Positions 1 through 64,000 of a stretch of DNA of 64,000 nucleotides are shown here, in pieces. A program made the translations under genes and the position numbers. The stretch comes from an uncultured SAR86 cluster bacterium (GTDB lineage: Bacteria > Pseudomonadota > Gammaproteobacteria > Magnimaribacterales > D2472): contig CABWZP010000003.1 in the NCBI GenBank assembly GCA_902509965.1, forward strand, positions 28,425 to 92,424, given 5' to 3'. The notes beneath the pieces are model-generated. The model saw only the letters and a list, made by a program, of their open reading frames with translations. It had not been told where the DNA came from and searched no databases. How positions within the stretch are numbered: the first letter of the stretch is position 1; the number at the start of each line of letters is the position of its first letter.

Positions 1-388
1 ACCTGGACTAATTGAAGGCGCGTCAGAGGGAGCAGGATTAGGCACAAAATTCCTTAAACATATATCAAGAACCGGACTACTCCTGTTATTTATTGACCTC
101 TATCCCGATGAAAATAATTCAACAATAGATCAAATTAGTGCTTTAAGAGGAGAACTAAAGTCATATAAAGAAGATTTAACTCAGAAAGAAGCTTGGGTTG
201 TATGCAACAAAATTGATTTATTACCCAAAGAAAAATTAAGTGCATTAAAGATGTCTATTCCTAAAGCAGTAAGTAAGCTTGAAATAAAAAATGTTTTCTT
301 TATCTCTGCAGCTACAGGAGAGGGAACAAAAGAGCTTTTAAATGCTCTTACAGAGGAAGTTGCTAATATTAAATATGATTTAGCCTAA
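1..388 (+). CDS. obgE: GTPase ObgE/CgtA, 3' part
   Basis: This is the C-terminal 128 residues of the ribosome-assembly GTPase Obg, read in the frame beginning at base 2. The visible part starts inside the Switch II/G3 region (PGLIEGASEGAGLG, then FLKHISR). It continues with the base-specificity motif NKID (residues VVCNKIDLL) and the G5-like ISAATGEG. In this family the protein binds the 50S subunit and couples GTP to ribosome maturation. The reading frame ends at 386-388 and overlaps the convergent rpsT gene by 9 bases. The N-terminal Obg fold lies outside the window. Confidence 0.95.
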   Translation, partial: PGLIEGASEGAGLGTKFLKHISRTGLLLLFIDLYPDENNSTIDQISALRGELKSYKEDLTQKEAWVVCNKIDLLPKEKLSALKMSIPKAVSKLEIKNVFFISAATGEGTKELLNALTEEVANIKYDLA

Positions 389-643
389 TGCTTTAACAGC
401 TTTATTCAATCTACTCTTATAACGAGCTGCAGCATTTTTATGAATAACTTTTTTTGAAGCAGTGGAGTCAAGGATTTTTTCAGCTTTTAAAAGGGCTTCC
501 TTTGCTTTAACTGGATCATTAGCATCAATCGAAGCTCTCACAGCTTTGACAGCTGTTCTAGCCATAGATCTTTGCGCATGTTTAAGCTTATATGTTGCAA
601 CATTTTGCTTAGCTCTTTTAATAGTTTGTTTCGAATTTGCCAT
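380..643 (-). CDS. rpsT: 30S ribosomal protein S20
   Basis: An 87-residue, lysine- and arginine-rich protein with the S20 signature at its start (MANSKQTIKRAKQN) and the two-helix pattern of the family (VKAKEALLKAEKILD, then KNAAARYKSRLNKAVKAL). The usual family length is 85-90 residues, so it is complete. S20 binds 16S rRNA early in 30S assembly. It lies 68 bases downstream of tmRNA on the same strand and overlaps the end of obgE. No good Shine-Dalgarno sequence is visible before the ATG. Confidence 0.97.
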   Translation of the reverse strand: MANSKQTIKRAKQNVATYKLKHAQRSMARTAVKAVRASIDANDPVKAKEALLKAEKILDSTASKKVIHKNAAARYKSRLNKAVKALG

Positions 644-711
644 AAGTGGAGCGTAGTTTAATGATGTAGACCATATATGTCCATATTTTTTTAATTATAA
701 ATTCCAAGAAA

Positions 712-1060
712 TGGTGGAGGCGGCGGGAATTGAACCCGCGTCCGCTAATCCTTCAGCCTAACTTCTACATGCATAGCTCACCCAATTAGCTTTTTAACTT
801 TTGTGACCCGAGGAGCAGGGTACTAAAGCGAGCTTGATTAAGTTTAACCAAACTGTGTCCAAGCAACACAACTTGGCTAGACTATGTAATTTGCCGATGC
901 TTCAAACCATAGTCAATTTTTGCATCGGTTAGCATTAAGCTGCTAAAGCGTAGTTGTCGTTATTTGCAACTAAATTTTTTGTAGTATGTTTTACAAGAAT
1001 TACCACAATCTTGGCATGCGCTTCGGAGTCCAGTAGAAACGTCGAACCCTGTTCGCCCCC
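712..1060 (-). ncRNA. ssrA: transfer-messenger RNA (tmRNA), one-piece
   Basis: The reverse strand carries a complete one-piece tmRNA. The 5' end (GGGGGCG, 1060 down to 1054) pairs over 7 bp, with one G-U, with the 3' strand CGCCTCC before an encoded ACCA that ends at 712. The T-arm (GCGGGTTCAATTCCCGC) is present. The resume codon GCA is at 967-965 and the tag reads ANNDNYALAA, followed by TAA at 937-935. E. coli uses ANDENYALAA, so this is the standard 10-residue degradation tag with two changes. With SmpB it rescues stalled ribosomes. The gene directly follows smpB, as in E. coli. Confidence 0.97.
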
Positions 1061-1075
1061 ATTACAGGGAGCAGA

Positions 1076-1081
1076 ATTATA
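1076..1081 (-). promoter_or_regulatory. -10 element of the tmRNA promoter
   Basis: A perfect TATAAT on the reverse strand lies 15 bases before the mature tmRNA 5' end, which allows a short precursor leader for RNase P to remove. The box sits in the 26-base gap after the smpB stop. No good -35 hexamer is seen at 16-18 bases, and that region lies within the smpB 3' end. Confidence 0.6.
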
Positions 1082-1086
1082 CCTTA

Positions 1087-1557
1087 TTAAGACCTAAGCT
1101 TAGAATTTTTTAAAATTCTTCCCTGATCTCTTTCCCAATCCCTTTTTTTAATATCTTGCCTTTGATCTCTATGTTTCTTACCTTTTCCAATAGAAATATC
1201 ACATTTAATATGATTTTCTTTCCAATATAATGATGTTAAAACACAGGTAAGACTTTTTTGCTCAATAGTTTCACTGAGTTTCTTAATCTCTTTTTTATGT
1301 AGAAGAAGTTTTCTTGATCTTGTAGGGTCAATAACCTCATGTTTAAGTGATGCTGGAGGATCTATTTTCATCCCAATTAACCAAGCCTCTCCTTTTTTTA
1401 GAGTCACATAGCAATCTTTTACATCTACTTTATTATTCCTAAGTGATTTAACTTCCCAGCCCTCTAATACAATTCCTGCTTGAAAAGAATCACTTAAAAT
1501 GAAGTTTCTTGAAGCTGTTTTATTCTTTACAATAACTGGATCTTTTTGCTTTGACAT
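1087..1557 (-). CDS. smpB: SsrA-binding protein SmpB
   Basis: A 156-residue protein matching SmpB throughout. It has the beta-barrel part (KNKTASRNFILSDSFQAGIVLEGWEVKSLR), the segment VDVKDCYVTLKKGEAWLIGMKI, and a basic C-terminal tail (GKGKKHRDQRQDIKKRDWERDQGRILK) that enters the mRNA channel. It delivers alanyl-tmRNA to stalled ribosomes. tmRNA follows 26 bases downstream on the same strand. There is no Shine-Dalgarno sequence before the ATG; instead a -10-like CATAAT lies 6 bases upstream (see findings). Confidence 0.97.
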   Translation of the reverse strand: MSKQKDPVIVKNKTASRNFILSDSFQAGIVLEGWEVKSLRNNKVDVKDCYVTLKKGEAWLIGMKIDPPASLKHEVIDPTRSRKLLLHKKEIKKLSETIEQKSLTCVLTSLYWKENHIKCDISIGKGKKHRDQRQDIKKRDWERDQGRILKNSKLRS

Positions 1558-1563
1558 AACATT

Positions 1564-1569
1564 ATTATG
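1564..1569 (-). promoter_or_regulatory. candidate -10 of smpB, 6 bases from the start codon
   Basis: Reverse-strand CATAAT (5 of 6 to consensus) is followed by six bases and then the smpB ATG. A weak TTGCAG lies 16 bases further upstream at 1586-1591. No ribosome-binding sequence is present, so a transcript from here would be leaderless or nearly so. Confidence 0.4.
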
Positions 1570-1614
1570 AATGCACTAAAAACAACTGCAACTCTTAATA
1601 GGAATTAATTAATT

Positions 1615-2061
1615 TTGAATATTATAGAATTAAAAAAAACACTTGGTTACATGGGGTTTATACCATTTTGTTTTTTTTCAATAATGCCTTGGATAATTGG
1701 TGGCGAACTAGCAAATTATTCAATCTTAGCTCTTGCGCTATACAGCGCTATTATTCTTTCATTTCTTGGTGGTATACCATGGGGATGGAGCGATAATAAT
1801 TTTTCCCAAACAATAAACCTAATAGTGGGAATATCTTTTTCTTTATTAGGATGCCTTATCCTCGCTATAGCATTTATAAATCTGATGGTAGCTTTATTTT
1901 TATGCCTTATAGGTTTTAATGGGTTTTATTATTTTGAAAGCAAAAGAGATATACTTTTTGATCAAAAAATAGAGTACAAAGAGTTAAGAAAAATGCTCAC
2001 AGTTTTAGTATCAATCTGTTTTTTAGTAACTATTGCTTATATAGTTAACCCTTATAGTTAG
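1615..2061 (+). CDS. DUF3429-like integral membrane protein
   Basis: A 148-residue hydrophobic protein with about four or five membrane segments. The loop SFLGGIPWGW resembles the conserved LSFLGGIxWG motif of the DUF3429 family of small proteobacterial inner-membrane proteins, whose function is unknown. The start chosen is a TTG at 1615, which has AGGA 11 bases upstream; the next in-frame ATG would cut into the first membrane segment. It stands between smpB (divergent) and the sodium symporter gene, 20 bases before the latter, so the two probably form one transcript. The family assignment is by recognition of the motif only. Confidence 0.7.
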   Translation: MNIIELKKTLGYMGFIPFCFFSIMPWIIGGELANYSILALALYSAIILSFLGGIPWGWSDNNFSQTINLIVGISFSLLGCLILAIAFINLMVALFLCLIGFNGFYYFESKRDILFDQKIEYKELRKMLTVLVSICFLVTIAYIVNPYS

Positions 2062-2081
2062 ATTATTTTTAGGAAATAAAT

Positions 2082-3434
2082 ATGGATAAGCTCTCAAAAC
2101 TTAAAAGTCATGGTTCATGGGTAGGAAGATGGACTTTTATTTTAGCAGCTACAGGTTCTGCAGTTGGACTAGGTAATATATGGGGCTTCCCTTATAAAGC
2201 TGGAACAAATGGAGGAGGAGCTTTTGTAATAATTTATTTATTATGTATTTTAGCAATAGGCATTCCAATAATGATAAGTGAAATAATTATTGGAAGAAGA
2301 TCTGGAAATAGTCCAATCAATGCTATGCGATTAGTTGCAAGAGATTCTAATACCACTTCAGCTTGGCAAATTGTTGGCTGGAGTGGAATAGCGGCAGGAA
2401 TCTTAATATTATCCTTTTACAGTGTTATAGCTGGAATCTGTTTAAATTATATATTTATTGCTGCCACATCAACTGGTGTAATTAACTCAGCTGAACAATT
2501 TGGAAATATTATTTCTTCTCCTCTAAACCTATTAGCCTGGCATACGTTATTCATGTTTCTAACGGCAACAATAGTCTCTGCTGGTATAAACAGAGGCATT
2601 GGAAGAATGGTAAAAATATTAATGCCAATGCTAGGAGTCTTGTTAATTTTTATGGTTATAAATGGAATTCTTAGCGGCGGCTTTGCCAGAGCATTCTCAT
2701 TTCTTTTTGCTCCTGATTTTTCGCAAGTAAATTCAAATACTTTTCTAAGTGCAATGGGGCAAGCATTTTTTAGTTTAAGTTTAGGTATGGGTTCAATCAT
2801 GGCTTATGGCGCATATATGCCAAAAGAACAAAAAATAATACCAACTTCTTTCACAGTTGCTTCACTAGATACATTGGTTGCAATATTTGCAGGCTTAGCA
2901 ATTTTTCCAATCATATTTGCATTTGGATTAGAGCCGAATAGTGGACCAGGACTTGTTTTTGAGTCACTTCAAACCGCTTTTAATCAAATGTCTTATGGCC
3001 AAATTGTAGGACCGTTATTTTTTATACTTTTATCAGTTGCCGCATTAAGCTCATCTATATCATTACTTGAACCTGGAGTTGCATTTATTTCTGAAGAAGG
3101 ATCTATGAGCAGAAAGTCAGCTGCAATATCAATTTCCCTTGTTACTTGGATATTGGGCATAGGAACAGTACTCAGTTTTAATTTATGGAGTGATTTTAAT
3201 CTAACCCCCGGAAGAAACTTTTTAGATTCTATGGATTTTATTGCTAATCAGATACTTCTTCCCTTAGGAGGAATGTTGATAGCAATCTTTGTTGGTTGGT
3301 TTATGGATAAAAATCTTATAAACGAAGAAATTGGTGACGTTAATCCGATCCTATATAGCACATGGAGATTTTTTGTTAAGTTTATTGCCCCAATATCAGT
3401 TGCAATAATTTTCTACAATGCAATTTTTGGTTAA
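2082..3434 (+). CDS. Neurotransmitter:sodium symporter (NSS/SNF family)
   Basis: A 450-residue membrane transporter of the SNF/NSS (LeuT-type) family. The first helix carries the sodium-binding sequence ATGSAVGLGNIWGFPYKAGTNGGGAF, which is the family signature. About 11-12 membrane segments follow. In this family the proteins co-transport amino acids or related amines with Na+ across the inner membrane; the substrate cannot be read from the sequence. AGGAAA before the ATG is a good ribosome-binding site. The stop codon is directly followed by the ratA ATG, so it shares a transcript with ratA-rnfH. Confidence 0.93.
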   Translation: MDKLSKLKSHGSWVGRWTFILAATGSAVGLGNIWGFPYKAGTNGGGAFVIIYLLCILAIGIPIMISEIIIGRRSGNSPINAMRLVARDSNTTSAWQIVGWSGIAAGILILSFYSVIAGICLNYIFIAATSTGVINSAEQFGNIISSPLNLLAWHTLFMFLTATIVSAGINRGIGRMVKILMPMLGVLLIFMVINGILSGGFARAFSFLFAPDFSQVNSNTFLSAMGQAFFSLSLGMGSIMAYGAYMPKEQKIIPTSFTVASLDTLVAIFAGLAIFPIIFAFGLEPNSGPGLVFESLQTAFNQMSYGQIVGPLFFILLSVAALSSSISLLEPGVAFISEEGSMSRKSAAISISLVTWILGIGTVLSFNLWSDFNLTPGRNFLDSMDFIANQILLPLGGMLIAIFVGWFMDKNLINEEIGDVNPILYSTWRFFVKFIAPISVAIIFYNAIFG

Positions 3435-3851
3435 ATGCCAAGCAAGTTTAATTATGAAGAATTTGTAGCCAAAGACTCTAAAGAAGTTTTTGAATTAATT
3501 TCAAACTTTTCAGAGTATAAAAACTTTTTACCCGGATGCACGAATTCTGAAATTTTATCAAGCTCGGAAGAATATGAGATTGGAAAACTAGATTTTAATT
3601 TTTTCAATAAAGACTACACCATTGAATCTAAGAATATAAAGTCTTCGTCTGAACTAACTATAAAACAACTAAAGGGCCCTTTTAATTCTTTTGATGCCTC
3701 ATGGAAAGTTACAAAAAAAGATGCAGGATGTTTAGTAAATTTCTCTGCAGAGTTTAAAGCTCCATTTTTTATGCAACCTTTTATGCAAAAGAGTCTGATA
3801 GATATATTTGCTGGTAAATTTATTAATGCATTTATAGGCAGATTGCTATGA
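3435..3851 (+). CDS. ratA: RatA/CoQ10-like START-domain protein
   Basis: A 138-residue protein of the type II toxin RatA / Coq10 START-domain family, with the usual features SKEVFELISNFSEYKNFLPGC near the start and a C-terminal helix (LIDIFAGKFINAFIGRLL). In E. coli RatA has been reported to interfere with 70S formation, while relatives bind ubiquinone; which applies here is unknown. The gene begins at the base after the preceding stop and overlaps rnfH by the classic ATGA. The ratA-rnfH pair near smpB and bamE is conserved in gammaproteobacteria. Confidence 0.9.
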   Translation: MPSKFNYEEFVAKDSKEVFELISNFSEYKNFLPGCTNSEILSSSEEYEIGKLDFNFFNKDYTIESKNIKSSSELTIKQLKGPFNSFDASWKVTKKDAGCLVNFSAEFKAPFFMQPFMQKSLIDIFAGKFINAFIGRLL

Positions 3852-4126
3852 AGATATTTTTTACTTATCAAGGAGAGCAAAAGAAATTCTTTTTTTCATT
3901 AGAGGTTTCAGAAAGCTCAACAGTGAGTGAAATATTAGAAATTCCTAGAGTTAAAAGGATCATAGAATCTTTATCTCATGAAATAGTCATTGGAGTTAAT
4001 GGTGAGATTTTAGACGGCAACTTTAAACCTATTCCTGAAAGGTTTAGATTATCTGAGGGGCAGAGAGTTGAGCTATATCGGCCCTTAAATCAAGATCCAA
4101 AAGAAAGGAGAAGGCAAAAAGCTTAA
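3848..4126 (+). CDS. rnfH: RnfH family ubiquitin-like protein
   Basis: A 92-residue protein of the RnfH (UPF0125) family. It has a beta-grasp pattern with EVSESSTVSEILE and the conserved ending LSEGQRVELYRPLNQDPKERRRQKA (RVEIYRPLxxDPKxxRRxRA in relatives). It overlaps ratA by four bases (ATGA) and shares the four bases TTAA with the convergent bamE stop. Its biochemical role is not established in the family. Confidence 0.93.
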   Translation: MKIFFTYQGEQKKFFFSLEVSESSTVSEILEIPRVKRIIESLSHEIVIGVNGEILDGNFKPIPERFRLSEGQRVELYRPLNQDPKERRRQKA

Positions 4127-4452
4127 TTAATATCCTCTAGAATCCAGCTATCAAGAAGTTCATTTGAATCAAAATAGAGTGTAAGTTTTTTATCAGAAAT
4201 AACTAAATCACCAACTGTAACTTTATTAACATAGTCCCACCTATTTTTATGGAATGGGCTTTGAATCATGGCAGTACCAAGAATGAACTTAACCTGATCT
4301 TTTGATAGGCCTTTAGCAAGATTATTAAGATCTTTTTCTTCATATAAATTGCCCTGAACAATAGGGACATTATAAAAACTAAATGTACTGCAGGCACCTA
4401 GAAAAGATAATGTAAGAATTACTGCGAAGATCTTTTTTTGATTTAGTTTCAT
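4123..4452 (-). CDS. bamE: Outer membrane protein assembly factor BamE (lipoprotein)
   Basis: A 109-residue lipoprotein. A signal peptide with lipobox LGAC gives a mature N-terminal cysteine near residue 21. The SmpA/OmlA domain follows, with LSKDQVKFILGTAMIQSPFHKNRWDYV, matching BamE (L..GMTk.QV...LGtP...dpF...RWdYV). It is a subunit of the BAM complex that inserts beta-barrel proteins. It is divergent from fur, as in many gammaproteobacteria, and converges on rnfH with a shared TTAA stop. Confidence 0.95.
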   Translation of the reverse strand: MKLNQKKIFAVILTLSFLGACSTFSFYNVPIVQGNLYEEKDLNNLAKGLSKDQVKFILGTAMIQSPFHKNRWDYVNKVTVGDLVISDKKLTLYFDSNELLDSWILEDIN

Positions 4453-4483
4453 TAATTAGCGATTTAAAAGTTATCTTTATATT

Positions 4484-4515
4484 TTGACAATATGGATTAT
4501 ACTTCGTTCTATAAC
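4484..4515 (+). promoter_or_regulatory. candidate sigma-70 promoter of fur
   Basis: A perfect -35 hexamer TTGACA lies at 4484-4489. Candidate -10 sequences follow at 4507-4512 (TTCTAT, 17-base spacing) and at 4510-4515 (TATAAC, wide spacing). The leader would be about 20 bases without a clear Shine-Dalgarno sequence. No convincing 19-bp Fur box was seen here. Confidence 0.45.
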
Positions 4516-4538
4516 AGATACGAAAATAAATTTAAAAA

Positions 4539-4955
4539 ATGTCAGAACAGAATTTTGAATTAAAAAAAACAGGTCTTAAGGCAACACTACCAAGAATACG
4601 TATTCTTGAAGTCCTTGATGCTACAAAAGGTGAGGAAGCTCACCTAAGTGCAGAAGATATATACAAAGAACTTTTAGCAGCTGGTGAAGATGTTGGCCTT
4701 GCAACTGTATATCGAGTCCTTACTCAATTTGAATCAGCTGGGATTGTTAAAAAGCATAATTTTGAAGAAGGTCATGCTGTTTATGAAGTAATTTCTGATG
4801 AACATCATGACCATATGGTTTCTATAGAAGATGGAACTATATATGAGTTTCATGACGAGATTATAGAAGAAAGACAAAAAGAGATTGCTGCAGCTAGAGG
4901 ATTTGAGCTCGTCGAACATAGTATGGTGTTATACGTAAAGAAAATTAACTCATAA
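4539..4955 (+). CDS. fur: Ferric uptake regulator Fur, without cysteines
   Basis: A 138-residue Fur repressor. The DNA-binding part is typical (LKKTGLKATLPRIRILEVL and DVGLATVYRVLTQFESAGIV), and the regulatory metal ligands in HHDH (89-92) and the C-terminal half are present. It controls iron uptake genes by binding Fe2+ and the Fur box. The CxxC of E. coli (C92/C95) is replaced here by S95 and D98, and the whole protein contains no cysteine, so the structural Cys4 zinc site cannot form. Pseudomonas Fur has already lost one of these cysteines, so the protein is probably functional. The gene stands alone before grpE. Confidence 0.96.
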   Translation: MSEQNFELKKTGLKATLPRIRILEVLDATKGEEAHLSAEDIYKELLAAGEDVGLATVYRVLTQFESAGIVKKHNFEEGHAVYEVISDEHHDHMVSIEDGTIYEFHDEIIEERQKEIAAARGFELVEHSMVLYVKKINS

Positions 4956-4969
4956 TTTCCTAAAACCCA

Positions 4970-4998
4970 CTTGAACTAAGCATATAAACCCCAATATA
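4970..4998 (+). promoter_or_regulatory. heat-shock (sigma-32 type) promoter of grpE-dnaK-dnaJ
   Basis: CTTGAA at 4970-4975 and CCCCAATATA at 4989-4998 are separated by 13 bases. This closely matches the sigma-32 consensus (CTTGAA, 13-15 bases, CCCCATnT). It lies between the fur stop and grpE, where a heat-shock promoter for the chaperone operon is expected. Transcription would begin near 5005, just before the grpE ribosome-binding site. Confidence 0.8.
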
Positions 4999-5010
4999 TT
5001 TTTTATTGGG
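4990..5010 (+). promoter_or_regulatory. inverted repeat across the grpE -10 and ribosome-binding site
   Basis: CCCAATA (4990-4996) and TATTGGG (5004-5010) form a perfect 7-bp inverted repeat with a 7-base loop. The right arm contains the GGG of the grpE Shine-Dalgarno sequence. In a transcript reading through from fur the hairpin would mask this site; in a transcript from the sigma-32 promoter the left arm would be absent. Confidence 0.5.
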
Positions 5011-5017
5011 AATAAAT

Positions 5018-5575
5018 ATGTCAAAAAAAATTAAAAAAGAAGATAAATCCTTAAGTGAGGATGAATTAATGAATTCTAATGAGTTAGAGGATGAAGTCTT
5101 GCCTAAAGAAGAAGAGCAAGAAAATTTATCAGATGAAGATGGAGCTCTTCTAAGAGTAGCTGAGCTTGAATCAGCTCTACTAAGGTCAGCAGCTGACTTA
5201 GATAATGCTATGAAAAGATCTATTTTAGAGGTTGATAGAGCCCATAAATATGGAGTTGAAAAGCTGCTCAATGAACTACTTCCTGTTCTAGATAATTTAG
5301 AACAAGCATTATTAAACCTTTCTGAAAATTCATCTTTAGAAGATAAAGAAGGTATCGAGTTAACTTTAAAGTCTTTTGAGTCTGCACTTGATAAATTTGG
5401 AATGAGACCCATCTATCCTGTTAACGAGGATTTTAATCCTGAAAAACATGAAGCAGTAACAATGACAAAAGACGAGAATAAAAGTGATAACGAGGTTGGC
5501 GAAGTTTTCCAGAGAGGATGGGAGCTTCATAATAGGGTTATAAGACCCGCAAGAGTTACAGTTATAAAAAATTAA
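5018..5575 (+). CDS. grpE: Nucleotide exchange factor GrpE
   Basis: A 185-residue GrpE. It has an acidic N-terminus, a long coiled-coil helix region (LRVAELESALLRSAADLDNAMKRS), and the conserved C-terminal beta domain (ALDKFGMRPIYPVNEDFNPEKHEAV, then GEVFQRGWELHNRVIRPARV). It releases ADP from DnaK. The start chosen is the ATG at 5018, preceded by GGGA; a TTG four codons upstream is open but lies within that site. dnaK follows after 12 bases. A sigma-32-type promoter lies directly upstream. Confidence 0.96.
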   Translation: MSKKIKKEDKSLSEDELMNSNELEDEVLPKEEEQENLSDEDGALLRVAELESALLRSAADLDNAMKRSILEVDRAHKYGVEKLLNELLPVLDNLEQALLNLSENSSLEDKEGIELTLKSFESALDKFGMRPIYPVNEDFNPEKHEAVTMTKDENKSDNEVGEVFQRGWELHNRVIRPARVTVIKN

Positions 5576-5587
5576 AGAGGGAATGAT

Positions 5588-7504
5588 ATGTCAAAAATAA
5601 TAGGTATTGATTTAGGAACAACTAATAGTTGCGTTGCTGTCATTGAAGGCAAGCAACAAAAAGTTATTGAAAATTCTGAAGGTGGAAGAACAACACCTTC
5701 GGTTATAGCTTATACAGATAACGACGAGGTGCTTGTAGGTTTGCCAGCAAAGAGACAAGCTGTTACAAATCCTGAAAATACCCTGTATGCAATCAAGAGA
5801 CTAATAGGTAGGACTTTCGAGGATAAAGTTGTAAAACAAGATGCTGACATGGTTCCTTATAAAATTATTAAAGCAGATAATGGTGATGCTTGGGTTGAAG
5901 CAAATAAGAAAAAATTAGCACCCCCACAGGTAGCTGCAGAAATTCTCAAAAAAATGAAAAAAACTGCAGAAGACTATCTTGGTCAGGAAGTAAAAGAGGC
6001 TGTCATTACTGTACCAGCATATTTTAATGATGCACAAAGACAAGCAACTAAGGATGCAGGAAAAATTGCTGGACTCGAAGTAAAAAGAATTATCAATGAA
6101 CCAACTGCAGCAGCTTTAGCGTATGGACTAGATAAACATCAAGGCGATTCTACAATTGCTGTTTATGATCTTGGTGGAGGCACATTTGATATCTCAATAA
6201 TTGAAATCTCTGATGTGGATGGAGAACACCAATTTGAAGTGCTTTCAACAAATGGTGATACTTTTCTGGGTGGGGAAGATTTTGATTTAAGATTAATAGA
6301 CTATTTTGTTGATCAGTTTAAAGAAGAATCAGGCTTTGACTTAAAAAGTGATCCTTTAGCACTGCAAAGATTAAAAGAAGCTGCCGAGAAAGCTAAAATT
6401 GAGCTTTCATCATCAGAGCAAACAGAAGTTAATCTCCCCTACATTACAGCTGATAGCACTGGACCGAAACATTTTGTTCACAAAATAACTAGAGCTAAAC
6501 TTGAATCTTTAGTTGAAGATTTAGTTGATAGAAGCCTAGAGCCTCTAAAACTAGCTTTATCTGATGCTAAACTTTCTAAATCTGAAATATCTGAAATACT
6601 TCTAGTCGGCGGGCAGACAAGAATGCCTTTAGTGCAGAAGAAAGTTAAAGAATTTTTTGGTAAAGAAGCAAGAAAAGACTTAAATCCAGATGAAGCTGTT
6701 GCTGTTGGTGCTGCCATTCAAGGTTCTGTCTTATCAGGAGATACCAAAGATATCTTGTTATTAGATGTGACCCCATTAACTTTAGGTATAGAAACGTTAG
6801 GTGGCGTATCTACTCCATTGATCGAAAAAAATACCACAATTCCTACACAAAAGTCGCAAGTTTTTTCAACAGCTGAAGATAATCAAACTGCTGTGACAGT
6901 TCATGTTATTCAAGGCGAAAGAACTCAAGCTGCTCAAAATAAATCATTGGGACAGTTTAATTTAGCTGATATTCCTCCAGCTGCAAGAGGAATGCCGCAA
7001 ATTGAAGTCTCTTTTGATCTTGATGCTAATGGGATACTTAATGTTTCAGCGAAAGATAAAAATTCTGGTAAAGAGCAGTCTATTATTATTAAGGCCTCAA
7101 GCGGTTTGAGCGATGAAGATATTGAGAAGATGGTAAAGGATGCTGAGGCTAATGCTGAAGATGATAAGAAATTTGAAGAATTGGTTAAAACCAAAAACAA
7201 TGCTGACATGCTAGTTCATGCAACTAGAAAGACAGTTCAAGAATCTGATGAAAAGCTATCTGATGATGAAAAAGAACAAATTGAAAAGGTTGTTATTGTT
7301 TTAGAAGAAGCAATTGCTTCTGAAGATATAGAAAGCATCGAAAGCGCAACTAAATCTTTAAATGATGTCTTAACACCTCTTACCGATAAATTGTATTCTC
7401 AAGAACAAGCTCAACCTCAAGACGAGCAAGATACCGATGTGAATGATGACGCTGAAAATACTGTAGATGCTGAATACGAAGAAGTTAAAGAAGACGATAA
7501 GTAA
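5588..7504 (+). CDS. dnaK: Chaperone DnaK (Hsp70)
   Basis: A full-length 638-residue Hsp70. The N-terminal ATPase motifs [14 protein letters not shown] and [13 protein letters not shown] are present, with the ATPase segment [14 protein letters not shown]. The linker [19 protein letters not shown] leads to the substrate-binding domain and an acidic tail ending [13 protein letters not shown], like the E. coli end. The RBS is AGAGGG. It works with GrpE (upstream) and DnaJ (downstream, 14 bases) in protein folding. Nothing unusual is seen. Confidence 0.99.
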
Positions 7505-7518
7505 TTGAGTCATAAATA

Positions 7519-8628
7519 ATGTCAAAGAGAGATTATTATGAAACTCTTGAGGTCTCTCGATCAGCTTCTAGTGCAGAGTTAAAAAAAGCTTTTAAAAAGA
7601 AAGCCATGAAATATCATCCAGATAGAAATCCGGATGATCCTGAGGCAGATAAGAAGTTTAAAGAATGTGCAGAAGCCTACGACGTATTATCTGATCAGCA
7701 AAAAAAAAGTGCTTATGATCAGTATGGCCATGCAGGTGTAGATGGAATGGGCGGCGGTCCAAATTTTAATGATGTAAATGTTGGTGATATTTTTGGAGAT
7801 ATTTTTGGAGATGTTTTTGGTACAAGATCTTCTTCTAGAGGAAGATCAAGAAGAGGGCAAGATCTTCAATATAATCTTGACCTGTCTTTAAAAGAAGCCG
7901 TTTTAGGAACTCAAACTAAAATAAAGATACCCTCTCATACTCCATGTAATGTTTGTAATTCCTCAGGTGCAGCTCCTGGTTCTAACCCATCAGTTTGTGG
8001 AAGATGTAATGGAGCAGGACAGGTAAGAGTTCAACAAGGCTTCTTCTCATTGCAACAAACGTGCTCTTCATGCGAAGGTACTGGCCAAGTCATTAAAGAT
8101 AAGTGCAAGCCATGCAATGGCATTGGAGCTACCAAAGAAGAAAAGACTTTATCTGTGAATATTCCATCTGGTGTTGATAATGGTGATAAAGTAAGGCTTA
8201 CAGGTGAGGGTGAATGGGAAAAAAATGGTCAATCTGGTGACCTTTATGTTGCAATAAGAGTTATGTCAAATCCTATTTTTGAAAGAGAAGGTAGAGACTT
8301 GTATATAGAAGCACCCTTAGATCTTATGACTTCAATAACTGGAGGCTCTATAAAAATACCAACTATTGAAAACTTCATTTCACTCAAAATACCTGCACAA
8401 ACGCAAACTGGTAAAATATTTAGAATTAAAGGAAAAGGAGCATCTTCGGTTAGGGACAACAGAAGAGGTGACCTTTTATGTAGAGTAATTGTTGAAACTC
8501 CATCTAATTTAGATAAATCTCAACTAAAAGCTTTAAAAGGTTTCACTGAATCTCTAAGAGCTTCAAAAAATTATCCTATTCAGGAATCATTTATTAAATC
8601 TTCAGGCGATATTCACAAGAATGATTAA
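7519..8628 (+). CDS. dnaJ: Chaperone DnaJ (Hsp40)
   Basis: A 369-residue class I DnaJ. The J domain carries HPD at residues 33-35, followed by a Gly/Phe-rich region (GGGPNFNDVNVGDIFGDIFGDVFG). Four zinc-finger repeats begin at C143 (CNVC, CGRC, CSSC, CKPC); the first reads CNVCNSSG rather than the usual CxxCxGxG. The C-terminal substrate-binding domains follow. It stimulates DnaK. It ends six bases before dapB, so dapB is likely in the same transcript. Confidence 0.98.
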   Translation: MSKRDYYETLEVSRSASSAELKKAFKKKAMKYHPDRNPDDPEADKKFKECAEAYDVLSDQQKKSAYDQYGHAGVDGMGGGPNFNDVNVGDIFGDIFGDVFGTRSSSRGRSRRGQDLQYNLDLSLKEAVLGTQTKIKIPSHTPCNVCNSSGAAPGSNPSVCGRCNGAGQVRVQQGFFSLQQTCSSCEGTGQVIKDKCKPCNGIGATKEEKTLSVNIPSGVDNGDKVRLTGEGEWEKNGQSGDLYVAIRVMSNPIFEREGRDLYIEAPLDLMTSITGGSIKIPTIENFISLKIPAQTQTGKIFRIKGKGASSVRDNRRGDLLCRVIVETPSNLDKSQLKALKGFTESLRASKNYPIQESFIKSSGDIHKND

Positions 8629-8634
8629 TTTGAT

Positions 8635-9294
8635 ATGACCGGTATCTACATAAATGGTGTTTCAGGAAAAATGGGCACTAATTTATTAAAGCTTTGTGCT
8701 AACGATAAAAATATAAAGATTTGTGATGATCTTAATGATGATTCATTAGAGGTAATAATTGATTTTTCACACCCAGACTCCACTTTAAAACTTTTAAAAT
8801 CTTTACCTACACAAAAAATATCACTAATTATAGGAACTACTGGCTTAAAAGAAGAACATTTTCAATATATTGAAGAAATCTCTAAAGATAAAAGAGTTCT
8901 TATAGCTCCAAATCTAAGCAAGGGCATTTCTGTATTTAAAAATACTATTGTGGAATTTATAAAGGCAAATGATAAAGAATTGCACTGCCTCATAAAAGAA
9001 ACTCATCATGATCAAAAAATTGATTCTCCCTCTGGAACAGCTATTGAATTAAAAAAAATTATTGAATCAAATAATACAAAAAATCTTATTGCTGATATTG
9101 AAATAATTTCAAAAAGAACTGGTAAAATTTTTGGAATTCATGAAATTATTTTTTATAAAGATACTAAAAAAATACAATTTAAGCATGAATCTAAGTCAAG
9201 AAACATATATTCAGATGGAGCCTTACAGGCAGCACATTGGATTAAAGATAAGGAAGAAGGCTTATACTCATTTGAAGATTTTCTGAAATCTTAA
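8635..9294 (+). CDS. dapB: 4-hydroxy-tetrahydrodipicolinate reductase, short form
   Basis: A lysine/diaminopimelate pathway enzyme. It has the N-terminal nucleotide-binding GVSGKMG, then IDFSHPDST, IIGTTGL, APNLSKGIS, the catalytic ETHHDQKIDSPSGTA (His-His and Lys), and the C-terminal SDGALQAAHWI. At 219 residues it is about 50 shorter than E. coli DapB (273). The loss lies mainly between GKMG and DFS, where the usual first Rossmann strands are compressed. All catalytic motifs are present, so it is probably active. In many relatives carA follows; here rpsB does (see findings). Confidence 0.93.
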   Translation: MTGIYINGVSGKMGTNLLKLCANDKNIKICDDLNDDSLEVIIDFSHPDSTLKLLKSLPTQKISLIIGTTGLKEEHFQYIEEISKDKRVLIAPNLSKGISVFKNTIVEFIKANDKELHCLIKETHHDQKIDSPSGTAIELKKIIESNNTKNLIADIEIISKRTGKIFGIHEIIFYKDTKKIQFKHESKSRNIYSDGALQAAHWIKDKEEGLYSFEDFLKS

Positions 9295-9322
9295 AATAAC
9301 CTTTAATATTGAAGATTTTTTC

Positions 9323-9328
9323 TATAAA
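9323..9328 (+). promoter_or_regulatory. candidate -10 of the rpsB operon
   Basis: TATAAA within TATAAAAT lies about 100 bases before rpsB and just before the structured leader. No good -35 is found at 16-18 bases (the sequence there reads CCTTTA). The assignment rests on position and the -10 match only. Confidence 0.4.
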
Positions 9329-9344
9329 ATAGCCAAACTTTTAA

Positions 9345-9431
9345 CACGAAGGTCCCGAACCTGCAAAGTTGGGGTGCTCTTTAGAGAGTTAACTTTGCTT
9401 AGGGCTGGAGAATAAACCCTGGAGAAATAAA
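9345..9431 (+). promoter_or_regulatory. structured 5' leader of rpsB (S2 autoregulatory, t44-like)
   Basis: The roughly 90 bases before rpsB contain a perfect 8-bp inverted repeat GCAAAGTT (9363-9370) / AACTTTGC (9391-9398). Its loop holds CTC-TTTA-GAG. An AGGG/CCCT pair follows closer to the start, and GGAG precedes the ATG. In gammaproteobacteria the rpsB leader is a conserved structured RNA (t44 in Rfam) through which S2 represses rpsB-tsf. Position and structure suggest the same here; sequence identity to t44 was not tested. Confidence 0.55.
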
Positions 9432-10325
9432 ATGAGTATCGTTTCAGTAAAAGATCTGCTTCATGCAGGCGTTCACTTTGGTCATCAACAAAGATTTTGG
9501 AATCCTAAAATGGACCAATATATCTTTGATACAAGAAAAAAAATTAGCATTATTAACCTTGAACTAACTCAAGAGCATCTAAGTGCAGCTGCTTCAAAAG
9601 TTGAAGACATATGTTCGAAGGGAAATAAAGTTTTGTTTGTTGGGACCAAAAGGTCTGCTAGCAAAACTATTAAAGAAGAGGCTTCAGCGCTAGGCCTACC
9701 ATACGTAAATAAAAGATGGCTTGGCGGAACACTTACTAATTGGAAGACTATTAGAGGCTCAATTAGAAGATTGCATGATATAGAAGAAATGGTTTCCTCA
9801 GGAAGAATAGAAAAACTTATAAAAAAAGAGGCTGTTGAAATACAAAAAGAGCATACAAAACTTGAAGCAAGTGTTGGCGGAATTAAAGATATGAAAGGAC
9901 TTCCTGATGCATTATTTATTATTGATATTAAGCATGAAAAGATCGCAGTTCTAGAAGCCCAAAAAATGGGAATCCCAGTAATCGCATTAGTTGATACAAA
10001 TTCAGATCCAGATGGCATTGATACTGTAATACCTGGCAATGACGATGCGATTAGGTCTGTAAGACTTGTAACAAGAGTTATTGCTGAAGCGTGTGCAAGA
10101 GGAATTGAATCATCAACAGGTTATGCTCCTGTCTCAGATGTTAAATCACCTAAAATAGAAACAATAAAAAAAGAAGAACCTGAAGCTCCTGTAGAAGAAG
10201 TCGAAGCTCCTGCGGAAGAAGTTGTGGCTGAAGCTCCTGCGGAAGAAATTGAAACTCCTGCGGAAGAAGTTGTGGCTGAAGCTCCTGTAGAAGAATCTGA
10301 GGAATCTGAAAAAGATTCAAAGTAA
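9432..10325 (+). CDS. rpsB: 30S ribosomal protein S2 with acidic repeat tail
   Basis: A 297-residue S2. The first 235 or so residues are typical ([73 protein letters not shown]). After about residue 236 it carries an extension absent from E. coli S2 (241 residues). Residues 251-297 are a repeated Glu/Ala/Pro/Val sequence built on EAPAEE units, ending EESEKDSK. S2 is needed for late 30S assembly and for S1 binding. tsf follows after 26 bases. Confidence 0.98.
10182..10297 (+). repeat. in-frame tandem repeat in the rpsB 3' end
   Basis: Copies of a GAAGCTCCTG-type unit recur with spacings of 18 and 30 bases. A 33-base block starting at 10207 is repeated identically at 10255, a period of 48 bases (16 codons). 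The repeat stays in frame and encodes the EAPAEE acidic tail of S2, which suggests recent unequal exchange or slippage. Confidence 0.8.
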
Positions 10326-10351
10326 ATCATTAATAATAAAGGATTAGAAAA

Positions 10352-11209
10352 ATGGAAATTAAAGCATCACAAGTCAAAGAATTAAGAGATATGTCTGGTG
10401 TCGCCATGATGGAATGTAAGAGAGCTTTGGTTGAGTGCGAAGGAGATCTAGAAAAAGCTTTGGATCTTTTAAGATCTAATAGTTCACTTAAAGCAGAAAA
10501 AAAATCTTCTAGAGTGGCTGCTGATGGAGTAATTAGAATAGTCTCATCAGATAGTTACGCAACAATTATTGAAATAAATTCTGAAACTGATTTTGCTGCA
10601 AAAGATCCTGGATTTATAGCTTTTGCCGATGATGTTGTAAATTATGTCTCTAATAATAAAGTAGATGATATATCTATGTTTGCATCAACTGAAATAGAAG
10701 AAAAGAGGTTAGCTCTAATTCAAAAAATTGGTGAAAACATACAATTGAGAAGAATGGAAACAATCGAATTTGATAATTCAATGTCTGTAGGGTCTTATAT
10801 GCATTCAGATGGAAAACTAGCAACACTAGTTGTTACCAGTAATTCTGATGATAATCTTGCGAAAGATGTTGCTATGCACGTAGCGGCATCTAACCCTTTA
10901 TGCAAAACTCCTGATGATATTGATAGCGAAGTTCTTGAAAGAGAAAAAGCTATTTTTGAGGTTCAAGCTAAAGAGTCAGGAAAAGATGACGAAATTATGA
11001 GCAAGATGGTAGAAGGAAAGGTTAGAAAGTTTCTTGCAGAGGTATCTTTAACCTCTCAAGCTTTTATTAAAGATCCTGACATGACTGTTGGAAAACTTCT
11101 TTCAGACAATGGAGCAGATGTTACCGGGTATGTTAGATTTAAAGTTGGTGAAGGAATTGAAGTTGAAACTAAAAGTTTTGCAGATGAGGTTGCTGATCAA
11201 TTAAAATAA
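10352..11209 (+). CDS. tsf: Elongation factor Ts
   Basis: A 285-residue EF-Ts, the nucleotide exchange factor of EF-Tu. The N-terminal UBA-like domain with VKELRDMSGVAMMECKRAL is the family signature. The core contains INSETDFAAKDPGF, which contacts EF-Tu, and the C-terminal module is present. Length matches E. coli (283). AAAGGA precedes the ATG. It follows rpsB as in almost all bacteria. Confidence 0.98.
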   Translation: MEIKASQVKELRDMSGVAMMECKRALVECEGDLEKALDLLRSNSSLKAEKKSSRVAADGVIRIVSSDSYATIIEINSETDFAAKDPGFIAFADDVVNYVSNNKVDDISMFASTEIEEKRLALIQKIGENIQLRRMETIEFDNSMSVGSYMHSDGKLATLVVTSNSDDNLAKDVAMHVAASNPLCKTPDDIDSEVLEREKAIFEVQAKESGKDDEIMSKMVEGKVRKFLAEVSLTSQAFIKDPDMTVGKLLSDNGADVTGYVRFKVGEGIEVETKSFADEVADQLK

Positions 11210-11213
11210 TTCA

Positions 11214-11927
11214 ATGTCCAATCTAAAACATAAACGCCTTCTTGTTAAATTCAGTGGCGAATCTGTTGCTGGTGATGATGAGCATGGAATCGACCCCAAG
11301 ATTCTTGATGCAATGGCTAAATCTATAAAAGAGTGTAAAGAAATAGATGCTGAAATAGGTATTGTTATTGGTGGAGGCAACTTATTTCGAGGAGAGAAGC
11401 TAAATCAAGCTGGAATGGATAGAGTTGCAGGTGATCATATGGGTATGTTAGCAACAGTAATGAATGGTATTGCTTTTAGAGATGCTCTCGAAAGAGCAGG
11501 CATTAAAACAAGAGTAATGTCCGCTATTCCTATAGCAGGATTAGTAGAGCATTATGACAGAAGGTTAGCAATTCAACTTCTAAGCGATGGATATGTTGTA
11601 ATATTTACTGCTGGGACTGGAAATCCATTTTTTACCACAGATACAGCTGGTTGCTTGAGAGCAGTTGAGATACAAGCTGATTTAATGTTAAAAGCAACAC
11701 GAGTTGATGGAGTATATTCAGATGACCCTGAAATTAATCCAGAAGCGAAATTCCATCCAGTTCTGTCTTTTGACGAAGCTATTTCTAAAAATTTAAAAGT
11801 TATGGACGCAACAGCTCTAACTTTAGCTCGAGATCACAAACTACCTATTAATGTTTTTAATGTTTCAAAAGAACATGCTCTTAAAGATATTATTTGTGGA
11901 GAACATATTGGTACAATAATATCTTAA
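11214..11927 (+). CDS. pyrH: Uridylate kinase (UMP kinase)
   Basis: A 237-residue UMP kinase of the amino acid kinase family, which makes UDP from UMP. Motifs include RLLVKFSGES, GIVIGGGNLFRG, and the phosphate- and substrate-binding FTAGTGNPFFTTDTAGCLRA. DGVYSDDPEINPEA is also typical. The start ATG is four bases after the tsf stop with no clear Shine-Dalgarno sequence, so translation is probably coupled. The E. coli residue is FSGEA; here FSGES is a mild change. Confidence 0.97.
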   Translation: MSNLKHKRLLVKFSGESVAGDDEHGIDPKILDAMAKSIKECKEIDAEIGIVIGGGNLFRGEKLNQAGMDRVAGDHMGMLATVMNGIAFRDALERAGIKTRVMSAIPIAGLVEHYDRRLAIQLLSDGYVVIFTAGTGNPFFTTDTAGCLRAVEIQADLMLKATRVDGVYSDDPEINPEAKFHPVLSFDEAISKNLKVMDATALTLARDHKLPINVFNVSKEHALKDIICGEHIGTIIS

Positions 11928-11928
11928 T

Positions 11929-12483
11929 ATGAACACAATACTTGAATCACTTAAAGAAAGAATGGAGAAATCCATAGAATCTCTTAGATCAGCATTTAAT
12001 AAAATTAGAACCGGCCGAGCAAATCCTGCAATACTTGATGATGTTAAAATTGATTATTATGGAAATTTAACTCCTTTAAATCAAACATCTAATATTTCTG
12101 TTGAAGAAAATAGAACCTTAGTTATCTCTCCATGGGATAAAAATTTAATGCCTGAAATTGAAAAAGCCATAACTTCATCTGACTTGGGCTTAAATCCAAG
12201 CTCATCTGGTGATCTGATAAGAGTCACTATGCCAACTCTTACTGAAGAAACAAGACAGGGCTATATCAAACAAGCAAGAAGTGAGGCTGAAAATTCACGA
12301 ATATCAATTAGAAATATCCGAAGAGATGCAAATAATCAAGTTAAAGATATGCAGTCAGCAGGTGAAATATCTGAGGATGATATGAGACGTTCAGAAGACC
12401 TAATTCAAAAAGAAACTGATACTTATATATCAATTGTAGATTCAGAATTAAAAAATAAAGAATCTGATCTCCTAGAAATATAA
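11929..12483 (+). CDS. frr: Ribosome recycling factor
   Basis: A 184-residue RRF, one base after pyrH. The helical domain I begins MEKSIESLRSAFNKIRTGRANPAILD, and YYGNLTPLNQTSNISVEENRTLVISPWD forms domain II. RRVNI-type helix residues (ISIRNIRRDANNQVKDM) follow. With EF-G it splits post-termination ribosomes. Length is as in E. coli (185). Confidence 0.98.
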   Translation: MNTILESLKERMEKSIESLRSAFNKIRTGRANPAILDDVKIDYYGNLTPLNQTSNISVEENRTLVISPWDKNLMPEIEKAITSSDLGLNPSSSGDLIRVTMPTLTEETRQGYIKQARSEAENSRISIRNIRRDANNQVKDMQSAGEISEDDMRRSEDLIQKETDTYISIVDSELKNKESDLLEI

Positions 12484-12493
12484 GTCGACCATC

Positions 12494-13222
12494 ATGGGTC
12501 TACCCAAATCAGACAAAAATCAAAACTCTATAAAGAATGTTGCCATTATTATGGATGGAAATGGAAGATGGGCTAAAAGCAATAAATTAAAAATAACTCA
12601 AGGGCATGAAAAAGGTGTTGGCGTTGTTAAAGATATCGTAGAGGAATGTGTTACACAAAATATAAATACGCTAACAATCTATGCATTTAGCTCTGAAAAT
12701 TGGTCTAGGCCTAAAAATGAAATTGATGGCATTAAAGCTTTAATTGTTAAAGCTATCTCTGATCAAGTACCAGAACTAATTGATCAAAGAGTTAAGTTAA
12801 ATTTTTTTGGAAATATAGAAGATTTTGGTTCAAAAATAATTGACAAGATTAATAAAGCCCAAAATGATACTTCTTTAAGTAATCCATCTTTAGAGCTAAA
12901 TGTTGCATTAGGTTATGGGGGTAGGAATGACATTGTAAATACCACCAAGTTATTAGCAAAAAAAGTTCATAATAAAGAAATAAATATAAAAGACATTAAT
13001 GAAGATATTTTTTCACAACTCTCATTAGTTCCTGTCGATAATATAGATCTTGTTATTAGGACAGGTGGAGATAAAAGACTTAGTAATTTTTTATTATTCC
13101 AAATAGCATATGCTGAAATAATGTTTATTGAAAAATTATGGCCAGATTTTACTAAAGAAGATTTTATTTCTTGCCTAGAGTCTTTTAAAAATGTGGAGAG
13201 AAGATTTGGAAAAAGAATTTAA
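12494..13222 (+). CDS. uppS: Undecaprenyl diphosphate synthase (cis-prenyltransferase)
   Basis: A 242-residue UppS. The first motif IIMDGNGRWAKS carries the catalytic Asp and the substrate P-loop. TIYAFSSENWSRP and IDLVIRTGGDKRLSNFLLFQIAYAE are the other conserved motifs. It makes the C55 lipid carrier for peptidoglycan and O-antigen. In most relatives the motif reads RTSGExRxSNF; here it is RTGGDKRLSNF, a conservative change. The next gene, cdsA, starts 11 bases later. Confidence 0.96.
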   Translation: MGLPKSDKNQNSIKNVAIIMDGNGRWAKSNKLKITQGHEKGVGVVKDIVEECVTQNINTLTIYAFSSENWSRPKNEIDGIKALIVKAISDQVPELIDQRVKLNFFGNIEDFGSKIIDKINKAQNDTSLSNPSLELNVALGYGGRNDIVNTTKLLAKKVHNKEINIKDINEDIFSQLSLVPVDNIDLVIRTGGDKRLSNFLLFQIAYAEIMFIEKLWPDFTKEDFISCLESFKNVERRFGKRI

Positions 13223-13232
13223 TACAACATTT

Positions 13233-14024
13233 ATGAACCGATCTATTACCGGTTTAATGATGGTTATACCTTTTTTTAGTTTAATTTATTTTGCTAATAG
13301 CTTTCTTACAAATATAGTAATTACAGTAATTTCAATATTAATTTTTTTAGAGTGGAGAGGGTTAGCCAAAGAAAGAAATCTAACAGTTGATTTACTATTT
13401 ATTATTTTCTTTATATTGGGGTATATAGTTTTTCAAGAATATTTTTTATTCTTTTTTGTATCTCTTTTAGCTGTTTTTTGGTTTATTTTTTCAATATTTT
13501 TATTTAGAAATAAGTTAGAACTTATTAGTTCCATACATTTTGACAATAATGCCCTTAGACTTATAGTAATAGCGGGGTTTTATTCTAGCTTATTGCTACT
13601 TGTCCAAACCATTGAAATAAATCACCTTTTAGTTTTTATAATTATAGTAAATACTTCATTGGCTGACATTTGTGCATATTTAGTAGGCTCTCGCTTTGGT
13701 AAAACTCCTTTATTAAAAAATATTAGTCCTAATAAAACTTTTGAGGGCTTTGTGGGAGGCATAGCTGCATCATTATCATTTGGATTACTAATGTATTATG
13801 TATATCAACTGCCAATATCTATGGTCCCTATAATAATTTTTTCATCTCTCTATGCATTTGTTGGAGATTATTTTATGAGTTACTTAAAGAGGAAAAGTAA
13901 CCTGAAAGATACTGGTTCAATTCTTCCTGGGCATGGCGGCATTTTAGACAGGATTGATTCACATTTGTCTGCTACAACAATATTTACTTTCTTATTTTTA
14001 TTAATCCAAACCATAGGCATTTAA
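13233..14024 (+). CDS. cdsA: Phosphatidate cytidylyltransferase
   Basis: A 263-residue polytopic inner-membrane enzyme that makes CDP-diacylglycerol. The C-terminal signature is present: NTSLADICAYLVGSRFGKTPL, NKTFEGFVGG, VGDYFMSYLKRKSNLKDTGSILPGHGGILDRIDS. The start chosen is the ATG at 13233 (MNRSITGLMM), which gives a normal cytosolic N-terminus. An earlier in-frame ATG at 13191 would overlap uppS by 32 bases and add 14 polar residues. No clear Shine-Dalgarno sequence supports either. It shares the uppS-cdsA-dxr-rseP order found in relatives. Confidence 0.95.
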   Translation: MNRSITGLMMVIPFFSLIYFANSFLTNIVITVISILIFLEWRGLAKERNLTVDLLFIIFFILGYIVFQEYFLFFFVSLLAVFWFIFSIFLFRNKLELISSIHFDNNALRLIVIAGFYSSLLLLVQTIEINHLLVFIIIVNTSLADICAYLVGSRFGKTPLLKNISPNKTFEGFVGGIAASLSFGLLMYYVYQLPISMVPIIIFSSLYAFVGDYFMSYLKRKSNLKDTGSILPGHGGILDRIDSHLSATTIFTFLFLLIQTIGI

Positions 14025-15176
14025 ATGAAAAATATTCTTTTGTTGGGTGCAACTGGAAGTATTGGCGATAGCGTTCTTAATGTTATAAGACAAAATAAAA
14101 GCACGCTAAATTTATTTGGAATCGCAGTTGGAAAGAATATTAAGAAAACAGAAAGCATTATCAAAACATTTTTACCCAAACATATTTTTGTAGATGATGT
14201 TAAAGCTTATGATGAAATTTCTTCTTTTCATCCAGATAAAAATATCTTAAATTCAGATCAAGAATTATTGAATTTAATTTCTGATGATAAAGTTGATATT
14301 GTCATATCTGCAATAGTTGGATTTGCTGGTCTCAAAGCAAGCTTAATGGCGGTTAATGCAGGTAAAACAGTATTGATTGCTAATAAAGAAAGCATTGTTG
14401 CAGCAGGGGATATACTTATGCCTTTAGCAAGATCTAAAGGTTCAATAATTATCCCGATTGATAGCGAACATAATGCAATATTTCAATGCCTCCCAGAAGA
14501 TAAAACTACCAAAGATGTTGATAAAATTACAATAACTGCTTCTGGAGGTCCTTTTATAAATATACCTCTTTCAAAACTATCTGACATATCTCCTAAAGAT
14601 GCTCTTAAGCATCCAAATTGGGAAATGGGTTTTAAGGTATCTATTGATTCTGCAACTTTAGTAAATAAATGCTTGGAATTAATAGAAGCTAGATACCTTT
14701 TTGATTTAAATGAAAAGTTTTTTGATTTAGTTATTCATCCTCAAAGCATTGTTCATTCAATAGTTACATATAAAGATGGTTCAAGTATCTCACAGATGAG
14801 CAATCCAAATATGGAAGTTCCAATTGCTAATGCATTAGGTGATTCTAGTAAAGTACCAATTGAATATTCAAAATTAGATTTCAATAATCTTAATCTTTCA
14901 TTTCAAGAATTCCCTTCAGATAGATCCAAACTCCAAAATCTAGCTAGAGAGATTTGCAATACTGGTGGCTCTTCTGGTCTGATTTTCAATGCAGCAAATG
15001 AGATAGCTGTTGAATATTTCCTAAAAAAAGAGCTTAAATTCTCTCAAATTTATGATGTTATTTATAGAACTTTTGATTTAATGCCCTTGTCTAATCCTCA
15101 AGATATAGAAACTTTAAATGAATTAAACAATGAAGCACGCATCAAGGCTAAGAAGGTGATAAAATCGATAACTTAA
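14025..15176 (+). CDS. dxr: 1-deoxy-D-xylulose 5-phosphate reductoisomerase
   Basis: A 383-residue DXR, the committed enzyme of the MEP isoprenoid pathway. The NADPH-binding N-terminus LLGATGSIGDSVL is present. The catalytic region has ANKESIVAAGD, IPIDSEHNAIFQCL, TASGGPF, and HPNWEMGFKVSIDSATLVNKCLELIEA with metal and substrate ligands. It begins at the base after cdsA's stop. It supplies isoprenoid precursors that UppS uses. Confidence 0.98.
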   Translation: MKNILLLGATGSIGDSVLNVIRQNKSTLNLFGIAVGKNIKKTESIIKTFLPKHIFVDDVKAYDEISSFHPDKNILNSDQELLNLISDDKVDIVISAIVGFAGLKASLMAVNAGKTVLIANKESIVAAGDILMPLARSKGSIIIPIDSEHNAIFQCLPEDKTTKDVDKITITASGGPFINIPLSKLSDISPKDALKHPNWEMGFKVSIDSATLVNKCLELIEARYLFDLNEKFFDLVIHPQSIVHSIVTYKDGSSISQMSNPNMEVPIANALGDSSKVPIEYSKLDFNNLNLSFQEFPSDRSKLQNLAREICNTGGSSGLIFNAANEIAVEYFLKKELKFSQIYDVIYRTFDLMPLSNPQDIETLNELNNEARIKAKKVIKSIT

Positions 15177-15186
15177 AATTAGCAAT

Positions 15187-16533
15187 ATGAATTATTTAAT
15201 AGATACATTAGTCTACGCAGGAGCATTTATAGCTTTGCTATTTGTATTGGTGGTTATTCATGAATGTGGTCATTACTTTGTAGCTAGATATTTTGGTGTT
15301 CATTGTCCTAGGTTCTCATTTGGTATGGGACCTGTTATTTATAAAAAAATAGATAAACATGGAACTGAATTTGCTTTGTCTGCTTTTCCTTTAGGTGGAT
15401 ATGTTTCAATGATTACTAAGAAAATGTTTGAAGTAGATCCCGAGCTAAAAAAAGAATTTACAGAAGTTCAGCTTGATAAAACGTTTGATACTAAACCTAA
15501 ACTTCAAAGAGCTGCAATAATGCTAGCTGGACCAGTTGCTAACTTTCTTTTATCTATTCTTATATTTTCTTTTATTTTTTCGAGCACACCAGACCCTCAA
15601 TCAACTCTTGTAGTGAATGAGATTGATGATTCTTCAATGTTTCAAATTGGCGATCAAATTATTTCAATAGACGGAGTAAAAGTTTCAGAAAGAAAAGACA
15701 TAAGTTTGGAATTGCTTTCAAAGGCAGGAATGACAGGTGAGCTATTTATAGAGGTTCTCTCAAAAGATTCAAGTTCAACAAAAGAGATATCATTGAATGT
15801 CGATAACTTTTTAACAGATAGTGAACAACAACAAAATCCAGTAAATGCATTAAATATATCAGTGCAAACAAGAATGCTCCCTATAATTGGAAGTTTGATT
15901 GATAAAGGTGCTGCAGATAAAGGCGGGTTAAAAGAAAATGATAGGATATTAGCCATTAATAACTCAAGCATATCTTATGCATCCGAAATAGTAGCTGTTT
16001 TAAATAATTTAACTGGTAATTCAGCTGATATCCAAGTATTAAGAAACAATAAAACTATAATTTTTCCTGTAGAACTTACTTCAGTTGTTGATAGTTTAGG
16101 TAATGAATCAAAATTATTAGGAATTGGATTTGGTCTCCAAAGAACTTTTATTGAATCCATAATTAAGGGAGCAAAAGAGACTTACAATTTAAGTATAAAG
16201 ACGCTTCAATTTATTGGAAAGATGTTTACAGGAAACATGGGTACTGAGAATCTTTCTGGTCCAATTGGTATTGCTAAAATGGCAGGAGATACGGCTCAAG
16301 CAGGGATACTGCCCTTTATGTATTTAATGGCATTATTAAGCATCAGTTTAGGAGTATTGAATTTATTACCCATACCAGCTCTTGATGGAGGTCAATTAAC
16401 CCTTCTTGGAGTTGAAGCAATTAGAGGCTCACCTCTACCTGATAAAGTAGAAAATTTTGTATATGCTACAGGCACCGTGATGATACTATTCTTAATGGTA
16501 TTTGCTGTATTTAATGATGTAGCAAGATTTTAA
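15187..16533 (+). CDS. rseP: Site-2 intramembrane protease RseP
   Basis: A 448-residue membrane zinc protease. HECGH at residues 25-29 lies in the first membrane helix, and the third motif is LLPIPALDGGQL near residue 400. A periplasmic part with PDZ-like sequences (GAADKGGLKENDRILAINN) lies between. In relatives it cleaves anti-sigma RseA in the sigma-E response and clears signal peptides. It precedes bamA, as in nearly all gammaproteobacteria. Confidence 0.96.
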   Translation: MNYLIDTLVYAGAFIALLFVLVVIHECGHYFVARYFGVHCPRFSFGMGPVIYKKIDKHGTEFALSAFPLGGYVSMITKKMFEVDPELKKEFTEVQLDKTFDTKPKLQRAAIMLAGPVANFLLSILIFSFIFSSTPDPQSTLVVNEIDDSSMFQIGDQIISIDGVKVSERKDISLELLSKAGMTGELFIEVLSKDSSSTKEISLNVDNFLTDSEQQQNPVNALNISVQTRMLPIIGSLIDKGAADKGGLKENDRILAINNSSISYASEIVAVLNNLTGNSADIQVLRNNKTIIFPVELTSVVDSLGNESKLLGIGFGLQRTFIESIIKGAKETYNLSIKTLQFIGKMFTGNMGTENLSGPIGIAKMAGDTAQAGILPFMYLMALLSISLGVLNLLPIPALDGGQLTLLGVEAIRGSPLPDKVENFVYATGTVMILFLMVFAVFNDVARF

Positions 16534-16539
16534 TAAGGA

Positions 16540-18960
16540 ATGACATTGAAAAAATTACTTTTACTTATCATATCTCTCAGTTTTATAAATGTAGTAACAG
16601 CATTTGATGATTTCGTTATTAATGATATAAGAATAGTAGGTCTACAAAGAGTATCTACAGGCAGTATATTTAATGTAATACCAGTTAGCGTAGGTGACAG
16701 AGTTGACAAGAGAAAAGTTGGAGATATTACAAGAGCCCTATTCGCTACAGAGCAATTCGATGATATTCAAATCGGCAAGGAATTAAGCACTCTTATAATT
16801 ACGGTCCAAGAGAGACCCTCTATATCTGCGATCAATATTTCAGGAAACAAAGCTCTTAAAACAGAACAATTACTTGAAAGTTTGAATGGTGTCGAAATTG
16901 CTGAGGGTAAAGTTTACAAAAGATCTACTTTAGAAAAAATGAAATCTGAATTGGTTAGGTCTTATGCTTCTCAAGGAAGATATGGAGCTAGTGTTGAAGT
17001 TGATGAAATCAACAAACCAAGAAATAGAGTAGAAGTTGGAATAGTTGTTGATGAGGGTGAAAGCGCAACTATTGAGAGTATTAATATTTTAGGTAACAAA
17101 TTATTTACCGATGACGAACTTTTACGAAGTTTTGAACTAGGAGAAGGAAGCATATTATCTTTTTTAACGAGTGATAATCAGTATTCTAGAGAAAAACTAC
17201 AAGGGGACATTGAAAACCTCGAGTCATATTATCTAGATAGAGGTTATTTAAAGTTTTCATTAGAATCTACTCAGGTTAGCTTAACAAGAGACAGAAAAGG
17301 AATACATATTACTTTTGGCTTGATAGAAGGAGATCAATATACTGTAAGTGAAGTCAGTGTTATTGGAAATATCCCTATAAAAGCAGAAGCCTATGAAACT
17401 GTTATTCAATCTCAAAAAAATAAGGTTTATTCTCAAGCAGCTATAACTGCTATTGAAGAATTTTTTACTACGGTTCTAGGAAATGAAGGTTATGCATTTG
17501 CTGAAGTAAAAGGAAGTCCTGAAATAAATGAAGATACCCAAGAGGTAGATTTAGTTTTTGCCGTAAATGCAGGTAAGCGAACATATACAAGAAAAATAAT
17601 TTTTGCTGGTAATCAAATAACCCAAGATGAAGTTTTAAGAAGAGAGATGAGACAATTTGAAGGCGCTCCAACATCAGACGAAAGAATCCAAAACTCTAAA
17701 GTTCGACTAGAGAGATTGGGTTATTTCAAAGATGTGACCGTTGAAACTATTCCAGTTCCTGGAACTGATGATCAGGTAGATGCGGTATATCAAGTTGAAG
17801 AGGAAACAACTGGTCAAATAGGTGGAAATGTTGGTTATAGTGATTTTGGTTTGATGCTTGGCTTTAATCTTAATGAAAGGAACTTTCTTGGAAGCGGAAA
17901 TACTGTAGGAGTTTCAATAAACAAGAGCGTTTATCAAGAGTCATATAATCTTTCATTTTTTGATCCTTATTACACCATGGATGGTGTTAGCAGAGGCTAT
18001 AACGCATATTTTAGAGAAACTGATTACGGCGAATTTAATATAGCAAATTACTTAACTAATTCAGCTGGAGTCGGTTTACAATTTGGTTACCCCATATCAG
18101 ATACACAAAGAGTAGGCTTAAACTTAACCTATGATAAAACAGATATTGATTCTGGAACTCTTCCAGCTAGAGAGATATCTGATTTCTTAACCTCAGAAGG
18201 TAATATCTTTGAAACATTAAGCGTTCAAGCTGTATGGTCAAGAGTTACTCTTAATCGTGGAATGTTTCCCACGCAAGGATCATCAACAGATTTAATGCTA
18301 ATGGCAGCACTACCTTTTAGTGATATTCAATACGCTAGATTTAATGTTCGACAAAAGTATTACAAACCGTTAGGCATATATGACCTTGTCTTTGGATTTA
18401 ATGGTGAGCTTGGTTATATGGATGTTTATGGCGATACAAAAAGTACACCATTTTTTCAAAATTTTTATGCTGGAGGACCTAGATCACTTAGAGGTTTTGA
18501 ATCAAATACACTTGGGCCAAGAAGCACACAAGCGCCATGTTATGAATATGATCCTGTAAATGACTTATGTCCAGCTTTAAGGGATACAGACTTTGATGGA
18601 GAGCCTGATTCACCAGCATATAATCCATATCTATTTAGCAATAGAGATCAACCTATTGGAGGAAATGTTAAAGTTGAAGGAAGTTTCCAATTAATATTTA
18701 AACTTCCGATGATTGAAGATCAAAGGTCTATGCGATCTGCTTTTTTCTTTGATTTTGGTAATGTTTTTTCAACTGACTGCAAAGATTATCAAATTAATTG
18801 TTATGAACCAGATCTTGAAGAATTAAGATATTCTTATGGTGTGGGAGTTACATGGATAACAGGATTTGGACCAATGAGTTTTGCAATTGCAAAACCTTCT
18901 AATGCTGGACCATTTGAAAGAACTGAGCAATTCCAGTTTACAATTGGAAATGTTTTTTAA
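16540..18960 (+). CDS. bamA: Outer membrane protein assembly factor BamA
   Basis: An 806-residue Omp85 protein. A signal peptide (cleavage near VTAFDD) is followed by five POTRA repeats up to about residue 425, for example FVINDIRIVGLQRVS, ISAINISGNKALK and ESINILGNKLFTDDEL. A 16-strand barrel follows, with GGNVGYSDFGLMLGFNLNERNFLG at its start and the lid-loop motif LRGFESNTLGPR. It ends in Phe, as barrel proteins usually do (FTIGNVF). It is the core of the machine to which BamE belongs. It ends 63 bases before skp. Confidence 0.98.
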   Translation: MTLKKLLLLIISLSFINVVTAFDDFVINDIRIVGLQRVSTGSIFNVIPVSVGDRVDKRKVGDITRALFATEQFDDIQIGKELSTLIITVQERPSISAINISGNKALKTEQLLESLNGVEIAEGKVYKRSTLEKMKSELVRSYASQGRYGASVEVDEINKPRNRVEVGIVVDEGESATIESINILGNKLFTDDELLRSFELGEGSILSFLTSDNQYSREKLQGDIENLESYYLDRGYLKFSLESTQVSLTRDRKGIHITFGLIEGDQYTVSEVSVIGNIPIKAEAYETVIQSQKNKVYSQAAITAIEEFFTTVLGNEGYAFAEVKGSPEINEDTQEVDLVFAVNAGKRTYTRKIIFAGNQITQDEVLRREMRQFEGAPTSDERIQNSKVRLERLGYFKDVTVETIPVPGTDDQVDAVYQVEEETTGQIGGNVGYSDFGLMLGFNLNERNFLGSGNTVGVSINKSVYQESYNLSFFDPYYTMDGVSRGYNAYFRETDYGEFNIANYLTNSAGVGLQFGYPISDTQRVGLNLTYDKTDIDSGTLPAREISDFLTSEGNIFETLSVQAVWSRVTLNRGMFPTQGSSTDLMLMAALPFSDIQYARFNVRQKYYKPLGIYDLVFGFNGELGYMDVYGDTKSTPFFQNFYAGGPRSLRGFESNTLGPRSTQAPCYEYDPVNDLCPALRDTDFDGEPDSPAYNPYLFSNRDQPIGGNVKVEGSFQLIFKLPMIEDQRSMRSAFFFDFGNVFSTDCKDYQINCYEPDLEELRYSYGVGVTWITGFGPMSFAIAKPSNAGPFERTEQFQFTIGNVF

Positions 18961-18968
18961 ATGATAAT

Positions 18969-18997
18969 TTCATGCTTTTTGCATAAATTAGTATAAA
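18969..18997 (+). promoter_or_regulatory. candidate promoter of the skp-lpxD-fabZ group
   Basis: TATAAA within TATAAAAT at 18992-18997 is preceded at 17 bases by TTCATG (3 of 6) at 18969-18974. It lies in the 63-base gap after bamA. A short ATGC-TTTTT-GCAT hairpin is in the same gap but has no U-tract, so it is not a convincing terminator. Confidence 0.4.
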
Positions 18998-19023
18998 ATA
19001 CATCAACTTATTAAGGGGTAATT

Positions 19024-19548
19024 ATGAAAAATTTAAATAAACTATTTTTAGCTGCATTCTTATTAATATCTGTGCCTTCATATGCTAGTGATGGTATGGC
19101 AGTTATTGATATGAGAGTTGCTGTTTTATCAACACAACAAGCGCAAGATACTTTCAAGGCATTAGAAGAGGACGCTGATTATGCTGCTAAAGTAGAGCAA
19201 GCTCAGACGCTTCAGGCAGATAGGCAAGCTTTAGCAGAAACCCTTCAAAAAGATGGAGAGACCATGTCTCAAGAAGAGGTAGCTAGCGCTCAAAAATCTA
19301 TTCAAGATAAATCTCAGGAGCTTGAGTTTATTGTTGGTCAAATTCAAGCAAAGCAAAACGAAACAGCTGAAAAGATTTTTAGAGACATGAATCCTTCATT
19401 ACAAAAAATTCTTTCAGAGCTTCTTGCTGCTAAGCAATTAAAAGTTTTATTAGCTAGAGATACTGCTATTTTTGCAGATCCAGCACTAGATATAACAGAT
19501 GATGTTACTTCTATGCTTGATGTTGCAGCTTCTGGGGCGAATGAATAA
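19024..19548 (+). CDS. skp: Periplasmic chaperone Skp/OmpH
   Basis: A 174-residue OmpH/Skp-family protein. The signal peptide ends at PSYAS, and the mature start MAVIDMRVAVLSTQQAQ is the family beginning. A long alpha-helical, coiled-coil-like arm (residues about 50-120, rich in Q, E, A, K) follows. Skp trimers hold unfolded outer-membrane proteins for BamA. AGGGG precedes the ATG. The bamA-skp-lpxD-fabZ-lpxA-lpxB order is standard. Confidence 0.92.
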   Translation: MKNLNKLFLAAFLLISVPSYASDGMAVIDMRVAVLSTQQAQDTFKALEEDADYAAKVEQAQTLQADRQALAETLQKDGETMSQEEVASAQKSIQDKSQELEFIVGQIQAKQNETAEKIFRDMNPSLQKILSELLAAKQLKVLLARDTAIFADPALDITDDVTSMLDVAASGANE

Positions 19549-19556
19549 ACTCACTT

Positions 19557-20549
19557 GTGAGCCAGAAAAAAAAATCTTTTACTCTTAAAGAACTTTCAAA
19601 AATAATTGATGCTTCAGTTACTGGTGATGAGAATATCATCATCAGTAATATTGCTACTATTGAAGAAGCAAACACTAAGTCAATTACATTTCTATCAAAT
19701 AAAAAATATACCAAGTTTTTAAACACCACTCAGGCTGCTGCAGTAATAGTGAATTCTAATATTGAGACCAATTCATCTATAAATCTTCTAAAATGTTCTG
19801 ATCCTTATTTAGCCTATGCTAAGATTTCATCACTATTTATAAATAAAGAGAATAAATTGGAGACACCGTCTATACATAAAAGTGCCAACATATCTTCTTC
19901 TGCAGAAGTTTCTAAGTTAGCTACTATTTCCGCAAATGTTATTCTCGAAGAGAATGTTGTTATTGAAGAGGGTGTTTATGTAGGCCCAAACTCTTTTATA
20001 GGCGCTAATTGTCATTTAAAGAAGGGAAGTAGCATAAGTGCAAATTGTTCATTAGTCCAAGATGTTATTTTAGGTGAGCATTCAAGCGTTCACTTTGGAT
20101 CAGTTTTAGGAAGTGATGGCTTTGGTTATGCCCCATCAAAAAACGGATATCAAAAGATAGAACAATTAGGTAATTTAATTATCGGAGATAATGTAGAGAT
20201 TGGTTCAAGTTGCACTATTGACAGGGGTGCTTTAGGGGATACTAAAATCGGCAATGGTGTGAAGTTAGATAATCAAATTCATATTGCTCACAATGTCTCT
20301 ATTGGAGAAAACTCTGCAATAGCAGCTTGCTGCGCCATTGCTGGGTCAACATCAATAGGAAAAAATTTACAAATGGGCGGGCTTTCAGGAATACTCGGGC
20401 ATCTATCTATTTGTGATGATGTTTTAATAGGTGCACATACACTTGTGACTAAAAATATAGATAATCCTGGAAATTATGTAGGTATAATGCCGACACAAGA
20501 ACAAAATGATTGGGCTAAATCATCAATTTTTATTAAAAAAAGAGGATAG
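19557..20549 (+). CDS. lpxD: UDP-3-O-(3-hydroxyacyl)glucosamine N-acyltransferase
   Basis: A 330-residue left-handed beta-helix acyltransferase of lipid A synthesis. The N-terminal domain has TIEEANTKSITFLSNKKYTKFL. Hexapeptide repeats follow. The catalytic region contains GSDGFGYAPSKNGYQKIEQLGN and LDNQIHIAHNVSIGENSAIAACCAIAGSTSIGKN (active His in IAHN). The start is GTG at 19557, eight bases after skp, with no clear ribosome-binding site. It adds the N-linked acyl chain. Confidence 0.97.
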   Translation: MSQKKKSFTLKELSKIIDASVTGDENIIISNIATIEEANTKSITFLSNKKYTKFLNTTQAAAVIVNSNIETNSSINLLKCSDPYLAYAKISSLFINKENKLETPSIHKSANISSSAEVSKLATISANVILEENVVIEEGVYVGPNSFIGANCHLKKGSSISANCSLVQDVILGEHSSVHFGSVLGSDGFGYAPSKNGYQKIEQLGNLIIGDNVEIGSSCTIDRGALGDTKIGNGVKLDNQIHIAHNVSIGENSAIAACCAIAGSTSIGKNLQMGGLSGILGHLSICDDVLIGAHTLVTKNIDNPGNYVGIMPTQEQNDWAKSSIFIKKRG

Positions 20550-20553
20550 TTAT

Positions 20554-20994
20554 ATGTCAGGCATACATGATGATATTTTAAAATATCTTCCTCACAGAGA
20601 TCCCTTTTTATTTGTAGATGAGGTATTAGATATCAATACAGGATCTGACATTCATGCCATTAAGAGGCTTTCAGGAGAGGAAGATTACTTTCGAGGACAT
20701 TTCCCAAATAATCCAGTAATGCCTGGTGTAATTATTATTGAAGCCTTAGCACAAGCATCCGGAATATTAGGCTTTCAAACTATGAATAAAACGCCTGAAG
20801 AGGGCTCTATATATGTCTTTGCTGGAGTAGATAAAGTTAGATTTAGAAGAAGAGTTGGTCCAGGAGATGACATACACCTATATAGTAAAATTCTAAATGA
20901 AAAAAGAGGAATTTGGAAATTTGAATGTAGAGCAGAAGTAGATAATGAAACAGTATGTTCTGCAACCATACTATGCGCAGATAGAGCCAACTAA
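20554..20994 (+). CDS. fabZ: 3-hydroxyacyl-ACP dehydratase FabZ
   Basis: A 146-residue hot-dog-fold dehydratase of fatty acid synthesis. It has LPHRDPFLFVDEVL, GHFPNNPVMPGVIIIEALAQASG (catalytic His and Glu) and DKVRFRRRVGPGD. The start chosen is the ATG at 20554, preceded by AGAGGA at about 8 bases. An upstream in-frame ATG at 20506 would overlap lpxD by 44 bases and add residues unlike the family. lpxA begins at the next base after the stop. Confidence 0.97.
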   Translation: MSGIHDDILKYLPHRDPFLFVDEVLDINTGSDIHAIKRLSGEEDYFRGHFPNNPVMPGVIIIEALAQASGILGFQTMNKTPEEGSIYVFAGVDKVRFRRRVGPGDDIHLYSKILNEKRGIWKFECRAEVDNETVCSATILCADRAN

Positions 20995-21771
20995 ATGGCA
21001 ATTCATCCTACATCAATCATTCATGAATCTGCTAAGGTTCATGATTCTGTAGAAATAGGACCCTTTTGTTTTATTGGTGAAGATGTAGTAATTGACGAAG
21101 GCAATATGCTTCTAAGTCATGTAGTAATTAAAGGACCAACAACAATAGGTAAAAATAATAGTTTTTATCAATTTTCTGTAATTGGCGAAGGCACACCTGA
21201 TAAAAAATACAAAGGTGAAAAAACAACTTTATCAATTGGCGACAATAATATATTTCGAGAAGGGGTGACTATTCACAGAGGAACAATCCAAGACAAATCA
21301 ACAACAATTATTGGTAGTAATAATTTGTTAATGGCATATTCTCATGTAGCCCATGATTCCGTTTTAGGCAATAATAATGTTTTTGCTAACCATGCTGGTA
21401 TTGCAGGTCATGTTAGCGTTGGCAACTTCGTAACAATAGGCGCTTTAACTACCATTCATCAATTTTGTAAAATAGGAGATTATTCATTCATAGGCATGAA
21501 TACATCTATTACCATGGACATACCTGCATATATAAAAGTTGCTGCTGATCCTGCGAGAGTAATTGGCCTTAATACAGTTGGAATGTCTAGAAATAATTTT
21601 TCTGATGATTCAATCACAATAATTAAAAAAGCCTATAAATTAATTTATAGGAAAGGTTTTAAGCTTGAAGATGCATTAAAAAAAATAGATAGACTAGAAA
21701 AACCAGCTAGACCCGAGCTTCAAGCATTTATTGATTCCATCAAATCCTCAGAAAGAGGCCTCTTAAGGTAA
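20995..21771 (+). CDS. lpxA: UDP-N-acetylglucosamine acyltransferase
   Basis: A 258-residue left-handed beta-helix enzyme, the first step of lipid A synthesis. It starts MAIHPTSIIHESAKVHDSVEIGPFCFIG and has LLMAYSHVAHDSVLGNNNVFANHAGIAGHV, which includes the catalytic His (HVAHD). The helical C-terminus has KKAYKLIYRKGF. There is no spacer to fabZ, so translation is coupled. FabZ, LpxD and LpxA draw on the same hydroxyacyl-ACP pool. Confidence 0.98.
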   Translation: MAIHPTSIIHESAKVHDSVEIGPFCFIGEDVVIDEGNMLLSHVVIKGPTTIGKNNSFYQFSVIGEGTPDKKYKGEKTTLSIGDNNIFREGVTIHRGTIQDKSTTIIGSNNLLMAYSHVAHDSVLGNNNVFANHAGIAGHVSVGNFVTIGALTTIHQFCKIGDYSFIGMNTSITMDIPAYIKVAADPARVIGLNTVGMSRNNFSDDSITIIKKAYKLIYRKGFKLEDALKKIDRLEKPARPELQAFIDSIKSSERGLLR

Positions 21772-22893
21772 GTGTCCACTAAGCAAGATATAAAAATAGG
21801 CATCGTAATTGGAGAACATTCAGGCGATATACTAGGTTCAAAAATTATTGAATCTCTTAAAAAAGAATTTAATGTTAGCCTCGTAGGTGTTGGAGGCCCT
21901 TTAACTGAAAACCATGGCTTAGAGTCTATTTTTAATTTTAAGGATCTTCATATAATGGGTCTTATAGAACCTATTTTAAATATACGAAAACTCTTAAAAC
22001 ATAGAAAATTAATTATAAAAACCTTTAAAAAAGAAAAAATTGATTTTTTTATTGGGGTAGATTCTCCAGATTTCAATATACCAATCCATAAAGCTTGCAA
22101 AAAAGAGGGTTCTATAAAAACTATTCAACTTGTTAGTCCATCTGTTTGGGGTTGGAGGCAAGGAAGATTAAAGAATATTAAAAAGTATATTGATTTAACC
22201 TTGTGCCTTTTTAGGTTTGAACATGATTTCTACATTGATCAAAAAATTTCTAGTTTTCTTCTGGGGCATCCATTATCTGAAATAGACATCAAAGATAATA
22301 ATTATGTCCGATCAAAATATAATCTTGATAACAATAAACAGTATCTAGCTATTCTTCCAGGAAGCAGAGCATCTGAGATATCAAATATGATGCCAACATA
22401 TATCGCTTTTATGGAAAAGCTTTATACCAATAAATCAGACTTTCATTTTTTAATACCAGCTGCAGATAATTTAATAAAAGAAAAGATTGAAAGCTTTACT
22501 AAAAATAGAGACCTTCCTATCACTATATCAATAGGAGCTGCTAGAGATTTTTTGAGTGTATCTAAATGTTCTATTGTTACATCAGGAACAGCAACACTAG
22601 AGGCCGCCGTTTTAGGTGCGCCGCCAATTATTTGTTATAAAACTAATAACTTCAATTATTTTATTATTTCCAGAATGTTGAAAACTAAATTAATAGGATT
22701 ACCCAATCTATTGCTATCTAAAAAAATATTCCCAGAATTGATCCAGTCTGATTGCACGCCTGAAAATATTTATAATTCATTCCAATCAATAATTTATTCT
22801 AATAAAATTCAGGATGAAATTGTAAAGGTCAAGAATCATCTTGAAGGAAAAGGTTTTGATGCTGCAGCAAAAGCAATCCACCAGACTTCCTAG
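21772..22893 (+). CDS. lpxB: Lipid A disaccharide synthase
   Basis: A 373-residue GT19 glycosyltransferase that joins UDP-2,3-diacylglucosamine to lipid X. Motifs: IGEHSGDILGSKIIESL at the N-terminus, IDSPDFN-type (GVDSPDFNIPIHKACK), VSPSVWGWRQGRLKNIKKYIDLTLCLFRFE, ILPGSRASEI, and TSGTATLEAAVLGAPPIICYK. The start is GTG at 21772, directly after the lpxA stop. Length is typical (about 380). Confidence 0.97.
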   Translation: MSTKQDIKIGIVIGEHSGDILGSKIIESLKKEFNVSLVGVGGPLTENHGLESIFNFKDLHIMGLIEPILNIRKLLKHRKLIIKTFKKEKIDFFIGVDSPDFNIPIHKACKKEGSIKTIQLVSPSVWGWRQGRLKNIKKYIDLTLCLFRFEHDFYIDQKISSFLLGHPLSEIDIKDNNYVRSKYNLDNNKQYLAILPGSRASEISNMMPTYIAFMEKLYTNKSDFHFLIPAADNLIKEKIESFTKNRDLPITISIGAARDFLSVSKCSIVTSGTATLEAAVLGAPPIICYKTNNFNYFIISRMLKTKLIGLPNLLLSKKIFPELIQSDCTPENIYNSFQSIIYSNKIQDEIVKVKNHLEGKGFDAAAKAIHQTS

Positions 22894-22895
22894 CA

Positions 22896-23438
22896 ATGCT
22901 AGTTGCAGGTGTTGATGAGGTAGGTCGAGGTTGTTTAGCAGGCCCAGTTATGGCTGCTGCTGTAATTTTAAAAGAACCAATTAGAGGTTTATGCGATTCT
23001 AAAAATCTATCTGCTAAAAAAAGAGAAATTCTTGCAGAAGAAATAAAACTAAAATCTTACTATGCATATGGCATAGCAACCCCTCAAGAAATTGATAGAA
23101 TTAATATTCTTCAGGCATCTTTGCTAGCTATGAAAAGAGCCATCATCAAGTTATCAGTTAAACCTCAGAGAATTTTAATAGATGGCTTGCATAAACCAGA
23201 CATTAATTTTGATATGGAGGCTATAATTAAAGGAGACTCATTTGTTGATGAGATTAGTGCCGCTTCTATAATAGCTAAAGTTAAGAGAGATAAATATATG
23301 ACAAAAATTGATGCAAAATATCCAGGCTATTGCTTCAAAGAACATAAAGGATATGGAACTAAATTGCATTTTAAAATGCTAAAAGAAATTGGTGCTTCTG
23401 ACATACACAGAATCACATTTAAAGGGGTCATTTCTTGA
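22896..23438 (+). CDS. rnhB: Ribonuclease HII
   Basis: A 180-residue RNase HII that removes ribonucleotides and RNA from RNA-DNA hybrids. The N-terminal AGVDEVGRGCLAGPV has the catalytic Asp-Glu pair (D6, E7). RILIDGLHKP, GDSFVDEISAASIIAKVKRDKYM and GYCFKEHKGYGTKLH are the other conserved motifs. It starts two bases after lpxB and overlaps dnaE by four bases (TTGA). The lpxB-rnhB-dnaE order is classical. Confidence 0.97.
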   Translation: MLVAGVDEVGRGCLAGPVMAAAVILKEPIRGLCDSKNLSAKKREILAEEIKLKSYYAYGIATPQEIDRINILQASLLAMKRAIIKLSVKPQRILIDGLHKPDINFDMEAIIKGDSFVDEISAASIIAKVKRDKYMTKIDAKYPGYCFKEHKGYGTKLHFKMLKEIGASDIHRITFKGVIS

Positions 23439-26400
23439 TAGAATCTTTTTCACATCTAAGGATTGCCTCTGAATATAGTATTTCACATGGCTTAATAACA
23501 ATTGATCAAATTGTTGATCAGGCTGCAAAAAATAATATGCCCTCGGTAGCATTAACAGATCATCTTAATATGTTTGGGCTCGTGAAGTTTTTTCTCAAAG
23601 CAGAAAAGAAAGGTATTAAACCAATTTCTGGTTCATCTATTAAAGTTTTATTTGAAGGAGAAGACTTTGCTCATGAATTACTGTGTCTTGCCAAGAACAA
23701 CAATGGACATAAAAACCTAATGAAGGCTTTATCTCAATCACACAGTAATACTAATTTCTCAACTCCAATAATAACTTTTGAGGAGCTATGTTCTTTTAAA
23801 AAAGATATTAAAGTTATTTCAGGGGGAAAATCTAGCCATATCTTTGATTTATTAAAAAGAGGAAAAGTTGAAGATACAAATTCTAAACTTAAATTATTTC
23901 AGAGTGTTTTCGATGAAGATTTTATTCTAGAAGTTCAAAAAACTAACAGACCAGATGAATTGGATTATATTGAAAAAGTTTTACCATTAGCGTCATCAAA
24001 TGGCATCCCTGTTATAGCAACAAATGATGTAATTTTTTCAAATAAAGAGGATTATGATATCCATGAGACTAAAGTTTGTATTAATACTGGAAAAACATTA
24101 AATGATCCAAATAGAGAAAAGAATTTTTCTGATGAACAGTTTTTTAAGTCTCAGCAACAAATGTTTGACTTGTTTAAAGATAATGAAGAATTTTTGTCAA
24201 ATACTACAGAAATTGCAAAGCAGTGCAATGTTTCATTTGAATCAAAAGGATATTTCTTACCTGAATATCCAGTACCAAAAAATCATGATTTTAATAGTTA
24301 CCTAAAAGATCTTTCTTTTAAAAATTTAGACAAAATAACTACTATTTTTTCTGAAGCTAAGAAAAATCTTTACAAAGAAAGACTTGATTATGAGCTCACC
24401 CAAATTAGTTCAATGGGCTTCTCAAGCTATTTCCTAATAGTTTATGATTTTATAGAGTGGTCAAAAAATAACGAAGTTCCAGTAGGCCCCGGAAGAGGTT
24501 CAGGGGCTGGCTCTTTAGTTGCATATGCTTTAGGAATAACAGCACTTGATCCAATAGAACATGGCCTACTTTTTGAACGCTTTCTGAATCCAGAAAGAAT
24601 CTCTATGCCAGATTTTGATATAGACTTTTGTACAGAAAAAAGAGATTCAGTAATTGAGTATGTTAGCTCTAAATATGGCTCTGAGGCTGTATCTCAAATA
24701 GTAACATTTGGCACTATGGCAGCAAGAGCTGTAGTTAAAGATGTTACAAGAGCACTTGGTAAGCCATACGGTTTAGGTGAAAGAATTTCAAAAATGATAC
24801 CTTTTGTTCCTGGCATGACATTAGATAGAGCTATCAAAGAACAACCTATATTTAAACAAGCCATTAAAGATGATCCTGAAGTCTCTGAAGTTTTAGATCT
24901 AGCATTTAAGCTTGAGGGTATTGCAAGGAATGTTGGAAAGCATGCTGGTGGTATTGTAATTGCACCAGGGGCTTTATCTGATTTTTGCCCTACATACCTT
25001 GATAGGCAGTCTTCAGCATTAATGACTCAATATGATAAAGATGACGTAGAAAAGATAGGCCTAGTGAAATTTGATTTTCTAGGTTTACGAACTCTGACAG
25101 TAATTGATTGGGCAACTAAATCAATAAATAATTTTTTAGATCATCAAAACAAACAACCGTTAGATTTAAATTCAATTAAATTAGATGATCCTAAAGTTTT
25201 TGAACTGTTATCATCTGGAAAAACGATGGCTGTATTTCAACTAGAGTCCTCTGGAATGAGGGACTTAATTAAAAGACTTAAACCGACAAAATTTGAAGAA
25301 ATTACAGCATTACTTGCTTTATATAGACCTGGCCCTTTAGATTCTGGAATGCATGATCAATTTGTTGATAGAAAGCATGGGAAATTGCCAGTTACTTACC
25401 CGCATGAAATGCTTGAACCAGTATTGTCAGAGACTTATGGAGTTATTTTATACCAGGAACAAGTTATGCAAGCTGCTCAAGTTTTAGCAGGATTTTCTTT
25501 AGGCCAAGCTGATATCTTAAGAAGAGCAATGGGAAAAAAAGATGTTGCTGAAATGGAAAAACAAAGAGAAATATTTGTAGAAGGTTGTAACAAAAAAGAT
25601 ATTAAAAAAGCAACAGCTGAAAAAATATTTGATCTAATTGAAAAATTTGCTGGTTACGGATTCAATAAATCACATTCTGCAGCATATGCACTTCTTTCAT
25701 ACCAAACTGCTTATCTTAAAACTTATTTTCCTGAACATTTTATGGCAGCTGTTCTTTCAACTGAATTAGGAAATACTGATAAGATCTACGCTCTCACAGA
25801 AGAATGCAAAAAACTAGGCATCACAGTCCTGAAACCAAATATCCTAACTAGCCAAAGGAAGTTTGTTGTTAATAAAAATAATGAAATTGAGTATGGCTTA
25901 GGTGGAATAAAAGGAGTTGCCGATTCTTTCATAACACATGTAAGTAAAGTAAGAAAATCTCATAAATTTAAAGATTTGTGGGACTTCACAAGGAACATAG
26001 ACATAAAACTAGGAGGAAAAAAATCCCTTGAAGCTTTATCTTTTGCAGGCGCTTTCGACTCAATTGCACCTACAAGAAGTATAGCAATTGCATGTATCAG
26101 CGACATGTTACAAGATGGCGGAAAAGCTATTACATCTTCAGCAAATTCAGGAGACTTATTTTCAGAAATTGATATTGATTTTAATCCTTATGAAAAATAC
26201 ACAAACACTGAAGATTTAAATTTAGTTGATAAGTTGAACCTAGAAAAAAAATCTCTTGGATATTATTTATCTGGACATCCTGTTAGAGCAATAAAAGAAA
26301 ATATCACCCCATTAAGATCACATGAAATAAGCTCTTTAAAAATAGATACAAAAAAAGCTCGTTTAGTTTGCTTGATTAATTCTGTAAGGCAAATAAAAGA

Positions 26401-26878
26401 TAATAGAAATAAACCCCTAACTTTTATTAACTTTGATGATGGAACAGGCGCAATGGATGGAATAATAACCAGTGATGTTTTGGAGAATTGTCACTCTATT
26501 TTAAAAGAAAGTTCAATCTTGGTTTTAAAAGGAGCTATTGAGATTGATGATTATAGATCTAAAGAGTTTGGTGAAACTATGTTTAGAATGAGGCTTAAAG
26601 AAGTTAGCATGATTGAGGATGAGCTATTATTACGAATTAACTCAATAATTATTAGTGCTGACAATAGCTCTAAAGAGTCTCTAGAAAAACTAACAAAGAA
26701 TCTTTCAAGTGTTCCAAAAGAAGTTTGGGGCAGTGGTAATTGTTCTATTAAGTTAAAAGTGTTTAATCAAGAGTCTGAAGCCATAATAGAACTTGGAGAA
26801 GACTATCTTCTAAAACCTTCACAAGAAAACTTAAATATATTAAGAGGAATATTTGGAAGTAATTCTATTAAAATATAA
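23435..26878 (+). CDS. dnaE: DNA polymerase III alpha subunit
   Basis: A 1147-residue replicative polymerase. The N-terminal PHP domain has FSHLRIASEYSISHGL and ALTDHLNMFG. The palm has GPGRGSGAGSLVAYALGITALDP and PDFDIDFCTEKRD, with catalytic aspartates near residues 392-394. Helix-hairpin-helix and OB domains lie in the C-terminal third (GTGAMDGIITSD). The start is TTG at 23435, preceded by AGGGG and overlapping the rnhB stop. Length is near E. coli (1160). Confidence 0.98.
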   Translation: MIESFSHLRIASEYSISHGLITIDQIVDQAAKNNMPSVALTDHLNMFGLVKFFLKAEKKGIKPISGSSIKVLFEGEDFAHELLCLAKNNNGHKNLMKALSQSHSNTNFSTPIITFEELCSFKKDIKVISGGKSSHIFDLLKRGKVEDTNSKLKLFQSVFDEDFILEVQKTNRPDELDYIEKVLPLASSNGIPVIATNDVIFSNKEDYDIHETKVCINTGKTLNDPNREKNFSDEQFFKSQQQMFDLFKDNEEFLSNTTEIAKQCNVSFESKGYFLPEYPVPKNHDFNSYLKDLSFKNLDKITTIFSEAKKNLYKERLDYELTQISSMGFSSYFLIVYDFIEWSKNNEVPVGPGRGSGAGSLVAYALGITALDPIEHGLLFERFLNPERISMPDFDIDFCTEKRDSVIEYVSSKYGSEAVSQIVTFGTMAARAVVKDVTRALGKPYGLGERISKMIPFVPGMTLDRAIKEQPIFKQAIKDDPEVSEVLDLAFKLEGIARNVGKHAGGIVIAPGALSDFCPTYLDRQSSALMTQYDKDDVEKIGLVKFDFLGLRTLTVIDWATKSINNFLDHQNKQPLDLNSIKLDDPKVFELLSSGKTMAVFQLESSGMRDLIKRLKPTKFEEITALLALYRPGPLDSGMHDQFVDRKHGKLPVTYPHEMLEPVLSETYGVILYQEQVMQAAQVLAGFSLGQADILRRAMGKKDVAEMEKQREIFVEGCNKKDIKKATAEKIFDLIEKFAGYGFNKSHSAAYALLSYQTAYLKTYFPEHFMAAVLSTELGNTDKIYALTEECKKLGITVLKPNILTSQRKFVVNKNNEIEYGLGGIKGVADSFITHVSKVRKSHKFKDLWDFTRNIDIKLGGKKSLEALSFAGAFDSIAPTRSIAIACISDMLQDGGKAITSSANSGDLFSEIDIDFNPYEKYTNTEDLNLVDKLNLEKKSLGYYLSGHPVRAIKENITPLRSHEISSLKIDTKKARLVCLINSVRQIKDNRNKPLTFINFDDGTGAMDGIITSDVLENCHSILKESSILVLKGAIEIDDYRSKEFGETMFRMRLKEVSMIEDELLLRINSIIISADNSSKESLEKLTKNLSSVPKEVWGSGNCSIKLKVFNQESEAIIELGEDYLLKPSQENLNILRGIFGSNSIKI

Positions 26879-26881
26879 TCT

Positions 26882-27826
26882 ATGAATAATTCATTTCTTG
26901 ATTTCGAAAAACCTATTGCAGATATACACGATAAGATTCAAGCCTTGAGAGAAATTGTTAATGAAAGCCCGGAATTACTTCCTCAGATTGCTAAATTAGA
27001 AGAAGAGGAAAAGTTAATTACCAAAAAAATCTATTCCAAGCTTTCGATATGGCAAACTGTTCAGGTTGCTAGGCACCCAAAAAGACCACATACAAGTGAT
27101 TACATTCATCGAATATTTTCAGATTTTGATGAATTGCATGGAGATAGAATGTTTGGGGATGATTCATCTCTTATAGGAGGAATTGGATACCTTGATAAAA
27201 AACCAGTTGTTATTATTGGTCATGAAAAGGGAAGAGATACTGAAGAAAAAGTTAAAAGGAATTTTGGAATGCCTCAGCCAGAGGGCTACAGAAAAGCAAA
27301 AAGATTAATGGAATTAGCTGAACACTTCTCTTTGCCATTAGTAACATTTATTGATACATCTGGTGCATATCCTGGTATAGAGGGAGAAGAAAGAGGTCAA
27401 AGTGAGGCTATAGCTAAAAATCTTGCTTTAATGTCTGAATTAAAAACACCAATCATTGTAGTTGTTACTGGTGAAGGTGGTTCTGGAGGAGCTCTGGCAT
27501 TAGGCGTAGGAGATCACGTCTCCATGCTTGAGTATGCAACTTATTCAGTTGCTTCACCTGAGGCATGTTCATCTATAGTATGGCGAACTTCAGAGCATGC
27601 TGCTGAGGCTGCCGAGGCTATGAAAGTAAATGCAAAAGAATTAATAAAAATCAGAGTAATTGATGAAATTATAAATGAACCATCTGGAGGAGCGCACAGA
27701 AACTATGACGCAATGGCTGCTTCTATAAAATCATCATTAATTAGTAATCTTCAAAAATATAGTTCTTTGAATATAGATGATCTTTTGGATAAACGTTATC
27801 AAAGATTATTAAATATTGGAAAATAA
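26882..27826 (+). CDS. accA: Acetyl-CoA carboxylase carboxyltransferase subunit alpha
   Basis: A 314-residue AccA. It starts SFLDFEKPIADIHDKIQALRE and has HPKRPHTSDYIHRIFSDFDELHGDR, FGMPQPEGYRKAKRLMELAEHF, FIDTSGAYPGIEGEERGQSEAIA and GEGGSGGALALGVGD. With AccD it transfers CO2 from biotin to acetyl-CoA. It follows dnaE after three bases, the standard arrangement. Length matches E. coli (319). Confidence 0.98.
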   Translation: MNNSFLDFEKPIADIHDKIQALREIVNESPELLPQIAKLEEEEKLITKKIYSKLSIWQTVQVARHPKRPHTSDYIHRIFSDFDELHGDRMFGDDSSLIGGIGYLDKKPVVIIGHEKGRDTEEKVKRNFGMPQPEGYRKAKRLMELAEHFSLPLVTFIDTSGAYPGIEGEERGQSEAIAKNLALMSELKTPIIVVVTGEGGSGGALALGVGDHVSMLEYATYSVASPEACSSIVWRTSEHAAEAAEAMKVNAKELIKIRVIDEIINEPSGGAHRNYDAMAASIKSSLISNLQKYSSLNIDDLLDKRYQRLLNIGK

Positions 27827-27827
27827 A

Positions 27828-28823
27828 TTGGTTGATTTAGAAGTAATTTCCAATTTTATAAATAAAAAAAATTGTGTTTATGTAGCTTTCAGTGGAGGAG
27901 TAGATTCAACAGCATTATTGTATGCATGCTCGTTACTTAAAAAAAATGGAGAGCTAGATAATCTTAAAGCAATTCATATAAATCATAATTTATCTGTAAA
28001 TGCACAAATATGGGAAAACCATTGTAAAAAAATTTGTAAAAAATTAGATATTGAATTGATCATAGAAAATATAATCATCAAGACTAATAAAGATGGTCTC
28101 GAGGCTGCTGCAAGAAAGGGCAGGTATGATGTATTTTCTAAGATTATTAAAAGAGATGAGCAATTATTGCTTGCACATCATGCTGATGATGTAGCTGAAA
28201 CAATATTATTCAGGTTATTTAGAGGTACTGGATTTGACGGTTTACAAGGCCCAAAACCAAAACGAAAGATTGGAGAGGGTAATTTAATTAGACCTTTACT
28301 AAAATTTTCAAAAATAGATCTCCTGGATTTTATTAAAAAAAATAAAGTGAGTTATATTGAGGATGAATCAAACAAAGAGTCAAATCAGGATAGAAACTAC
28401 ATTAGAAATACTATCATGCCCTTAGTAAACAAAAGATGGAAAGACTCTGAAAAAAGAATTCAACTTACTTCAGAGATTGTTCAAGAAAAACAAGAAATAT
28501 TTAATAATTTATTTGTGGAAAAATTTTCTAAAATTATCATTAATAACCTTATTCCAATAAAAGAATTAAAGGGTTTAAAAGAAAATGAAGCTAAAGAACT
28601 TCTAAGATACTTAATTAAAATCAATAATATTGCTATGCCTAGTAAAAAGGTCTTAGATGAAATTATGAAGACTTTTTATAAATCAAATCCATCTAAATTG
28701 GCTATAGTAAAGTGGTCAAGGTCAGATAAAGAGCAAAAAGGTGGAGTCATAAGTTTTGAGCAAGATTTTATTGAAATAGATGGCATCGAATATTCTGGTG
28801 TAATTAGAATTTACCAGAGATAA
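27828..28823 (+). CDS. tilS: tRNA(Ile)-lysidine synthase TilS, short form
   Basis: A 331-residue PP-loop ATPase. The motif VAFSGGVDSTALLYA is near the N-terminus, followed by AIHINHNLS and LLAHHADDVAETILFRLFRGTGFDGL. It converts C34 of tRNA-Ile2 to lysidine so that AUA is read. It is about 100 residues shorter than E. coli TilS (432) and seems to lack much of the C-terminal domain. The start chosen is TTG at 27828, with GGA 8 bases upstream; another TTG at 27816 would overlap accA by 11 bases. It follows accA, as in E. coli. Confidence 0.92.
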   Translation: MVDLEVISNFINKKNCVYVAFSGGVDSTALLYACSLLKKNGELDNLKAIHINHNLSVNAQIWENHCKKICKKLDIELIIENIIIKTNKDGLEAAARKGRYDVFSKIIKRDEQLLLAHHADDVAETILFRLFRGTGFDGLQGPKPKRKIGEGNLIRPLLKFSKIDLLDFIKKNKVSYIEDESNKESNQDRNYIRNTIMPLVNKRWKDSEKRIQLTSEIVQEKQEIFNNLFVEKFSKIIINNLIPIKELKGLKENEAKELLRYLIKINNIAMPSKKVLDEIMKTFYKSNPSKLAIVKWSRSDKEQKGGVISFEQDFIEIDGIEYSGVIRIYQR

Positions 28824-28838
28824 ACATTTACATATAAT
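28810..28838 (+). promoter_or_regulatory. candidate promoter of the crotonase gene
   Basis: TATAAT at 28833-28838 is preceded by TTTACC (4 of 6) at 28810-28815 with a 17-base spacer. The -35 overlaps the tilS stop region. A leader of about 18 bases with AGGAAAG would result, so this unit uses a conventional ribosome-binding site. Confidence 0.55.
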
Positions 28839-28862
28839 AATTTGTAAAAATTAGGAAAGAGT

Positions 28863-29636
28863 ATGGACTTTGAAACAATTAAATTAAAAAAAATTAATCG
28901 AATAGGCACTATTACCTTAAACAGACCCAAGGTATTAAATGCTTTCAATGAACAGCTTGTATGGGATTTGCAAGAAGCCACCAGGAATCTTAGAGAGGAT
29001 GATGATGTTAGAGTTGTAATTATAACTGGAGCTGGCAAAGGCTTTACTGCCGGAGCAGACTTAACTGAAAGAACATCAACATGGACTAGCACTAAAGATT
29101 CTCTAAATAGAGGATTCTTACCAACTTTTAAAAACATAATTGAGATGCCAAAACCAGTAATAGGATCAATTAATGGCCCTGCAGCAGGTATTGGCGCTGC
29201 AATTGCAATGGCATGTGACTTAAGAATTATGTCTGATGATGCATATATTTTATCTGTCTTTAGCAATATTGCCATCGTTCCGGATGGAGGTCTTTCATGG
29301 CTATTAACCCGATATTTGGGATATACAAAAGCTTTTGAATATGCAATTGAAGCTAAAAAAATAATGGCAGAAGAATGCATTCATTTTGGAATTGCAAATA
29401 AAAAAGTTCCACTAGAAGATTTAGAATCAGAAACAATTATTTGGGCGGAAAGACTCGCTAAAAGATCTCCTCAATCTTTATCAAATACTAAGAAAATTAT
29501 GAGAAATGCTCTAGAAAAATCATATTTAGAAACTTATGCAGAAGAGGCTGAGATCCAGAATGAGATTTTTGGTAATGAGCAAAATAGAGAAGCTATAAAA
29601 GCTTTCTTTGAAAAAAGAGAGCCAAACTTTGATTAA
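28863..29636 (+). CDS. Enoyl-CoA hydratase/isomerase family protein (PaaG-like)
   Basis: A 257-residue crotonase. LNRPKVLNAFNEQL, the oxyanion-hole segment GAGKGFTAGADLTE, and SINGPAAGIGAAIAMACDLRIMSDDA are present. At the second catalytic site it reads FSNIAIVPDGGLSWLLTRYLG. This matches the PaaG-type isomerase pattern (VPDxGG, Asp in place of the hydratase Glu) more than classical hydratase. It may isomerise double bonds or ring epoxides of CoA esters, but the substrate is unknown. It stands alone behind its own promoter and converges on leuA with a shared TTAA. Confidence 0.85.
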   Translation: MDFETIKLKKINRIGTITLNRPKVLNAFNEQLVWDLQEATRNLREDDDVRVVIITGAGKGFTAGADLTERTSTWTSTKDSLNRGFLPTFKNIIEMPKPVIGSINGPAAGIGAAIAMACDLRIMSDDAYILSVFSNIAIVPDGGLSWLLTRYLGYTKAFEYAIEAKKIMAEECIHFGIANKKVPLEDLESETIIWAERLAKRSPQSLSNTKKIMRNALEKSYLETYAEEAEIQNEIFGNEQNREAIKAFFEKREPNFD

Positions 29637-31291
29637 TCTTCTAGTAATTTACTTAAACCAACAATAATAGCTTCAAAAGATGCTCTAGTGGTGTTTGGAT
29701 TAATTCCAACTCCCCAGCTAGTTATGCCATCTTTTTCTAGTTCAATATAAGCAGCAGCTCTTGCATCTGATCCAGATGATATTGCAGACTGGTGGTAATC
29801 GGAAACTTTCACAATAATATTTAGCTCTTTACAAAGCCCGTTAATAAAAGCATCTATTGGGCCATTTCCTAATCCTGAAATAACAAATTCCTTTGAGTTC
29901 ATCAACATTTTTAGCTCTAGTTGATTCACATCATTTTGAGTTGAGGATAGATGACTTAAGTATGAAAAATCATTTTTAGCTACTAAGAAATGATTTTGAA
30001 AAATATCCCATATCTCGGAGCTGCTTATTTCTTTGCCTGACTCATCAGCTAATTTTTGTATTTTCTGACTCATGCTAATCTGAAGCCTTCTTGGCAATGA
30101 GACTCCATGATCTTTTTCTAACAAGAAAGCAACCCCCCCTTTACCTGATTGAGAGTTTATTCTTACAACTGCCTCATAACTTCTTCCTAAGTCTGCAGGA
30201 TCTATGGGTAAATAAGGAACTGCCCAAATTGGATCATTTGAATCCTTCATTGCTTGGAATCCTTTTTTTATAGCATCTTGATGAGACCCAGAAAAGGCTG
30301 TGAATACAAGATCTCCAGCATAAGGATGTCTAGGATGAACAGGTAATTGATTACAATACTCAACTTCCCTCATAACAGAATTAATATTAGAGAAATCTAA
30401 TTTCGGATCTATACCTTGCGTTAGCATATTAAGAGCAATGGTAACGATATCTACATTCCCCGTTCTTTCACCATTCCCAAATAATGTACCTTCAACCCTA
30501 TCAGCACCAGCCATTAATCCAAATTCAGATGCAGCAACAGCAGTTCCTCTATCATTATGAGGATGAAGACTTAAACAAATATTTTCTCTATACTTTAAGT
30601 TATCGTTCATCCACTCAATTTGATCTCCATATATATTTGGAGTTGACATCTCAACAGTTGCAGGAAGATTAATTATAATTTTATGATTAGAAACTTCTTT
30701 TAAAATTTCAGTAACAGCATCACATACTTCTGCTGCATATTTTAATTCAGTGCCTGTAAAGCTTTCTGGAGAATACTCAAAGCTCCAATCAGTATTTGGA
30801 TTTTTTATAGCAAGCTCTTTAATTTTAAGTGCTCCCTGAAGAGCAATTTTCTTTATTCCCTCTTGATCTTGCTTAAATACAACTTTCCTTTGGAGTGTTG
30901 ATGTTGAGTTATAGAAATGAACAATTGCTCTAGGAACACCATTAAGAGATTCGAAAGTTTTTTCAATTAACTCTTCTCTTGCTTGTGTTAAAACTTGTAT
31001 ATTTACATCTGTGGGGATTTTTTTGGATTCTATGAGATCTCTTACAAAATCAAAATCAGTTTGTGATGCAGAAGGAAAACCCACTTCAATTTCCTTGAAA
31101 CCTAATTTGCATAAAAGTGAAAACATTCGATTCTTTCTTTCAGCACCCATAGGTTCTATAAGAGCTTGATTACCATCTCTTAGATCAACTGAACACCAAA
31201 CTGGTGAAACATTAATGATCTTAGAAGGCCACTTTCTTTCCTTAATATCAATAGATTTAAATGGCTTATATTTATTGATTGGATTGTCCAT
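29633..31291 (-). CDS. leuA: 2-isopropylmalate synthase (LeuA type 2)
   Basis: A 552-residue DRE-TIM enzyme, first step of leucine synthesis. The catalytic part has SVDLRDGNQALIEPMG, ERTGNVDIVTIALNM and SLHPHNDRGTAVAASEFG. The C-terminal allosteric domain contains ISGLGNGPIDAFINGL and YHQSAISSGSDARAAAYIEL. This length and domain order match the type 2 LeuA of Pseudomonas and actinobacteria rather than the E. coli type. The other leu genes are not in the window. No Shine-Dalgarno sequence precedes the ATG, but TACAAT lies 6 bases upstream. Confidence 0.96.
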   Translation of the reverse strand: MDNPINKYKPFKSIDIKERKWPSKIINVSPVWCSVDLRDGNQALIEPMGAERKNRMFSLLCKLGFKEIEVGFPSASQTDFDFVRDLIESKKIPTDVNIQVLTQAREELIEKTFESLNGVPRAIVHFYNSTSTLQRKVVFKQDQEGIKKIALQGALKIKELAIKNPNTDWSFEYSPESFTGTELKYAAEVCDAVTEILKEVSNHKIIINLPATVEMSTPNIYGDQIEWMNDNLKYRENICLSLHPHNDRGTAVAASEFGLMAGADRVEGTLFGNGERTGNVDIVTIALNMLTQGIDPKLDFSNINSVMREVEYCNQLPVHPRHPYAGDLVFTAFSGSHQDAIKKGFQAMKDSNDPIWAVPYLPIDPADLGRSYEAVVRINSQSGKGGVAFLLEKDHGVSLPRRLQISMSQKIQKLADESGKEISSSEIWDIFQNHFLVAKNDFSYLSHLSSTQNDVNQLELKMLMNSKEFVISGLGNGPIDAFINGLCKELNIIVKVSDYHQSAISSGSDARAAAYIELEKDGITSWGVGINPNTTRASFEAIIVGLSKLLED

Positions 31292-31297
31292 TAAGCA

Positions 31298-31327
31298 ATT
31301 GTAAATGTTAAAATTTTTTTATGACAA
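31298..31327 (-). promoter_or_regulatory. promoter of leuA, -10 six bases from the start codon
   Basis: Reverse-strand TTGTCA (31327-31322, 5 of 6) and TACAAT (31303-31298, 5 of 6) are separated by 18 bases. Six bases then lead to the leuA ATG. The -35 lies inside the first codons of the divergent holD-like gene. The transcript would start at or next to the AUG. Confidence 0.6.
31306..31314 (+). promoter_or_regulatory. extended -10 of the holD-like gene, six bases from the start codon
   Basis: TGTTAAAAT is an extended -10 (TG, one base, TAAAAT). It is followed by six T and then the ATG at 31321. TTGTCC at 31284-31289, inside leuA, is a possible -35 at 19 bases. There is no Shine-Dalgarno sequence. 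Confidence 0.55.
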
Positions 31328-31761
31328 TTATTTCTTCTAAATCACAAACAATTTTACTAAACATCGGTATTCCTACTTTTATAAAGAGAGAGAATTTAGG
31401 ACAAAAATCTTCAAAATCAATTATCTTCCATAAAAGAGATAAGGTTCTAGCACTTCTTCTAAAACCACTTGAGAAGTATTCAAAGGAAGAGCAGAGTCTA
31501 TTTATTTCCATTATGAATACTATGTCATCTCGAAACTCTAAAAATGAAGAATTATCTGAATCATTTGATCTTAAAAGTGATAAACAATTAAACGAAATAA
31601 TTCAAAAGAAATACAACAAATCAGAAATTATTATTTCATTTGGGCTTAAAGCAAAATTAGATATAGATGTTATTCAGGCACCAAGCCTTTCTTCAATTAT
31701 TTCTAATCCAAATCTTAAAAGACCTTTGTGGGAAAAAATTAAAAAAACATTAACTAACTAA
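31321..31761 (+). CDS. holD: probable DNA polymerase III psi subunit (HolD-like)
   Basis: A 146-residue protein with no strong family signature at first sight. Its C-terminal segment APSLSSIISNPNLKRPLWEKIKK matches the pattern of E. coli HolD (SPALTDLRANPTARAALWQQI). The N-terminal LLNIGIPTFIKRE could correspond to QQLGITQWSLRRP. The gene immediately precedes rimI, exactly as holD does in E. coli. Psi links the clamp loader to chi and SSB. The assignment rests on synteny and this short similarity, so it is an inference. Transcription is probably leaderless. Confidence 0.6.
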   Translation: MTIISSKSQTILLNIGIPTFIKRENLGQKSSKSIIFHKRDKVLALLLKPLEKYSKEEQSLFISIMNTMSSRNSKNEELSESFDLKSDKQLNEIIQKKYNKSEIIISFGLKAKLDIDVIQAPSLSSIISNPNLKRPLWEKIKKTLTN

Positions 31762-31768
31762 AATATTG

Positions 31769-32203
31769 ATGCCTATTTCACTGATGAGTATTGAACATCT
31801 TGATAAAATCCACAAAATAGACCAAGAAACCAATCCATCACCATGGTCTTTTGAAAATCTTAAATCTTCTCTTGAAGTTGGTCATCATGGGCTTGTTTCT
31901 TTAAAAAACGATAAAGTAATAGGTTTTGCAATGTTTTCGGCCCTGCCTCCAGAATGTCATATATTAAACATAGCTGTTGATAAAGAATATCAGGGTATGG
32001 GTGAAGGATCTCTCCTTCTAAAATATGTTCTCAAACAATCAAAAGCTATGAGGATTAAAAAAATATCTTTAGAGGTAAGAATCAATAATCTCAAGGCAAT
32101 TAATTTTTATAAAAGTTTTGGATTTACTGAAGATGCTATAAGAGATAAATACTACCCAGGCAATCCAAGAGAAGATGCGCTTTTAATGTCTACTGCAATA
32201 TAA
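31769..32203 (+). CDS. rimI: [Ribosomal protein S18]-alanine N-acetyltransferase RimI
   Basis: A 144-residue GNAT acetyltransferase. It has DQETNPSPWSFENLKSS, LNIAVDKEYQGMGEGSLLLKYVL (acetyl-CoA site), LEVRINNLKAINFYKSFGFTEDAIRDKYYP and REDALLMS, all RimI features. It acetylates the N-terminus of S18. The ATG at 31769 is preferred; a TTG one codon earlier is also possible, and neither has a clear ribosome-binding site. It follows the holD-like gene by seven bases, and its stop abuts the gpx stop (TAATTA). Confidence 0.93.
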   Translation: MPISLMSIEHLDKIHKIDQETNPSPWSFENLKSSLEVGHHGLVSLKNDKVIGFAMFSALPPECHILNIAVDKEYQGMGEGSLLLKYVLKQSKAMRIKKISLEVRINNLKAINFYKSFGFTEDAIRDKYYPGNPREDALLMSTAI

Positions 32204-32683
32204 TTAAAGCAATTCTTTTATGGCTGACTCTATCATTTCTGGAGTAGTTGTAGAGGCGAACCTATCCACAACCTGCCCATCCTTACTAATTAAGAATTTT
32301 GTGAAATTCCATTTAACATTTTTGGTTCCAAGAATTCCAGGGTAAGCTTTAGTTAATATTTTAAATAAAGGAGAAGCATTTTCGCCGTTAACATCTACCT
32401 TGTTAAAAAGCTTAAATGTAACATCAAAATTATTGTCACAAAACTCTGCTATTTCATTATTTGTTCCACTTTCTTGAGCTCCAAACTGATTACAGGGGAA
32501 TGCAAGAATCTCAAAACCTTTATCTTTGTATTTATCATAAATTTCTTGAAGCCCTTTGTATTGCGGCGTAAAGCCACATGCACTTGCTACATTTACAATT
32601 AACAAAATCTTACCCCTATATAAGTCCATATTAATAGTCTCGAGGTTAATATCTTTAACTTCTACATCATAAATTGTTATCAT
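32204..32683 (-). CDS. Glutathione peroxidase family protein (cysteine type)
   Basis: A 159-residue thioredoxin-fold peroxidase. The peroxidatic cysteine is C36 in NVASACGFTPQYKGLQ, with the second motif LAFPCNQFGAQESG and the catalytic Trp in VKWNFTKFLI. It reduces hydroperoxides using glutathione or thioredoxin; E. coli BtuE is a relative. It contains cysteine, not selenocysteine. There is no Shine-Dalgarno sequence, and the leader sequence mirrors that of the divergent elaA-like gene. Confidence 0.94.
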   Translation of the reverse strand: MITIYDVEVKDINLETINMDLYRGKILLIVNVASACGFTPQYKGLQEIYDKYKDKGFEILAFPCNQFGAQESGTNNEIAEFCDNNFDVTFKLFNKVDVNGENASPLFKILTKAYPGILGTKNVKWNFTKFLISKDGQVVDRFASTTTPEMIESAIKELL

Positions 32684-32819
32684 TTTTGTATTTGAATTAT
32701 TTTTTTTACATATTTTATTTGATAAATATTACAAATAATAGAGATAAACAAAAATGCCACATCTATTATTCAATATTTTATTTTTATGTAAGTTAGAATA
32801 GAAATAAAAATACAAAAAT
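32682..32819. repeat. 12-bp inverted repeat bounding the gpx/elaA spacer
   Basis: ATTTTTGTATTT (32682-32693) and AAATACAAAAAT (32808-32819) are exact reverse complements. Each lies directly at the start codon of one of the two divergent genes, so both mRNAs would carry the same sequence before the AUG. The 138-base spacer is extremely AT-rich and contains no other clear feature except a TAGAAT -10 candidate at 32794-32799 for the plus-strand gene. Confidence 0.6.
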
Positions 32820-32821
32820 TA

Positions 32822-33280
32822 ATGCATATTGAATTTAAGTGGAAGACTTTTGATGAGCTTACGACTGATGAATTATATAAAATTATTCATCTTAGACAGA
32901 AAGTTTTTATTGTTGAGCAAAACTGCCCCTATATTGATGCAGATTATGCAGATCAACAAGCAAATCATCTACTAGTTCTTGAAGGTAAAAATCTCATAGG
33001 CTACCTAAGAGCTTTTGAGCCAGGGTATAAATATTCAGAATCTTCCATTGGAAGAATCATTATAGATCTTGATTATAGAAAAAAGGGTTTAGGTGAAAGG
33101 ATAACAAGAGCAGGCATTTCTTATCTATTAGAAAAATTTCCTAATGATAATATTACTATTTCAGCACAATATAGATTACTAAGTTTTTATAATAAACTTG
33201 GTTTTCTTGAGAGAGGCAGTGTATATCTCGAAGATGATATTGATCATATAGAAATGTGTCTAGAATGCTTCAAGAAATGA
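32822..33280 (+). CDS. elaA: ElaA family GNAT N-acetyltransferase
   Basis: A 152-residue acetyltransferase of the ElaA family. The segment LYKIIHLRQKVFIVEQNCPYIDADYADQQANHLL is characteristic (RxxVFVVEQxCPYxDxDxxD), followed by YLRAFEP and an acetyl-CoA loop DYRKKGLGERI. The substrate is unknown in the family. It is divergent from gpx and probably transcribed alone, 53 bases before the lipoprotein gene. Confidence 0.92.
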   Translation: MHIEFKWKTFDELTTDELYKIIHLRQKVFIVEQNCPYIDADYADQQANHLLVLEGKNLIGYLRAFEPGYKYSESSIGRIIIDLDYRKKGLGERITRAGISYLLEKFPNDNITISAQYRLLSFYNKLGFLERGSVYLEDDIDHIEMCLECFKK

Positions 33281-33333
33281 TAGAATTACATCTTTATATT
33301 TGAACTTATTAATAAAATTAGAATCTAAATACT

Positions 33334-35313
33334 ATGATACGAAAATATCTTTTAATCTTCTCCCTTAGTTTCATAATTGTTGGATGCGGCGGTGGATCTG
33401 AGACAAATCCTATCACTGTTGAAGTAACTATGGAATCAAGCGCCGAAGTTGTTCAATATAATGAGACTTATACAATTTCATGGACTTCTACTGGAAGCCA
33501 ATGCTATGCAAGTGGCTCATGGAGTGGGGAGAGACCTGTTTCTGGGAGCGAGACATTTACTGCAAAAACTAACGGTCAGGTTGGTTATGGTATGGAGTGT
33601 AGAAAAAATAATATTTTTGCACAAGCTCAAGCAGTTGTAACTTTAGAGAAAGATTTTATTAATAGCTTTGATTTTAAAGATGAGGATATTATAGAAGTAC
33701 TTTCCATAGATCATTCTGATGGGAGTAGGCACAAAATATCGAGTCATCAAGTAGGTGATTTTAATAATGATGGCTCTCAGGATATGTTGATTGCATATAG
33801 AGTAGACGATCCAAGAGACAATGCTGAAGATCTGCATCCAAGATTTTTTCAAATTCTTGGAGGAGATGAACTTACTACATCAGAGTTAATTTTAGATGGA
33901 TGTTCTTCAGGAGAAATGATGACTACCCTTGATTTTAATCTGGATGGAGTAGTTGATCTTGCAGTTTTGCCTACAAAATCAGTTAAAACTATATCAGGTG
34001 AAGCAGTTGATTCTAATATCTGCTTTTTTCAAGGCTCAGAATCTGGACTAGATGTAACATCTTGGAACTCATTGGATTATATTGATAATTCATCCACTAT
34101 AGATCTTAATAACTTTGCAGTAACTTCTATAGATCCTGTTGATATTAGTGGAGATGGCTATCTAGATTTACTAATGTGGGCTAAAGAAGGCAATAATTCA
34201 ACAGCAGGACTTCCATTCTATATAGTCGCAAATACAGCCTCGAATGCATTTGTTCAATTAAGTACAGATTTTATTAATCTTGATCCATATCTTCCAAGCA
34301 AAGGATGTTCACAAGATATTTTATTTCTCTGTAGTTGGCAGGATTTTTATGGTACCTCTCAAATTTATTTTGATGAAGGCATCTCAATTGATTTAATTGG
34401 ATCAGCCTGTAATGAAGATTTATCTATATGTTCTTATACAAGTTTTAAAGAAAGATATGATGAAGGGAACGATTATAATTGGTCAGCTGCTTCACCAGAT
34501 GCATTAACACCGTCTGTAAACTCTGGACAGTCATATTCAAATAAAATCTCAATTGTTGATAATAATGAGGATGGTTTCTACGATATTTTCTTACTTGAGA
34601 ATAATACAAAATTCTCAGTATTTGAAAGAGTCATTTCTGGAATGAACACTCAAGATACAGGAGACTTCCTTTCATTATTGTCTTCATCAGTTAAATTTAC
34701 TGATGATTGGATTTTATTAGACTTAGATTTAGATAATGACTTTGATTTACTTGCTCCCATTGATTGTTATGAACAACCATGTAACAACAAAAAGTTTCAT
34801 ACATATAACAAATCTTTTTATGAATCAGATGTATCTACATCTGCAGGTGATATTACTTTTACAGCATCACAAGGTTCAACAATAATAACTGTTAATGACA
34901 TTGAGCATGGTGCAAACTATGGCCAGCTGGTTACTTTTAGTGGAGCAGAGGGTTTAGGCGGAGCCATTACAGCTGAAATTTTAAATGGACAATTCTCTAT
35001 AACTTCAACTCCTTCAGTTGATACCTATACCGTTGAAGTATCTACTGGGGCTACAGCAGAGGATACAGGAAATGGCGGTTCTGTCGTAGTTGGAACTTAT
35101 GTAGAAACTACATATATTTGGTCAGAAGAGGACGTATCAGCAACAATTAATTTTCCTGGTAAAACTATTAATACCCTTTGGCTTGATTCAGATGGCGACA
35201 ATGATATAGATGTAATTTCTATTTCAGAATCAAGAAGTGTTGTTGCAGGTACAAACATCCCTATAAGCTCTACTTATACAATATATCATCACAAAAATGA
35301 TTCTCTAAGATAG
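33334..35313 (+). CDS. Secreted lipoprotein with calcium loops (VCBS/FG-GAP-like) and a phage-tail-like module
   Basis: A 659-residue exported lipoprotein. The signal peptide ends in the lipobox VGC (C18) followed by GGGS. Residues about 28-103 form an Ig-like domain (TISWTSTGSQCYASGSWSG), with C57 and C89 able to bridge. Six DxDxDG-type calcium loops at about 142, 200, 270, 409, 463 and 618 indicate FG-GAP/VCBS propeller blades. Residues about 505-590 (STIITVNDIEHGANYGQLVTF, then TSTPSVDTYTVEVS) resemble a module common in marine phage tail proteins. Function unknown; probably surface-exposed binding or adhesion. It stands just before astA but is unlikely to be functionally linked. Confidence 0.75.
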   Translation: MIRKYLLIFSLSFIIVGCGGGSETNPITVEVTMESSAEVVQYNETYTISWTSTGSQCYASGSWSGERPVSGSETFTAKTNGQVGYGMECRKNNIFAQAQAVVTLEKDFINSFDFKDEDIIEVLSIDHSDGSRHKISSHQVGDFNNDGSQDMLIAYRVDDPRDNAEDLHPRFFQILGGDELTTSELILDGCSSGEMMTTLDFNLDGVVDLAVLPTKSVKTISGEAVDSNICFFQGSESGLDVTSWNSLDYIDNSSTIDLNNFAVTSIDPVDISGDGYLDLLMWAKEGNNSTAGLPFYIVANTASNAFVQLSTDFINLDPYLPSKGCSQDILFLCSWQDFYGTSQIYFDEGISIDLIGSACNEDLSICSYTSFKERYDEGNDYNWSAASPDALTPSVNSGQSYSNKISIVDNNEDGFYDIFLLENNTKFSVFERVISGMNTQDTGDFLSLLSSSVKFTDDWILLDLDLDNDFDLLAPIDCYEQPCNNKKFHTYNKSFYESDVSTSAGDITFTASQGSTIITVNDIEHGANYGQLVTFSGAEGLGGAITAEILNGQFSITSTPSVDTYTVEVSTGATAEDTGNGGSVVVGTYVETTYIWSEEDVSATINFPGKTINTLWLDSDGDNDIDVISISESRSVVAGTNIPISSTYTIYHHKNDSLR

Positions 35314-35316
35314 CTT

Positions 35317-36330
35317 ATGCAGGTTGTAAGACTCGTAAAAACCTCTGATCTTCAACAGGTTTCAGAGCTTATAAAGAAAACTGGAATTGGCATGACTACT
35401 ATGCCAAAAAATAGAAAGGAAGTTCAAGAAAGAATTGCATGGTCTGTAAATTCTGCAAATAAAAAAAGCGCAAATCCAAATAAAGATACTTATCTATTTG
35501 TCCTAGAAAATGAAAAAAAAATTATAGGAATTTCAGCAATTTACACTTCTGTCTCAAAAGAAAAACCATCTGTATTTTTCAAACTTAAGAAAATTAAGCT
35601 ATCTTCAGATACCTATAAATTTGAAAAAACATCGGATATATTACAGTTGCATCTATTGCATAAACCCTATTCAGAATTAGGAACTATTTTTATAGATCCT
35701 TCTTCTAGGGGAAGAGGGCGTGGATCATTATTATCATTTGCTAGACTTCAACTTATAGCAGCTCATAAGACTAGATTTGATAAAAAAATTCTTGTAGAGA
35801 TTAGAGGCTGGAAAGATAAAAATAATAAATCATACTTTTGGGAGTCATTCAGCAAAGCCTTTTTTAATTTAGATTTTTTTAGCATTGATAGACTAAGCTA
35901 TATAGATAATCATTTTATAACTGAATCTGTTCCCAAATTTCCTTTTATAGTTGAACTCCTTCCTAAAAGAGTTCAAAAAGTTCTTGCAAAGCCTCACCCT
36001 AATGCAATGCCTGCTTTAAGTATGCTTGCCAAACAAGGCTTTAAAACAAATGGCTTGGTTGATATCTTAGATGGCGGTCCTTGTATGGAAGTTTTGGCTA
36101 CAAAGATACCTATAGTGAAATCCTCTTTTAAAGTTAAAGTTGAAGTAAAAAGATCACTCAATTTTAGTAATTATGGATTTATAACAAACTATTCATTAAA
36201 TAATTTTAGAGTTGTTAGAGAAAATTATAATTTAATAAAAAATAATACCATTGAGATATCACAAAAGACTGCAAAAGCTTTGCAAATCTCCACAGGTGAC
36301 AAAGTTAGAATAAATATTGAGAGCATTTAA
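35317..36330 (+). CDS. astA: Arginine N-succinyltransferase
   Basis: A 337-residue AstA, first step of the arginine succinyltransferase (AST) pathway, transferring succinyl from succinyl-CoA to arginine. The N-terminus VVRLVKTSDLQQVSELIKKTGIGMTTMP and the segments ELGTIFIDPSSRGRGRGSLLSFARL and LVEIRGWKDKNNKSYFWESFSKAFF are typical. It begins three bases after the lipoprotein stop. It overlaps astD by one base (TAATG), so the ast genes form an operon. Confidence 0.95.
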   Translation: MQVVRLVKTSDLQQVSELIKKTGIGMTTMPKNRKEVQERIAWSVNSANKKSANPNKDTYLFVLENEKKIIGISAIYTSVSKEKPSVFFKLKKIKLSSDTYKFEKTSDILQLHLLHKPYSELGTIFIDPSSRGRGRGSLLSFARLQLIAAHKTRFDKKILVEIRGWKDKNNKSYFWESFSKAFFNLDFFSIDRLSYIDNHFITESVPKFPFIVELLPKRVQKVLAKPHPNAMPALSMLAKQGFKTNGLVDILDGGPCMEVLATKIPIVKSSFKVKVEVKRSLNFSNYGFITNYSLNNFRVVRENYNLIKNNTIEISQKTAKALQISTGDKVRINIESI

Positions 36331-37745
36331 TGATTTACATAAATGGAAAATGGACTGAAGGTGATGGAAGTACCTTTAGCAGTATTTCCCCTTTAGATAA
36401 CCAGCCAATTTGGAATGGAAACTATGCTTCTAACTCGCAAATTTCAAGAGCTATTAATTCAGCATATGATGCTTTTCCAGATTGGAATAAAAGAGGCTTG
36501 GATTCAAGACTAAAGATTATTAAAAGATTTTATTCTCTTCTCGAAGTCAATAAAGATAAAATTAAAGACTTAATTAGACTTGAAACTGGAAAAGAAAATT
36601 CAGATAGTCTTTCTGAAGTTAACGCATCAATAGCCAAGTACCAAAACTCTTTAAATGCATTTCACTCAAGAACTGGTATGTCTTCAAGCTCATTAGGAGA
36701 GAATATTCAAATTACAAATCATAAACCTCATGGTATTTTAAACGTTATTGGTCCATTTAATTTTCCATTTCACCTTCCAAATGGTCACATAACACCAGCT
36801 CTCATTGCTGGAAATGTTGTTATCTTTAAACCTAGCGAACATACTCCTCTTGTTAGCGAACTTATGATCAAATTGTGGGACGAAGCTGGAATACCAAATG
36901 GTGTTATGACTCTTCTTCATGGTTCTAAAGATGTAGTAAGGAGACTTGCTAAGCACCCTAAAACAAATGGACTTTTATTCACTGGAGGGCATGTTGCAGG
37001 CATATCATTAAATAAACTAATGGCTAATTATCCTCATAAAATATTAGCTCTAGAGCTTGGTGGCAATAATCCGTTAGTAGTGTGGAATACAAGAAAATTA
37101 AAAAAAGCATCTAGTCTAATTTTTGAATCTGCATTTATTTCATCTGGACAAAGATGTACTTGCGCAAGAAGATTAATACTTCAGGATTCTAAATCTTCAA
37201 AAAAAATTATTGAATTAATTAAAAATAAATCAAAATCATTATCCTATATAGAATCATCTAAAGAGTATTTTTATGGTCCTTTAATATCAAAAGCTGCAGT
37301 TAAAAGTTTTATTGATTTTCAAGATTTACTTATAAAAGCAGGCGGCAAAGTAATTTTAAAAGGCAAACATGTTAAATCTAAAGGTAATTATGTAACTCCT
37401 TCAATAATAGATATGACAGGAGTTACAAAACTTATTGATAAAGAAATATTTGGACCGATGATTCAAATAAAATTTGTTACTTCATTCCCACAAGCTATTT
37501 CTGAGGCAAACAATACTTCATTTGGTCTTTCAGCAGGGCTTATTTCTGATAAAAAATCGTTTTTTGATAGTTTTGTTAATGAAGTTTCAGCAGGAATAAT
37601 CAACTTTAATACAACCACAACAGGGGCATCTGGCAGTGCGCCATTTGGAGGTTCTGGAATGAGTGGTAACTTAAGACCAGCAGGATTCTATGCAGCTGAT
37701 TATTGCGCATGGCCTGTAGCAAGCGTCATTAATCAAAATCTTTAG
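36330..37745 (+). CDS. astD: N-succinylglutamate 5-semialdehyde dehydrogenase
   Basis: A 471-residue aldehyde dehydrogenase. GPFNFPFHLPNGHITPALIAGNVVIFKPSEHTP binds NAD, LALELGGNNPLVVW holds the general base Glu, and SSGQRCTCARRLI the catalytic Cys. These sequences match AstD (fourth step of AST) more closely than other dehydrogenases, and the position between astA and astB agrees. It oxidises succinylglutamate semialdehyde to succinylglutamate. Confidence 0.95.
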   Translation: MIYINGKWTEGDGSTFSSISPLDNQPIWNGNYASNSQISRAINSAYDAFPDWNKRGLDSRLKIIKRFYSLLEVNKDKIKDLIRLETGKENSDSLSEVNASIAKYQNSLNAFHSRTGMSSSSLGENIQITNHKPHGILNVIGPFNFPFHLPNGHITPALIAGNVVIFKPSEHTPLVSELMIKLWDEAGIPNGVMTLLHGSKDVVRRLAKHPKTNGLLFTGGHVAGISLNKLMANYPHKILALELGGNNPLVVWNTRKLKKASSLIFESAFISSGQRCTCARRLILQDSKSSKKIIELIKNKSKSLSYIESSKEYFYGPLISKAAVKSFIDFQDLLIKAGGKVILKGKHVKSKGNYVTPSIIDMTGVTKLIDKEIFGPMIQIKFVTSFPQAISEANNTSFGLSAGLISDKKSFFDSFVNEVSAGIINFNTTTTGASGSAPFGGSGMSGNLRPAGFYAADYCAWPVASVINQNL

Positions 37746-37747
37746 TT

Positions 37748-39073
37748 ATGTATCAAGGTGAATTAAATTTTGATGGTCTTATAGGCCCTACTCATAATTA
37801 TTCTGGTCTCTCTGAAGGAAATATAGCCTCTTCTAAGAATAGTAAAAAAACCTCTAATCCTAAAAAAGCTGCCCTTCAAGGGCTTAAAAAAATGAAATTA
37901 TTAATTGAGATGGGTATTCCTCAGGGTATATTTTTACCTCATGAAAGACCTAGCTTAAGTTTTCTGCGTACTCAGGGTTTTTCAGGAAGTGATGCAGATA
38001 TTGTCGGATCAGCTGCAAAGATCTCTAGCTTATTACTTAATCAATCTTATTCTGCATCCTCAATGTGGGCAGCTAATGCAGCAACATTCTCTCCAAGTGT
38101 TGATTGCCAAGATGCAATTGCTCATATAACACCCGCTAATTTATTTTCAATGCAGCACAGGAGAATTGAGGCTAATTTTACATATCAGCAACTAAACCTT
38201 ATTTTTAAAAGTTCACACTTTAAAATTCATAAACCTATTGAATCAACTGATCTAATGAGTGATGAGGGTGCTGCTAATCATTTAAGAATTACGAACTCTC
38301 ATCTTAAAAGAGGTATTCATGTATTTGTATATGGAAGAGATACCTCTAAAGAGAGTTTAAACTTTGTAGCTAGACAGTCTAGAGCAGCATCTGAATATAT
38401 TGCTAACTCTCATAAACTGGATATGAAGCAAACTTTCTTTTTAAAACAAAATATGAAAGCAATCAATAGGGGAAGTTTTCACAATGACATTGTTAGTTTA
38501 GCAACTGAGAATGTATTTATTTTTCATGAAGAAGCATTTGAAGACTCCAAGCATAAAATTCAAAAAATTAAAAATTCTTTAAAAGTTCAAGAGAACAATT
38601 TCTTTATAGAAATTTCAAAAAATGATATCCCGCTTGATATTTTAGTTAATTCGTATTTGCTCAATTCACAATTAGTTCGGAACTCATCAGGGGACATGAC
38701 TTTTATTATGCCAACTGAGGTGAATAATTATTCAGAGTGCAAAGAATGGCTTAAATGGGTTAAAGAAAATACCCCTATAAAGGATTTTAAGTATGTTGAT
38801 ATCAAACAGAGCATGATGAATGGAGGAGGCCCCGCATGCCTAAGATTTAAAATAGTTGTTAATAAAGATGAATTTAATAATATAAATCCTAATTTTCTTT
38901 TAAATCCAGATTTAATCAAAAAGTTAGAGGCGCTCATCAATAATTCATATAGAGATAACTTAGAAATTAAAGATTTATCAGATCCTGAATTAATAAATGA
39001 AAGTTATACAATTCTTGATAACTTAACCCAGATATTTAAAACGGGTAGTATTTACAGTTTCCAAAAAGAATAA
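37748..39073 (+). CDS. astB: N-succinylarginine dihydrolase
   Basis: A 441-residue AstB of the amidinotransferase fold, second step of AST, which releases ammonia and CO2 from succinylarginine. It starts ELNFDGLIGPTHNYSGLSEGNIAS and has MWAANAATFSPS, HRRIEANFTYQ, the HNDI segment (GSFHNDIVSLATENVF), and MNGGGPACLRFKI with the catalytic Cys. The C-terminus looks complete. It ends five bases from the convergent valS stop. astC and astE are not in the window. Confidence 0.96.
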   Translation: MYQGELNFDGLIGPTHNYSGLSEGNIASSKNSKKTSNPKKAALQGLKKMKLLIEMGIPQGIFLPHERPSLSFLRTQGFSGSDADIVGSAAKISSLLLNQSYSASSMWAANAATFSPSVDCQDAIAHITPANLFSMQHRRIEANFTYQQLNLIFKSSHFKIHKPIESTDLMSDEGAANHLRITNSHLKRGIHVFVYGRDTSKESLNFVARQSRAASEYIANSHKLDMKQTFFLKQNMKAINRGSFHNDIVSLATENVFIFHEEAFEDSKHKIQKIKNSLKVQENNFFIEISKNDIPLDILVNSYLLNSQLVRNSSGDMTFIMPTEVNNYSECKEWLKWVKENTPIKDFKYVDIKQSMMNGGGPACLRFKIVVNKDEFNNINPNFLLNPDLIKKLEALINNSYRDNLEIKDLSDPELINESYTILDNLTQIFKTGSIYSFQKE

Positions 39074-39078
39074 AGCTA

Positions 39079-41298
39079 TTACTCAATAATTTGCTTTTGA
39101 AACAGCAATGTATGAATTTCTTCTGTAATAAATGGAGCAAAAGGATGCATCATGACTAGAATCTTTTGAAGCATTGGCCTTAGGTTTTCGGTATTGCCTG
39201 TTTTTTTACACTCTTCAATATAAACATCACAGAATTTACTCCAAAAGAATTCATATACTTCATTTACAGCAAAATCTAATCGATATTCTTCGATATTCTT
39301 TTTAATCAGTTGAGAAGATTTATTGAATTCTTCTTTAATCCAATTATCAATATCATTAGAGGATTCAAATATTTTATTTCCATCTGGATAACCATTAATG
39401 AATCTGGCAGCATTCCAAATTTTTGTACAAAAATTTCTATATCCTTTAAGTCTACCTAATTCAAAACTAATATCTTTAGTGTGAGTTGCTAAAGAGTAGA
39501 AGGTCATCCTCAAAGCATCAGTTCCGTATGACTCAATTCCATTTGGAAATTGATTTCTAGTTTTTCTTTCAATTTTCTCTGCTTTGCCTTCTTGCATAAG
39601 ATTAGAGGTTCTTTTTTTCACTAGATCATCTAAAGAAATGCCATAAACTAAATCAAGAGGATCAATAACATTACCTTTAGATTTTGACATTTTTTGACCA
39701 TTTTCATCTCTTATTAGCCCTGTAACATATACATCTTTAAATGGGATTTGATTTGTAAATTCAAGACTCATCATCATCATTCTTGCAACCCAAAAGAAGA
39801 TAATATCAAAACCAGTTACAAGCAGTGATGTTGGAAAATGTTTTTTAAAATCATTAGTATCATTTGGCCATCCCATAGATGCAAAAGGCCATAAACTTGA
39901 AGAAAACCAAGTATCTAGGACATCATCATCTTGAGATAGCTCTCTATCATCTAATTCATAATGGTCTCTTGTTTCTACTTCATCATAACCAACATAAACA
40001 TTTCCTTCAGTATCATACCAAGCTGGTATTCTATGACCCCACCAAATTTGTCTACTTATACACCAATCTTCAATATTGTTCATCCAATTAAAATATGTCT
40101 TAATCCAGTTTTCAGGATGAAATTTAATCTCACCCTTATTGACTGCATCATTTGCTTTTGCAGCCATTTCAGCTGTTTTAACATACCATTGATAACTCAG
40201 TTTTGGCTCTATAACAATATTTGATCTTTCTCCTCTAGGAACGCTAATATGATGTTTTTCTTCTTTTACTAATAACTCTAGTTCAATTAATTTTTCAATA
40301 ACAAGTTTACGAACTTTAAAACGATCTAGCCCATTAAATGGTTCAGGCACATTACTATTTGACCAAGCGTCGTCATTAAAAATATTAATTGGTTTGAAAT
40401 CACTTGGTTCATCTGAAGTTTTTACTTCACCGTCTATTTCATGCAAAGCATATTTCTTACCAATTTCGTAGTCATTAAAATCATGACCGGGTGTTATTTT
40501 TAAGCAACCAGTACCAAATTCTTTATCTACATATTCATCACCAATGATAGGTAGTTTTCTTCCTACAAATGGCAGTTCAACTCTCTTTCCAATTAGTGAT
40601 TTATATCTTTTATCTTTAGGATTTACGGCAATTGCCATATCGCCAAACATAGTCTCGGGTCTTGTTGTTGCAACAGTAATAAAATCATTAGAGTTTTCTA
40701 TTGGATATTGTATATGCCAAAGTAAGCCATCTTTTTCTTGCCTTACAACTTCAAGGTCTGATACAGCGGTCTTCAAAGCAGGATCCCAATTAACCAGCCT
40801 ATAACCTCTATAAATCTTGTTTTTTCTATGCAGTTCAACAAAAGCCTTAATTACGGCTTCATTAAAACCCTCATCTAATGTAAACCGATATTTATCCCAG
40901 TCAACTGTTGAACCAAGTCTCTTTATTTGAGATGTAATTTTTTCTTCTGAATAATTTTTCCACGACCAAACCTCTTCTAAGAATTTTTCTCTTCCTAGAT
41001 CATTTCTAGTGATTTCTTTCTTTGCTAAATTATTTTCAACAACCATTTGAGTTGCAATTCCAGCATGATCACTTCCCACTTGCCAATGAGCATCTTTACC
41101 AGACATATGATTATATCTAGTATAAAAGTCCATAATAGCGTATTGAAAACTATGACCCATATGCAGGGTGCCTGTAACATTTGGAGGCGGGATGACCTGT
41201 GAGAAAGATTCTTGAGAATCTTCATTCTTAACCTTTCTCTCAGACCAAATCTTTACCCATTTTTCTTCAATCTCAGTAGGGTAATATGTCTTATCCAT
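39079..41298 (-). CDS. valS: Valyl-tRNA synthetase, C-terminally shortened
   Basis: A 739-residue class I synthetase. HMGH (46-49) and KMSKS (about 535) are intact. The editing domain (TVATTRPETMFGDMAIAVNP) and anticodon-binding start (ESYGTDALRMTFYSLATHTKDI, GYRNFCTKIWNAARF) are also present. It stops shortly after MHPFAPFITEEI, where E. coli ValRS (951) continues for about 190 residues, including the C-terminal coiled-coil arm that binds tRNA. The stop lies 5 bases from the end of astB, so no remnant follows. It charges tRNA-Val. It follows pepA by 21 bases; holC, usually between them, is absent. Confidence 0.93.
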   Translation of the reverse strand: MDKTYYPTEIEEKWVKIWSERKVKNEDSQESFSQVIPPPNVTGTLHMGHSFQYAIMDFYTRYNHMSGKDAHWQVGSDHAGIATQMVVENNLAKKEITRNDLGREKFLEEVWSWKNYSEEKITSQIKRLGSTVDWDKYRFTLDEGFNEAVIKAFVELHRKNKIYRGYRLVNWDPALKTAVSDLEVVRQEKDGLLWHIQYPIENSNDFITVATTRPETMFGDMAIAVNPKDKRYKSLIGKRVELPFVGRKLPIIGDEYVDKEFGTGCLKITPGHDFNDYEIGKKYALHEIDGEVKTSDEPSDFKPINIFNDDAWSNSNVPEPFNGLDRFKVRKLVIEKLIELELLVKEEKHHISVPRGERSNIVIEPKLSYQWYVKTAEMAAKANDAVNKGEIKFHPENWIKTYFNWMNNIEDWCISRQIWWGHRIPAWYDTEGNVYVGYDEVETRDHYELDDRELSQDDDVLDTWFSSSLWPFASMGWPNDTNDFKKHFPTSLLVTGFDIIFFWVARMMMMSLEFTNQIPFKDVYVTGLIRDENGQKMSKSKGNVIDPLDLVYGISLDDLVKKRTSNLMQEGKAEKIERKTRNQFPNGIESYGTDALRMTFYSLATHTKDISFELGRLKGYRNFCTKIWNAARFINGYPDGNKIFESSNDIDNWIKEEFNKSSQLIKKNIEEYRLDFAVNEVYEFFWSKFCDVYIEECKKTGNTENLRPMLQKILVMMHPFAPFITEEIHTLLFQKQIIE

Positions 41299-41319
41299 AG
41301 TTTCTAAAAGATATTTATA

Positions 41320-42837
41320 TTACTTCAATCTTTTACTTAATAGTAATTCACTCAAAAGAGGAACAGGTCTTCCGGTCCCAGCCTTAACAGGAGAGCTATA
41401 AGATGCAGTTGCAGCAATATCTAAATGAGCCCATTTATAGTCATTAGTAAATTTAGATAAAAAAGCAGCAGCATGGATAGTTCCAGCCTCTCTTCCACCA
41501 CCAATATTAGCTAAATCGGCATAATCTGTTTTTGTGCAAGATTGATGCTCATCCCATAAAGGAAGTTCCCATGCTCTGTCTCCAGATTCTTCTCCAGCAT
41601 CAACGATCATATCTGCAAGATATTGATCATTACCCATGACGCCACTTGCATGTCTTCCTAATGCAATGACTACAGCGCCAGTTAATGTGGCCATATCAAT
41701 TACATAGGAGGGCTTATACTTTCCAACGAATGTAAGTGCATCACATAAGACTAATCGACCTTCAGCATCAGTATTTAATATTTCTATAGTTTGACCAGAC
41801 ATCGAGGTTACAACATCACCAGGCTTGGTTGCTTTTGCAGAACACATATTTTCAGCACACGCCATGACGCCAACAACATTAACCTTTGCATTAAGTCTTG
41901 CAAGCGTAGACATTACTCCAAATACGGTAGCAGCTCCACACATATCCCACTTCATTTCATCCATAGCTTGTGGTGGCTTAAGTGATACGCCTCCAGTATC
42001 AAATGTAATACCTTTCCCAACCAAGGCAACAGGCTTTTCTGATGAATTACCACCGTTATACTCAATAACCATCATTCTTGACGGCTCATCACTACCTCTT
42101 CCAACTGATAAAAAAGAACCCATTTTTAACTTTGCTAAATCATTTTCATTAAAAGACTTAATTTTTAATTTAGGAAAATCTTTTTTCATTGCCTTAACTT
42201 TTTTCTCAATAATTCTTGGGGTGCAGTGATTTGCTGGCAAGTCTCCTAAATGTTTAGCGGTATTAACTCCCTCACCAATAGCAAAGCCTTTTTTGGCAGC
42301 CTGTTTAGCTTTTGATAAATCAGAACCTGATAAACCAGTTGTTAAGATAACCAAATTTTTTAGTGATGGACTTTTAGCTGTTTTATTTTTTGTTTGTGAA
42401 AAAACATATACATTTGATTCAATAGTCTTAGCTACCATTTCAATCAACCAATTCTCATCCTTGCCGGCAGGGTAAACATTGCCGCACATAATAGATAGAT
42501 CTTTTGCTTTTAATTTATTTGCTGACTTAGCGATAGCCGCATATGCAGACAACCATTTATGGGTAGGTGAGTCTTTTGTAAGACCCTTAACCAACATAAT
42601 GCTTTGTGCTTTAGTGCCATTAACCTGCGGCAACAAAACCGAGCTACCAGCATCTTTAAGATGAGTTGAAATTGATTTTGAAATATAGCCTTTAGCAGCT
42701 TTATCTAACTCTTTAAAAGCAGCATTGTTTTTTGTATCTTTATTAACTGTTATGACAAGCAATGCTGAATTTAGTGTTACTAAACTTGTTGATGTTGTAT
42801 CTTTTACTAAAATATTACTTAGAACTTTATAAGCCAT
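41320..42837 (-). CDS. pepA: Cytosol (leucyl) aminopeptidase PepA
   Basis: A 505-residue M17 aminopeptidase with two metal ions. GKGITFDTGGVSLKP and the signature NTDAEGRLVLCDALTF carry the metal ligands; MCGAATVFGVM is also typical. It trims peptides and in E. coli also binds DNA at the carAB promoter and cer sites. AAAGGAG lies before the ATG. It is divergent from lptF-lptG, the usual gammaproteobacterial arrangement. Confidence 0.97.
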   Translation of the reverse strand: MAYKVLSNILVKDTTSTSLVTLNSALLVITVNKDTKNNAAFKELDKAAKGYISKSISTHLKDAGSSVLLPQVNGTKAQSIMLVKGLTKDSPTHKWLSAYAAIAKSANKLKAKDLSIMCGNVYPAGKDENWLIEMVAKTIESNVYVFSQTKNKTAKSPSLKNLVILTTGLSGSDLSKAKQAAKKGFAIGEGVNTAKHLGDLPANHCTPRIIEKKVKAMKKDFPKLKIKSFNENDLAKLKMGSFLSVGRGSDEPSRMMVIEYNGGNSSEKPVALVGKGITFDTGGVSLKPPQAMDEMKWDMCGAATVFGVMSTLARLNAKVNVVGVMACAENMCSAKATKPGDVVTSMSGQTIEILNTDAEGRLVLCDALTFVGKYKPSYVIDMATLTGAVVIALGRHASGVMGNDQYLADMIVDAGEESGDRAWELPLWDEHQSCTKTDYADLANIGGGREAGTIHAAAFLSKFTNDYKWAHLDIAATASYSSPVKAGTGRPVPLLSELLLSKRLK

Positions 42838-42882
42838 TTATGAATCTCCTTTATACTAATTACTGATAAGATAAATATTGTA

Positions 42883-44034
42883 ATGCATCATACTTCTCAA
42901 GGCATGTATAAAAAAGATATTCTTGCTAAAAGTATCAATCTCGAGGTCTTTAAGACGACTTTAGGATGCTTATTGATATTTTTTTTACTTGTTATCGCAT
43001 CTAGGCTAGTTGGTTATTATGAACAAGCTGCAGAAGGGTCAATTGATCCAAGTATTATCATTCCAGTAATTGCTCTAAGAATGCCAGATTTTATAACTCT
43101 GCTTATTCCTTTATCTTTTTTTCTTGGTGTACTAATTACTACTAGCAGGCTTTATGGAGATAATGAAATTTATGCAATTTTTTCTGGGGGAAAATCTTTA
43201 ATAGATATTATTAAATATTTATTACCACAAGCATTTCTTTTTTTAGTACTTACTGCTTCTTTAAGTTTAAACATAGCTCCATATACAAAAGCTATGTCAA
43301 AAGAATTAATGGCATCTAAAAGTTTTTCAGAAAAAATTCTATCTATTAGACCTAATGAGCTTACTAAGATAGGCAATGGCAATTATATAGAAGCAAAAAC
43401 TATTCAAGACGGGGTTCTGCAAGACGTTATGTTTATGTCAGGAGATATCGGGTCCGCAGCTTTGGTTTTCTCAAAAAAATTATTAATCTCAGATTCAAAC
43501 AATACGTCAAACATTATTTTTAAAGACGGAATAATTTATGCTGATGTTATAAATCCAGATAAGCAAGTCATAACAAGATTTGGTGAATTTGATTATGACT
43601 TAGACACTAGTTCAGATTCATCTAAAAAGGCTAGATTAAATAAAGTTTATGACTTTGAAGAAAAATCTAATGATGCCAATTTTCAATGGAATCTTTCCAT
43701 TCCATTAACCATCATAAATTTATTATTTTTAGGAATATTTGTTGGCAAGGCAAAACCTCGCCAAGGTCGTTTTGGTGGAATTATTCCAGGACTATTTATT
43801 TACATGCTCTATATTAGTTTACTTGTAGCTAGCAGAGAATCTATGATGACTGGAGGATTTTTATCTAGTTTTGGTTTGTGGTGGGTTCACGCATTATTCT
43901 TATTATTATCGTTACTTTATTTATCTAAATATTATTTAAATTTTGAATTTAATATCTTGTCATCTAACAGCATTTCAAAAAGAGCTATTATTACAGTTTC
44001 TATCTTTATTTTATTAATGTGGCTAGTAGCATGA
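42883..44034 (+). CDS. lptF: LPS export ABC transporter permease LptF
   Basis: A 383-residue permease of the LptB2FG complex. Membrane segments at the N-terminus surround LVGYYEQAAEGSIDPSIIIPVIALRMPDFITLLIPLSFFLGVLI, and a periplasmic beta-jellyroll domain lies in the middle. Three segments are at the C-terminus (WNLSIPLTIINLLFLGIFVGKAKPRQGRFG). It extracts LPS from the inner membrane. The first ATG is used; no good ribosome-binding site supports it, and Met 8 is an alternative. Confidence 0.95.
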   Translation: MHHTSQGMYKKDILAKSINLEVFKTTLGCLLIFFLLVIASRLVGYYEQAAEGSIDPSIIIPVIALRMPDFITLLIPLSFFLGVLITTSRLYGDNEIYAIFSGGKSLIDIIKYLLPQAFLFLVLTASLSLNIAPYTKAMSKELMASKSFSEKILSIRPNELTKIGNGNYIEAKTIQDGVLQDVMFMSGDIGSAALVFSKKLLISDSNNTSNIIFKDGIIYADVINPDKQVITRFGEFDYDLDTSSDSSKKARLNKVYDFEEKSNDANFQWNLSIPLTIINLLFLGIFVGKAKPRQGRFGGIIPGLFIYMLYISLLVASRESMMTGGFLSSFGLWWVHALFLLLSLLYLSKYYLNFEFNILSSNSISKRAIITVSIFILLMWLVA

Positions 44035-45086
44035 TTTCAAATTTTGGTATATTTTCAAGATACTTGATTCAGAGAACTTTTATTATTTCTTGCTTAGTCC
44101 TTTTGATATTTATAGCACTGGATTGTATTTTTCTAGTTATAGCAGAAATGGAAGATATCTCTTCTGAATATAATTTTAATCAGTTGCTAAGGTATGTGCT
44201 GGGAACATCACCTCATAGTGCATTAACTTATTTAGAAGGATCATGTCTCTTGGGAATGCTTATTTCAATGAGCATTTCTCAGCAGGAAGGAAATCTTGGA
44301 ATTATGAGATCAGGAGGGTTCTCTCCATTAAGAATTTCCATAGTATCCTCGATTGGTGCTATTGGGATGATTTTAATCTTTCTTGTAAGCGATGAAATTT
44401 ATTTTAAAGATATGTCCATGAATGCCGAGGTTCAAAAAAATCTGGTCACCTCTAACTCTCAAAGTAAAAAAAATGTAAGAGCAAATTGGATTAAAGATGA
44501 CGGAACTTATTTACAATATTTTGTTAAAGACGGAGAAACTCTTTACGACATTTCAATTGTTAAAGTTAAAAATGATAAAGTCTTGTATTCAACAAGTTCC
44601 AATAAGGCCTTTATTTTAGAAAATAGTATTAAACTTTCCCAACCATATATTTTTAAAAATTTTGAAAGTAGCGAGGTCTCATATCAAGAAATCCCATTTG
44701 AATTTCCAAAAGTATTGCAGTTATCATCTCCTAATATAAAAAATATAAAACTTACAGAACAATTAGGTTACTTAAGAATGCTTAATGAAGCTAAAAGTAG
44801 TAAATTTAAATCTGATTTAGAAAAAAATATATATAGAACAATCTTATTGCCAATTTCTGCATTAGCGATAATGCTTTTAGCTGGGTCCTTAATGTTTGGT
44901 TCGCTAAGAGAATCAGCAATGGGAACTAAAATTATTTTTGGGGTTATTTCTGGGTTTGTTTATGGAATTATTCAGGATTTAACAGTCAGTATTTTTATAA
45001 CATACTCACTGAGTATTTTATTAGCTGTAATACTCCCAATACTTTTAATATCAATATTAAGTTTTATCTTTTACAGAAAGATTTAA
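44031..45086 (+). CDS. lptG: LPS export ABC transporter permease LptG
   Basis: A 351-residue partner of LptF with the same layout: N-terminal membrane helices (ISNFGIFSRYLIQRTFIISCLVLLIFIALD), a periplasmic domain, and C-terminal helices (YRTILLPISALAIMLLAGSLMFGSLRESAMGTKIIFGVISGFVYG). The start is the ATG at 44031, which overlaps the lptF stop as ATGA; a GTG four codons upstream is open but less likely. It shares TTAA with the convergent RDD gene. Confidence 0.95.
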   Translation: MISNFGIFSRYLIQRTFIISCLVLLIFIALDCIFLVIAEMEDISSEYNFNQLLRYVLGTSPHSALTYLEGSCLLGMLISMSISQQEGNLGIMRSGGFSPLRISIVSSIGAIGMILIFLVSDEIYFKDMSMNAEVQKNLVTSNSQSKKNVRANWIKDDGTYLQYFVKDGETLYDISIVKVKNDKVLYSTSSNKAFILENSIKLSQPYIFKNFESSEVSYQEIPFEFPKVLQLSSPNIKNIKLTEQLGYLRMLNEAKSSKFKSDLEKNIYRTILLPISALAIMLLAGSLMFGSLRESAMGTKIIFGVISGFVYGIIQDLTVSIFITYSLSILLAVILPILLISILSFIFYRKI

Positions 45087-45526
45087 TTAATTCTTAGTCT
45101 TGTTCCTGAGACCATATCATTGAAAGCAATTTTCTCTTTCGTAAAGTATATTTGCAGAAGGGGGATTCCCAGAGCCATTACAATAATAATATTACAACAA
45201 AATCTTTTAAAAGCTTGGAGCGGAGTAACTTTATTTCCAGTAATACTATATATCTCTATATTCCACACTGCCATTCCAAGGGTCTTATTTCCCCGAATCC
45301 AAAAGAAGCTAAAAAATCCCCAACTTGAAAAACTAATTAAAAATACAGCATACCACCCAGGTAAAATAGGTTGACTAGGATCGTCTGGAAGCTCCCAATT
45401 AAAACCATTTAAAATAAAAACAGATAGATATGCTAAGACGAAAATAACAGATAGGAGAAGCAAGCTATCATAAATTGATGCAACAATTCTCTTAAAAGGG
45501 TAAACATTTTTATATTGTGTATTCAT
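45083..45526 (-). CDS. RDD family membrane protein
   Basis: A 147-residue protein with three or four membrane segments and the RDD-family order. The first helix begins KRIVASIYDSLLLLSVIF (the usual R-D-D positions read R-Y-D here), and RGNKTLGMAVWNIEI and KEKIAFNDMVSGTRLRI follow (compare TLGMRLxxI and FHDxxSxTRVV). The function of these small proteins is unknown, although some relatives have been linked to ion exchange. It is divergent from the peptide transporter gene by 43 bases. TACTAT lies 7 bases before the ATG. Confidence 0.88.
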   Translation of the reverse strand: MNTQYKNVYPFKRIVASIYDSLLLLSVIFVLAYLSVFILNGFNWELPDDPSQPILPGWYAVFLISFSSWGFFSFFWIRGNKTLGMAVWNIEIYSITGNKVTPLQAFKRFCCNIIIVMALGIPLLQIYFTKEKIAFNDMVSGTRLRIN

Positions 45527-45569
45527 AATAGTTATAGTATTTTAATCTTCGACCAACATAAAAGGAAAT

Positions 45570-47048
45570 ATGATTATGGATAAAGGATTTTTTGGACACC
45601 CTATTGGCTTAAGAACTTTATTTCTTACAGAAATGTGGGAGAGAATGTCATATTATGGTATGCGAGCTTTGCTAGTCCTTTACATGACTGGTGCTATGAC
45701 AGGTTTTAATCCAGGGCTTGGTTGGTCAGCTATTGAAGCTAATGCAATATATGGGATATATGTTGGATTTGTTTATTTCATGGTTGTCCCAGGTGGGTGG
45801 ATTGCTGACAATATATTGGGTCATCAAAAGGCAGTATTGATTGGAGCAATTATTATTGCTTTAGGCCACTTCACATTAGCCATTCCTTTAGAGCAAACAT
45901 TCTTCCTTGGTCTTATTCTTATCGTCTTAGGAACAGGATTATTAAAAGGTAATATTTCTACAATTGTTGGAAGTCTTTATAAAGACAATGATGATAGACG
46001 TGAATCTGGCTACACGATTTTCTACATGTCTATAAACATTGGATCTACCTTAGGATTCCTTATTTGTTCTTACTTGGGCGAAAAAATTGGATGGCATTAT
46101 GGATTTGGTGCCGCTGGTATAGGAATGTCTTTTGGTGTTTATCAATATATTAAATTTAGACATTTACTTGGTTCTGCTGGCGCCGAACCTAATAATATGC
46201 CAGATGATAAGCGAGCCAATCTTATTAAATGGACAAAACTTAGCTTAGTTGGAATGTTTATTGTTATTGGCATGGGTCTCTTAGGCTTAGTAAGTTTTGA
46301 TCCAAGAGCTTTTGCTGAAAATTTTGCATATTTTTTAACTACTGTTGCTGGACTTTATTTTTTGTATTTATTTATTTTTGCTGGATTAAACTCAGCTGAA
46401 AGAAAAAATCTTTTACTTTTATTTGTACTTTTTATTGGTGCTGCTGCTTTTTGGTCAGGTTTTGATCAGTCTGCAAGCTCCTTAAGTATTTTTGCTAGAG
46501 ATTACACAGACTTAACAATTGGAAATTTTGCTATGCCTATTGGATGGCTTCAATTTGCTAATCCAATTTTAGTTGTAACATTTGCTCCAATATTTGCTGG
46601 AATGTGGGCTTATCTTGGCAGGATCAATATGAACCCATCTCTGCCTTTAAAATTTGCAATAGGGCTCCTATTTATGGCTCTTAGTTTTATTGTAATGATT
46701 TATGCTGTAAATCTTGCAATGGTGTCTGCTCCTGTTGGCATGCAATGGCTCTTGATAACATATGCAATACAAACGTGGGGTGAGCTAGCTCTTTCACCTA
46801 TAGGCTTGGCTGCTTTTTCTAAATATTCTCCAAAGAGATATATGGGTCAAATGTTTGGATTGTGGTTCCTTGCATCAGCTATTGGTGGAGTTTTGGCTGG
46901 ATTGCTCGGTGGAGATGCCATGTCTGAAGGTCTTTTATCCATTGAGCCTATATTTGCATTTATGATTCAGTATTACTTAATTATTGCTGTGATTTTAATA
47001 GCACTTTCTTTTGTAATAAAAGCTGAGGACGTTCAGAAAGCAGAGTAA
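45570..47048 (+). CDS. POT/PTR2 family proton-coupled peptide transporter
   Basis: A 492-residue MFS protein of the POT family. It has GHPIGLRTLFLTEMWERMSYYGMRALLVLYM with the ExxER-type proton site (EMWERMSYYGMR) and GTGLLKGNISTIVGSLY. FYMSINIGSTLGFLICSYLGE is the PTR2 signature. It takes up di- and tripeptides with protons. AAAGGAA precedes two possible ATG codons (45570 and 45576). PepA, encoded nearby, could use the peptides internally. Confidence 0.95.
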   Translation: MIMDKGFFGHPIGLRTLFLTEMWERMSYYGMRALLVLYMTGAMTGFNPGLGWSAIEANAIYGIYVGFVYFMVVPGGWIADNILGHQKAVLIGAIIIALGHFTLAIPLEQTFFLGLILIVLGTGLLKGNISTIVGSLYKDNDDRRESGYTIFYMSINIGSTLGFLICSYLGEKIGWHYGFGAAGIGMSFGVYQYIKFRHLLGSAGAEPNNMPDDKRANLIKWTKLSLVGMFIVIGMGLLGLVSFDPRAFAENFAYFLTTVAGLYFLYLFIFAGLNSAERKNLLLLFVLFIGAAAFWSGFDQSASSLSIFARDYTDLTIGNFAMPIGWLQFANPILVVTFAPIFAGMWAYLGRINMNPSLPLKFAIGLLFMALSFIVMIYAVNLAMVSAPVGMQWLLITYAIQTWGELALSPIGLAAFSKYSPKRYMGQMFGLWFLASAIGGVLAGLLGGDAMSEGLLSIEPIFAFMIQYYLIIAVILIALSFVIKAEDVQKAE

Positions 47049-47057
47049 AAAAAGCTT

Positions 47058-47177
47058 ATGAAGAAAAAGGATCCTGTAAAAAAAAATATGGACAAGCTTC
47101 ATAAGCCAAAAACTCATCAAGATAAGACTAAATATAAAAGAAAAGAAAAAAAAGTTTCTAAGATTGATTTAGATTAA
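47058..47177 (+). CDS. 39-residue very basic small protein
   Basis: A small open frame nine bases after the transporter stop. It encodes MKKKDPVKKNMDKLHKPKTH followed by QDKTKYKRKEKKVSKIDLD. About half the residues are Lys, Arg or His. It resembles in outline the short basic KNPVAKxxxKFN-type proteins known in many gammaproteobacteria (DUF7230-like, from memory). It overlaps the 3' end of the convergent dapE by 20 bases and has no strong Shine-Dalgarno sequence. If real, it may bind RNA or the ribosome; this is speculation. Chance A-rich sequence is the alternative. Confidence 0.45.
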   Translation: MKKKDPVKKNMDKLHKPKTHQDKTKYKRKEKKVSKIDLD

Positions 47178-48294
47178 TAAGGATTTTTTTATAAATATTT
47201 TTTAAATTATCTAAATCATGGATATTAACCTTTTCATTAATCTGATGAATAGTTTCATTAATTGGACCTAACTCAACTACCTCGGTTCCCATAGGCGCAA
47301 TCCATCTGCCATCTGATGTTCCTCCACCATTATTAATTTGAGGTTTGTAACCTACAACATCATTTATAGATTTTATAATTACATCTTTAAAGAAAGTTTT
47401 TTTTGTAATAAATGGAATGGCATTTAAGGCCCATTCGATATCATAATCAATATTATTTCTATCTAGAATTTGAAGTATTTTTTCTTTTAATGATTCTTCA
47501 GATGATTCAGATGAAAATCTTATATTAAATTTCATCTCTAAGTCTCCCGGTACCACATTAGTTGCACCAGTTCCTGAGCTAATATTGGATATTTGAAAAC
47601 TAGTAGGTTGAAAGAATTCATTTCCTTTATCCCACTCAGTTTGTTTTAAGATATCTATTAGTGTTCCAGCAATATGAATCGGATTCTTAACTTTTTCTGG
47701 ATAAGCAACATGACCTTGTTTGCCATTTATTTTTAAAATTCCACTTAAAGAACCTCTTCGTCCCAATCTAATAGTATCTGCCAGTTTTGCTGATGAGCTA
47801 GCCTCACCAACTAAGCAGTAATCAATAAACTCACCATCATCTTGAAGGTCTTTTATCACTCTATCAATTTTTCCATTTTCACGCTCGCCTTCTTCATTGC
47901 TGTTAAGAAATACACAAATTCTATAACTAGGATTAGGATTTTCATTTAAAAATTCTTTGACTGCTAATAGAAAGGTCGCTACAGCGCCCTTCATATCAGC
48001 TGCACCTCTGCCGATTAAATAATCATCAATTACCTCGGGTTTAAAGGGATCAATATCCCATAACTCTTCTGGGCCAGAAGGCACAACATCTGTGTGACCT
48101 AGAAAGCAAAATAAAGGCCCTTTAGAGCCTATAGAAGAATATAAATTCTCAATATTTAAGTAATTAATTCTTTTAGTCTCAAAACCAAGAGGTTCCAGAT
48201 AACTTTCTACAACATCAAAACAGCCGTTATCATTCGGACTAAGTGATTTTATTTCTAATAGTGACTTTGCTAGATCAATAAGATTGTTATTCAT
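47158..48294 (-). CDS. dapE: Succinyl-diaminopimelate desuccinylase
   Basis: A 378-residue M20-family zinc enzyme of lysine/diaminopimelate synthesis. FLGHTDVVPSGPEELWDIDPF and GRGAADMKGAVATFLLA carry the first metal ligands and catalytic Asp. NSNEEGE has the general base Glu, and NNGGGTSDGRWIAPMG is typical of DapE. The start lies two bases after dapD, so the two are co-transcribed and act in consecutive parts of the pathway. Confidence 0.97.
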   Translation of the reverse strand: MNNNLIDLAKSLLEIKSLSPNDNGCFDVVESYLEPLGFETKRINYLNIENLYSSIGSKGPLFCFLGHTDVVPSGPEELWDIDPFKPEVIDDYLIGRGAADMKGAVATFLLAVKEFLNENPNPSYRICVFLNSNEEGERENGKIDRVIKDLQDDGEFIDYCLVGEASSSAKLADTIRLGRRGSLSGILKINGKQGHVAYPEKVKNPIHIAGTLIDILKQTEWDKGNEFFQPTSFQISNISSGTGATNVVPGDLEMKFNIRFSSESSEESLKEKILQILDRNNIDYDIEWALNAIPFITKKTFFKDVIIKSINDVVGYKPQINNGGGTSDGRWIAPMGTEVVELGPINETIHQINEKVNIHDLDNLKNIYKKILINLNQS

Positions 48295-48296
48295 GA

Positions 48297-49199
48297 TTAA
48301 TTATTTTTGTGCAGTTTAGGGTTTAATTCAAGTAGCGATTTATTGATTTTAGCTTCAACTATTCCCGAAGTAGAGTTTCTTATAAACAAAAGGTTATCTT
48401 TATTTGCCAATTCTAAAGCTTTAACAATAGAATTATCTGAAAGAGTAACTTTTGTTCCTGCCGTTAAGTATAAGCCAGCTTCAATAATACAATTATTTCC
48501 TAATGGAATTCCTAAGCCTGAGTTAGCCCCTAACAAACAGTTCTCACCAATTGATATCTTTGTAGTATTTCCGCCTGAAAGTGTTCCCATGGTGCTAGAA
48601 CCGCCACCTAGATCAGAATTAGATCCAACCAAAACTCCTGCAGAAATTCTTCCCTCAATCATGGCTTTGCCCAGCGTCCCAGCATTAAAATTTACAAAAC
48701 CTTCATGCATAATTGTAGTGCCTTCACTTAAATATGCTCCTAATCTAACTCTAGATGCATCTGCAATCCGAACTCCTTTTGGAACAATAAAGTCGGTTAG
48801 ACGTGGGAATTTATCAATAGATTTGATGCTCAAACTTTTATTTTGAAGCTTTGAATTTAAAAGCTTTTTGTCTATCTCCTTTGGTGAGACCGCACCATAA
48901 TTTGTCCAAACCACATTTGGTAAAATTTCAAAAAGTCCTTCCAGACTAATTGAATTAGGTAAAACAAATTTATATGAAAGGAGATGAAGCCTAAGATAAG
49001 CATCGGCAAGATCTTTTATTGGCTTTTCAAGATCCTTTAAATCGCAGTTTACCTCGATTAAATTTTTATTTTGACTAGCTGTAACAAAGTTTTTTTCTCC
49101 AACATACTGATCTTCACCAAATTTAATAAATGGAAAAAAGACATCCAAGATATCTCCATAAGAAGATACTGTAGTTAATCCTAAGGCATTAATTTTCAT
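48297..49199 (-). CDS. dapD: Tetrahydrodipicolinate N-succinyltransferase (DapD, long form)
   Basis: A 300-residue left-handed beta-helix succinyltransferase. FPRLTDFIVPKGVRIADASRVRLGAYLSEGTTIMHEGFVNFNAGTLG, MIEGRISAGVLVGSNSDLGGGSSTMGTLSGG and GLGIPLGNNCIIEAGLYLTAGTKV match the Pseudomonas/actinobacterial DapD rather than the 274-residue E. coli form. It succinylates tetrahydrodipicolinate, whose product DapE later desuccinylates. glnD lies 28 bases upstream on the same strand. Confidence 0.95.
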   Translation of the reverse strand: MKINALGLTTVSSYGDILDVFFPFIKFGEDQYVGEKNFVTASQNKNLIEVNCDLKDLEKPIKDLADAYLRLHLLSYKFVLPNSISLEGLFEILPNVVWTNYGAVSPKEIDKKLLNSKLQNKSLSIKSIDKFPRLTDFIVPKGVRIADASRVRLGAYLSEGTTIMHEGFVNFNAGTLGKAMIEGRISAGVLVGSNSDLGGGSSTMGTLSGGNTTKISIGENCLLGANSGLGIPLGNNCIIEAGLYLTAGTKVTLSDNSIVKALELANKDNLLFIRNSTSGIVEAKINKSLLELNPKLHKNN

Positions 49200-49227
49200 G
49201 AAATTATTATAATCCTCATGTTTTGAT

Positions 49228-51756
49228 TTATATAATTTCTGAAAGAGCTTTTTTAATGCTTTGCATTTTATTTTTAGAAATTAAGTTAATTCTAAGATCT
49301 TCAATAAAAAAGGTATCTTCGACTTTCTCTCCAAGAGTGGTGATTTTTGCAGAGTGAATAGATGCCTCATAATTCTTAAAAATTTCTGCTATTTTAACAA
49401 GAAGGCCTGAGCTATTAATTGTTTCAATGGTTACAATATTTCTTCTATTCTCTTTATCAACAGATTCAGTAATTTTAGTTGGATTTTTAAAATGACTATT
49501 ACTATTTTTATCATGAACCATCCTTTTAATAATTTTTGTACCATCAAAGATTGCATGAATTTTAGATAACAAATCTTTTACATCATTTTGTGTTAATTTT
49601 TTGGATTTATATTTATAGGAGGCTATAAAAGTATTTAATGCTATTTTTTGGTCTTTGGTTGTTGCAATATCAGCATCAATAATTTCAACACCTAGTGAAT
49701 CAAAAATCTCTACTAATCGAAGGAATAAACCATTCATATTTTTTACTTTAATAAAAATTTCTAAAAGGCTTTCAAAATTTTGCCTTAATTCAATCACATC
49801 GTCATCAGCTTTAACTTTAATAATTGATTGAGCCTGCCATTCCAGTTGTGATGAGCTGAATCTACCAAAGTAATTTTCATTTATATTTTTCCACAAGTCA
49901 CTAATAATATTCTTATCACCATGACCTAAATCTTTCACAATGCTTTTAATTCTATCTTGAGCTATCTTTTTAAAACTTAATTCAGGTTCTTTATTTAATC
50001 TACTTCTAGTGTTAAAAAATAACGATCTTAGTAGTTCATGTTTCCATCCATTCCAAATAGTTGGGTTAGTGGCTCTTATGTCATTTATTGTTAAAAGGTA
50101 TAAATAATTTAATCTTTCGATATTCCCACATAAGCTTGCGAAATCTTTAATTGTTGAAGGGTCATAAATATCTTTTCTTTGAGAAATAGATGACATTTCT
50201 AAGTGATTTAAAACTAGCCAAGAAACTAACTCTGAATCATGCATAGACATTCCAATCTTTTTTGCAAACTTATAGCTTGTTTTTGCACCAATTTCTGAAT
50301 GATTACCCCCTTTGCCTTTGCCCAAATCATGAAAAAGTCCAGCTAAATAGAGAATTTCTATTTTTGGCAATCTATTAATCAATTCAGTTTCTATTTCAAA
50401 GCCTTCATCAATATGGTTTATTTTCATTTGTCGCATATTTCTTACAACCTTGAAAGTATGCTCATCAACTGTGTAGACATGAAATAAATCAAATTGCATT
50501 TGCCCAATAACTTCTTTAAATTCTTTAATATAAGCTTGAATTATTCCAAGCCTTTTCATTTTTTTTAGAATTGATGAGAGGTTATATGGAGATCTAAGTA
50601 TTTCTAAAAATTGCTTTGAAAAATTTATGTCATTTTTAAAATCTTTATCAATTAACAAAATATTTTCCCTCAATATCTTCGATGTTCTAGTATCAATATT
50701 AGTTATATCTTTTCTTTGACCAAGCTTAATAAAAATTTTAAATATGAGATGTTTGTTGTTTTTGAGATCTTCATTTTTCAATCCTATCCTGTTATTTTTT
50801 ATAAAAAACTCTCCATAATCTCTTTTAACTCTTAAAGGGTTTTTTTCCTCATATAGATCAAATATAGTTTCATTAAAAATAGATAGCTTTTCGGCATTGG
50901 AATAATACAGCTGCATAAGTTTTTCAACCGGCTGCTTAGCTTTAGATATTTTAATATTTGCTTTTTTTGCTAATTCAATTTGTGAGTTAAAGCTAAGTCT
51001 ATTTCTAGAATTCGTTTGAATTAAATTAATTGCATAGCGAAGTAACTTAATAAAATTGTGTGCATCTACTAATTGCTTAAATTCATTTGTATTAAAAATA
51101 TTAGAATTCGTAATATCAGCATGTGATTTTATTTTAAAACAATGATCTAGAATCCAAGCTGCGGTTTGAAAGTCTCTTAGGCTGCCTGGAGACTCCTTAA
51201 GATCAGGCTCAAGATTAAATTCTGTTGAGTCGAATGAGAGATATCTATTTTCCTGTTCAATTTTTTTCTTTATAAAGAATTTATTATTTGGAAATAATTT
51301 TTCTTTTTTTTCAAAAATTTTATGTATTATTTCAAGCGATTTTTTATTTGCTGATAGAGGTCTCAAGCTTAAATAGGATGTAAATTCTTTTATATCCGAA
51401 GTAACTATTTTTTTTATATCTTGTTCTGTTCTTACAGAATGCCCAACCTTAAGACCAAAATCCCACAAAGAGGCTACAAATTTTTCTAAATTTGAATAGT
51501 CTTTAATTTTTGAGTTAATTTGTAGGATTGAAATATCAATATCAGAAGAGGGAAATATTTCTTTATTTCCATATCCTCCAATAGCAAATAAACTAAAATC
51601 TGCTTGCAGATTAAAATCTTCGAATTTTTTTATAATTTCTCGGTCTAGTAATTTAGATCTTTGATTTAAAAAATAATTAATTCTTTTTGGATCTTTTATT
51701 CCCGAAGGAAACCATGACCAGAACTTAAAATCTAGATTTTCTAGATCTTTTTTCAT
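49228..51756 (-). CDS. glnD: Bifunctional uridylyltransferase/uridylyl-removing enzyme GlnD
   Basis: An 842-residue PII-modifying enzyme. The nucleotidyltransferase motif is GGYGNKEIFPSSDIDISIL near residue 60. The HD hydrolase domain has FHVYTVDEHTFKVVRNM and LAGLFHDLGKGKGGNHSEIGA. Two ACT domains end the protein (IEIIDADIATTKD, then ETINSSGLLVKIAEIF). It senses glutamine and modifies PII (GlnB). Its start overlaps the map stop by four bases. It keeps all four domains despite general shortening in this genome. Confidence 0.97.
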   Translation of the reverse strand: MKKDLENLDFKFWSWFPSGIKDPKRINYFLNQRSKLLDREIIKKFEDFNLQADFSLFAIGGYGNKEIFPSSDIDISILQINSKIKDYSNLEKFVASLWDFGLKVGHSVRTEQDIKKIVTSDIKEFTSYLSLRPLSANKKSLEIIHKIFEKKEKLFPNNKFFIKKKIEQENRYLSFDSTEFNLEPDLKESPGSLRDFQTAAWILDHCFKIKSHADITNSNIFNTNEFKQLVDAHNFIKLLRYAINLIQTNSRNRLSFNSQIELAKKANIKISKAKQPVEKLMQLYYSNAEKLSIFNETIFDLYEEKNPLRVKRDYGEFFIKNNRIGLKNEDLKNNKHLIFKIFIKLGQRKDITNIDTRTSKILRENILLIDKDFKNDINFSKQFLEILRSPYNLSSILKKMKRLGIIQAYIKEFKEVIGQMQFDLFHVYTVDEHTFKVVRNMRQMKINHIDEGFEIETELINRLPKIEILYLAGLFHDLGKGKGGNHSEIGAKTSYKFAKKIGMSMHDSELVSWLVLNHLEMSSISQRKDIYDPSTIKDFASLCGNIERLNYLYLLTINDIRATNPTIWNGWKHELLRSLFFNTRSRLNKEPELSFKKIAQDRIKSIVKDLGHGDKNIISDLWKNINENYFGRFSSSQLEWQAQSIIKVKADDDVIELRQNFESLLEIFIKVKNMNGLFLRLVEIFDSLGVEIIDADIATTKDQKIALNTFIASYKYKSKKLTQNDVKDLLSKIHAIFDGTKIIKRMVHDKNSNSHFKNPTKITESVDKENRRNIVTIETINSSGLLVKIAEIFKNYEASIHSAKITTLGEKVEDTFFIEDLRINLISKNKMQSIKKALSEII

Positions 51757-52523
51757 ATATTTTCTTCAGATCTTTTTGTAAGAACCTCAACACCATCTCT
51801 TGTGACAGCCAAGGTATGTTCCCATTGAGCAGAGTTTCTTCCATCTTTAGTTTCAACAGTCCAGCCATCTGATAGAACTTTATTAAATTTACTTCCCTGA
51901 TTAATCATGGGTTCTATTGTGAAGCACATACCTTCTTGAACTTGAATGCCTGTCTTAGGTTTTCCATAGTGAAGGATTTGAGGCTCCTCATGATAAACAT
52001 CTCCAATGCCATGGCCGCAATAATCTTCAACAACTGAGTAATAATTTTTTTCCGCATGTTGTTGAATAGCATTCCCTATATCACCAAGATAAACCCCCGG
52101 CCTCACGACTTCGATTGCTTTGTATAAGCATTCTTGAGTTACCCTTACAAGTCTTTCATTATGAGCCTGACACTTACCAACTAGAAACATCTTAGAGGTA
52201 TCTCCATGCCAACCATCTTTAATAACAGTCACATCAATATTTAAAATATCTCCATTTCTTAAGATTTTATTATTATCAGGAATTCCATGACAAATAACAT
52301 TGTTTAGACTTGAGCATATTGTGTTCTTAAAGCCGTTGTAACCAATATTTGCAGGAATTGCTTCTTGTTCCTCAGTTATATATTTAAAACACATTGCATC
52401 AAGCTCTCCAGTAGAAATACCTGGCTGCACAAAAGGTGTAATCATCTCTAAAACTTCTGCAGCTAACTTGCCTGCAATTCGCATTTTTTTGATCTCATCA
52501 TTAGATTTAATTGAAATTTTCAT
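51753..52523 (-). CDS. map: Methionine aminopeptidase, type I
   Basis: A 256-residue M24 enzyme that removes the initiator methionine. Metal-binding motifs: NNVICHGIP, LNIDVTVIKDGWHGDTSKMF (two Asp ligands), CGHGIGDVYHEEPQILHYG (His), FTIEPMIN (Glu) and WTVETKDGRNSAQWEHTLAV (Glu). In most gammaproteobacteria map is divergent from rpsB; here it is divergent from carA. Confidence 0.97.
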   Translation of the reverse strand: MKISIKSNDEIKKMRIAGKLAAEVLEMITPFVQPGISTGELDAMCFKYITEEQEAIPANIGYNGFKNTICSSLNNVICHGIPDNNKILRNGDILNIDVTVIKDGWHGDTSKMFLVGKCQAHNERLVRVTQECLYKAIEVVRPGVYLGDIGNAIQQHAEKNYYSVVEDYCGHGIGDVYHEEPQILHYGKPKTGIQVQEGMCFTIEPMINQGSKFNKVLSDGWTVETKDGRNSAQWEHTLAVTRDGVEVLTKRSEENI

Positions 52524-52569
52524 ATTTTTTTTATTAATTAGTAGACGTCATAGACTTTAATCTGTAAAG

Positions 52570-52610
52570 TACAATTTTAATGCTTGCTCAATATTTTAGC
52601 CCATTAAAAT
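52570..52610 (+). promoter_or_regulatory. carA upstream region: TACAAT box and 9-bp inverted repeat
   Basis: The 154-base spacer between map and carA holds a TACAAT -10 candidate at 52570-52575 without a good -35. It also has an inverted repeat ATTTTAATG (52574-52582) / CATTAAAAT (52602-52610) with a 19-base loop. The repeat overlaps the expected transcription start, so it could be an operator or leader hairpin. AGAGG lies before the carA ATG. Confidence 0.4.
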
Positions 52611-52677
52611 CCGAAAAATTTTCTTATTTTTCCCTCACTATTCTTCCTACAAACTTATATCAAAGAGGTAAGTTTTA

Positions 52678-53802
52678 ATGTCTTTTCCAGCGATATTAGT
52701 TCTTGAAGATGGAAGTATATTTGATGGAGTAGGGTTTGGTATAGAAAAAGTTGAAATTGGTGAAATTGTATTTAATACATCCATGACAGGTTATCAAGAA
52801 ATAATTACTGATCCATCATACAAAAAACAAATAATCACTTTTACTCATCCACATATTGGTAATACTGGTATCAATGAAGATGATATGGAATCACCTAAAA
52901 TTCATGCATCTGGAATAGTAGTGAAAGAGTTTTCTAAAAATCCCAGTAACTGGAGATCCTCCTCTAGCTTAGAAGATTTTTTAATTGAACAAAATGTAAT
53001 TGCTATCTCAGGAATAGACACTCGAAAACTTACAAACCATCTTCGAGAAAATGGATCTATGAGTTGTTGTATTGCAGCTTCTTCTAAATGCACAATTGAT
53101 CAGGCTCATAGGAATGCTGTAGATTTTGATGGGCTAGAAGGTTTGGATCTTGCTAAAGAAGTAAGCACTTCAAAACAATATGTTTGGGAAGAGGGAATTT
53201 GGCCAGATTATAAAAAATCTTCAAGCAATTTAAAGATAGTCGCATACGATTTTGGTATTAAAAGAAATATTCTTAGACTTCTAGCCGAACATGTAGGGAA
53301 AGTCACTGTAGTTAATGCTCAGACATCATTTGATGATGTAATGGCTTTATCTCCAGATGGAATATTTTTATCAAATGGACCTGGCGATCCTGAACCATGC
53401 GATTACGCAATTGATAATATTCAGAAATTTTTACAAATTAATATGCCCATATTTGGAATTTGTTTAGGTCATCAGCTATTGGCTTTAGGGGGAGGGGCTA
53501 AAACCAATAAAATGAAATTTGGACACCATGGAGCTAATCATCCAGTCCAAGATATTGACTCTAAAGAGGTTTTTATTACATCTCAAAACCATGGTTTTGC
53601 AGTTGATGCTTCAACTTTAGGTAAAAATATTAAACCTAAACATATATCTTTATTTGATAAGTCACTTCAGGGTATAGAGTTTATCAATAAACCAGCGTTT
53701 AGCTTTCAAGGACATCCCGAGGCAAGCCCAGGACCTCAAGACATCCAATGTCTTTTTAAACAATTTAACCTCTTAATAGAAAACAATGCCAAAAAGAACT
53801 GA
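52678..53802 (+). CDS. carA: Carbamoyl phosphate synthase small subunit
   Basis: A 374-residue glutaminase subunit. The N-terminal domain has [15 protein letters not shown] and [18 protein letters not shown]. The class I amidotransferase domain has [27 protein letters not shown] (catalytic Cys) and [11 protein letters not shown] (His and Glu). It supplies ammonia to CarB for pyrimidine and arginine synthesis. It overlaps carB by 17 bases, a tight coupling. Confidence 0.98.
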
Positions 53803-56800
53803 TATCTCGTCAATTTTAATTATTGGAGCAGGCCCAATAATTATTGGTCAGGCATGTGAATTTGATTATTCTGGAGCGCAGGCCTGTAAAGCATTAAAAG
53901 ATGCTGGATATAGAGTAATTTTAGTTAATTCAAATCCAGCAACCATCATGACAGACCCTCTTCTTGCAGATGCTACCTATATTGAACCAATTCACTGGGA
54001 AAATATTGAAAAAATAATTGAAATAGAAAAGCCTGATGCAATTCTTCCCACAATGGGCGGGCAAACAGCTCTCAATAGTGCTTTATCGCTCGCAAAAGAA
54101 GGCGTTCTAAAAAAGCATGGAGTAATTTTGATAGGGGCATCCAGAGAAGCCATTGATAAAGCAGAAGATAGACAATTATTTGACCAAACAATGCAAGCTA
54201 TTGGTATAGAAACACCAAAATCAGGAATTGCACACAATTTAGATGATGCCTTAAGAGTTCAAAAGGAAGTGGGTTTCCCTGCAATTATAAGGCCGTCATT
54301 CACTATGGGGGGAACAGGTGGAGGAATTGCATATAACATTGAAGAATTTAAAGCAATTTGTGAAAAAGGCTTAGAGCTCTCTCCTACAAGTGAACTTTTA
54401 ATAGATGAATCATTAATAGGTTGGAAAGAATTTGAAATGGAGGTTGTTAGGGATAAAAAAGACAACTGTATTATTATTTGCTCAATAGAAAATTTCGATC
54501 CTATGGGTGTCCATACAGGCGACTCTATAACCATAGCTCCCGCTCAAACTCTAACTGATAAAGAATATCAAAGAATGAGAAATGCCTCTTTTGCAATTTT
54601 GCGTGAAATTGGCGTAGAAACTGGTGGTTCCAATGTTCAATTTGCAGTCAATCCTGAAGATGGAAGAATGATAGTAATTGAAATGAACCCGAGAGTTAGC
54701 AGATCATCTGCTTTAGCATCTAAAGCGACTGGATTTCCAATTGCAAAGGTCGCGGCGCTTTTATCTGTTGGATATACACTTGATGAGCTTCAGAATGATA
54801 TTACAGGAGGACTCACTCCAGCATCTTTTGAGCCTTCAATTGATTACATAGTTACTAAAATTCCAAAATTTGCTTTTGAGAAGTTTACTCAGGCAAATGA
54901 TCGACTTACTACACAAATGAAATCAGTTGGTGAAGTAATGGCTATTGGAACTAATTTTCAAGAATCTCTTCAAAAAGCACTATGCAGTATGGAGGAAGGC
55001 TTAGATGGGTTAAATTCTGTTTTATCTAAAAAAGATAATGCTGAAGAAAAACTAAGATATGAATTATCATTTCCTGGTCCCCAAAGGATTTTTTTCGTTG
55101 CAGATGCTATTAGACATGGCTGGAGTATCGAAAAAATCAATCATCTTTGTGGTATTGATTTTTGGTTCTTAAGTGAAATTCAAAATATTATAAATCAAGA
55201 AAAAATACTCATAGAAAAAAATCTTCTAGATATTAAATCTGAAGAGTTATTTAGCTTAAAAAAAATCGGCTATTCTGATTCAAGGCTTGCTAACTTGCTT
55301 AGAATTCCTGAGGCAGATGTAAGGTGTTACAGAATTAAAAATGATATTAAGCCAGTATTTAAAAGAGTTGATACTTGCGCGGCAGAGTTTTTAACTTCAA
55401 CTTGTTATATGTATTCAACCTATGGTGGAGAGTGTGAAAGCAATGTAACAAATAATAGAAAAGTAATGGTATTAGGGAGTGGTCCAAATAGAATAGGACA
55501 AGGAATAGAATTTGATTATTGTTGCGTTCATGCATCTCTTGCAATGCAAGAGGAGGGCTATGAATCGATAATGGTCAATTGCAATCCCGAAACTGTTTCA
55601 ACGGATTATGATGTTTCAAATAGGCTCTACTTTGAACCAGTAACATCTGAAAAAATCATGGATATTATTGAGATTGAAAATCCTAATGGAGCAATTATTC
55701 AATTTGGCGGACAAACACCACTCAAGCTTGCTTCAACTCTTGAAGATGCGGGAGTCAATATTCTTGGTACCAATGTAGATGCTATTGATAGATCTGAAGA
55801 TAGAGAAAGATTTCAAGAATTAGTAGAAAAACTAGATTTAAAACAACCGATGAATACAACAGTTAGAAATACAGAAGAAGCCCTTATTTCTGCATCTAAG
55901 ATTGGCTATCCAATTGTTGTGAGACCATCTTATGTGCTAGGCGGAAGAGCCATGCAGCTTGTTCATAATGATAATGAATTAGAACTTTATCTTAAAGAGG
56001 CTGTAGAAGTGTCTAATAAAAAACCAATCCTTCTAGATAGTTATCTAACTGATGCCATAGAAATTGATGTCGATGTCATATCTGATGGAGTCAATATTTT
56101 GATTGGTGGCATATTGCAACATATTGAACAAGCAGGCATTCACTCTGGAGACTCTGCATGTTCTTTACCACCATACAATCTAAAAATTGAAATCATAAAT
56201 GAATTAGAGCGCCAATCAATTAATATTGCCAAAGAGTTAAATATTATTGGTCTTATGAATATTCAATTCGCTGTAAAAGATAACGAAATATATATAATAG
56301 AAGTTAATCCTAGAGCCTCTCGTACAGTTCCATTCATTTCTAAAGCTATAAGTAGTTCACTGGTAATGGCTGCTTCAAAAGCCATGATAGGAAAGTCTTT
56401 ACTAGAACAAAATTTTTCAAATAAACTTCCAGAGAATCTTTATTTTGTTAAAGAAGCAGTTTTACCATTTGATAAATTTCCTTTAGTTGATCCCATTTTA
56501 GGCCCTGAAATGAAATCAACTGGTGAAGTTATGGGAATAGGTAAGAATTTTGGAGAAGCATATGCAAAAGCTCAAAAAGCAGCTAGCAAAACTCTTTCTA
56601 GAAAAGGCACAGCTTTTATAAGTGTGAAAGATTCAGATAAGAAATACCTAGATGAGTTGGTTCCTCAAATTATTAACAAAGGATTCAATATAGTAGCAAC
56701 TCTTCATACAGCTAAATATATTAAAAAAATTGGCTACCCTGTAAGAAAAGTTAATAAAGTTATGGAGGGTAGACCTCATATAGTCGACGAAATGGTTAAT

Positions 56801-56998
56801 GGCAATATTAATCTGGTAATAAATACCACTGAAGGCAAGCAATCAATTAATGACTCAGCTTCAATAAGACAAACTGCTCTTCAGAATAAGATATTTTGTA
56901 CAACAACCATGTTTGGAGCTTTGGCGATTGTTGAAGCTCTGAGCAGTTTGGAGTCTGATTGGTCATATCTATCACTTCAGGAAATTAATAAAAAGTAA
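53786..56998 (+). CDS. carB: Carbamoyl phosphate synthase large subunit
   Basis: A 1070-residue synthetase with two homologous ATP-grasp halves. The first has [27 protein letters not shown] and [15 protein letters not shown]; the second has [22 protein letters not shown] and [17 protein letters not shown]-terminal MGS-like allosteric domain follows ([19 protein letters not shown]). It uses ammonia from CarA, bicarbonate and two ATP. Length matches E. coli (1073). Confidence 0.99.
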
Positions 56999-57006
56999 CA
57001 TCCTCT

Positions 57007-57015
57007 TGTTATAAT
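57007..57015 (+). promoter_or_regulatory. extended -10 of greA, six bases from the start codon
   Basis: TGTTATAAT is a perfect extended -10 (TG, one base, TATAAT). It lies in the 23-base gap between carB and greA. Exactly six bases follow before the greA ATG at 57022, and there is no Shine-Dalgarno sequence. Confidence 0.65.
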
Positions 57016-57021
57016 AATCTT

Positions 57022-57498
57022 ATGAGTAAATCTGCTATTACAAAAGATGGCGAAGCTGCCATTAAAGAGAGGCTAGCAAAGTTGAAGTTTGAAGAAAGAC
57101 CAAAAATTTCTGAATCTATAGCTGAAGCTAGAGCGCATGGCGACTTAAAAGAAAATGCTGAATATCATGCAGCCAAAGAATTGCAAGGCTTAGTAGAAGC
57201 TAAAATAGCTGAAATAGAATCATCTCTTGCAAATGCTCAGGTTATAGATGTTAAAGAAATACCTGAAACTGGTAGAGTGGTTTTCGGCTCGACAATCGAA
57301 TTGTTTGATTTTGAAAATGATGTGTCTGTTACTTATAAAATAGTCGGTAATTTAGAATCTGATCCTGAGATAGGACTAATTTCCATTGATACCCCAATTG
57401 CACGAGGATTACTTGGAAAATATGTAGGCGATGAGGTCACTATTTCAACTCCTGCTGGCTCAATTTCATATGAGGTTGAAAAAGTTAGTCATATATAG
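57022..57498 (+). CDS. greA: Transcription elongation factor GreA
   Basis: A 158-residue Gre factor that rescues backtracked RNA polymerase. The N-terminal coiled coil has ERPKISESIAEARAHGDLKENAEYHAAKELQGLVEAKI; the acidic tip D and E residues (GDLKENAEYHAAKE) that hold the catalytic Mg2+ are present. The C-terminal FKBP-like domain follows (GSTIELFDFEND, IARGLLGKYVGDEV). It usually follows carB, as here. A perfect extended -10 six bases upstream suggests a leaderless transcript in addition to readthrough. Confidence 0.98.
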   Translation: MSKSAITKDGEAAIKERLAKLKFEERPKISESIAEARAHGDLKENAEYHAAKELQGLVEAKIAEIESSLANAQVIDVKEIPETGRVVFGSTIELFDFENDVSVTYKIVGNLESDPEIGLISIDTPIARGLLGKYVGDEVTISTPAGSISYEVEKVSHI

Positions 57499-57504
57499 TC
57501 TTAT

Positions 57505-57510
57505 TATAAA
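57505..57510 (+). promoter_or_regulatory. candidate -10 of rlmE-ftsH, five bases from the start codon
   Basis: TATAAA, within TTATTATAAAAT, ends five bases before the rlmE ATG at 57516. No good -35 or Shine-Dalgarno sequence is present. It sits in the 17-base spacer after greA. Confidence 0.4.
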
Positions 57511-57515
57511 ATTTT

Positions 57516-58088
57516 ATGCATCTTGATAATTGGGGACTAAAAGCTAAAAAACTTGGATATAGATCAAGAGCAGTATTCAAGCTAGAAGAGATTGTCGAAA
57601 AAACAAAAGCCCTAAAGGGATGTAAAAATGTTCTTGATATAGGCGCTGCGCCTGGTGGATGGTCTCAATTTATAAGGCATAGAATAAAAGAAGCTAACGT
57701 TTATGCTCTTGATATATTAGATATCGATCCTATTGATGGGGTTAAATTTCATAAAATAAGAATTGAAGATATAGACAGTACCAAAGAAATTTTTGAACTA
57801 AAGGGCACATTTCATCTTGTTATTTCAGATTTAGCCCCCAATTTAACTGGTATAAGCGTAATTGATGAATCAAATATTTATGAGCTAAATGACATTACTT
57901 TAAATGTTGCTGTAGAATATTTAGATAAGTCCAAAGGTGTTTTCATAATTAAGACTTTTCAAAATAGTATGCTTAAGAAGTTGAAAACTAAAATGAAGGG
58001 TTTATTTGATGATGTGCAGATATTTAAACCTGCTGCATCAAAGAAACAATCTGCTGAAATTTATTTATACGGAGCTTTTAAGGAATGA
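57516..58088 (+). CDS. rlmE: 23S rRNA 2'-O-ribose U2552 methyltransferase
   Basis: A 190-residue RrmJ/FtsJ. The start [13 protein letters not shown] has the first catalytic Lys. The SAM site is [14 protein letters not shown], then SDLAPNLTG (Asp), [10 protein letters not shown] (Lys) and SAEIYLYG (Glu) complete the K-D-K-E tetrad. It methylates U2552 of 23S rRNA in 50S assembly. The N-terminal extension of the E. coli protein is shortened. It overlaps ftsH by ATGA; the rlmE-ftsH pair is a heat-shock operon in E. coli, but no sigma-32 site was found here. Confidence 0.96.
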
Positions 58089-60001
58089 ATAGTAATTTTT
58101 TAAGAAATATAATGGTTTGGGTTATCCTCGGTTCATTATTAATGTACGTTTTTAATAACATAGAGTCTGCAAATGTTAGAGAGCAGATCAGTTATTCTCA
58201 ATTTAGACAAGAAGTTCTATCCGATAGAGTTGCTAAGGTTGTATATAAAGGCGATCAAATGACCATAACTGGTGACAGACTAGATGGTTCAAAGTTTGAA
58301 ACAAACTATCCAATTTTTAAACGAGATGACATGCTAGATAAAGCCATTCAAGAAAATGGAATTATTGCTGTGTATGAGAAAGTTGAACAGCCTTCAATTT
58401 TGTCACAATTACTTGTCGGAGCATTTCCAATATTACTTTTACTTGGAATTTTCTTTTTCTTCATGAGACAAATGCAAGGCGGCATGTCCGGAAAAGGTGG
58501 CCCTATGTCATTTGGTAAAAGTAAAGCCAAGTTAATGGAAGGTGGCAAGGTAAAGACAAATTTCAAGGATGTTGCCGGTTGTGAAGAAGCAAAGCAGGAT
58601 GTGCAAGAGCTTGTAGACTTTTTAAGAGATCCAACAAAGTTTCAGAAATTAGGTGGAAAAATTCCTAGAGGTGTTCTTATGGTAGGTCCTCCAGGTACTG
58701 GTAAGACTCTCCTTGCTAGAGCTGTTGCAGGAGAAGCTAAGGTTCCATTCTTTACTATTTCTGGATCTGATTTTGTTGAAATGTTTGTAGGGGTTGGTGC
58801 TTCAAGAGTAAGAGATATGTTTGAGCAAGCTAAAAAACAATCACCTTGCATTGTATTTATTGATGAAATTGATGCTGTCGGTAGGCATAGAGGTGCTGGA
58901 TTGGGCGGCGGACATGATGAAAGAGAGCAAACTCTTAATCAACTATTGGTAGAAATGGATGGATTTGAAGGAAACGATGGCGTCATTGTAATCGCAGCAA
59001 CAAATAGACCCGATGTTCTTGATCCCGCCCTATTAAGACCGGGAAGGTTTGATAGACAAGTTGTAGTTGATCTTCCCGACATAAGGGGAAGAGAGCAGAT
59101 TCTTAAAGTTCACATGAGAAAAGTCCCGCTTGCTGCTGATGTTGATGCTTCAGTTATAGCAAGAGGAACACCTGGTTTCTCTGGTGCAGATTTAGCTAAT
59201 TTGATAAATGAAGCCGCTTTATTTGCTGCTCGTTATGAAGATAAAAAAATTGAACAATCTCATCTTGATTTAGCTAAAGATAAAATCATGATGGGAGCAG
59301 AAAGGAAATCAATGATTCTAAGTGAAGAGCAAAAAAGAATAACTGCTTATCATGAAGCAGGGCATGCAATCATTGGTAGATTAGTTCCTCTCCATGATCC
59401 TGTTTATAAAGTTACAATAATCCCAAGAGGTAGAGCTTTAGGCGTCACAATGTTCCTTCCAGAAGAAGATACTTACATGCAAAGTAAAGAATACCTCCTA
59501 TCTAGAATATGTGCTTTATATGGAGGAAGAATCGCTGAAGAAATTATTAATGGCCCAAAAGGAATTACAACAGGAGCTTCCAATGATATTGAAGTTGCAA
59601 CAAACATTGCCACAAATATGGTTACCAAATGGGGCCTTTCAGATGTGCTTGGTCCTTTAAAGTTTGGTGAAGATGAAGGCAGTCCATTCTTAGGACGTTC
59701 TGCAACAGCACCTGCAAGTATAAGAAGTGATGAAACTTCAAAAATAATTGATTCAGAAGTGAAGATGATCATTGATACTTGTTACTCAAGATCACAAAAA
59801 CTCTTAAATGATAATTTAGATAAGTTGCATGAAATGGCTTCAGCATTATTAATGTATGAAACTATTAATGCAGATCAAATTGATGACATTATGGCTGGTG
59901 CTAAACCAAGAGCACCAAAAGATTGGTCTGATGATAATGATTCTTCCACTAAAACTAAATCTACTAAAACTTCAATAAAAGGTCCTGCAGAAGAGCTATA
60001 A
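58085..60001 (+). CDS. ftsH: ATP-dependent zinc metalloprotease FtsH
   Basis: A 638-residue membrane AAA protease. Two membrane segments flank a periplasmic domain (residues about 10-120). Walker A is GPPGTGKT near 201, Walker B is [16 protein letters not shown], the second region of homology is [21 protein letters not shown], and HEAGH at 423-427 binds zinc. It degrades LpxC, sigma-32 and damaged membrane proteins in E. coli. folP, which usually follows ftsH, is absent; glmM follows nine bases later. Confidence 0.98.
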
Positions 60002-60010
60002 TTCCTGATT

Positions 60011-61333
60011 ATGGATTTAAAATTTGGAACAGATGGGATAAGAGGGCCTGTTCAAACAGAGATCACTCCTGAGGTCTGTCTTAAGATTGGTCATGCAGCA
60101 GGCATTGTACTTAAAGAAGAAGGTCTCGAAAGCGTCATGATTGGCAAAGACACTCGAGTATCTGGGTATATGCTGGAGGCAGCTTTAGAGGCAGGATTTA
60201 TTGCAGCCGGAATTAATGTACGACTTCTTGGACCAATTCCAACTCCTGGAGTTGCTTATCTTACAAAAACTTCTAGAAAACAATTCGGCCTTGTTATAAG
60301 CGCTTCCCATAACAATTTTCTTGATAACGGTATAAAGATTTTTGATGCTAATGGTGTAAAAATCTCAAGAGATATTGAGCTAAAGATAGAAAAAGTTCTT
60401 AAATCAGATTTAAATCTAGTTGCAACTTCAAGCCTTGGAAAGGCAGAAGCTTTTCATGAATCTACTGCTAGATATATTGAATTCTGTAAGTCGACTGTTC
60501 CATCAGATATATCCTTTAATAACTTGAGAATAGTAATAGATTGTGCAAATGGCGCTTGTTACAAAGTTAGTCCAGAAATATTTAAAGAGCTTGGAGCAGA
60601 GGTTATTCCTTTCGGAGTAGAACCTGATGGTTTTAACATTAATCATGAATGTGGCTCTACCCATCCTGAACTTGCTCAAGAAATGGTTTTAAAGCATAGA
60701 GCAGATTATGGTGTAACTTTGGATGGTGATGGTGACAGAGTCATTCTTATTGACAAAGAAGGTAATATTTTAGATGGTGATGATCTTTTATATATTCTAG
60801 CCTTTGCAAATCCAAATAGAACTGGATCATGGTCAGGAGTTGTAGGAACTCTAATGTCAAATTTTGGACTTGAAAAAGCTATCCAGCAATTAGGTTATAA
60901 ATTTATACGAGCTGACGTCGGAGATAAATATGTCAGTAAAATGCTTACTGAGAAAGGGTGGATGCTTGGGGGTGAAAGTTCAGGTCATATTATATGTAGA
61001 GATCTTGTAAGTACTGGTGACGGCACAATTGCTGCGTTAAAAGTAATTAGTTCATTGCTTATGTTAGAAAAAGATCCTAAAGAGGTCTTAATAAACTATA
61101 AAAAATTTCCGCAAATTAATATCAATATACCAGTAAAGAATAAAGATATTATTAATGACTCAGAAATAACATCATTTGTAAAAGGTATAGAATCAGATAT
61201 TACGGTTGGAAGAGTTTTAGTTCGTCCCTCCGGAACCGAAAGTATCATTAGGGTTATGGTTGAAGCTTCTGAAGAAGCCGTAGCTAAGAAGTTTGCTAAA
61301 GATATTGCAAAACTCATCTCGTCAAAATCTTAA
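60011..61333 (+). CDS. glmM: Phosphoglucosamine mutase
   Basis: A 440-residue mutase that makes glucosamine-1-phosphate for UDP-GlcNAc, feeding peptidoglycan and lipid A (LpxA). It starts LKFGTDGIRGPV. The phosphorylated serine is S99 in SASHNNFLDNGIK, the metal loop is LDGDGDRVILID, the sugar loop GGESSGHI, and the phosphate loop RPSGTESIIRVMVE. Length is typical (445). Confidence 0.98.
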   Translation: MDLKFGTDGIRGPVQTEITPEVCLKIGHAAGIVLKEEGLESVMIGKDTRVSGYMLEAALEAGFIAAGINVRLLGPIPTPGVAYLTKTSRKQFGLVISASHNNFLDNGIKIFDANGVKISRDIELKIEKVLKSDLNLVATSSLGKAEAFHESTARYIEFCKSTVPSDISFNNLRIVIDCANGACYKVSPEIFKELGAEVIPFGVEPDGFNINHECGSTHPELAQEMVLKHRADYGVTLDGDGDRVILIDKEGNILDGDDLLYILAFANPNRTGSWSGVVGTLMSNFGLEKAIQQLGYKFIRADVGDKYVSKMLTEKGWMLGGESSGHIICRDLVSTGDGTIAALKVISSLLMLEKDPKEVLINYKKFPQININIPVKNKDIINDSEITSFVKGIESDITVGRVLVRPSGTESIIRVMVEASEEAVAKKFAKDIAKLISSKS

Positions 61334-61336
61334 ATT

Positions 61337-62086
61337 ATGAGTTTATCTATTATTGGAAATTGGAAGTCAAATGGATCTTTAGAATCAAATAAATCGTGGA
61401 TTCACGATTTTAAATATTCCATTAATGATCCAGAAATTTCTAATGTAGCAATCTGCCCACCTTTTACCTATTTAGACCAAATGATCAGTCTTACATCTAA
61501 TTTAGGTCTCAGTATAGGATCACAAGACATAGATTCATCGAGTGGAGCAAGAACAGGGTCTATATCAATTAATGCTTGTAAAGATATAGGATGTTGTTTT
61601 TCAATAGTTGGACATTCAGAAAGAAGAGAAATCTTTGGTGAAAGTAATATGTATTTAAGGCAAAAATTAATTACAGCTCAAGAAAGTGGATTCCAAGTTA
61701 TTTTTTGTATTGGAGAACCTAAAGAGCAACAATTAGCAGGCACGACAAATAACTTTTTAGAAAAGCAAATAATTGAATCCCTTAGTGATCTTGAGCTTTT
61801 AGATGGTTTTACAATTGCTTATGAGCCAATATGGGCAATTGGCACTGGCAAGATCCCAGATATTAAGGATATAAATGCCACTCATAAATTTATAAAAGAT
61901 ATAGTACAATCGTCATCTAAAAATAACTTCACCCCAAATGTTTTATACGGTGGAAGCGTTACAAGCAAGAATGCAGAAGTTTTATTTAAAGAAAAATATA
62001 TAGATGGAGCTCTTATTGGAGGAGCTTCTCTTAACGGAAAAGAGTTTGCAGAGATTGCAAACATATTTAAGAATAGAGGATTTTAA
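61337..62086 (+). CDS. tpiA: Triosephosphate isomerase
   Basis: A 249-residue TIM barrel. It starts IIGNWKSNGS (usual: GNWKMNG). The catalytic His is H93 in FSIVGHSERREIFGES, and the catalytic Glu is E163 in IAYEPIWAIGTGK, with NVLYGGSVTSKNA as phosphate loop. It interconverts dihydroxyacetone phosphate and glyceraldehyde 3-phosphate. The glmM-tpiA-secG order is classical. Confidence 0.98.
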   Translation: MSLSIIGNWKSNGSLESNKSWIHDFKYSINDPEISNVAICPPFTYLDQMISLTSNLGLSIGSQDIDSSSGARTGSISINACKDIGCCFSIVGHSERREIFGESNMYLRQKLITAQESGFQVIFCIGEPKEQQLAGTTNNFLEKQIIESLSDLELLDGFTIAYEPIWAIGTGKIPDIKDINATHKFIKDIVQSSSKNNFTPNVLYGGSVTSKNAEVLFKEKYIDGALIGGASLNGKEFAEIANIFKNRGF

Positions 62087-62088
62087 GC

Positions 62089-62400
62089 ATGGTAACTTTT
62101 ATAACTGTTTTAAGTATTTTATTAGCAGTCGCAATTATAATTCTTGTGATGCTTCAACAAGGCAAAGGTTCTGATATGGGAGCTGCTTTTGGAGGCGGAT
62201 CTTCTAATTCAGTTTTTGGTGCTACAGGACCAGCAGGTTTTCTAGGAAAGCTTACTTATATGTTAGTTGCAGTATGGATGATTTTAGTTCTTTCATTAGC
62301 GTTTATATTAAAATCACAAAATGCTGAAGAGACTTTTGAAATACTTCCTGAAGAAAACTTGATTGACGAAGTTCAAGAAAACGAAATTCCAACCAGCTAA
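62089..62400 (+). CDS. secG: Protein translocase subunit SecG
   Basis: A 103-residue SecG with two membrane helices joined by a glycine-rich loop: LLAVAIIILVMLQQGKGSDMGAAFGGGSSNSVFGATGPAGFLGKLTYMLVAVWMILVLSLAFI. It assists SecYE in protein export. The acidic C-terminal tail is variable in the family. It ends 14 bases from the convergent metallohydrolase gene, where other gammaproteobacteria have tRNA-Leu. Confidence 0.96.
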   Translation: MVTFITVLSILLAVAIIILVMLQQGKGSDMGAAFGGGSSNSVFGATGPAGFLGKLTYMLVAVWMILVLSLAFILKSQNAEETFEILPEENLIDEVQENEIPTS

Positions 62401-62414
62401 TATTCTAAATTGAA

Positions 62415-63479
62415 TTAATTTACAGACGAAATTTCTATTTCCTCTGAATTTAATGGTAACACCAACATAGTCCCATCATGTGAAGCAGTCCATTCATCTC
62501 TGATTTCATCAACGCCTCTATACATAATATCTTCCATTAGTTGGTTTCTAGGTGCAGGAAGATGATGATAAAAAACTAAATGCTTTACATTTGCTTCATT
62601 TGCAGCTTTTACAACATCTAAAATAGGGGTGTGATAGTCAAGAATATCAACAGTAACAGTATCTACAACAAAATTATTTGTCTTTTTAGCAATATTATTT
62701 ATTCTATCTAGTAACTCAACAGACATAGATTCATGAAACAGCACATCAACGTCTTGAGAGTATGTAATTAAATTTTTATCATATATCGTATCTCCACTAA
62801 TACTGATCGACCTACCTTTATAATCAATTCTAAATCCCAGCGCAGGGTCAACAGGATCGTGAGATACACTATATGCAGTAATTTTAAGATCGCCGTCGTC
62901 AACTAGAACTGGATTTTCTAGATCAATTGTATGTGTCTCGAATCCAACAACATCAAGTGGTGCCAAAATATCTCCATGATGCTCATTTCTAAAAGAATAG
63001 TCTTTTGTGTAAGCTAACTCTATTCCATCAGTAAGCAGCTGTACTCCTTCTGGCCCAAAAACTTTTTGTTTAGAATTTCTTTGTCCAGCAATCCATGTTG
63101 CTATATGAAGATCTGCTATATCAGCTATATGGTCAGAATGAAGGTGTGTATAAAAAACAGCTTCAACTCTATTCCATGGAGTATTCCAGTTATTTAGATT
63201 TTGTATACTTCCATTACCTGTATCAAATATGAATATTTTTGTACCAGCTTGAACCAATATGCAAGCTTCTGCTCTGTTTGGATCATTAATAGGAGATCTT
63301 GAACCACAAACAACAGCAGTTAATGCATCTTCTTTAGGTAAAAATGATTCAGGATTAGCAATATTTGCCATACCTACTTCTAACAACCTATCCTGAAATG
63401 TAGGCTGCCTTAGTAATATTAAACTTAGCACAGTTAGTAAAATTATTAGTAACAGTAAATATTTAAATATTTTAATCAT
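62415..63479 (-). CDS. Membrane-anchored metallo-beta-lactamase-fold hydrolase
   Basis: A 354-residue MBL-fold protein with an N-terminal signal anchor (residues about 5-23, very hydrophobic). The zinc motif THLHSDH gives H112, H114, D116 and H117. SISGDTIYD supplies the bridging Asp, and a late HLVFYHHLPAP the last His. The layout resembles RNase Z/arylsulfatase-like periplasmic hydrolases of marine bacteria; the substrate is unknown. It lies antisense between secG and tRNA genes. A TATAAT ends six bases before the ATG. Confidence 0.85.
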   Translation of the reverse strand: MIKIFKYLLLLIILLTVLSLILLRQPTFQDRLLEVGMANIANPESFLPKEDALTAVVCGSRSPINDPNRAEACILVQAGTKIFIFDTGNGSIQNLNNWNTPWNRVEAVFYTHLHSDHIADIADLHIATWIAGQRNSKQKVFGPEGVQLLTDGIELAYTKDYSFRNEHHGDILAPLDVVGFETHTIDLENPVLVDDGDLKITAYSVSHDPVDPALGFRIDYKGRSISISGDTIYDKNLITYSQDVDVLFHESMSVELLDRINNIAKKTNNFVVDTVTVDILDYHTPILDVVKAANEANVKHLVFYHHLPAPRNQLMEDIMYRGVDEIRDEWTASHDGTMLVLPLNSEEIEISSVN

Positions 63480-63485
63480 TTAGTA

Positions 63486-63513
63486 ATTATATATTTTTTG
63501 TTTATTTTAACAA
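63486..63513 (-). promoter_or_regulatory. promoter of the metallohydrolase gene, -10 six bases from the start
   Basis: Reverse-strand TTGTTA (63513-63508, 4 of 6) and TATAAT (63491-63486) are separated by 16 bases. Six bases follow to the ATG at 63479. No Shine-Dalgarno sequence is present. Confidence 0.55.
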
Positions 63514-63548
63514 TTGACATAATATATGCCATTATTTATCTTTAAACT

Positions 63549-63575
63549 AAGATAATTTTTCGAGGGTATTATCTT
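63549..63575. repeat. 8-bp inverted repeat downstream of tRNA-Leu
   Basis: AAGATAAT (63549-63556) and ATTATCTT (63568-63575) form a perfect stem with an 11-base loop. On the strand of tRNA-Leu no T-tract follows, so it is at best a weak terminator or processing site. Confidence 0.4.
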
Positions 63576-63583
63576 TATTTGTA

Positions 63584-63670
63584 TGGTGCCGAAAGCGGGA
63601 CTTGAACCCGCACGAGCTTTCGCTCACTAACCCCTCAAGCTAGCGTGTCTACCAATTCCACCACTTCGGC
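63584..63670 (-). tRNA. leuU: tRNA-Leu (anticodon GAG)
   Basis: An 87-base tRNA on the reverse strand. The acceptor GCCGAAG pairs with TTTCGGC, followed by ACCA encoded to 63584. The anticodon stem CTAGC/GTTAG holds loop TTGAGGG, giving anticodon GAG (63636-63634), which reads CUU and CUC. A long variable arm (GAGC-GAAA-GCTC) and a GCGGG T-stem confirm a class II tRNA. E. coli has the same isoacceptor (leuU) between secG and metY but in the opposite direction. Confidence 0.96.
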
Positions 63671-63682
63671 TAAAGAGGTTGG

Positions 63683-63711
63683 ATTATAAACAAGTTATTT
63701 TTTTGAGTCTA
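63683..63711 (-). promoter_or_regulatory. promoter of tRNA-Leu
   Basis: Reverse-strand TAGACT (63711-63706, 4 of 6) and a perfect TATAAT (63688-63683) have a 17-base spacer. The start would lie a few bases before the mature tRNA 5' end at 63670, allowing RNase P processing. Confidence 0.7.
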
Positions 63712-63728
63712 AAAAAGTTTTAATTAAC

Positions 63729-63758
63729 TTGACCTAAGTACCCTCATTTCATTACACT
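63729..63758 (+). promoter_or_regulatory. promoter of tRNA-fMet
   Basis: TTGACC (63729-63734, 5 of 6) and TACACT (63753-63758, 4 of 6) have an 18-base spacer. Transcription would start about 8 bases before the tRNA. The two tRNA genes are divergent from this 103-base region. Confidence 0.6.
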
Positions 63759-63773
63759 TCACCTTCGCTGCGT

Positions 63774-63850
<77 letters not shown>

Positions 63851-63865
63851 CGTAATAATATTTTG

Positions 63866-63886
63866 TGGGGCATATGCCCCATTTTT
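63866..63886 (+). terminator. rho-independent terminator after tRNA-fMet
   Basis: A perfect 16-base palindrome TGGGGCATATGCCCCA (63866-63881) is directly followed by TTTTT. It lies 15 bases after the tRNA and 13 bases before rimP. This is the only strong intrinsic terminator I can see in the window. Confidence 0.85.
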
Positions 63887-63899
63887 GTATGCAAAAGAA

Positions 63900-64000
63900 A
63901 TGAATAGAGAAGACATTATAGAAATTGTAAAACCTGTTATTGAAGACAGGGAGTGTTTCTTATGGGGAGTTGAAATATTACGAGGAAAAAAGAGACCCAC
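63900..64000 (+). CDS. rimP: Ribosome maturation factor RimP, 5' part
   Basis: The window ends 33 codons into this gene. The reading MNREDIIEIVKPVIEDRECF then LWGVEILRGKKRP fits the N-terminus of RimP (IxxLVxPxVExxGxELxGVExLRxGRRP). RimP helps mature the 30S subunit and usually heads the rimP-nusA-infB operon after metY, which agrees with the context. No Shine-Dalgarno sequence is obvious. Confidence 0.85.
   Translation, partial: MNREDIIEIVKPVIEDRECFLWGVEILRGKKRP

Follow-up and report, generated by a model that had tools for sequence, protein, structure and literature searches.

Leaderless transcripts are reported to be common in mycobacterial genomes (PMC3898074, PMC4633059), and in Deinococcus-Thermus leaderless mRNA is driven by a -10 box adjacent to the ORF, a rightly placed -10 motif being able to act as a promoter (PMC12340547). 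For the gammaproteobacteria, the available text of Zheng et al. (2011; PMC3160421) has a class row of 15/239 genomes with a leaderless average of 4.5% (3.0-5.7). The cases in this class are mostly from Xanthomonadales and Legionellales, and a TG peak precedes the box in several low-GC genomes (available text of PMC3160421).

The stretch of DNA analysed here (the window; 64,000 nucleotides) comes from a SAR86-cluster genome bin of 1.08 Mb. Few bacteria of the surface ocean are as abundant as SAR86, and few are as rarely cultured. We propose that a few percent of the genes in this SAR86 family, including greA and smpB, are likely leaderless and carry a -10 box separated from the ATG by exactly 6 nt (N6), a reading to which we give a probability of roughly 0.86. 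At N6, the usual distance from -10 to +1 makes the A of the ATG the +1 position. By that distance RNA polymerase would start at this A and produce an mRNA without a leader, on which ribosomes would initiate in the absence of a Shine-Dalgarno (SD) site, presumably through 70S or initiator-tRNA-first initiation at the 5'-terminal AUG. With N6 promoters, spacers of ~20-40 bp may also suffice for divergent and within-operon promoters in a small genome.

The proposed class resembles the TA-led genes described in the accessible part of PMC3160421, which have a Pribnow-box-like signal ~10 bp ahead of the start, lack a leader or have a very short one, and make up a small share of genes; the SAR86 share, ~4%, is close to the gammaproteobacterial average given there. 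SAR86 is absent from that part of the study. The present analysis tests whether the exact spacing is conserved across genera and how the signal depends on spacer length. As far as the available texts go, about one-third of genes are involved in D. radiodurans and were backed by reporter tests (PMC12340547), and the mycobacterial studies measured ribosome footprints or mapped transcript starts (PMC3898074, PMC4633059), whereas the SAR86 class amounts to ~4% of ATG genes and is predicted from sequence alone. Leaderless genes are thus known elsewhere, and SAR86 is a new case, since our search of the open-access literature, in the texts available, found no report of them in this group. If the reading is true, one more order joins the few gammaproteobacterial groups reported with leaderless genes, start-site calls in SAR86 genomes would be altered, and the idea that genome streamlining goes with the loss of 5' leaders becomes testable.

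The first-pass annotation of the window had described 'regular' leaderless mRNAs at six genes (smpB, leuA, a holD-like gene, greA, rlmE and a metallohydrolase) beside SD-led starts at skp, pepA, carA, POT, NSS and tsf. All six -10 hexamers were re-found with their spacers, and inspection by eye revealed purine-rich, SD-like stretches before the other six genes. The leaderless reading itself is well supported for greA and smpB and moderately for the holD-like gene; it is weak for the metallohydrolase and leuA, and rlmE drops out. 'Regular' was an overstatement, the excess corresponding to ~4% of ATG genes, or ~10% if divergently transcribed genes are taken by themselves. In the window, 52 genes were called as starting with ATG; a box matching TATAAT in at least 5/6 letters lies at N6 in six of them, whereas the other spacings average 1.39; the metallohydrolase box is not one of these six, as the gene caller set that start further in. 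The count at N3 reaches 5 in the same genes, and the window by itself is therefore weak evidence for the N6 pattern.

In 464 kb of the same genome, window included, a TATAAT-like box (at least 5/6) stands at N6 before the ATG of 27/377 genes, the highest count of 45 spacings (mean 9.7 over the 44 others; Poisson P 4e-6). A perfect TATAAT occurs 8 times at N6 (mean 0.9). The enrichment anticipated at 5-7 bases genome-wide is found at 6 and is lacking at 5 and 7 (14 and 10 genes). The N6 pattern hence exceeds chance and N5 does not, which leaves rlmE outside it. N6 is also the top spacing in two related genomes (G011, 19/307 against a mean of 7.8; G016, 24/340 against 7.5), and there is a trend in the family member G005 (15/329 against 9.5, P 0.06, with 16 at two other spacings). 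When samples of four family genomes are pooled, the box is present at N6 in 85/1353 ATG genes against 34.5, and the perfect hexamer in 24 against 3.2; pooled and cross-genome counts such as these contain orthologs, which makes the P values smaller than they should be. All spacing counts exclude genes that have no ATG start or fewer than 60 upstream bases, and the N6 tally is likely a lower bound, scoring being mainly on boxes with at least 5/6 consensus letters.

Across 34 family genomes, TGnTATAAT precedes ATG at N6 97 times, at N5 15 times and at N7 13 times (summed by hand), compared with 25, 33 and 37 for the same patterns read backwards. At N6, 6/16 ortholog groups carry the box in two genomes or more, against 20/281 over the other spacings, groups containing a spacer of 15 bp or below being excluded. 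There is no N6 excess of TGnTATAAT in 87 genomes of three sister families. Nor is there one of the box in other Gammaproteobacteria, where 76 named loci supplied 838 genes (5 at N6, mean ~5.5). An AT-rich outgroup, G064, is borderline at N6 (8/105 against 4.1, P 0.05; 12 at N20). The reversed hexamer TAATAT is also raised at N6 (57 against 32.1) and makes a poor control because most of its letters are common to -10 variants; the reverse complement ATTATA is not raised (23 against 33.6). GTG genes (3/59 at N6, mean 1.25) and TTG genes (1/83, mean 1.73) are too few to judge, and the excess is established for ATG genes only.

The best-supported predicted leaderless gene is greA (57022..57498, + strand), whose extended -10 box, TGTTATAAT (57007..57015, + strand), ends 6 nt before the ATG. 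The box TTGnTATAAT is at N6 in 21/23 family sequences, with N5 and N7 in one each. Within the 21 N6 sequences, the six letters of the hexamer and T-15 are invariant and T-16 and G-14 are each kept in 20/21, while positions -6 to -1 are unconserved (0.13-0.55 bits each). TTGnTATAAT-N6 was found in 0/105 greA genes examined and taken as outside the order, a set made up of the best 29 class-level matches and 76 named loci, none titled SAR86, of the 80 kept among 581 relatives; the class-level and named-locus sets may overlap in species. An SD tetramer occurs at -20 to -5 in 70/105 of these genes and in 0/23 of the family. The 76 loci have at most 56% identity. The four nearest named loci (69-75%; three titled SAR86 cluster, one only Proteobacteria bacterium) place the source organism in the SAR86 cluster and may duplicate species among the genomes numbered G here. 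TAAAAT at N6 in 2/11 sister-family greA sequences, those of family f2, falls by eye in the final codons of the preceding gene; it was read as coding and set aside. We regard greA as a strong leaderless candidate among the six genes. For several genes the box keeps its N6 position from genus to genus, most clearly for greA. It offers a clean natural comparison, being mostly SD-led outside the order and predicted leaderless in one family. The counts for greA, smpB, leuA and the holD-like gene include G002, a bin with broken frames.

The case for smpB (1087..1557, - strand) as a predicted leaderless gene is likewise strong. Its -10 box, CATAAT (1564..1569, - strand), is at N6 and lies 16 bp from a -35-like TTGCAG (1586..1591, - strand). 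Ten of 17 family sequences combine CATAAT, at N6 (7) or N5 (3), with a -35-like TTGCA at -34 or -33, and seven are without this arrangement. For the holD-like gene (31321..31761, + strand), a leaderless start here is moderately supported. The name is that of the earlier annotation; no Pfam match was found at E 0.001. Its extended -10 box, TGTTAAAAT (31306..31314, + strand), is at N6, as are the boxes of 4/5 members of the genus. Across 16 relatives located beside leuA (its own sequence included), the box is at N6 in four and absent from four.

The other eight of these relatives have a TATTAT/TAATAT-like box at N7-N10, and the smpB box is at N7 in 3/4 sequences of family f4, as would be seen if part of the genes began transcription 1-4 nt before the ATG and so had ultra-short leaders. 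In directional pairs, conservation is also somewhat raised at N7, N8 and N9 (6/17, 6/28 and 6/18). Against such leaders, the genome-wide peak is confined to N6, which by the usual distance places +1 on the A. We judge such leaders, proposed for part of the genes, rather unlikely, and they are compatible with the leaderless reading; a few nucleotides may precede the ATG in some transcripts, given that some relatives have the smpB or holD-like box at N5 or N7-N10.

The N6 signal follows promoters and is concentrated where genes need one of their own. The box precedes 43/298 divergent genes (against 11.7), peaks in divergent spacers of 16-40 bp (13/39) and is rare at spacers of 15 bp or less (21/623). 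An extended TG accompanies 11/64 N6 boxes and 33/813 other boxes, orthologs being kept in both counts; -35-like hexamers show no such enrichment, accompanying 13/64 N6 boxes and 55/296 and 90/517 of other boxes. These distributions bear on the idea that the motif is an AT-rich, non-SD translation signal that aids ribosome binding on leadered mRNA and is no promoter. AT-rich non-SD start signals are reported in the FCB group in the accessible text of PMC9581028, and SD use in these SAR86 genomes is modest, 20% of ATG genes being preceded by strict tetramers, which a control interval has at 5.8%. A translation signal should nevertheless serve genes with spacers of 15 bp or less, most of which depend on a ribosome without requiring a promoter and where the motif is rare, and it is instead common at divergent genes, enriched in the extended -10 TG and exact in spacing to one base. 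We consider this idea very improbable. SD tetramers occur in 5/85 N6 genes and in 20/148 genes with the box at N4, N5, N7 or N8, a comparison that is weak evidence, because the box itself occupies the SD place at N6. The 3' end of 16S rRNA is GGATCACCTCCTTA in G005 and G011, the two family genomes in which it was found; with this anti-Shine-Dalgarno end intact, leadered starts can coexist with leaderless ones.

Returning to leaderless promoters, we lean slightly towards the view that a streamlined oceanic family adopted them as a packing device, with a box at about one-third of starts in divergent spacers of 16-40 bp, and that the operon-internal greA promoter replaced a ribosome-binding site that in many other Gammaproteobacteria lies within the terminal part of the preceding gene.

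Chance, whereby AT-rich upstream DNA (~33% GC) yields TATAAT-like words at every distance, accounts for ~10 genes per spacing in the own-genome sample and deserves almost no weight for the class, since N6 alone stands out of 45 spacings with N5 and N7 flat, N6 is the conserved spacing and the AT-rich outgroup G074 (33% GC) has no rise there (1/92, mean 2.8). Refuted for the class by the spacing and conservation tests, chance is the likely reading of single unconserved boxes, and in the window rlmE and a gene at 11214 are likely such cases. The rlmE box (TATAAA-N5; 57505..57510, + strand) is present and unsupported as a promoter, being absent by eye from four genus mates and at a spacing without clear excess.

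The gene at 11214 has one of two further N6 boxes in the window that were not on the original list. Its TAAAAT is encoded by the last codons of the preceding gene and was rejected as a promoter; in our view it is kept in G016 because it codes for the end of that gene. The other, TATAAT (49206..49211, - strand) before the gene at 48297-49199 (- strand), is lacking from both orthologs inspected, those of G005 and G011.

The leuA-like gene (29633..31291, - strand) has a -10-like TACAAT at N6 (31298..31303, - strand) within the 29-bp divergent spacer that it shares with the holD-like gene. TACAAT-N6 occurs in 4/27 sequences (its own included), all of its own genus, whose fifth member G003 is without it, and leuA was rejected as a firm leaderless case on this confinement. 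A conserved TTAACATTTAC seen by eye before leuA is better taken as the opposite strand of the holD-like box.

The metallohydrolase (a metallo-beta-lactamase-fold hydrolase; 62415..63479, - strand) is a weak candidate, with TATAAT at N6 (63486..63491, - strand). Inspection by eye found no N6 box in G005, G011, G012 or the sister-family genome G020, and the gene was rejected as a firm case because, among six other relatives read, G001 alone has an N6 box (TATACT; 77% identity). Its ortholog in G009 (74% identity) is SD-led, with an AAGGAGG site and no box, and in G004 TATAAT lies, by eye, at N9.

All six -10-like boxes that the first-pass annotation took as marks of leaderless mRNAs, before smpB, leuA, a holD-like gene, greA, rlmE and a metallohydrolase gene, were found in the sequence where it placed them. 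The spacing of such boxes was scored in the window together with 20 stretches of 20 kb from elsewhere in the same genome (464 kb in all), with genes called by codon usage alone so that the choice of start was blind to upstream motifs. The source bin comprises 1.08 Mb in 48 contigs (completeness 82%; GC 33.7% in the sampled part), and SAR86-cluster records are its closest named relatives as judged by greA. For every one of 45 spacings upstream of ATG, hexamers matching TATAAT in five or more of the six letters were recorded. A box exactly six nucleotides upstream (N6; other spacings likewise) preceded 27 of 377 genes, against a mean of 9.7 and a maximum of 16 at the other 44 spacings (Poisson P = 3.9e-6), the adjoining N5 and N7 giving 14 and 10. 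Of the distances of 5–7 bases named in the annotation, enrichment is thus confined to 6. Dinucleotide-shuffled upstream sequence gave an expectation of 10.0 per spacing (416 genes, all start codons; N6 there also 27), and perfect TATAAT lay at N6 in 8 genes versus a mean of 0.9.

The same single N6 peak is present in two further genomes of f1, the SAR86 family of the window's genome (G011, 19/307 versus 7.8; G016, 24/340 versus 7.5). In a third, G005, N6 fell short of significance (15/329 versus 9.5, P = 0.06), with N1 and N8 each at 16. The signal was weaker in two sister-family genomes, G020 (9/152 versus 3.2, no perfect boxes) and G024 (9/139 versus 2.9, equalled by N9, one perfect box). 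Among AT-rich outgroups it was borderline in G064 (8/105 versus 4.1, P = 0.05; N20 = 12) and absent from G074 (1/92 versus 2.8), and 76 named loci from other Gammaproteobacteria (1.32 Mb, 838 ATG genes) had no N6 excess (5 versus a mean of about 5.5). The extended pattern TGNTATAAT-N6-ATG was counted in 121 genomes of the order, with N5 and N7 as comparison and sums made by hand. It occurs 97 times in f1, in 34 of 34 genomes, against 15 at N5 and 13 at N7; the remaining 87 genomes show no N6 excess (19, against 17 and 29). The extended -10 form is therefore specific to N6 and to f1. Many of the 97 matches are mutual orthologs, greA among them, and so are not independent events. Backwards-read patterns in f1 gave 25, 33 and 37 at N6, N5 and N7, and are not a like-for-like background since they top the N5 and N7 counts too.

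N6 boxes precede 43 of 298 divergent genes with spacers over 15 bp, compared with 21 of 623 genes whose spacer is at most 15 bp (Fisher P = 6e-9, with orthologs left in). Within divergent genes their share drops as the spacer lengthens, from 13/39 at 16–40 bp to 12/69 (41–80 bp), 10/103 (81–150 bp) and 8/87 (>150 bp), with 0/11 below 16 bp. An extended -10 TG stands ahead of 11 of 64 N6 boxes versus 33 of 813 others. Because of this divergent-gene excess, spacer-length trend and TG enrichment, the N6 signal behaves as a promoter. Same-strand neighbours with spacers over 15 bp had N6 boxes in just 16 of 368 cases (versus 10.5), and a -35-like hexamer was no commoner at N6 boxes than elsewhere. 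GTG and TTG genes were too few to judge. SD-led starts appear to coexist with the N6 class, since the 16S rRNA 3' end is GGATCACCTCCTTA in G005 and G011 (another relative, G001, gave no 16S match) and SD tetramers precede 20% of ATG genes versus 5.8% in a control interval.

Across four f1 genomes the excess is about 4% of 1353 ATG genes (N6 85 versus 34.5) and about 10% among divergent genes. Weaker boxes (4/6 with T1, A2 and T6) add a small N6 excess (38 versus 23.6); other 4/6 words add none. Leaderless genes as such are already known. Zheng et al. 2011 (PMC3160421) reported them in 15 of 239 gammaproteobacterial genomes, averaging 4.5% and chiefly in Xanthomonadales and Legionellales; they also noted a peak of TG in a number of low-GC genomes. 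Zhong et al. 2025 (PMC12340547) describe reporter-tested -10 boxes adjoining ORFs in Deinococcus-Thermus, and the StartLink paper (PMC9581028) cites leaderless transcription predicted for 21.6% of bacterial species. SAR86 does not appear among the SD-scarce organisms listed in the available portion of PMC10783764. Novelty is thus limited to the likely presence of the class in SAR86, a lineage-specific gain at greA and the tie to short divergent spacers.

N6 boxes are also conserved, being kept in 32 of 50 directional ortholog pairs from the four f1 genomes versus 50 of 592 at other spacings; by ortholog group the figures are 6/16 and 20/281, with at most 2 at any other single spacing. The clearest case is greA, whose prediction as leaderless is strongly supported. 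Of 23 f1 sequences, 21 have TATAAT at N6 and the other two have it at N5 and N7, one each; TG precedes the box in 22, and none has an upstream SD tetramer. In the 21 N6 rows the six hexamer letters are invariant, whereas positions -6 to -1 carry only 0.13–0.55 bits each. Sister families have TAAAAT at N6 in 2 of 11 sequences; outside the order, 105 greA genes had no box (0/105) and 70 had an SD tetramer. In many other Gammaproteobacteria (loci L100, L104 and L107, for example) the greA SD appears to be formed by the final codons of the gene ahead of it (LHKEL-like); the SAR86 family shows no such overlap.

The remaining genes fared less uniformly. For smpB (1087–1557) the claim is strong in part of the family: CATAAT at N6 (7) or N5 (3), with TTGCA 16 bp upstream, occurs in 10 of 17 f1 sequences but is missing from the other 7. 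In family f3, 3 of 4 sequences have TATACT-N6, with two of the three sharing the same upstream sequence; in family f4, 3 of 4 have TAAAAT or TAGAAT at N7. Since a tmRNA gene (712–1060, tag ANNDNYALAA) lies 26 bp downstream on the same strand, the predicted leaderless smpB promoter may serve ssrA as well. The reading frames of smpB and leuA are broken in the genus mate G002, probably through sequencing errors in a low-completeness bin.

The leuA box is at N6 in only 4 of 27 sequences, all from one genus. The holD-like gene (31321) was compared across 16 relatives beside leuA, its own sequence included; several are only 27–33% identical and are placed as orthologs by that position. N6 holds in 4 of 5 genus members, with N7 in the fifth, but in other genera the box is at N7–N10 (7 relatives) or absent (4). 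Given this range from N6 to N10, the leader may be 0–4 nt long. Both -10-like boxes fall within the 29-bp spacer between leuA and the divergent holD-like gene (31292–31320), so any -35 contacts would lie in the opposite coding sequence. The metallohydrolase has TATACT-N6 in G001 (77% identity), but five more distant relatives have no N6 box. In G009 (locus L354, 74% identity) the box is missing and a perfect AAGGAGG site occupies the place of the window gene's TATAAT-N6, possibly a recent switch between start types. The proposed membership of rlmE found no support.

N6 boxes also recur in the ortholog groups of ribose-5-phosphate isomerase A (4/4, TTGTATTAT), an MlaC-like protein (3/3, one from outgroup G064), a flavin-reductase-like protein (2/2) and a SpoU methylase (2/2). 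In locus L013, lexA (14999–15610, minus strand; Pfam LexA_DNA_bind and Peptidase_S24) has TTTAAT-N6-ATG adjoining a palindrome, CTGTATATATATTCAG, which resembles the SOS-box consensus; a comparable palindrome accompanies the G011 ortholog, where N6 is without a box of at least 5/6. The SpoU-type methylases of two genera (L306, 17657–18385, and L335, 14843–15568, both plus strand) have GATAAT-N6-ATG and share a further upstream stretch, ACATGTCGC(n)ATTGTA-like, perhaps an operator or a -35 region.
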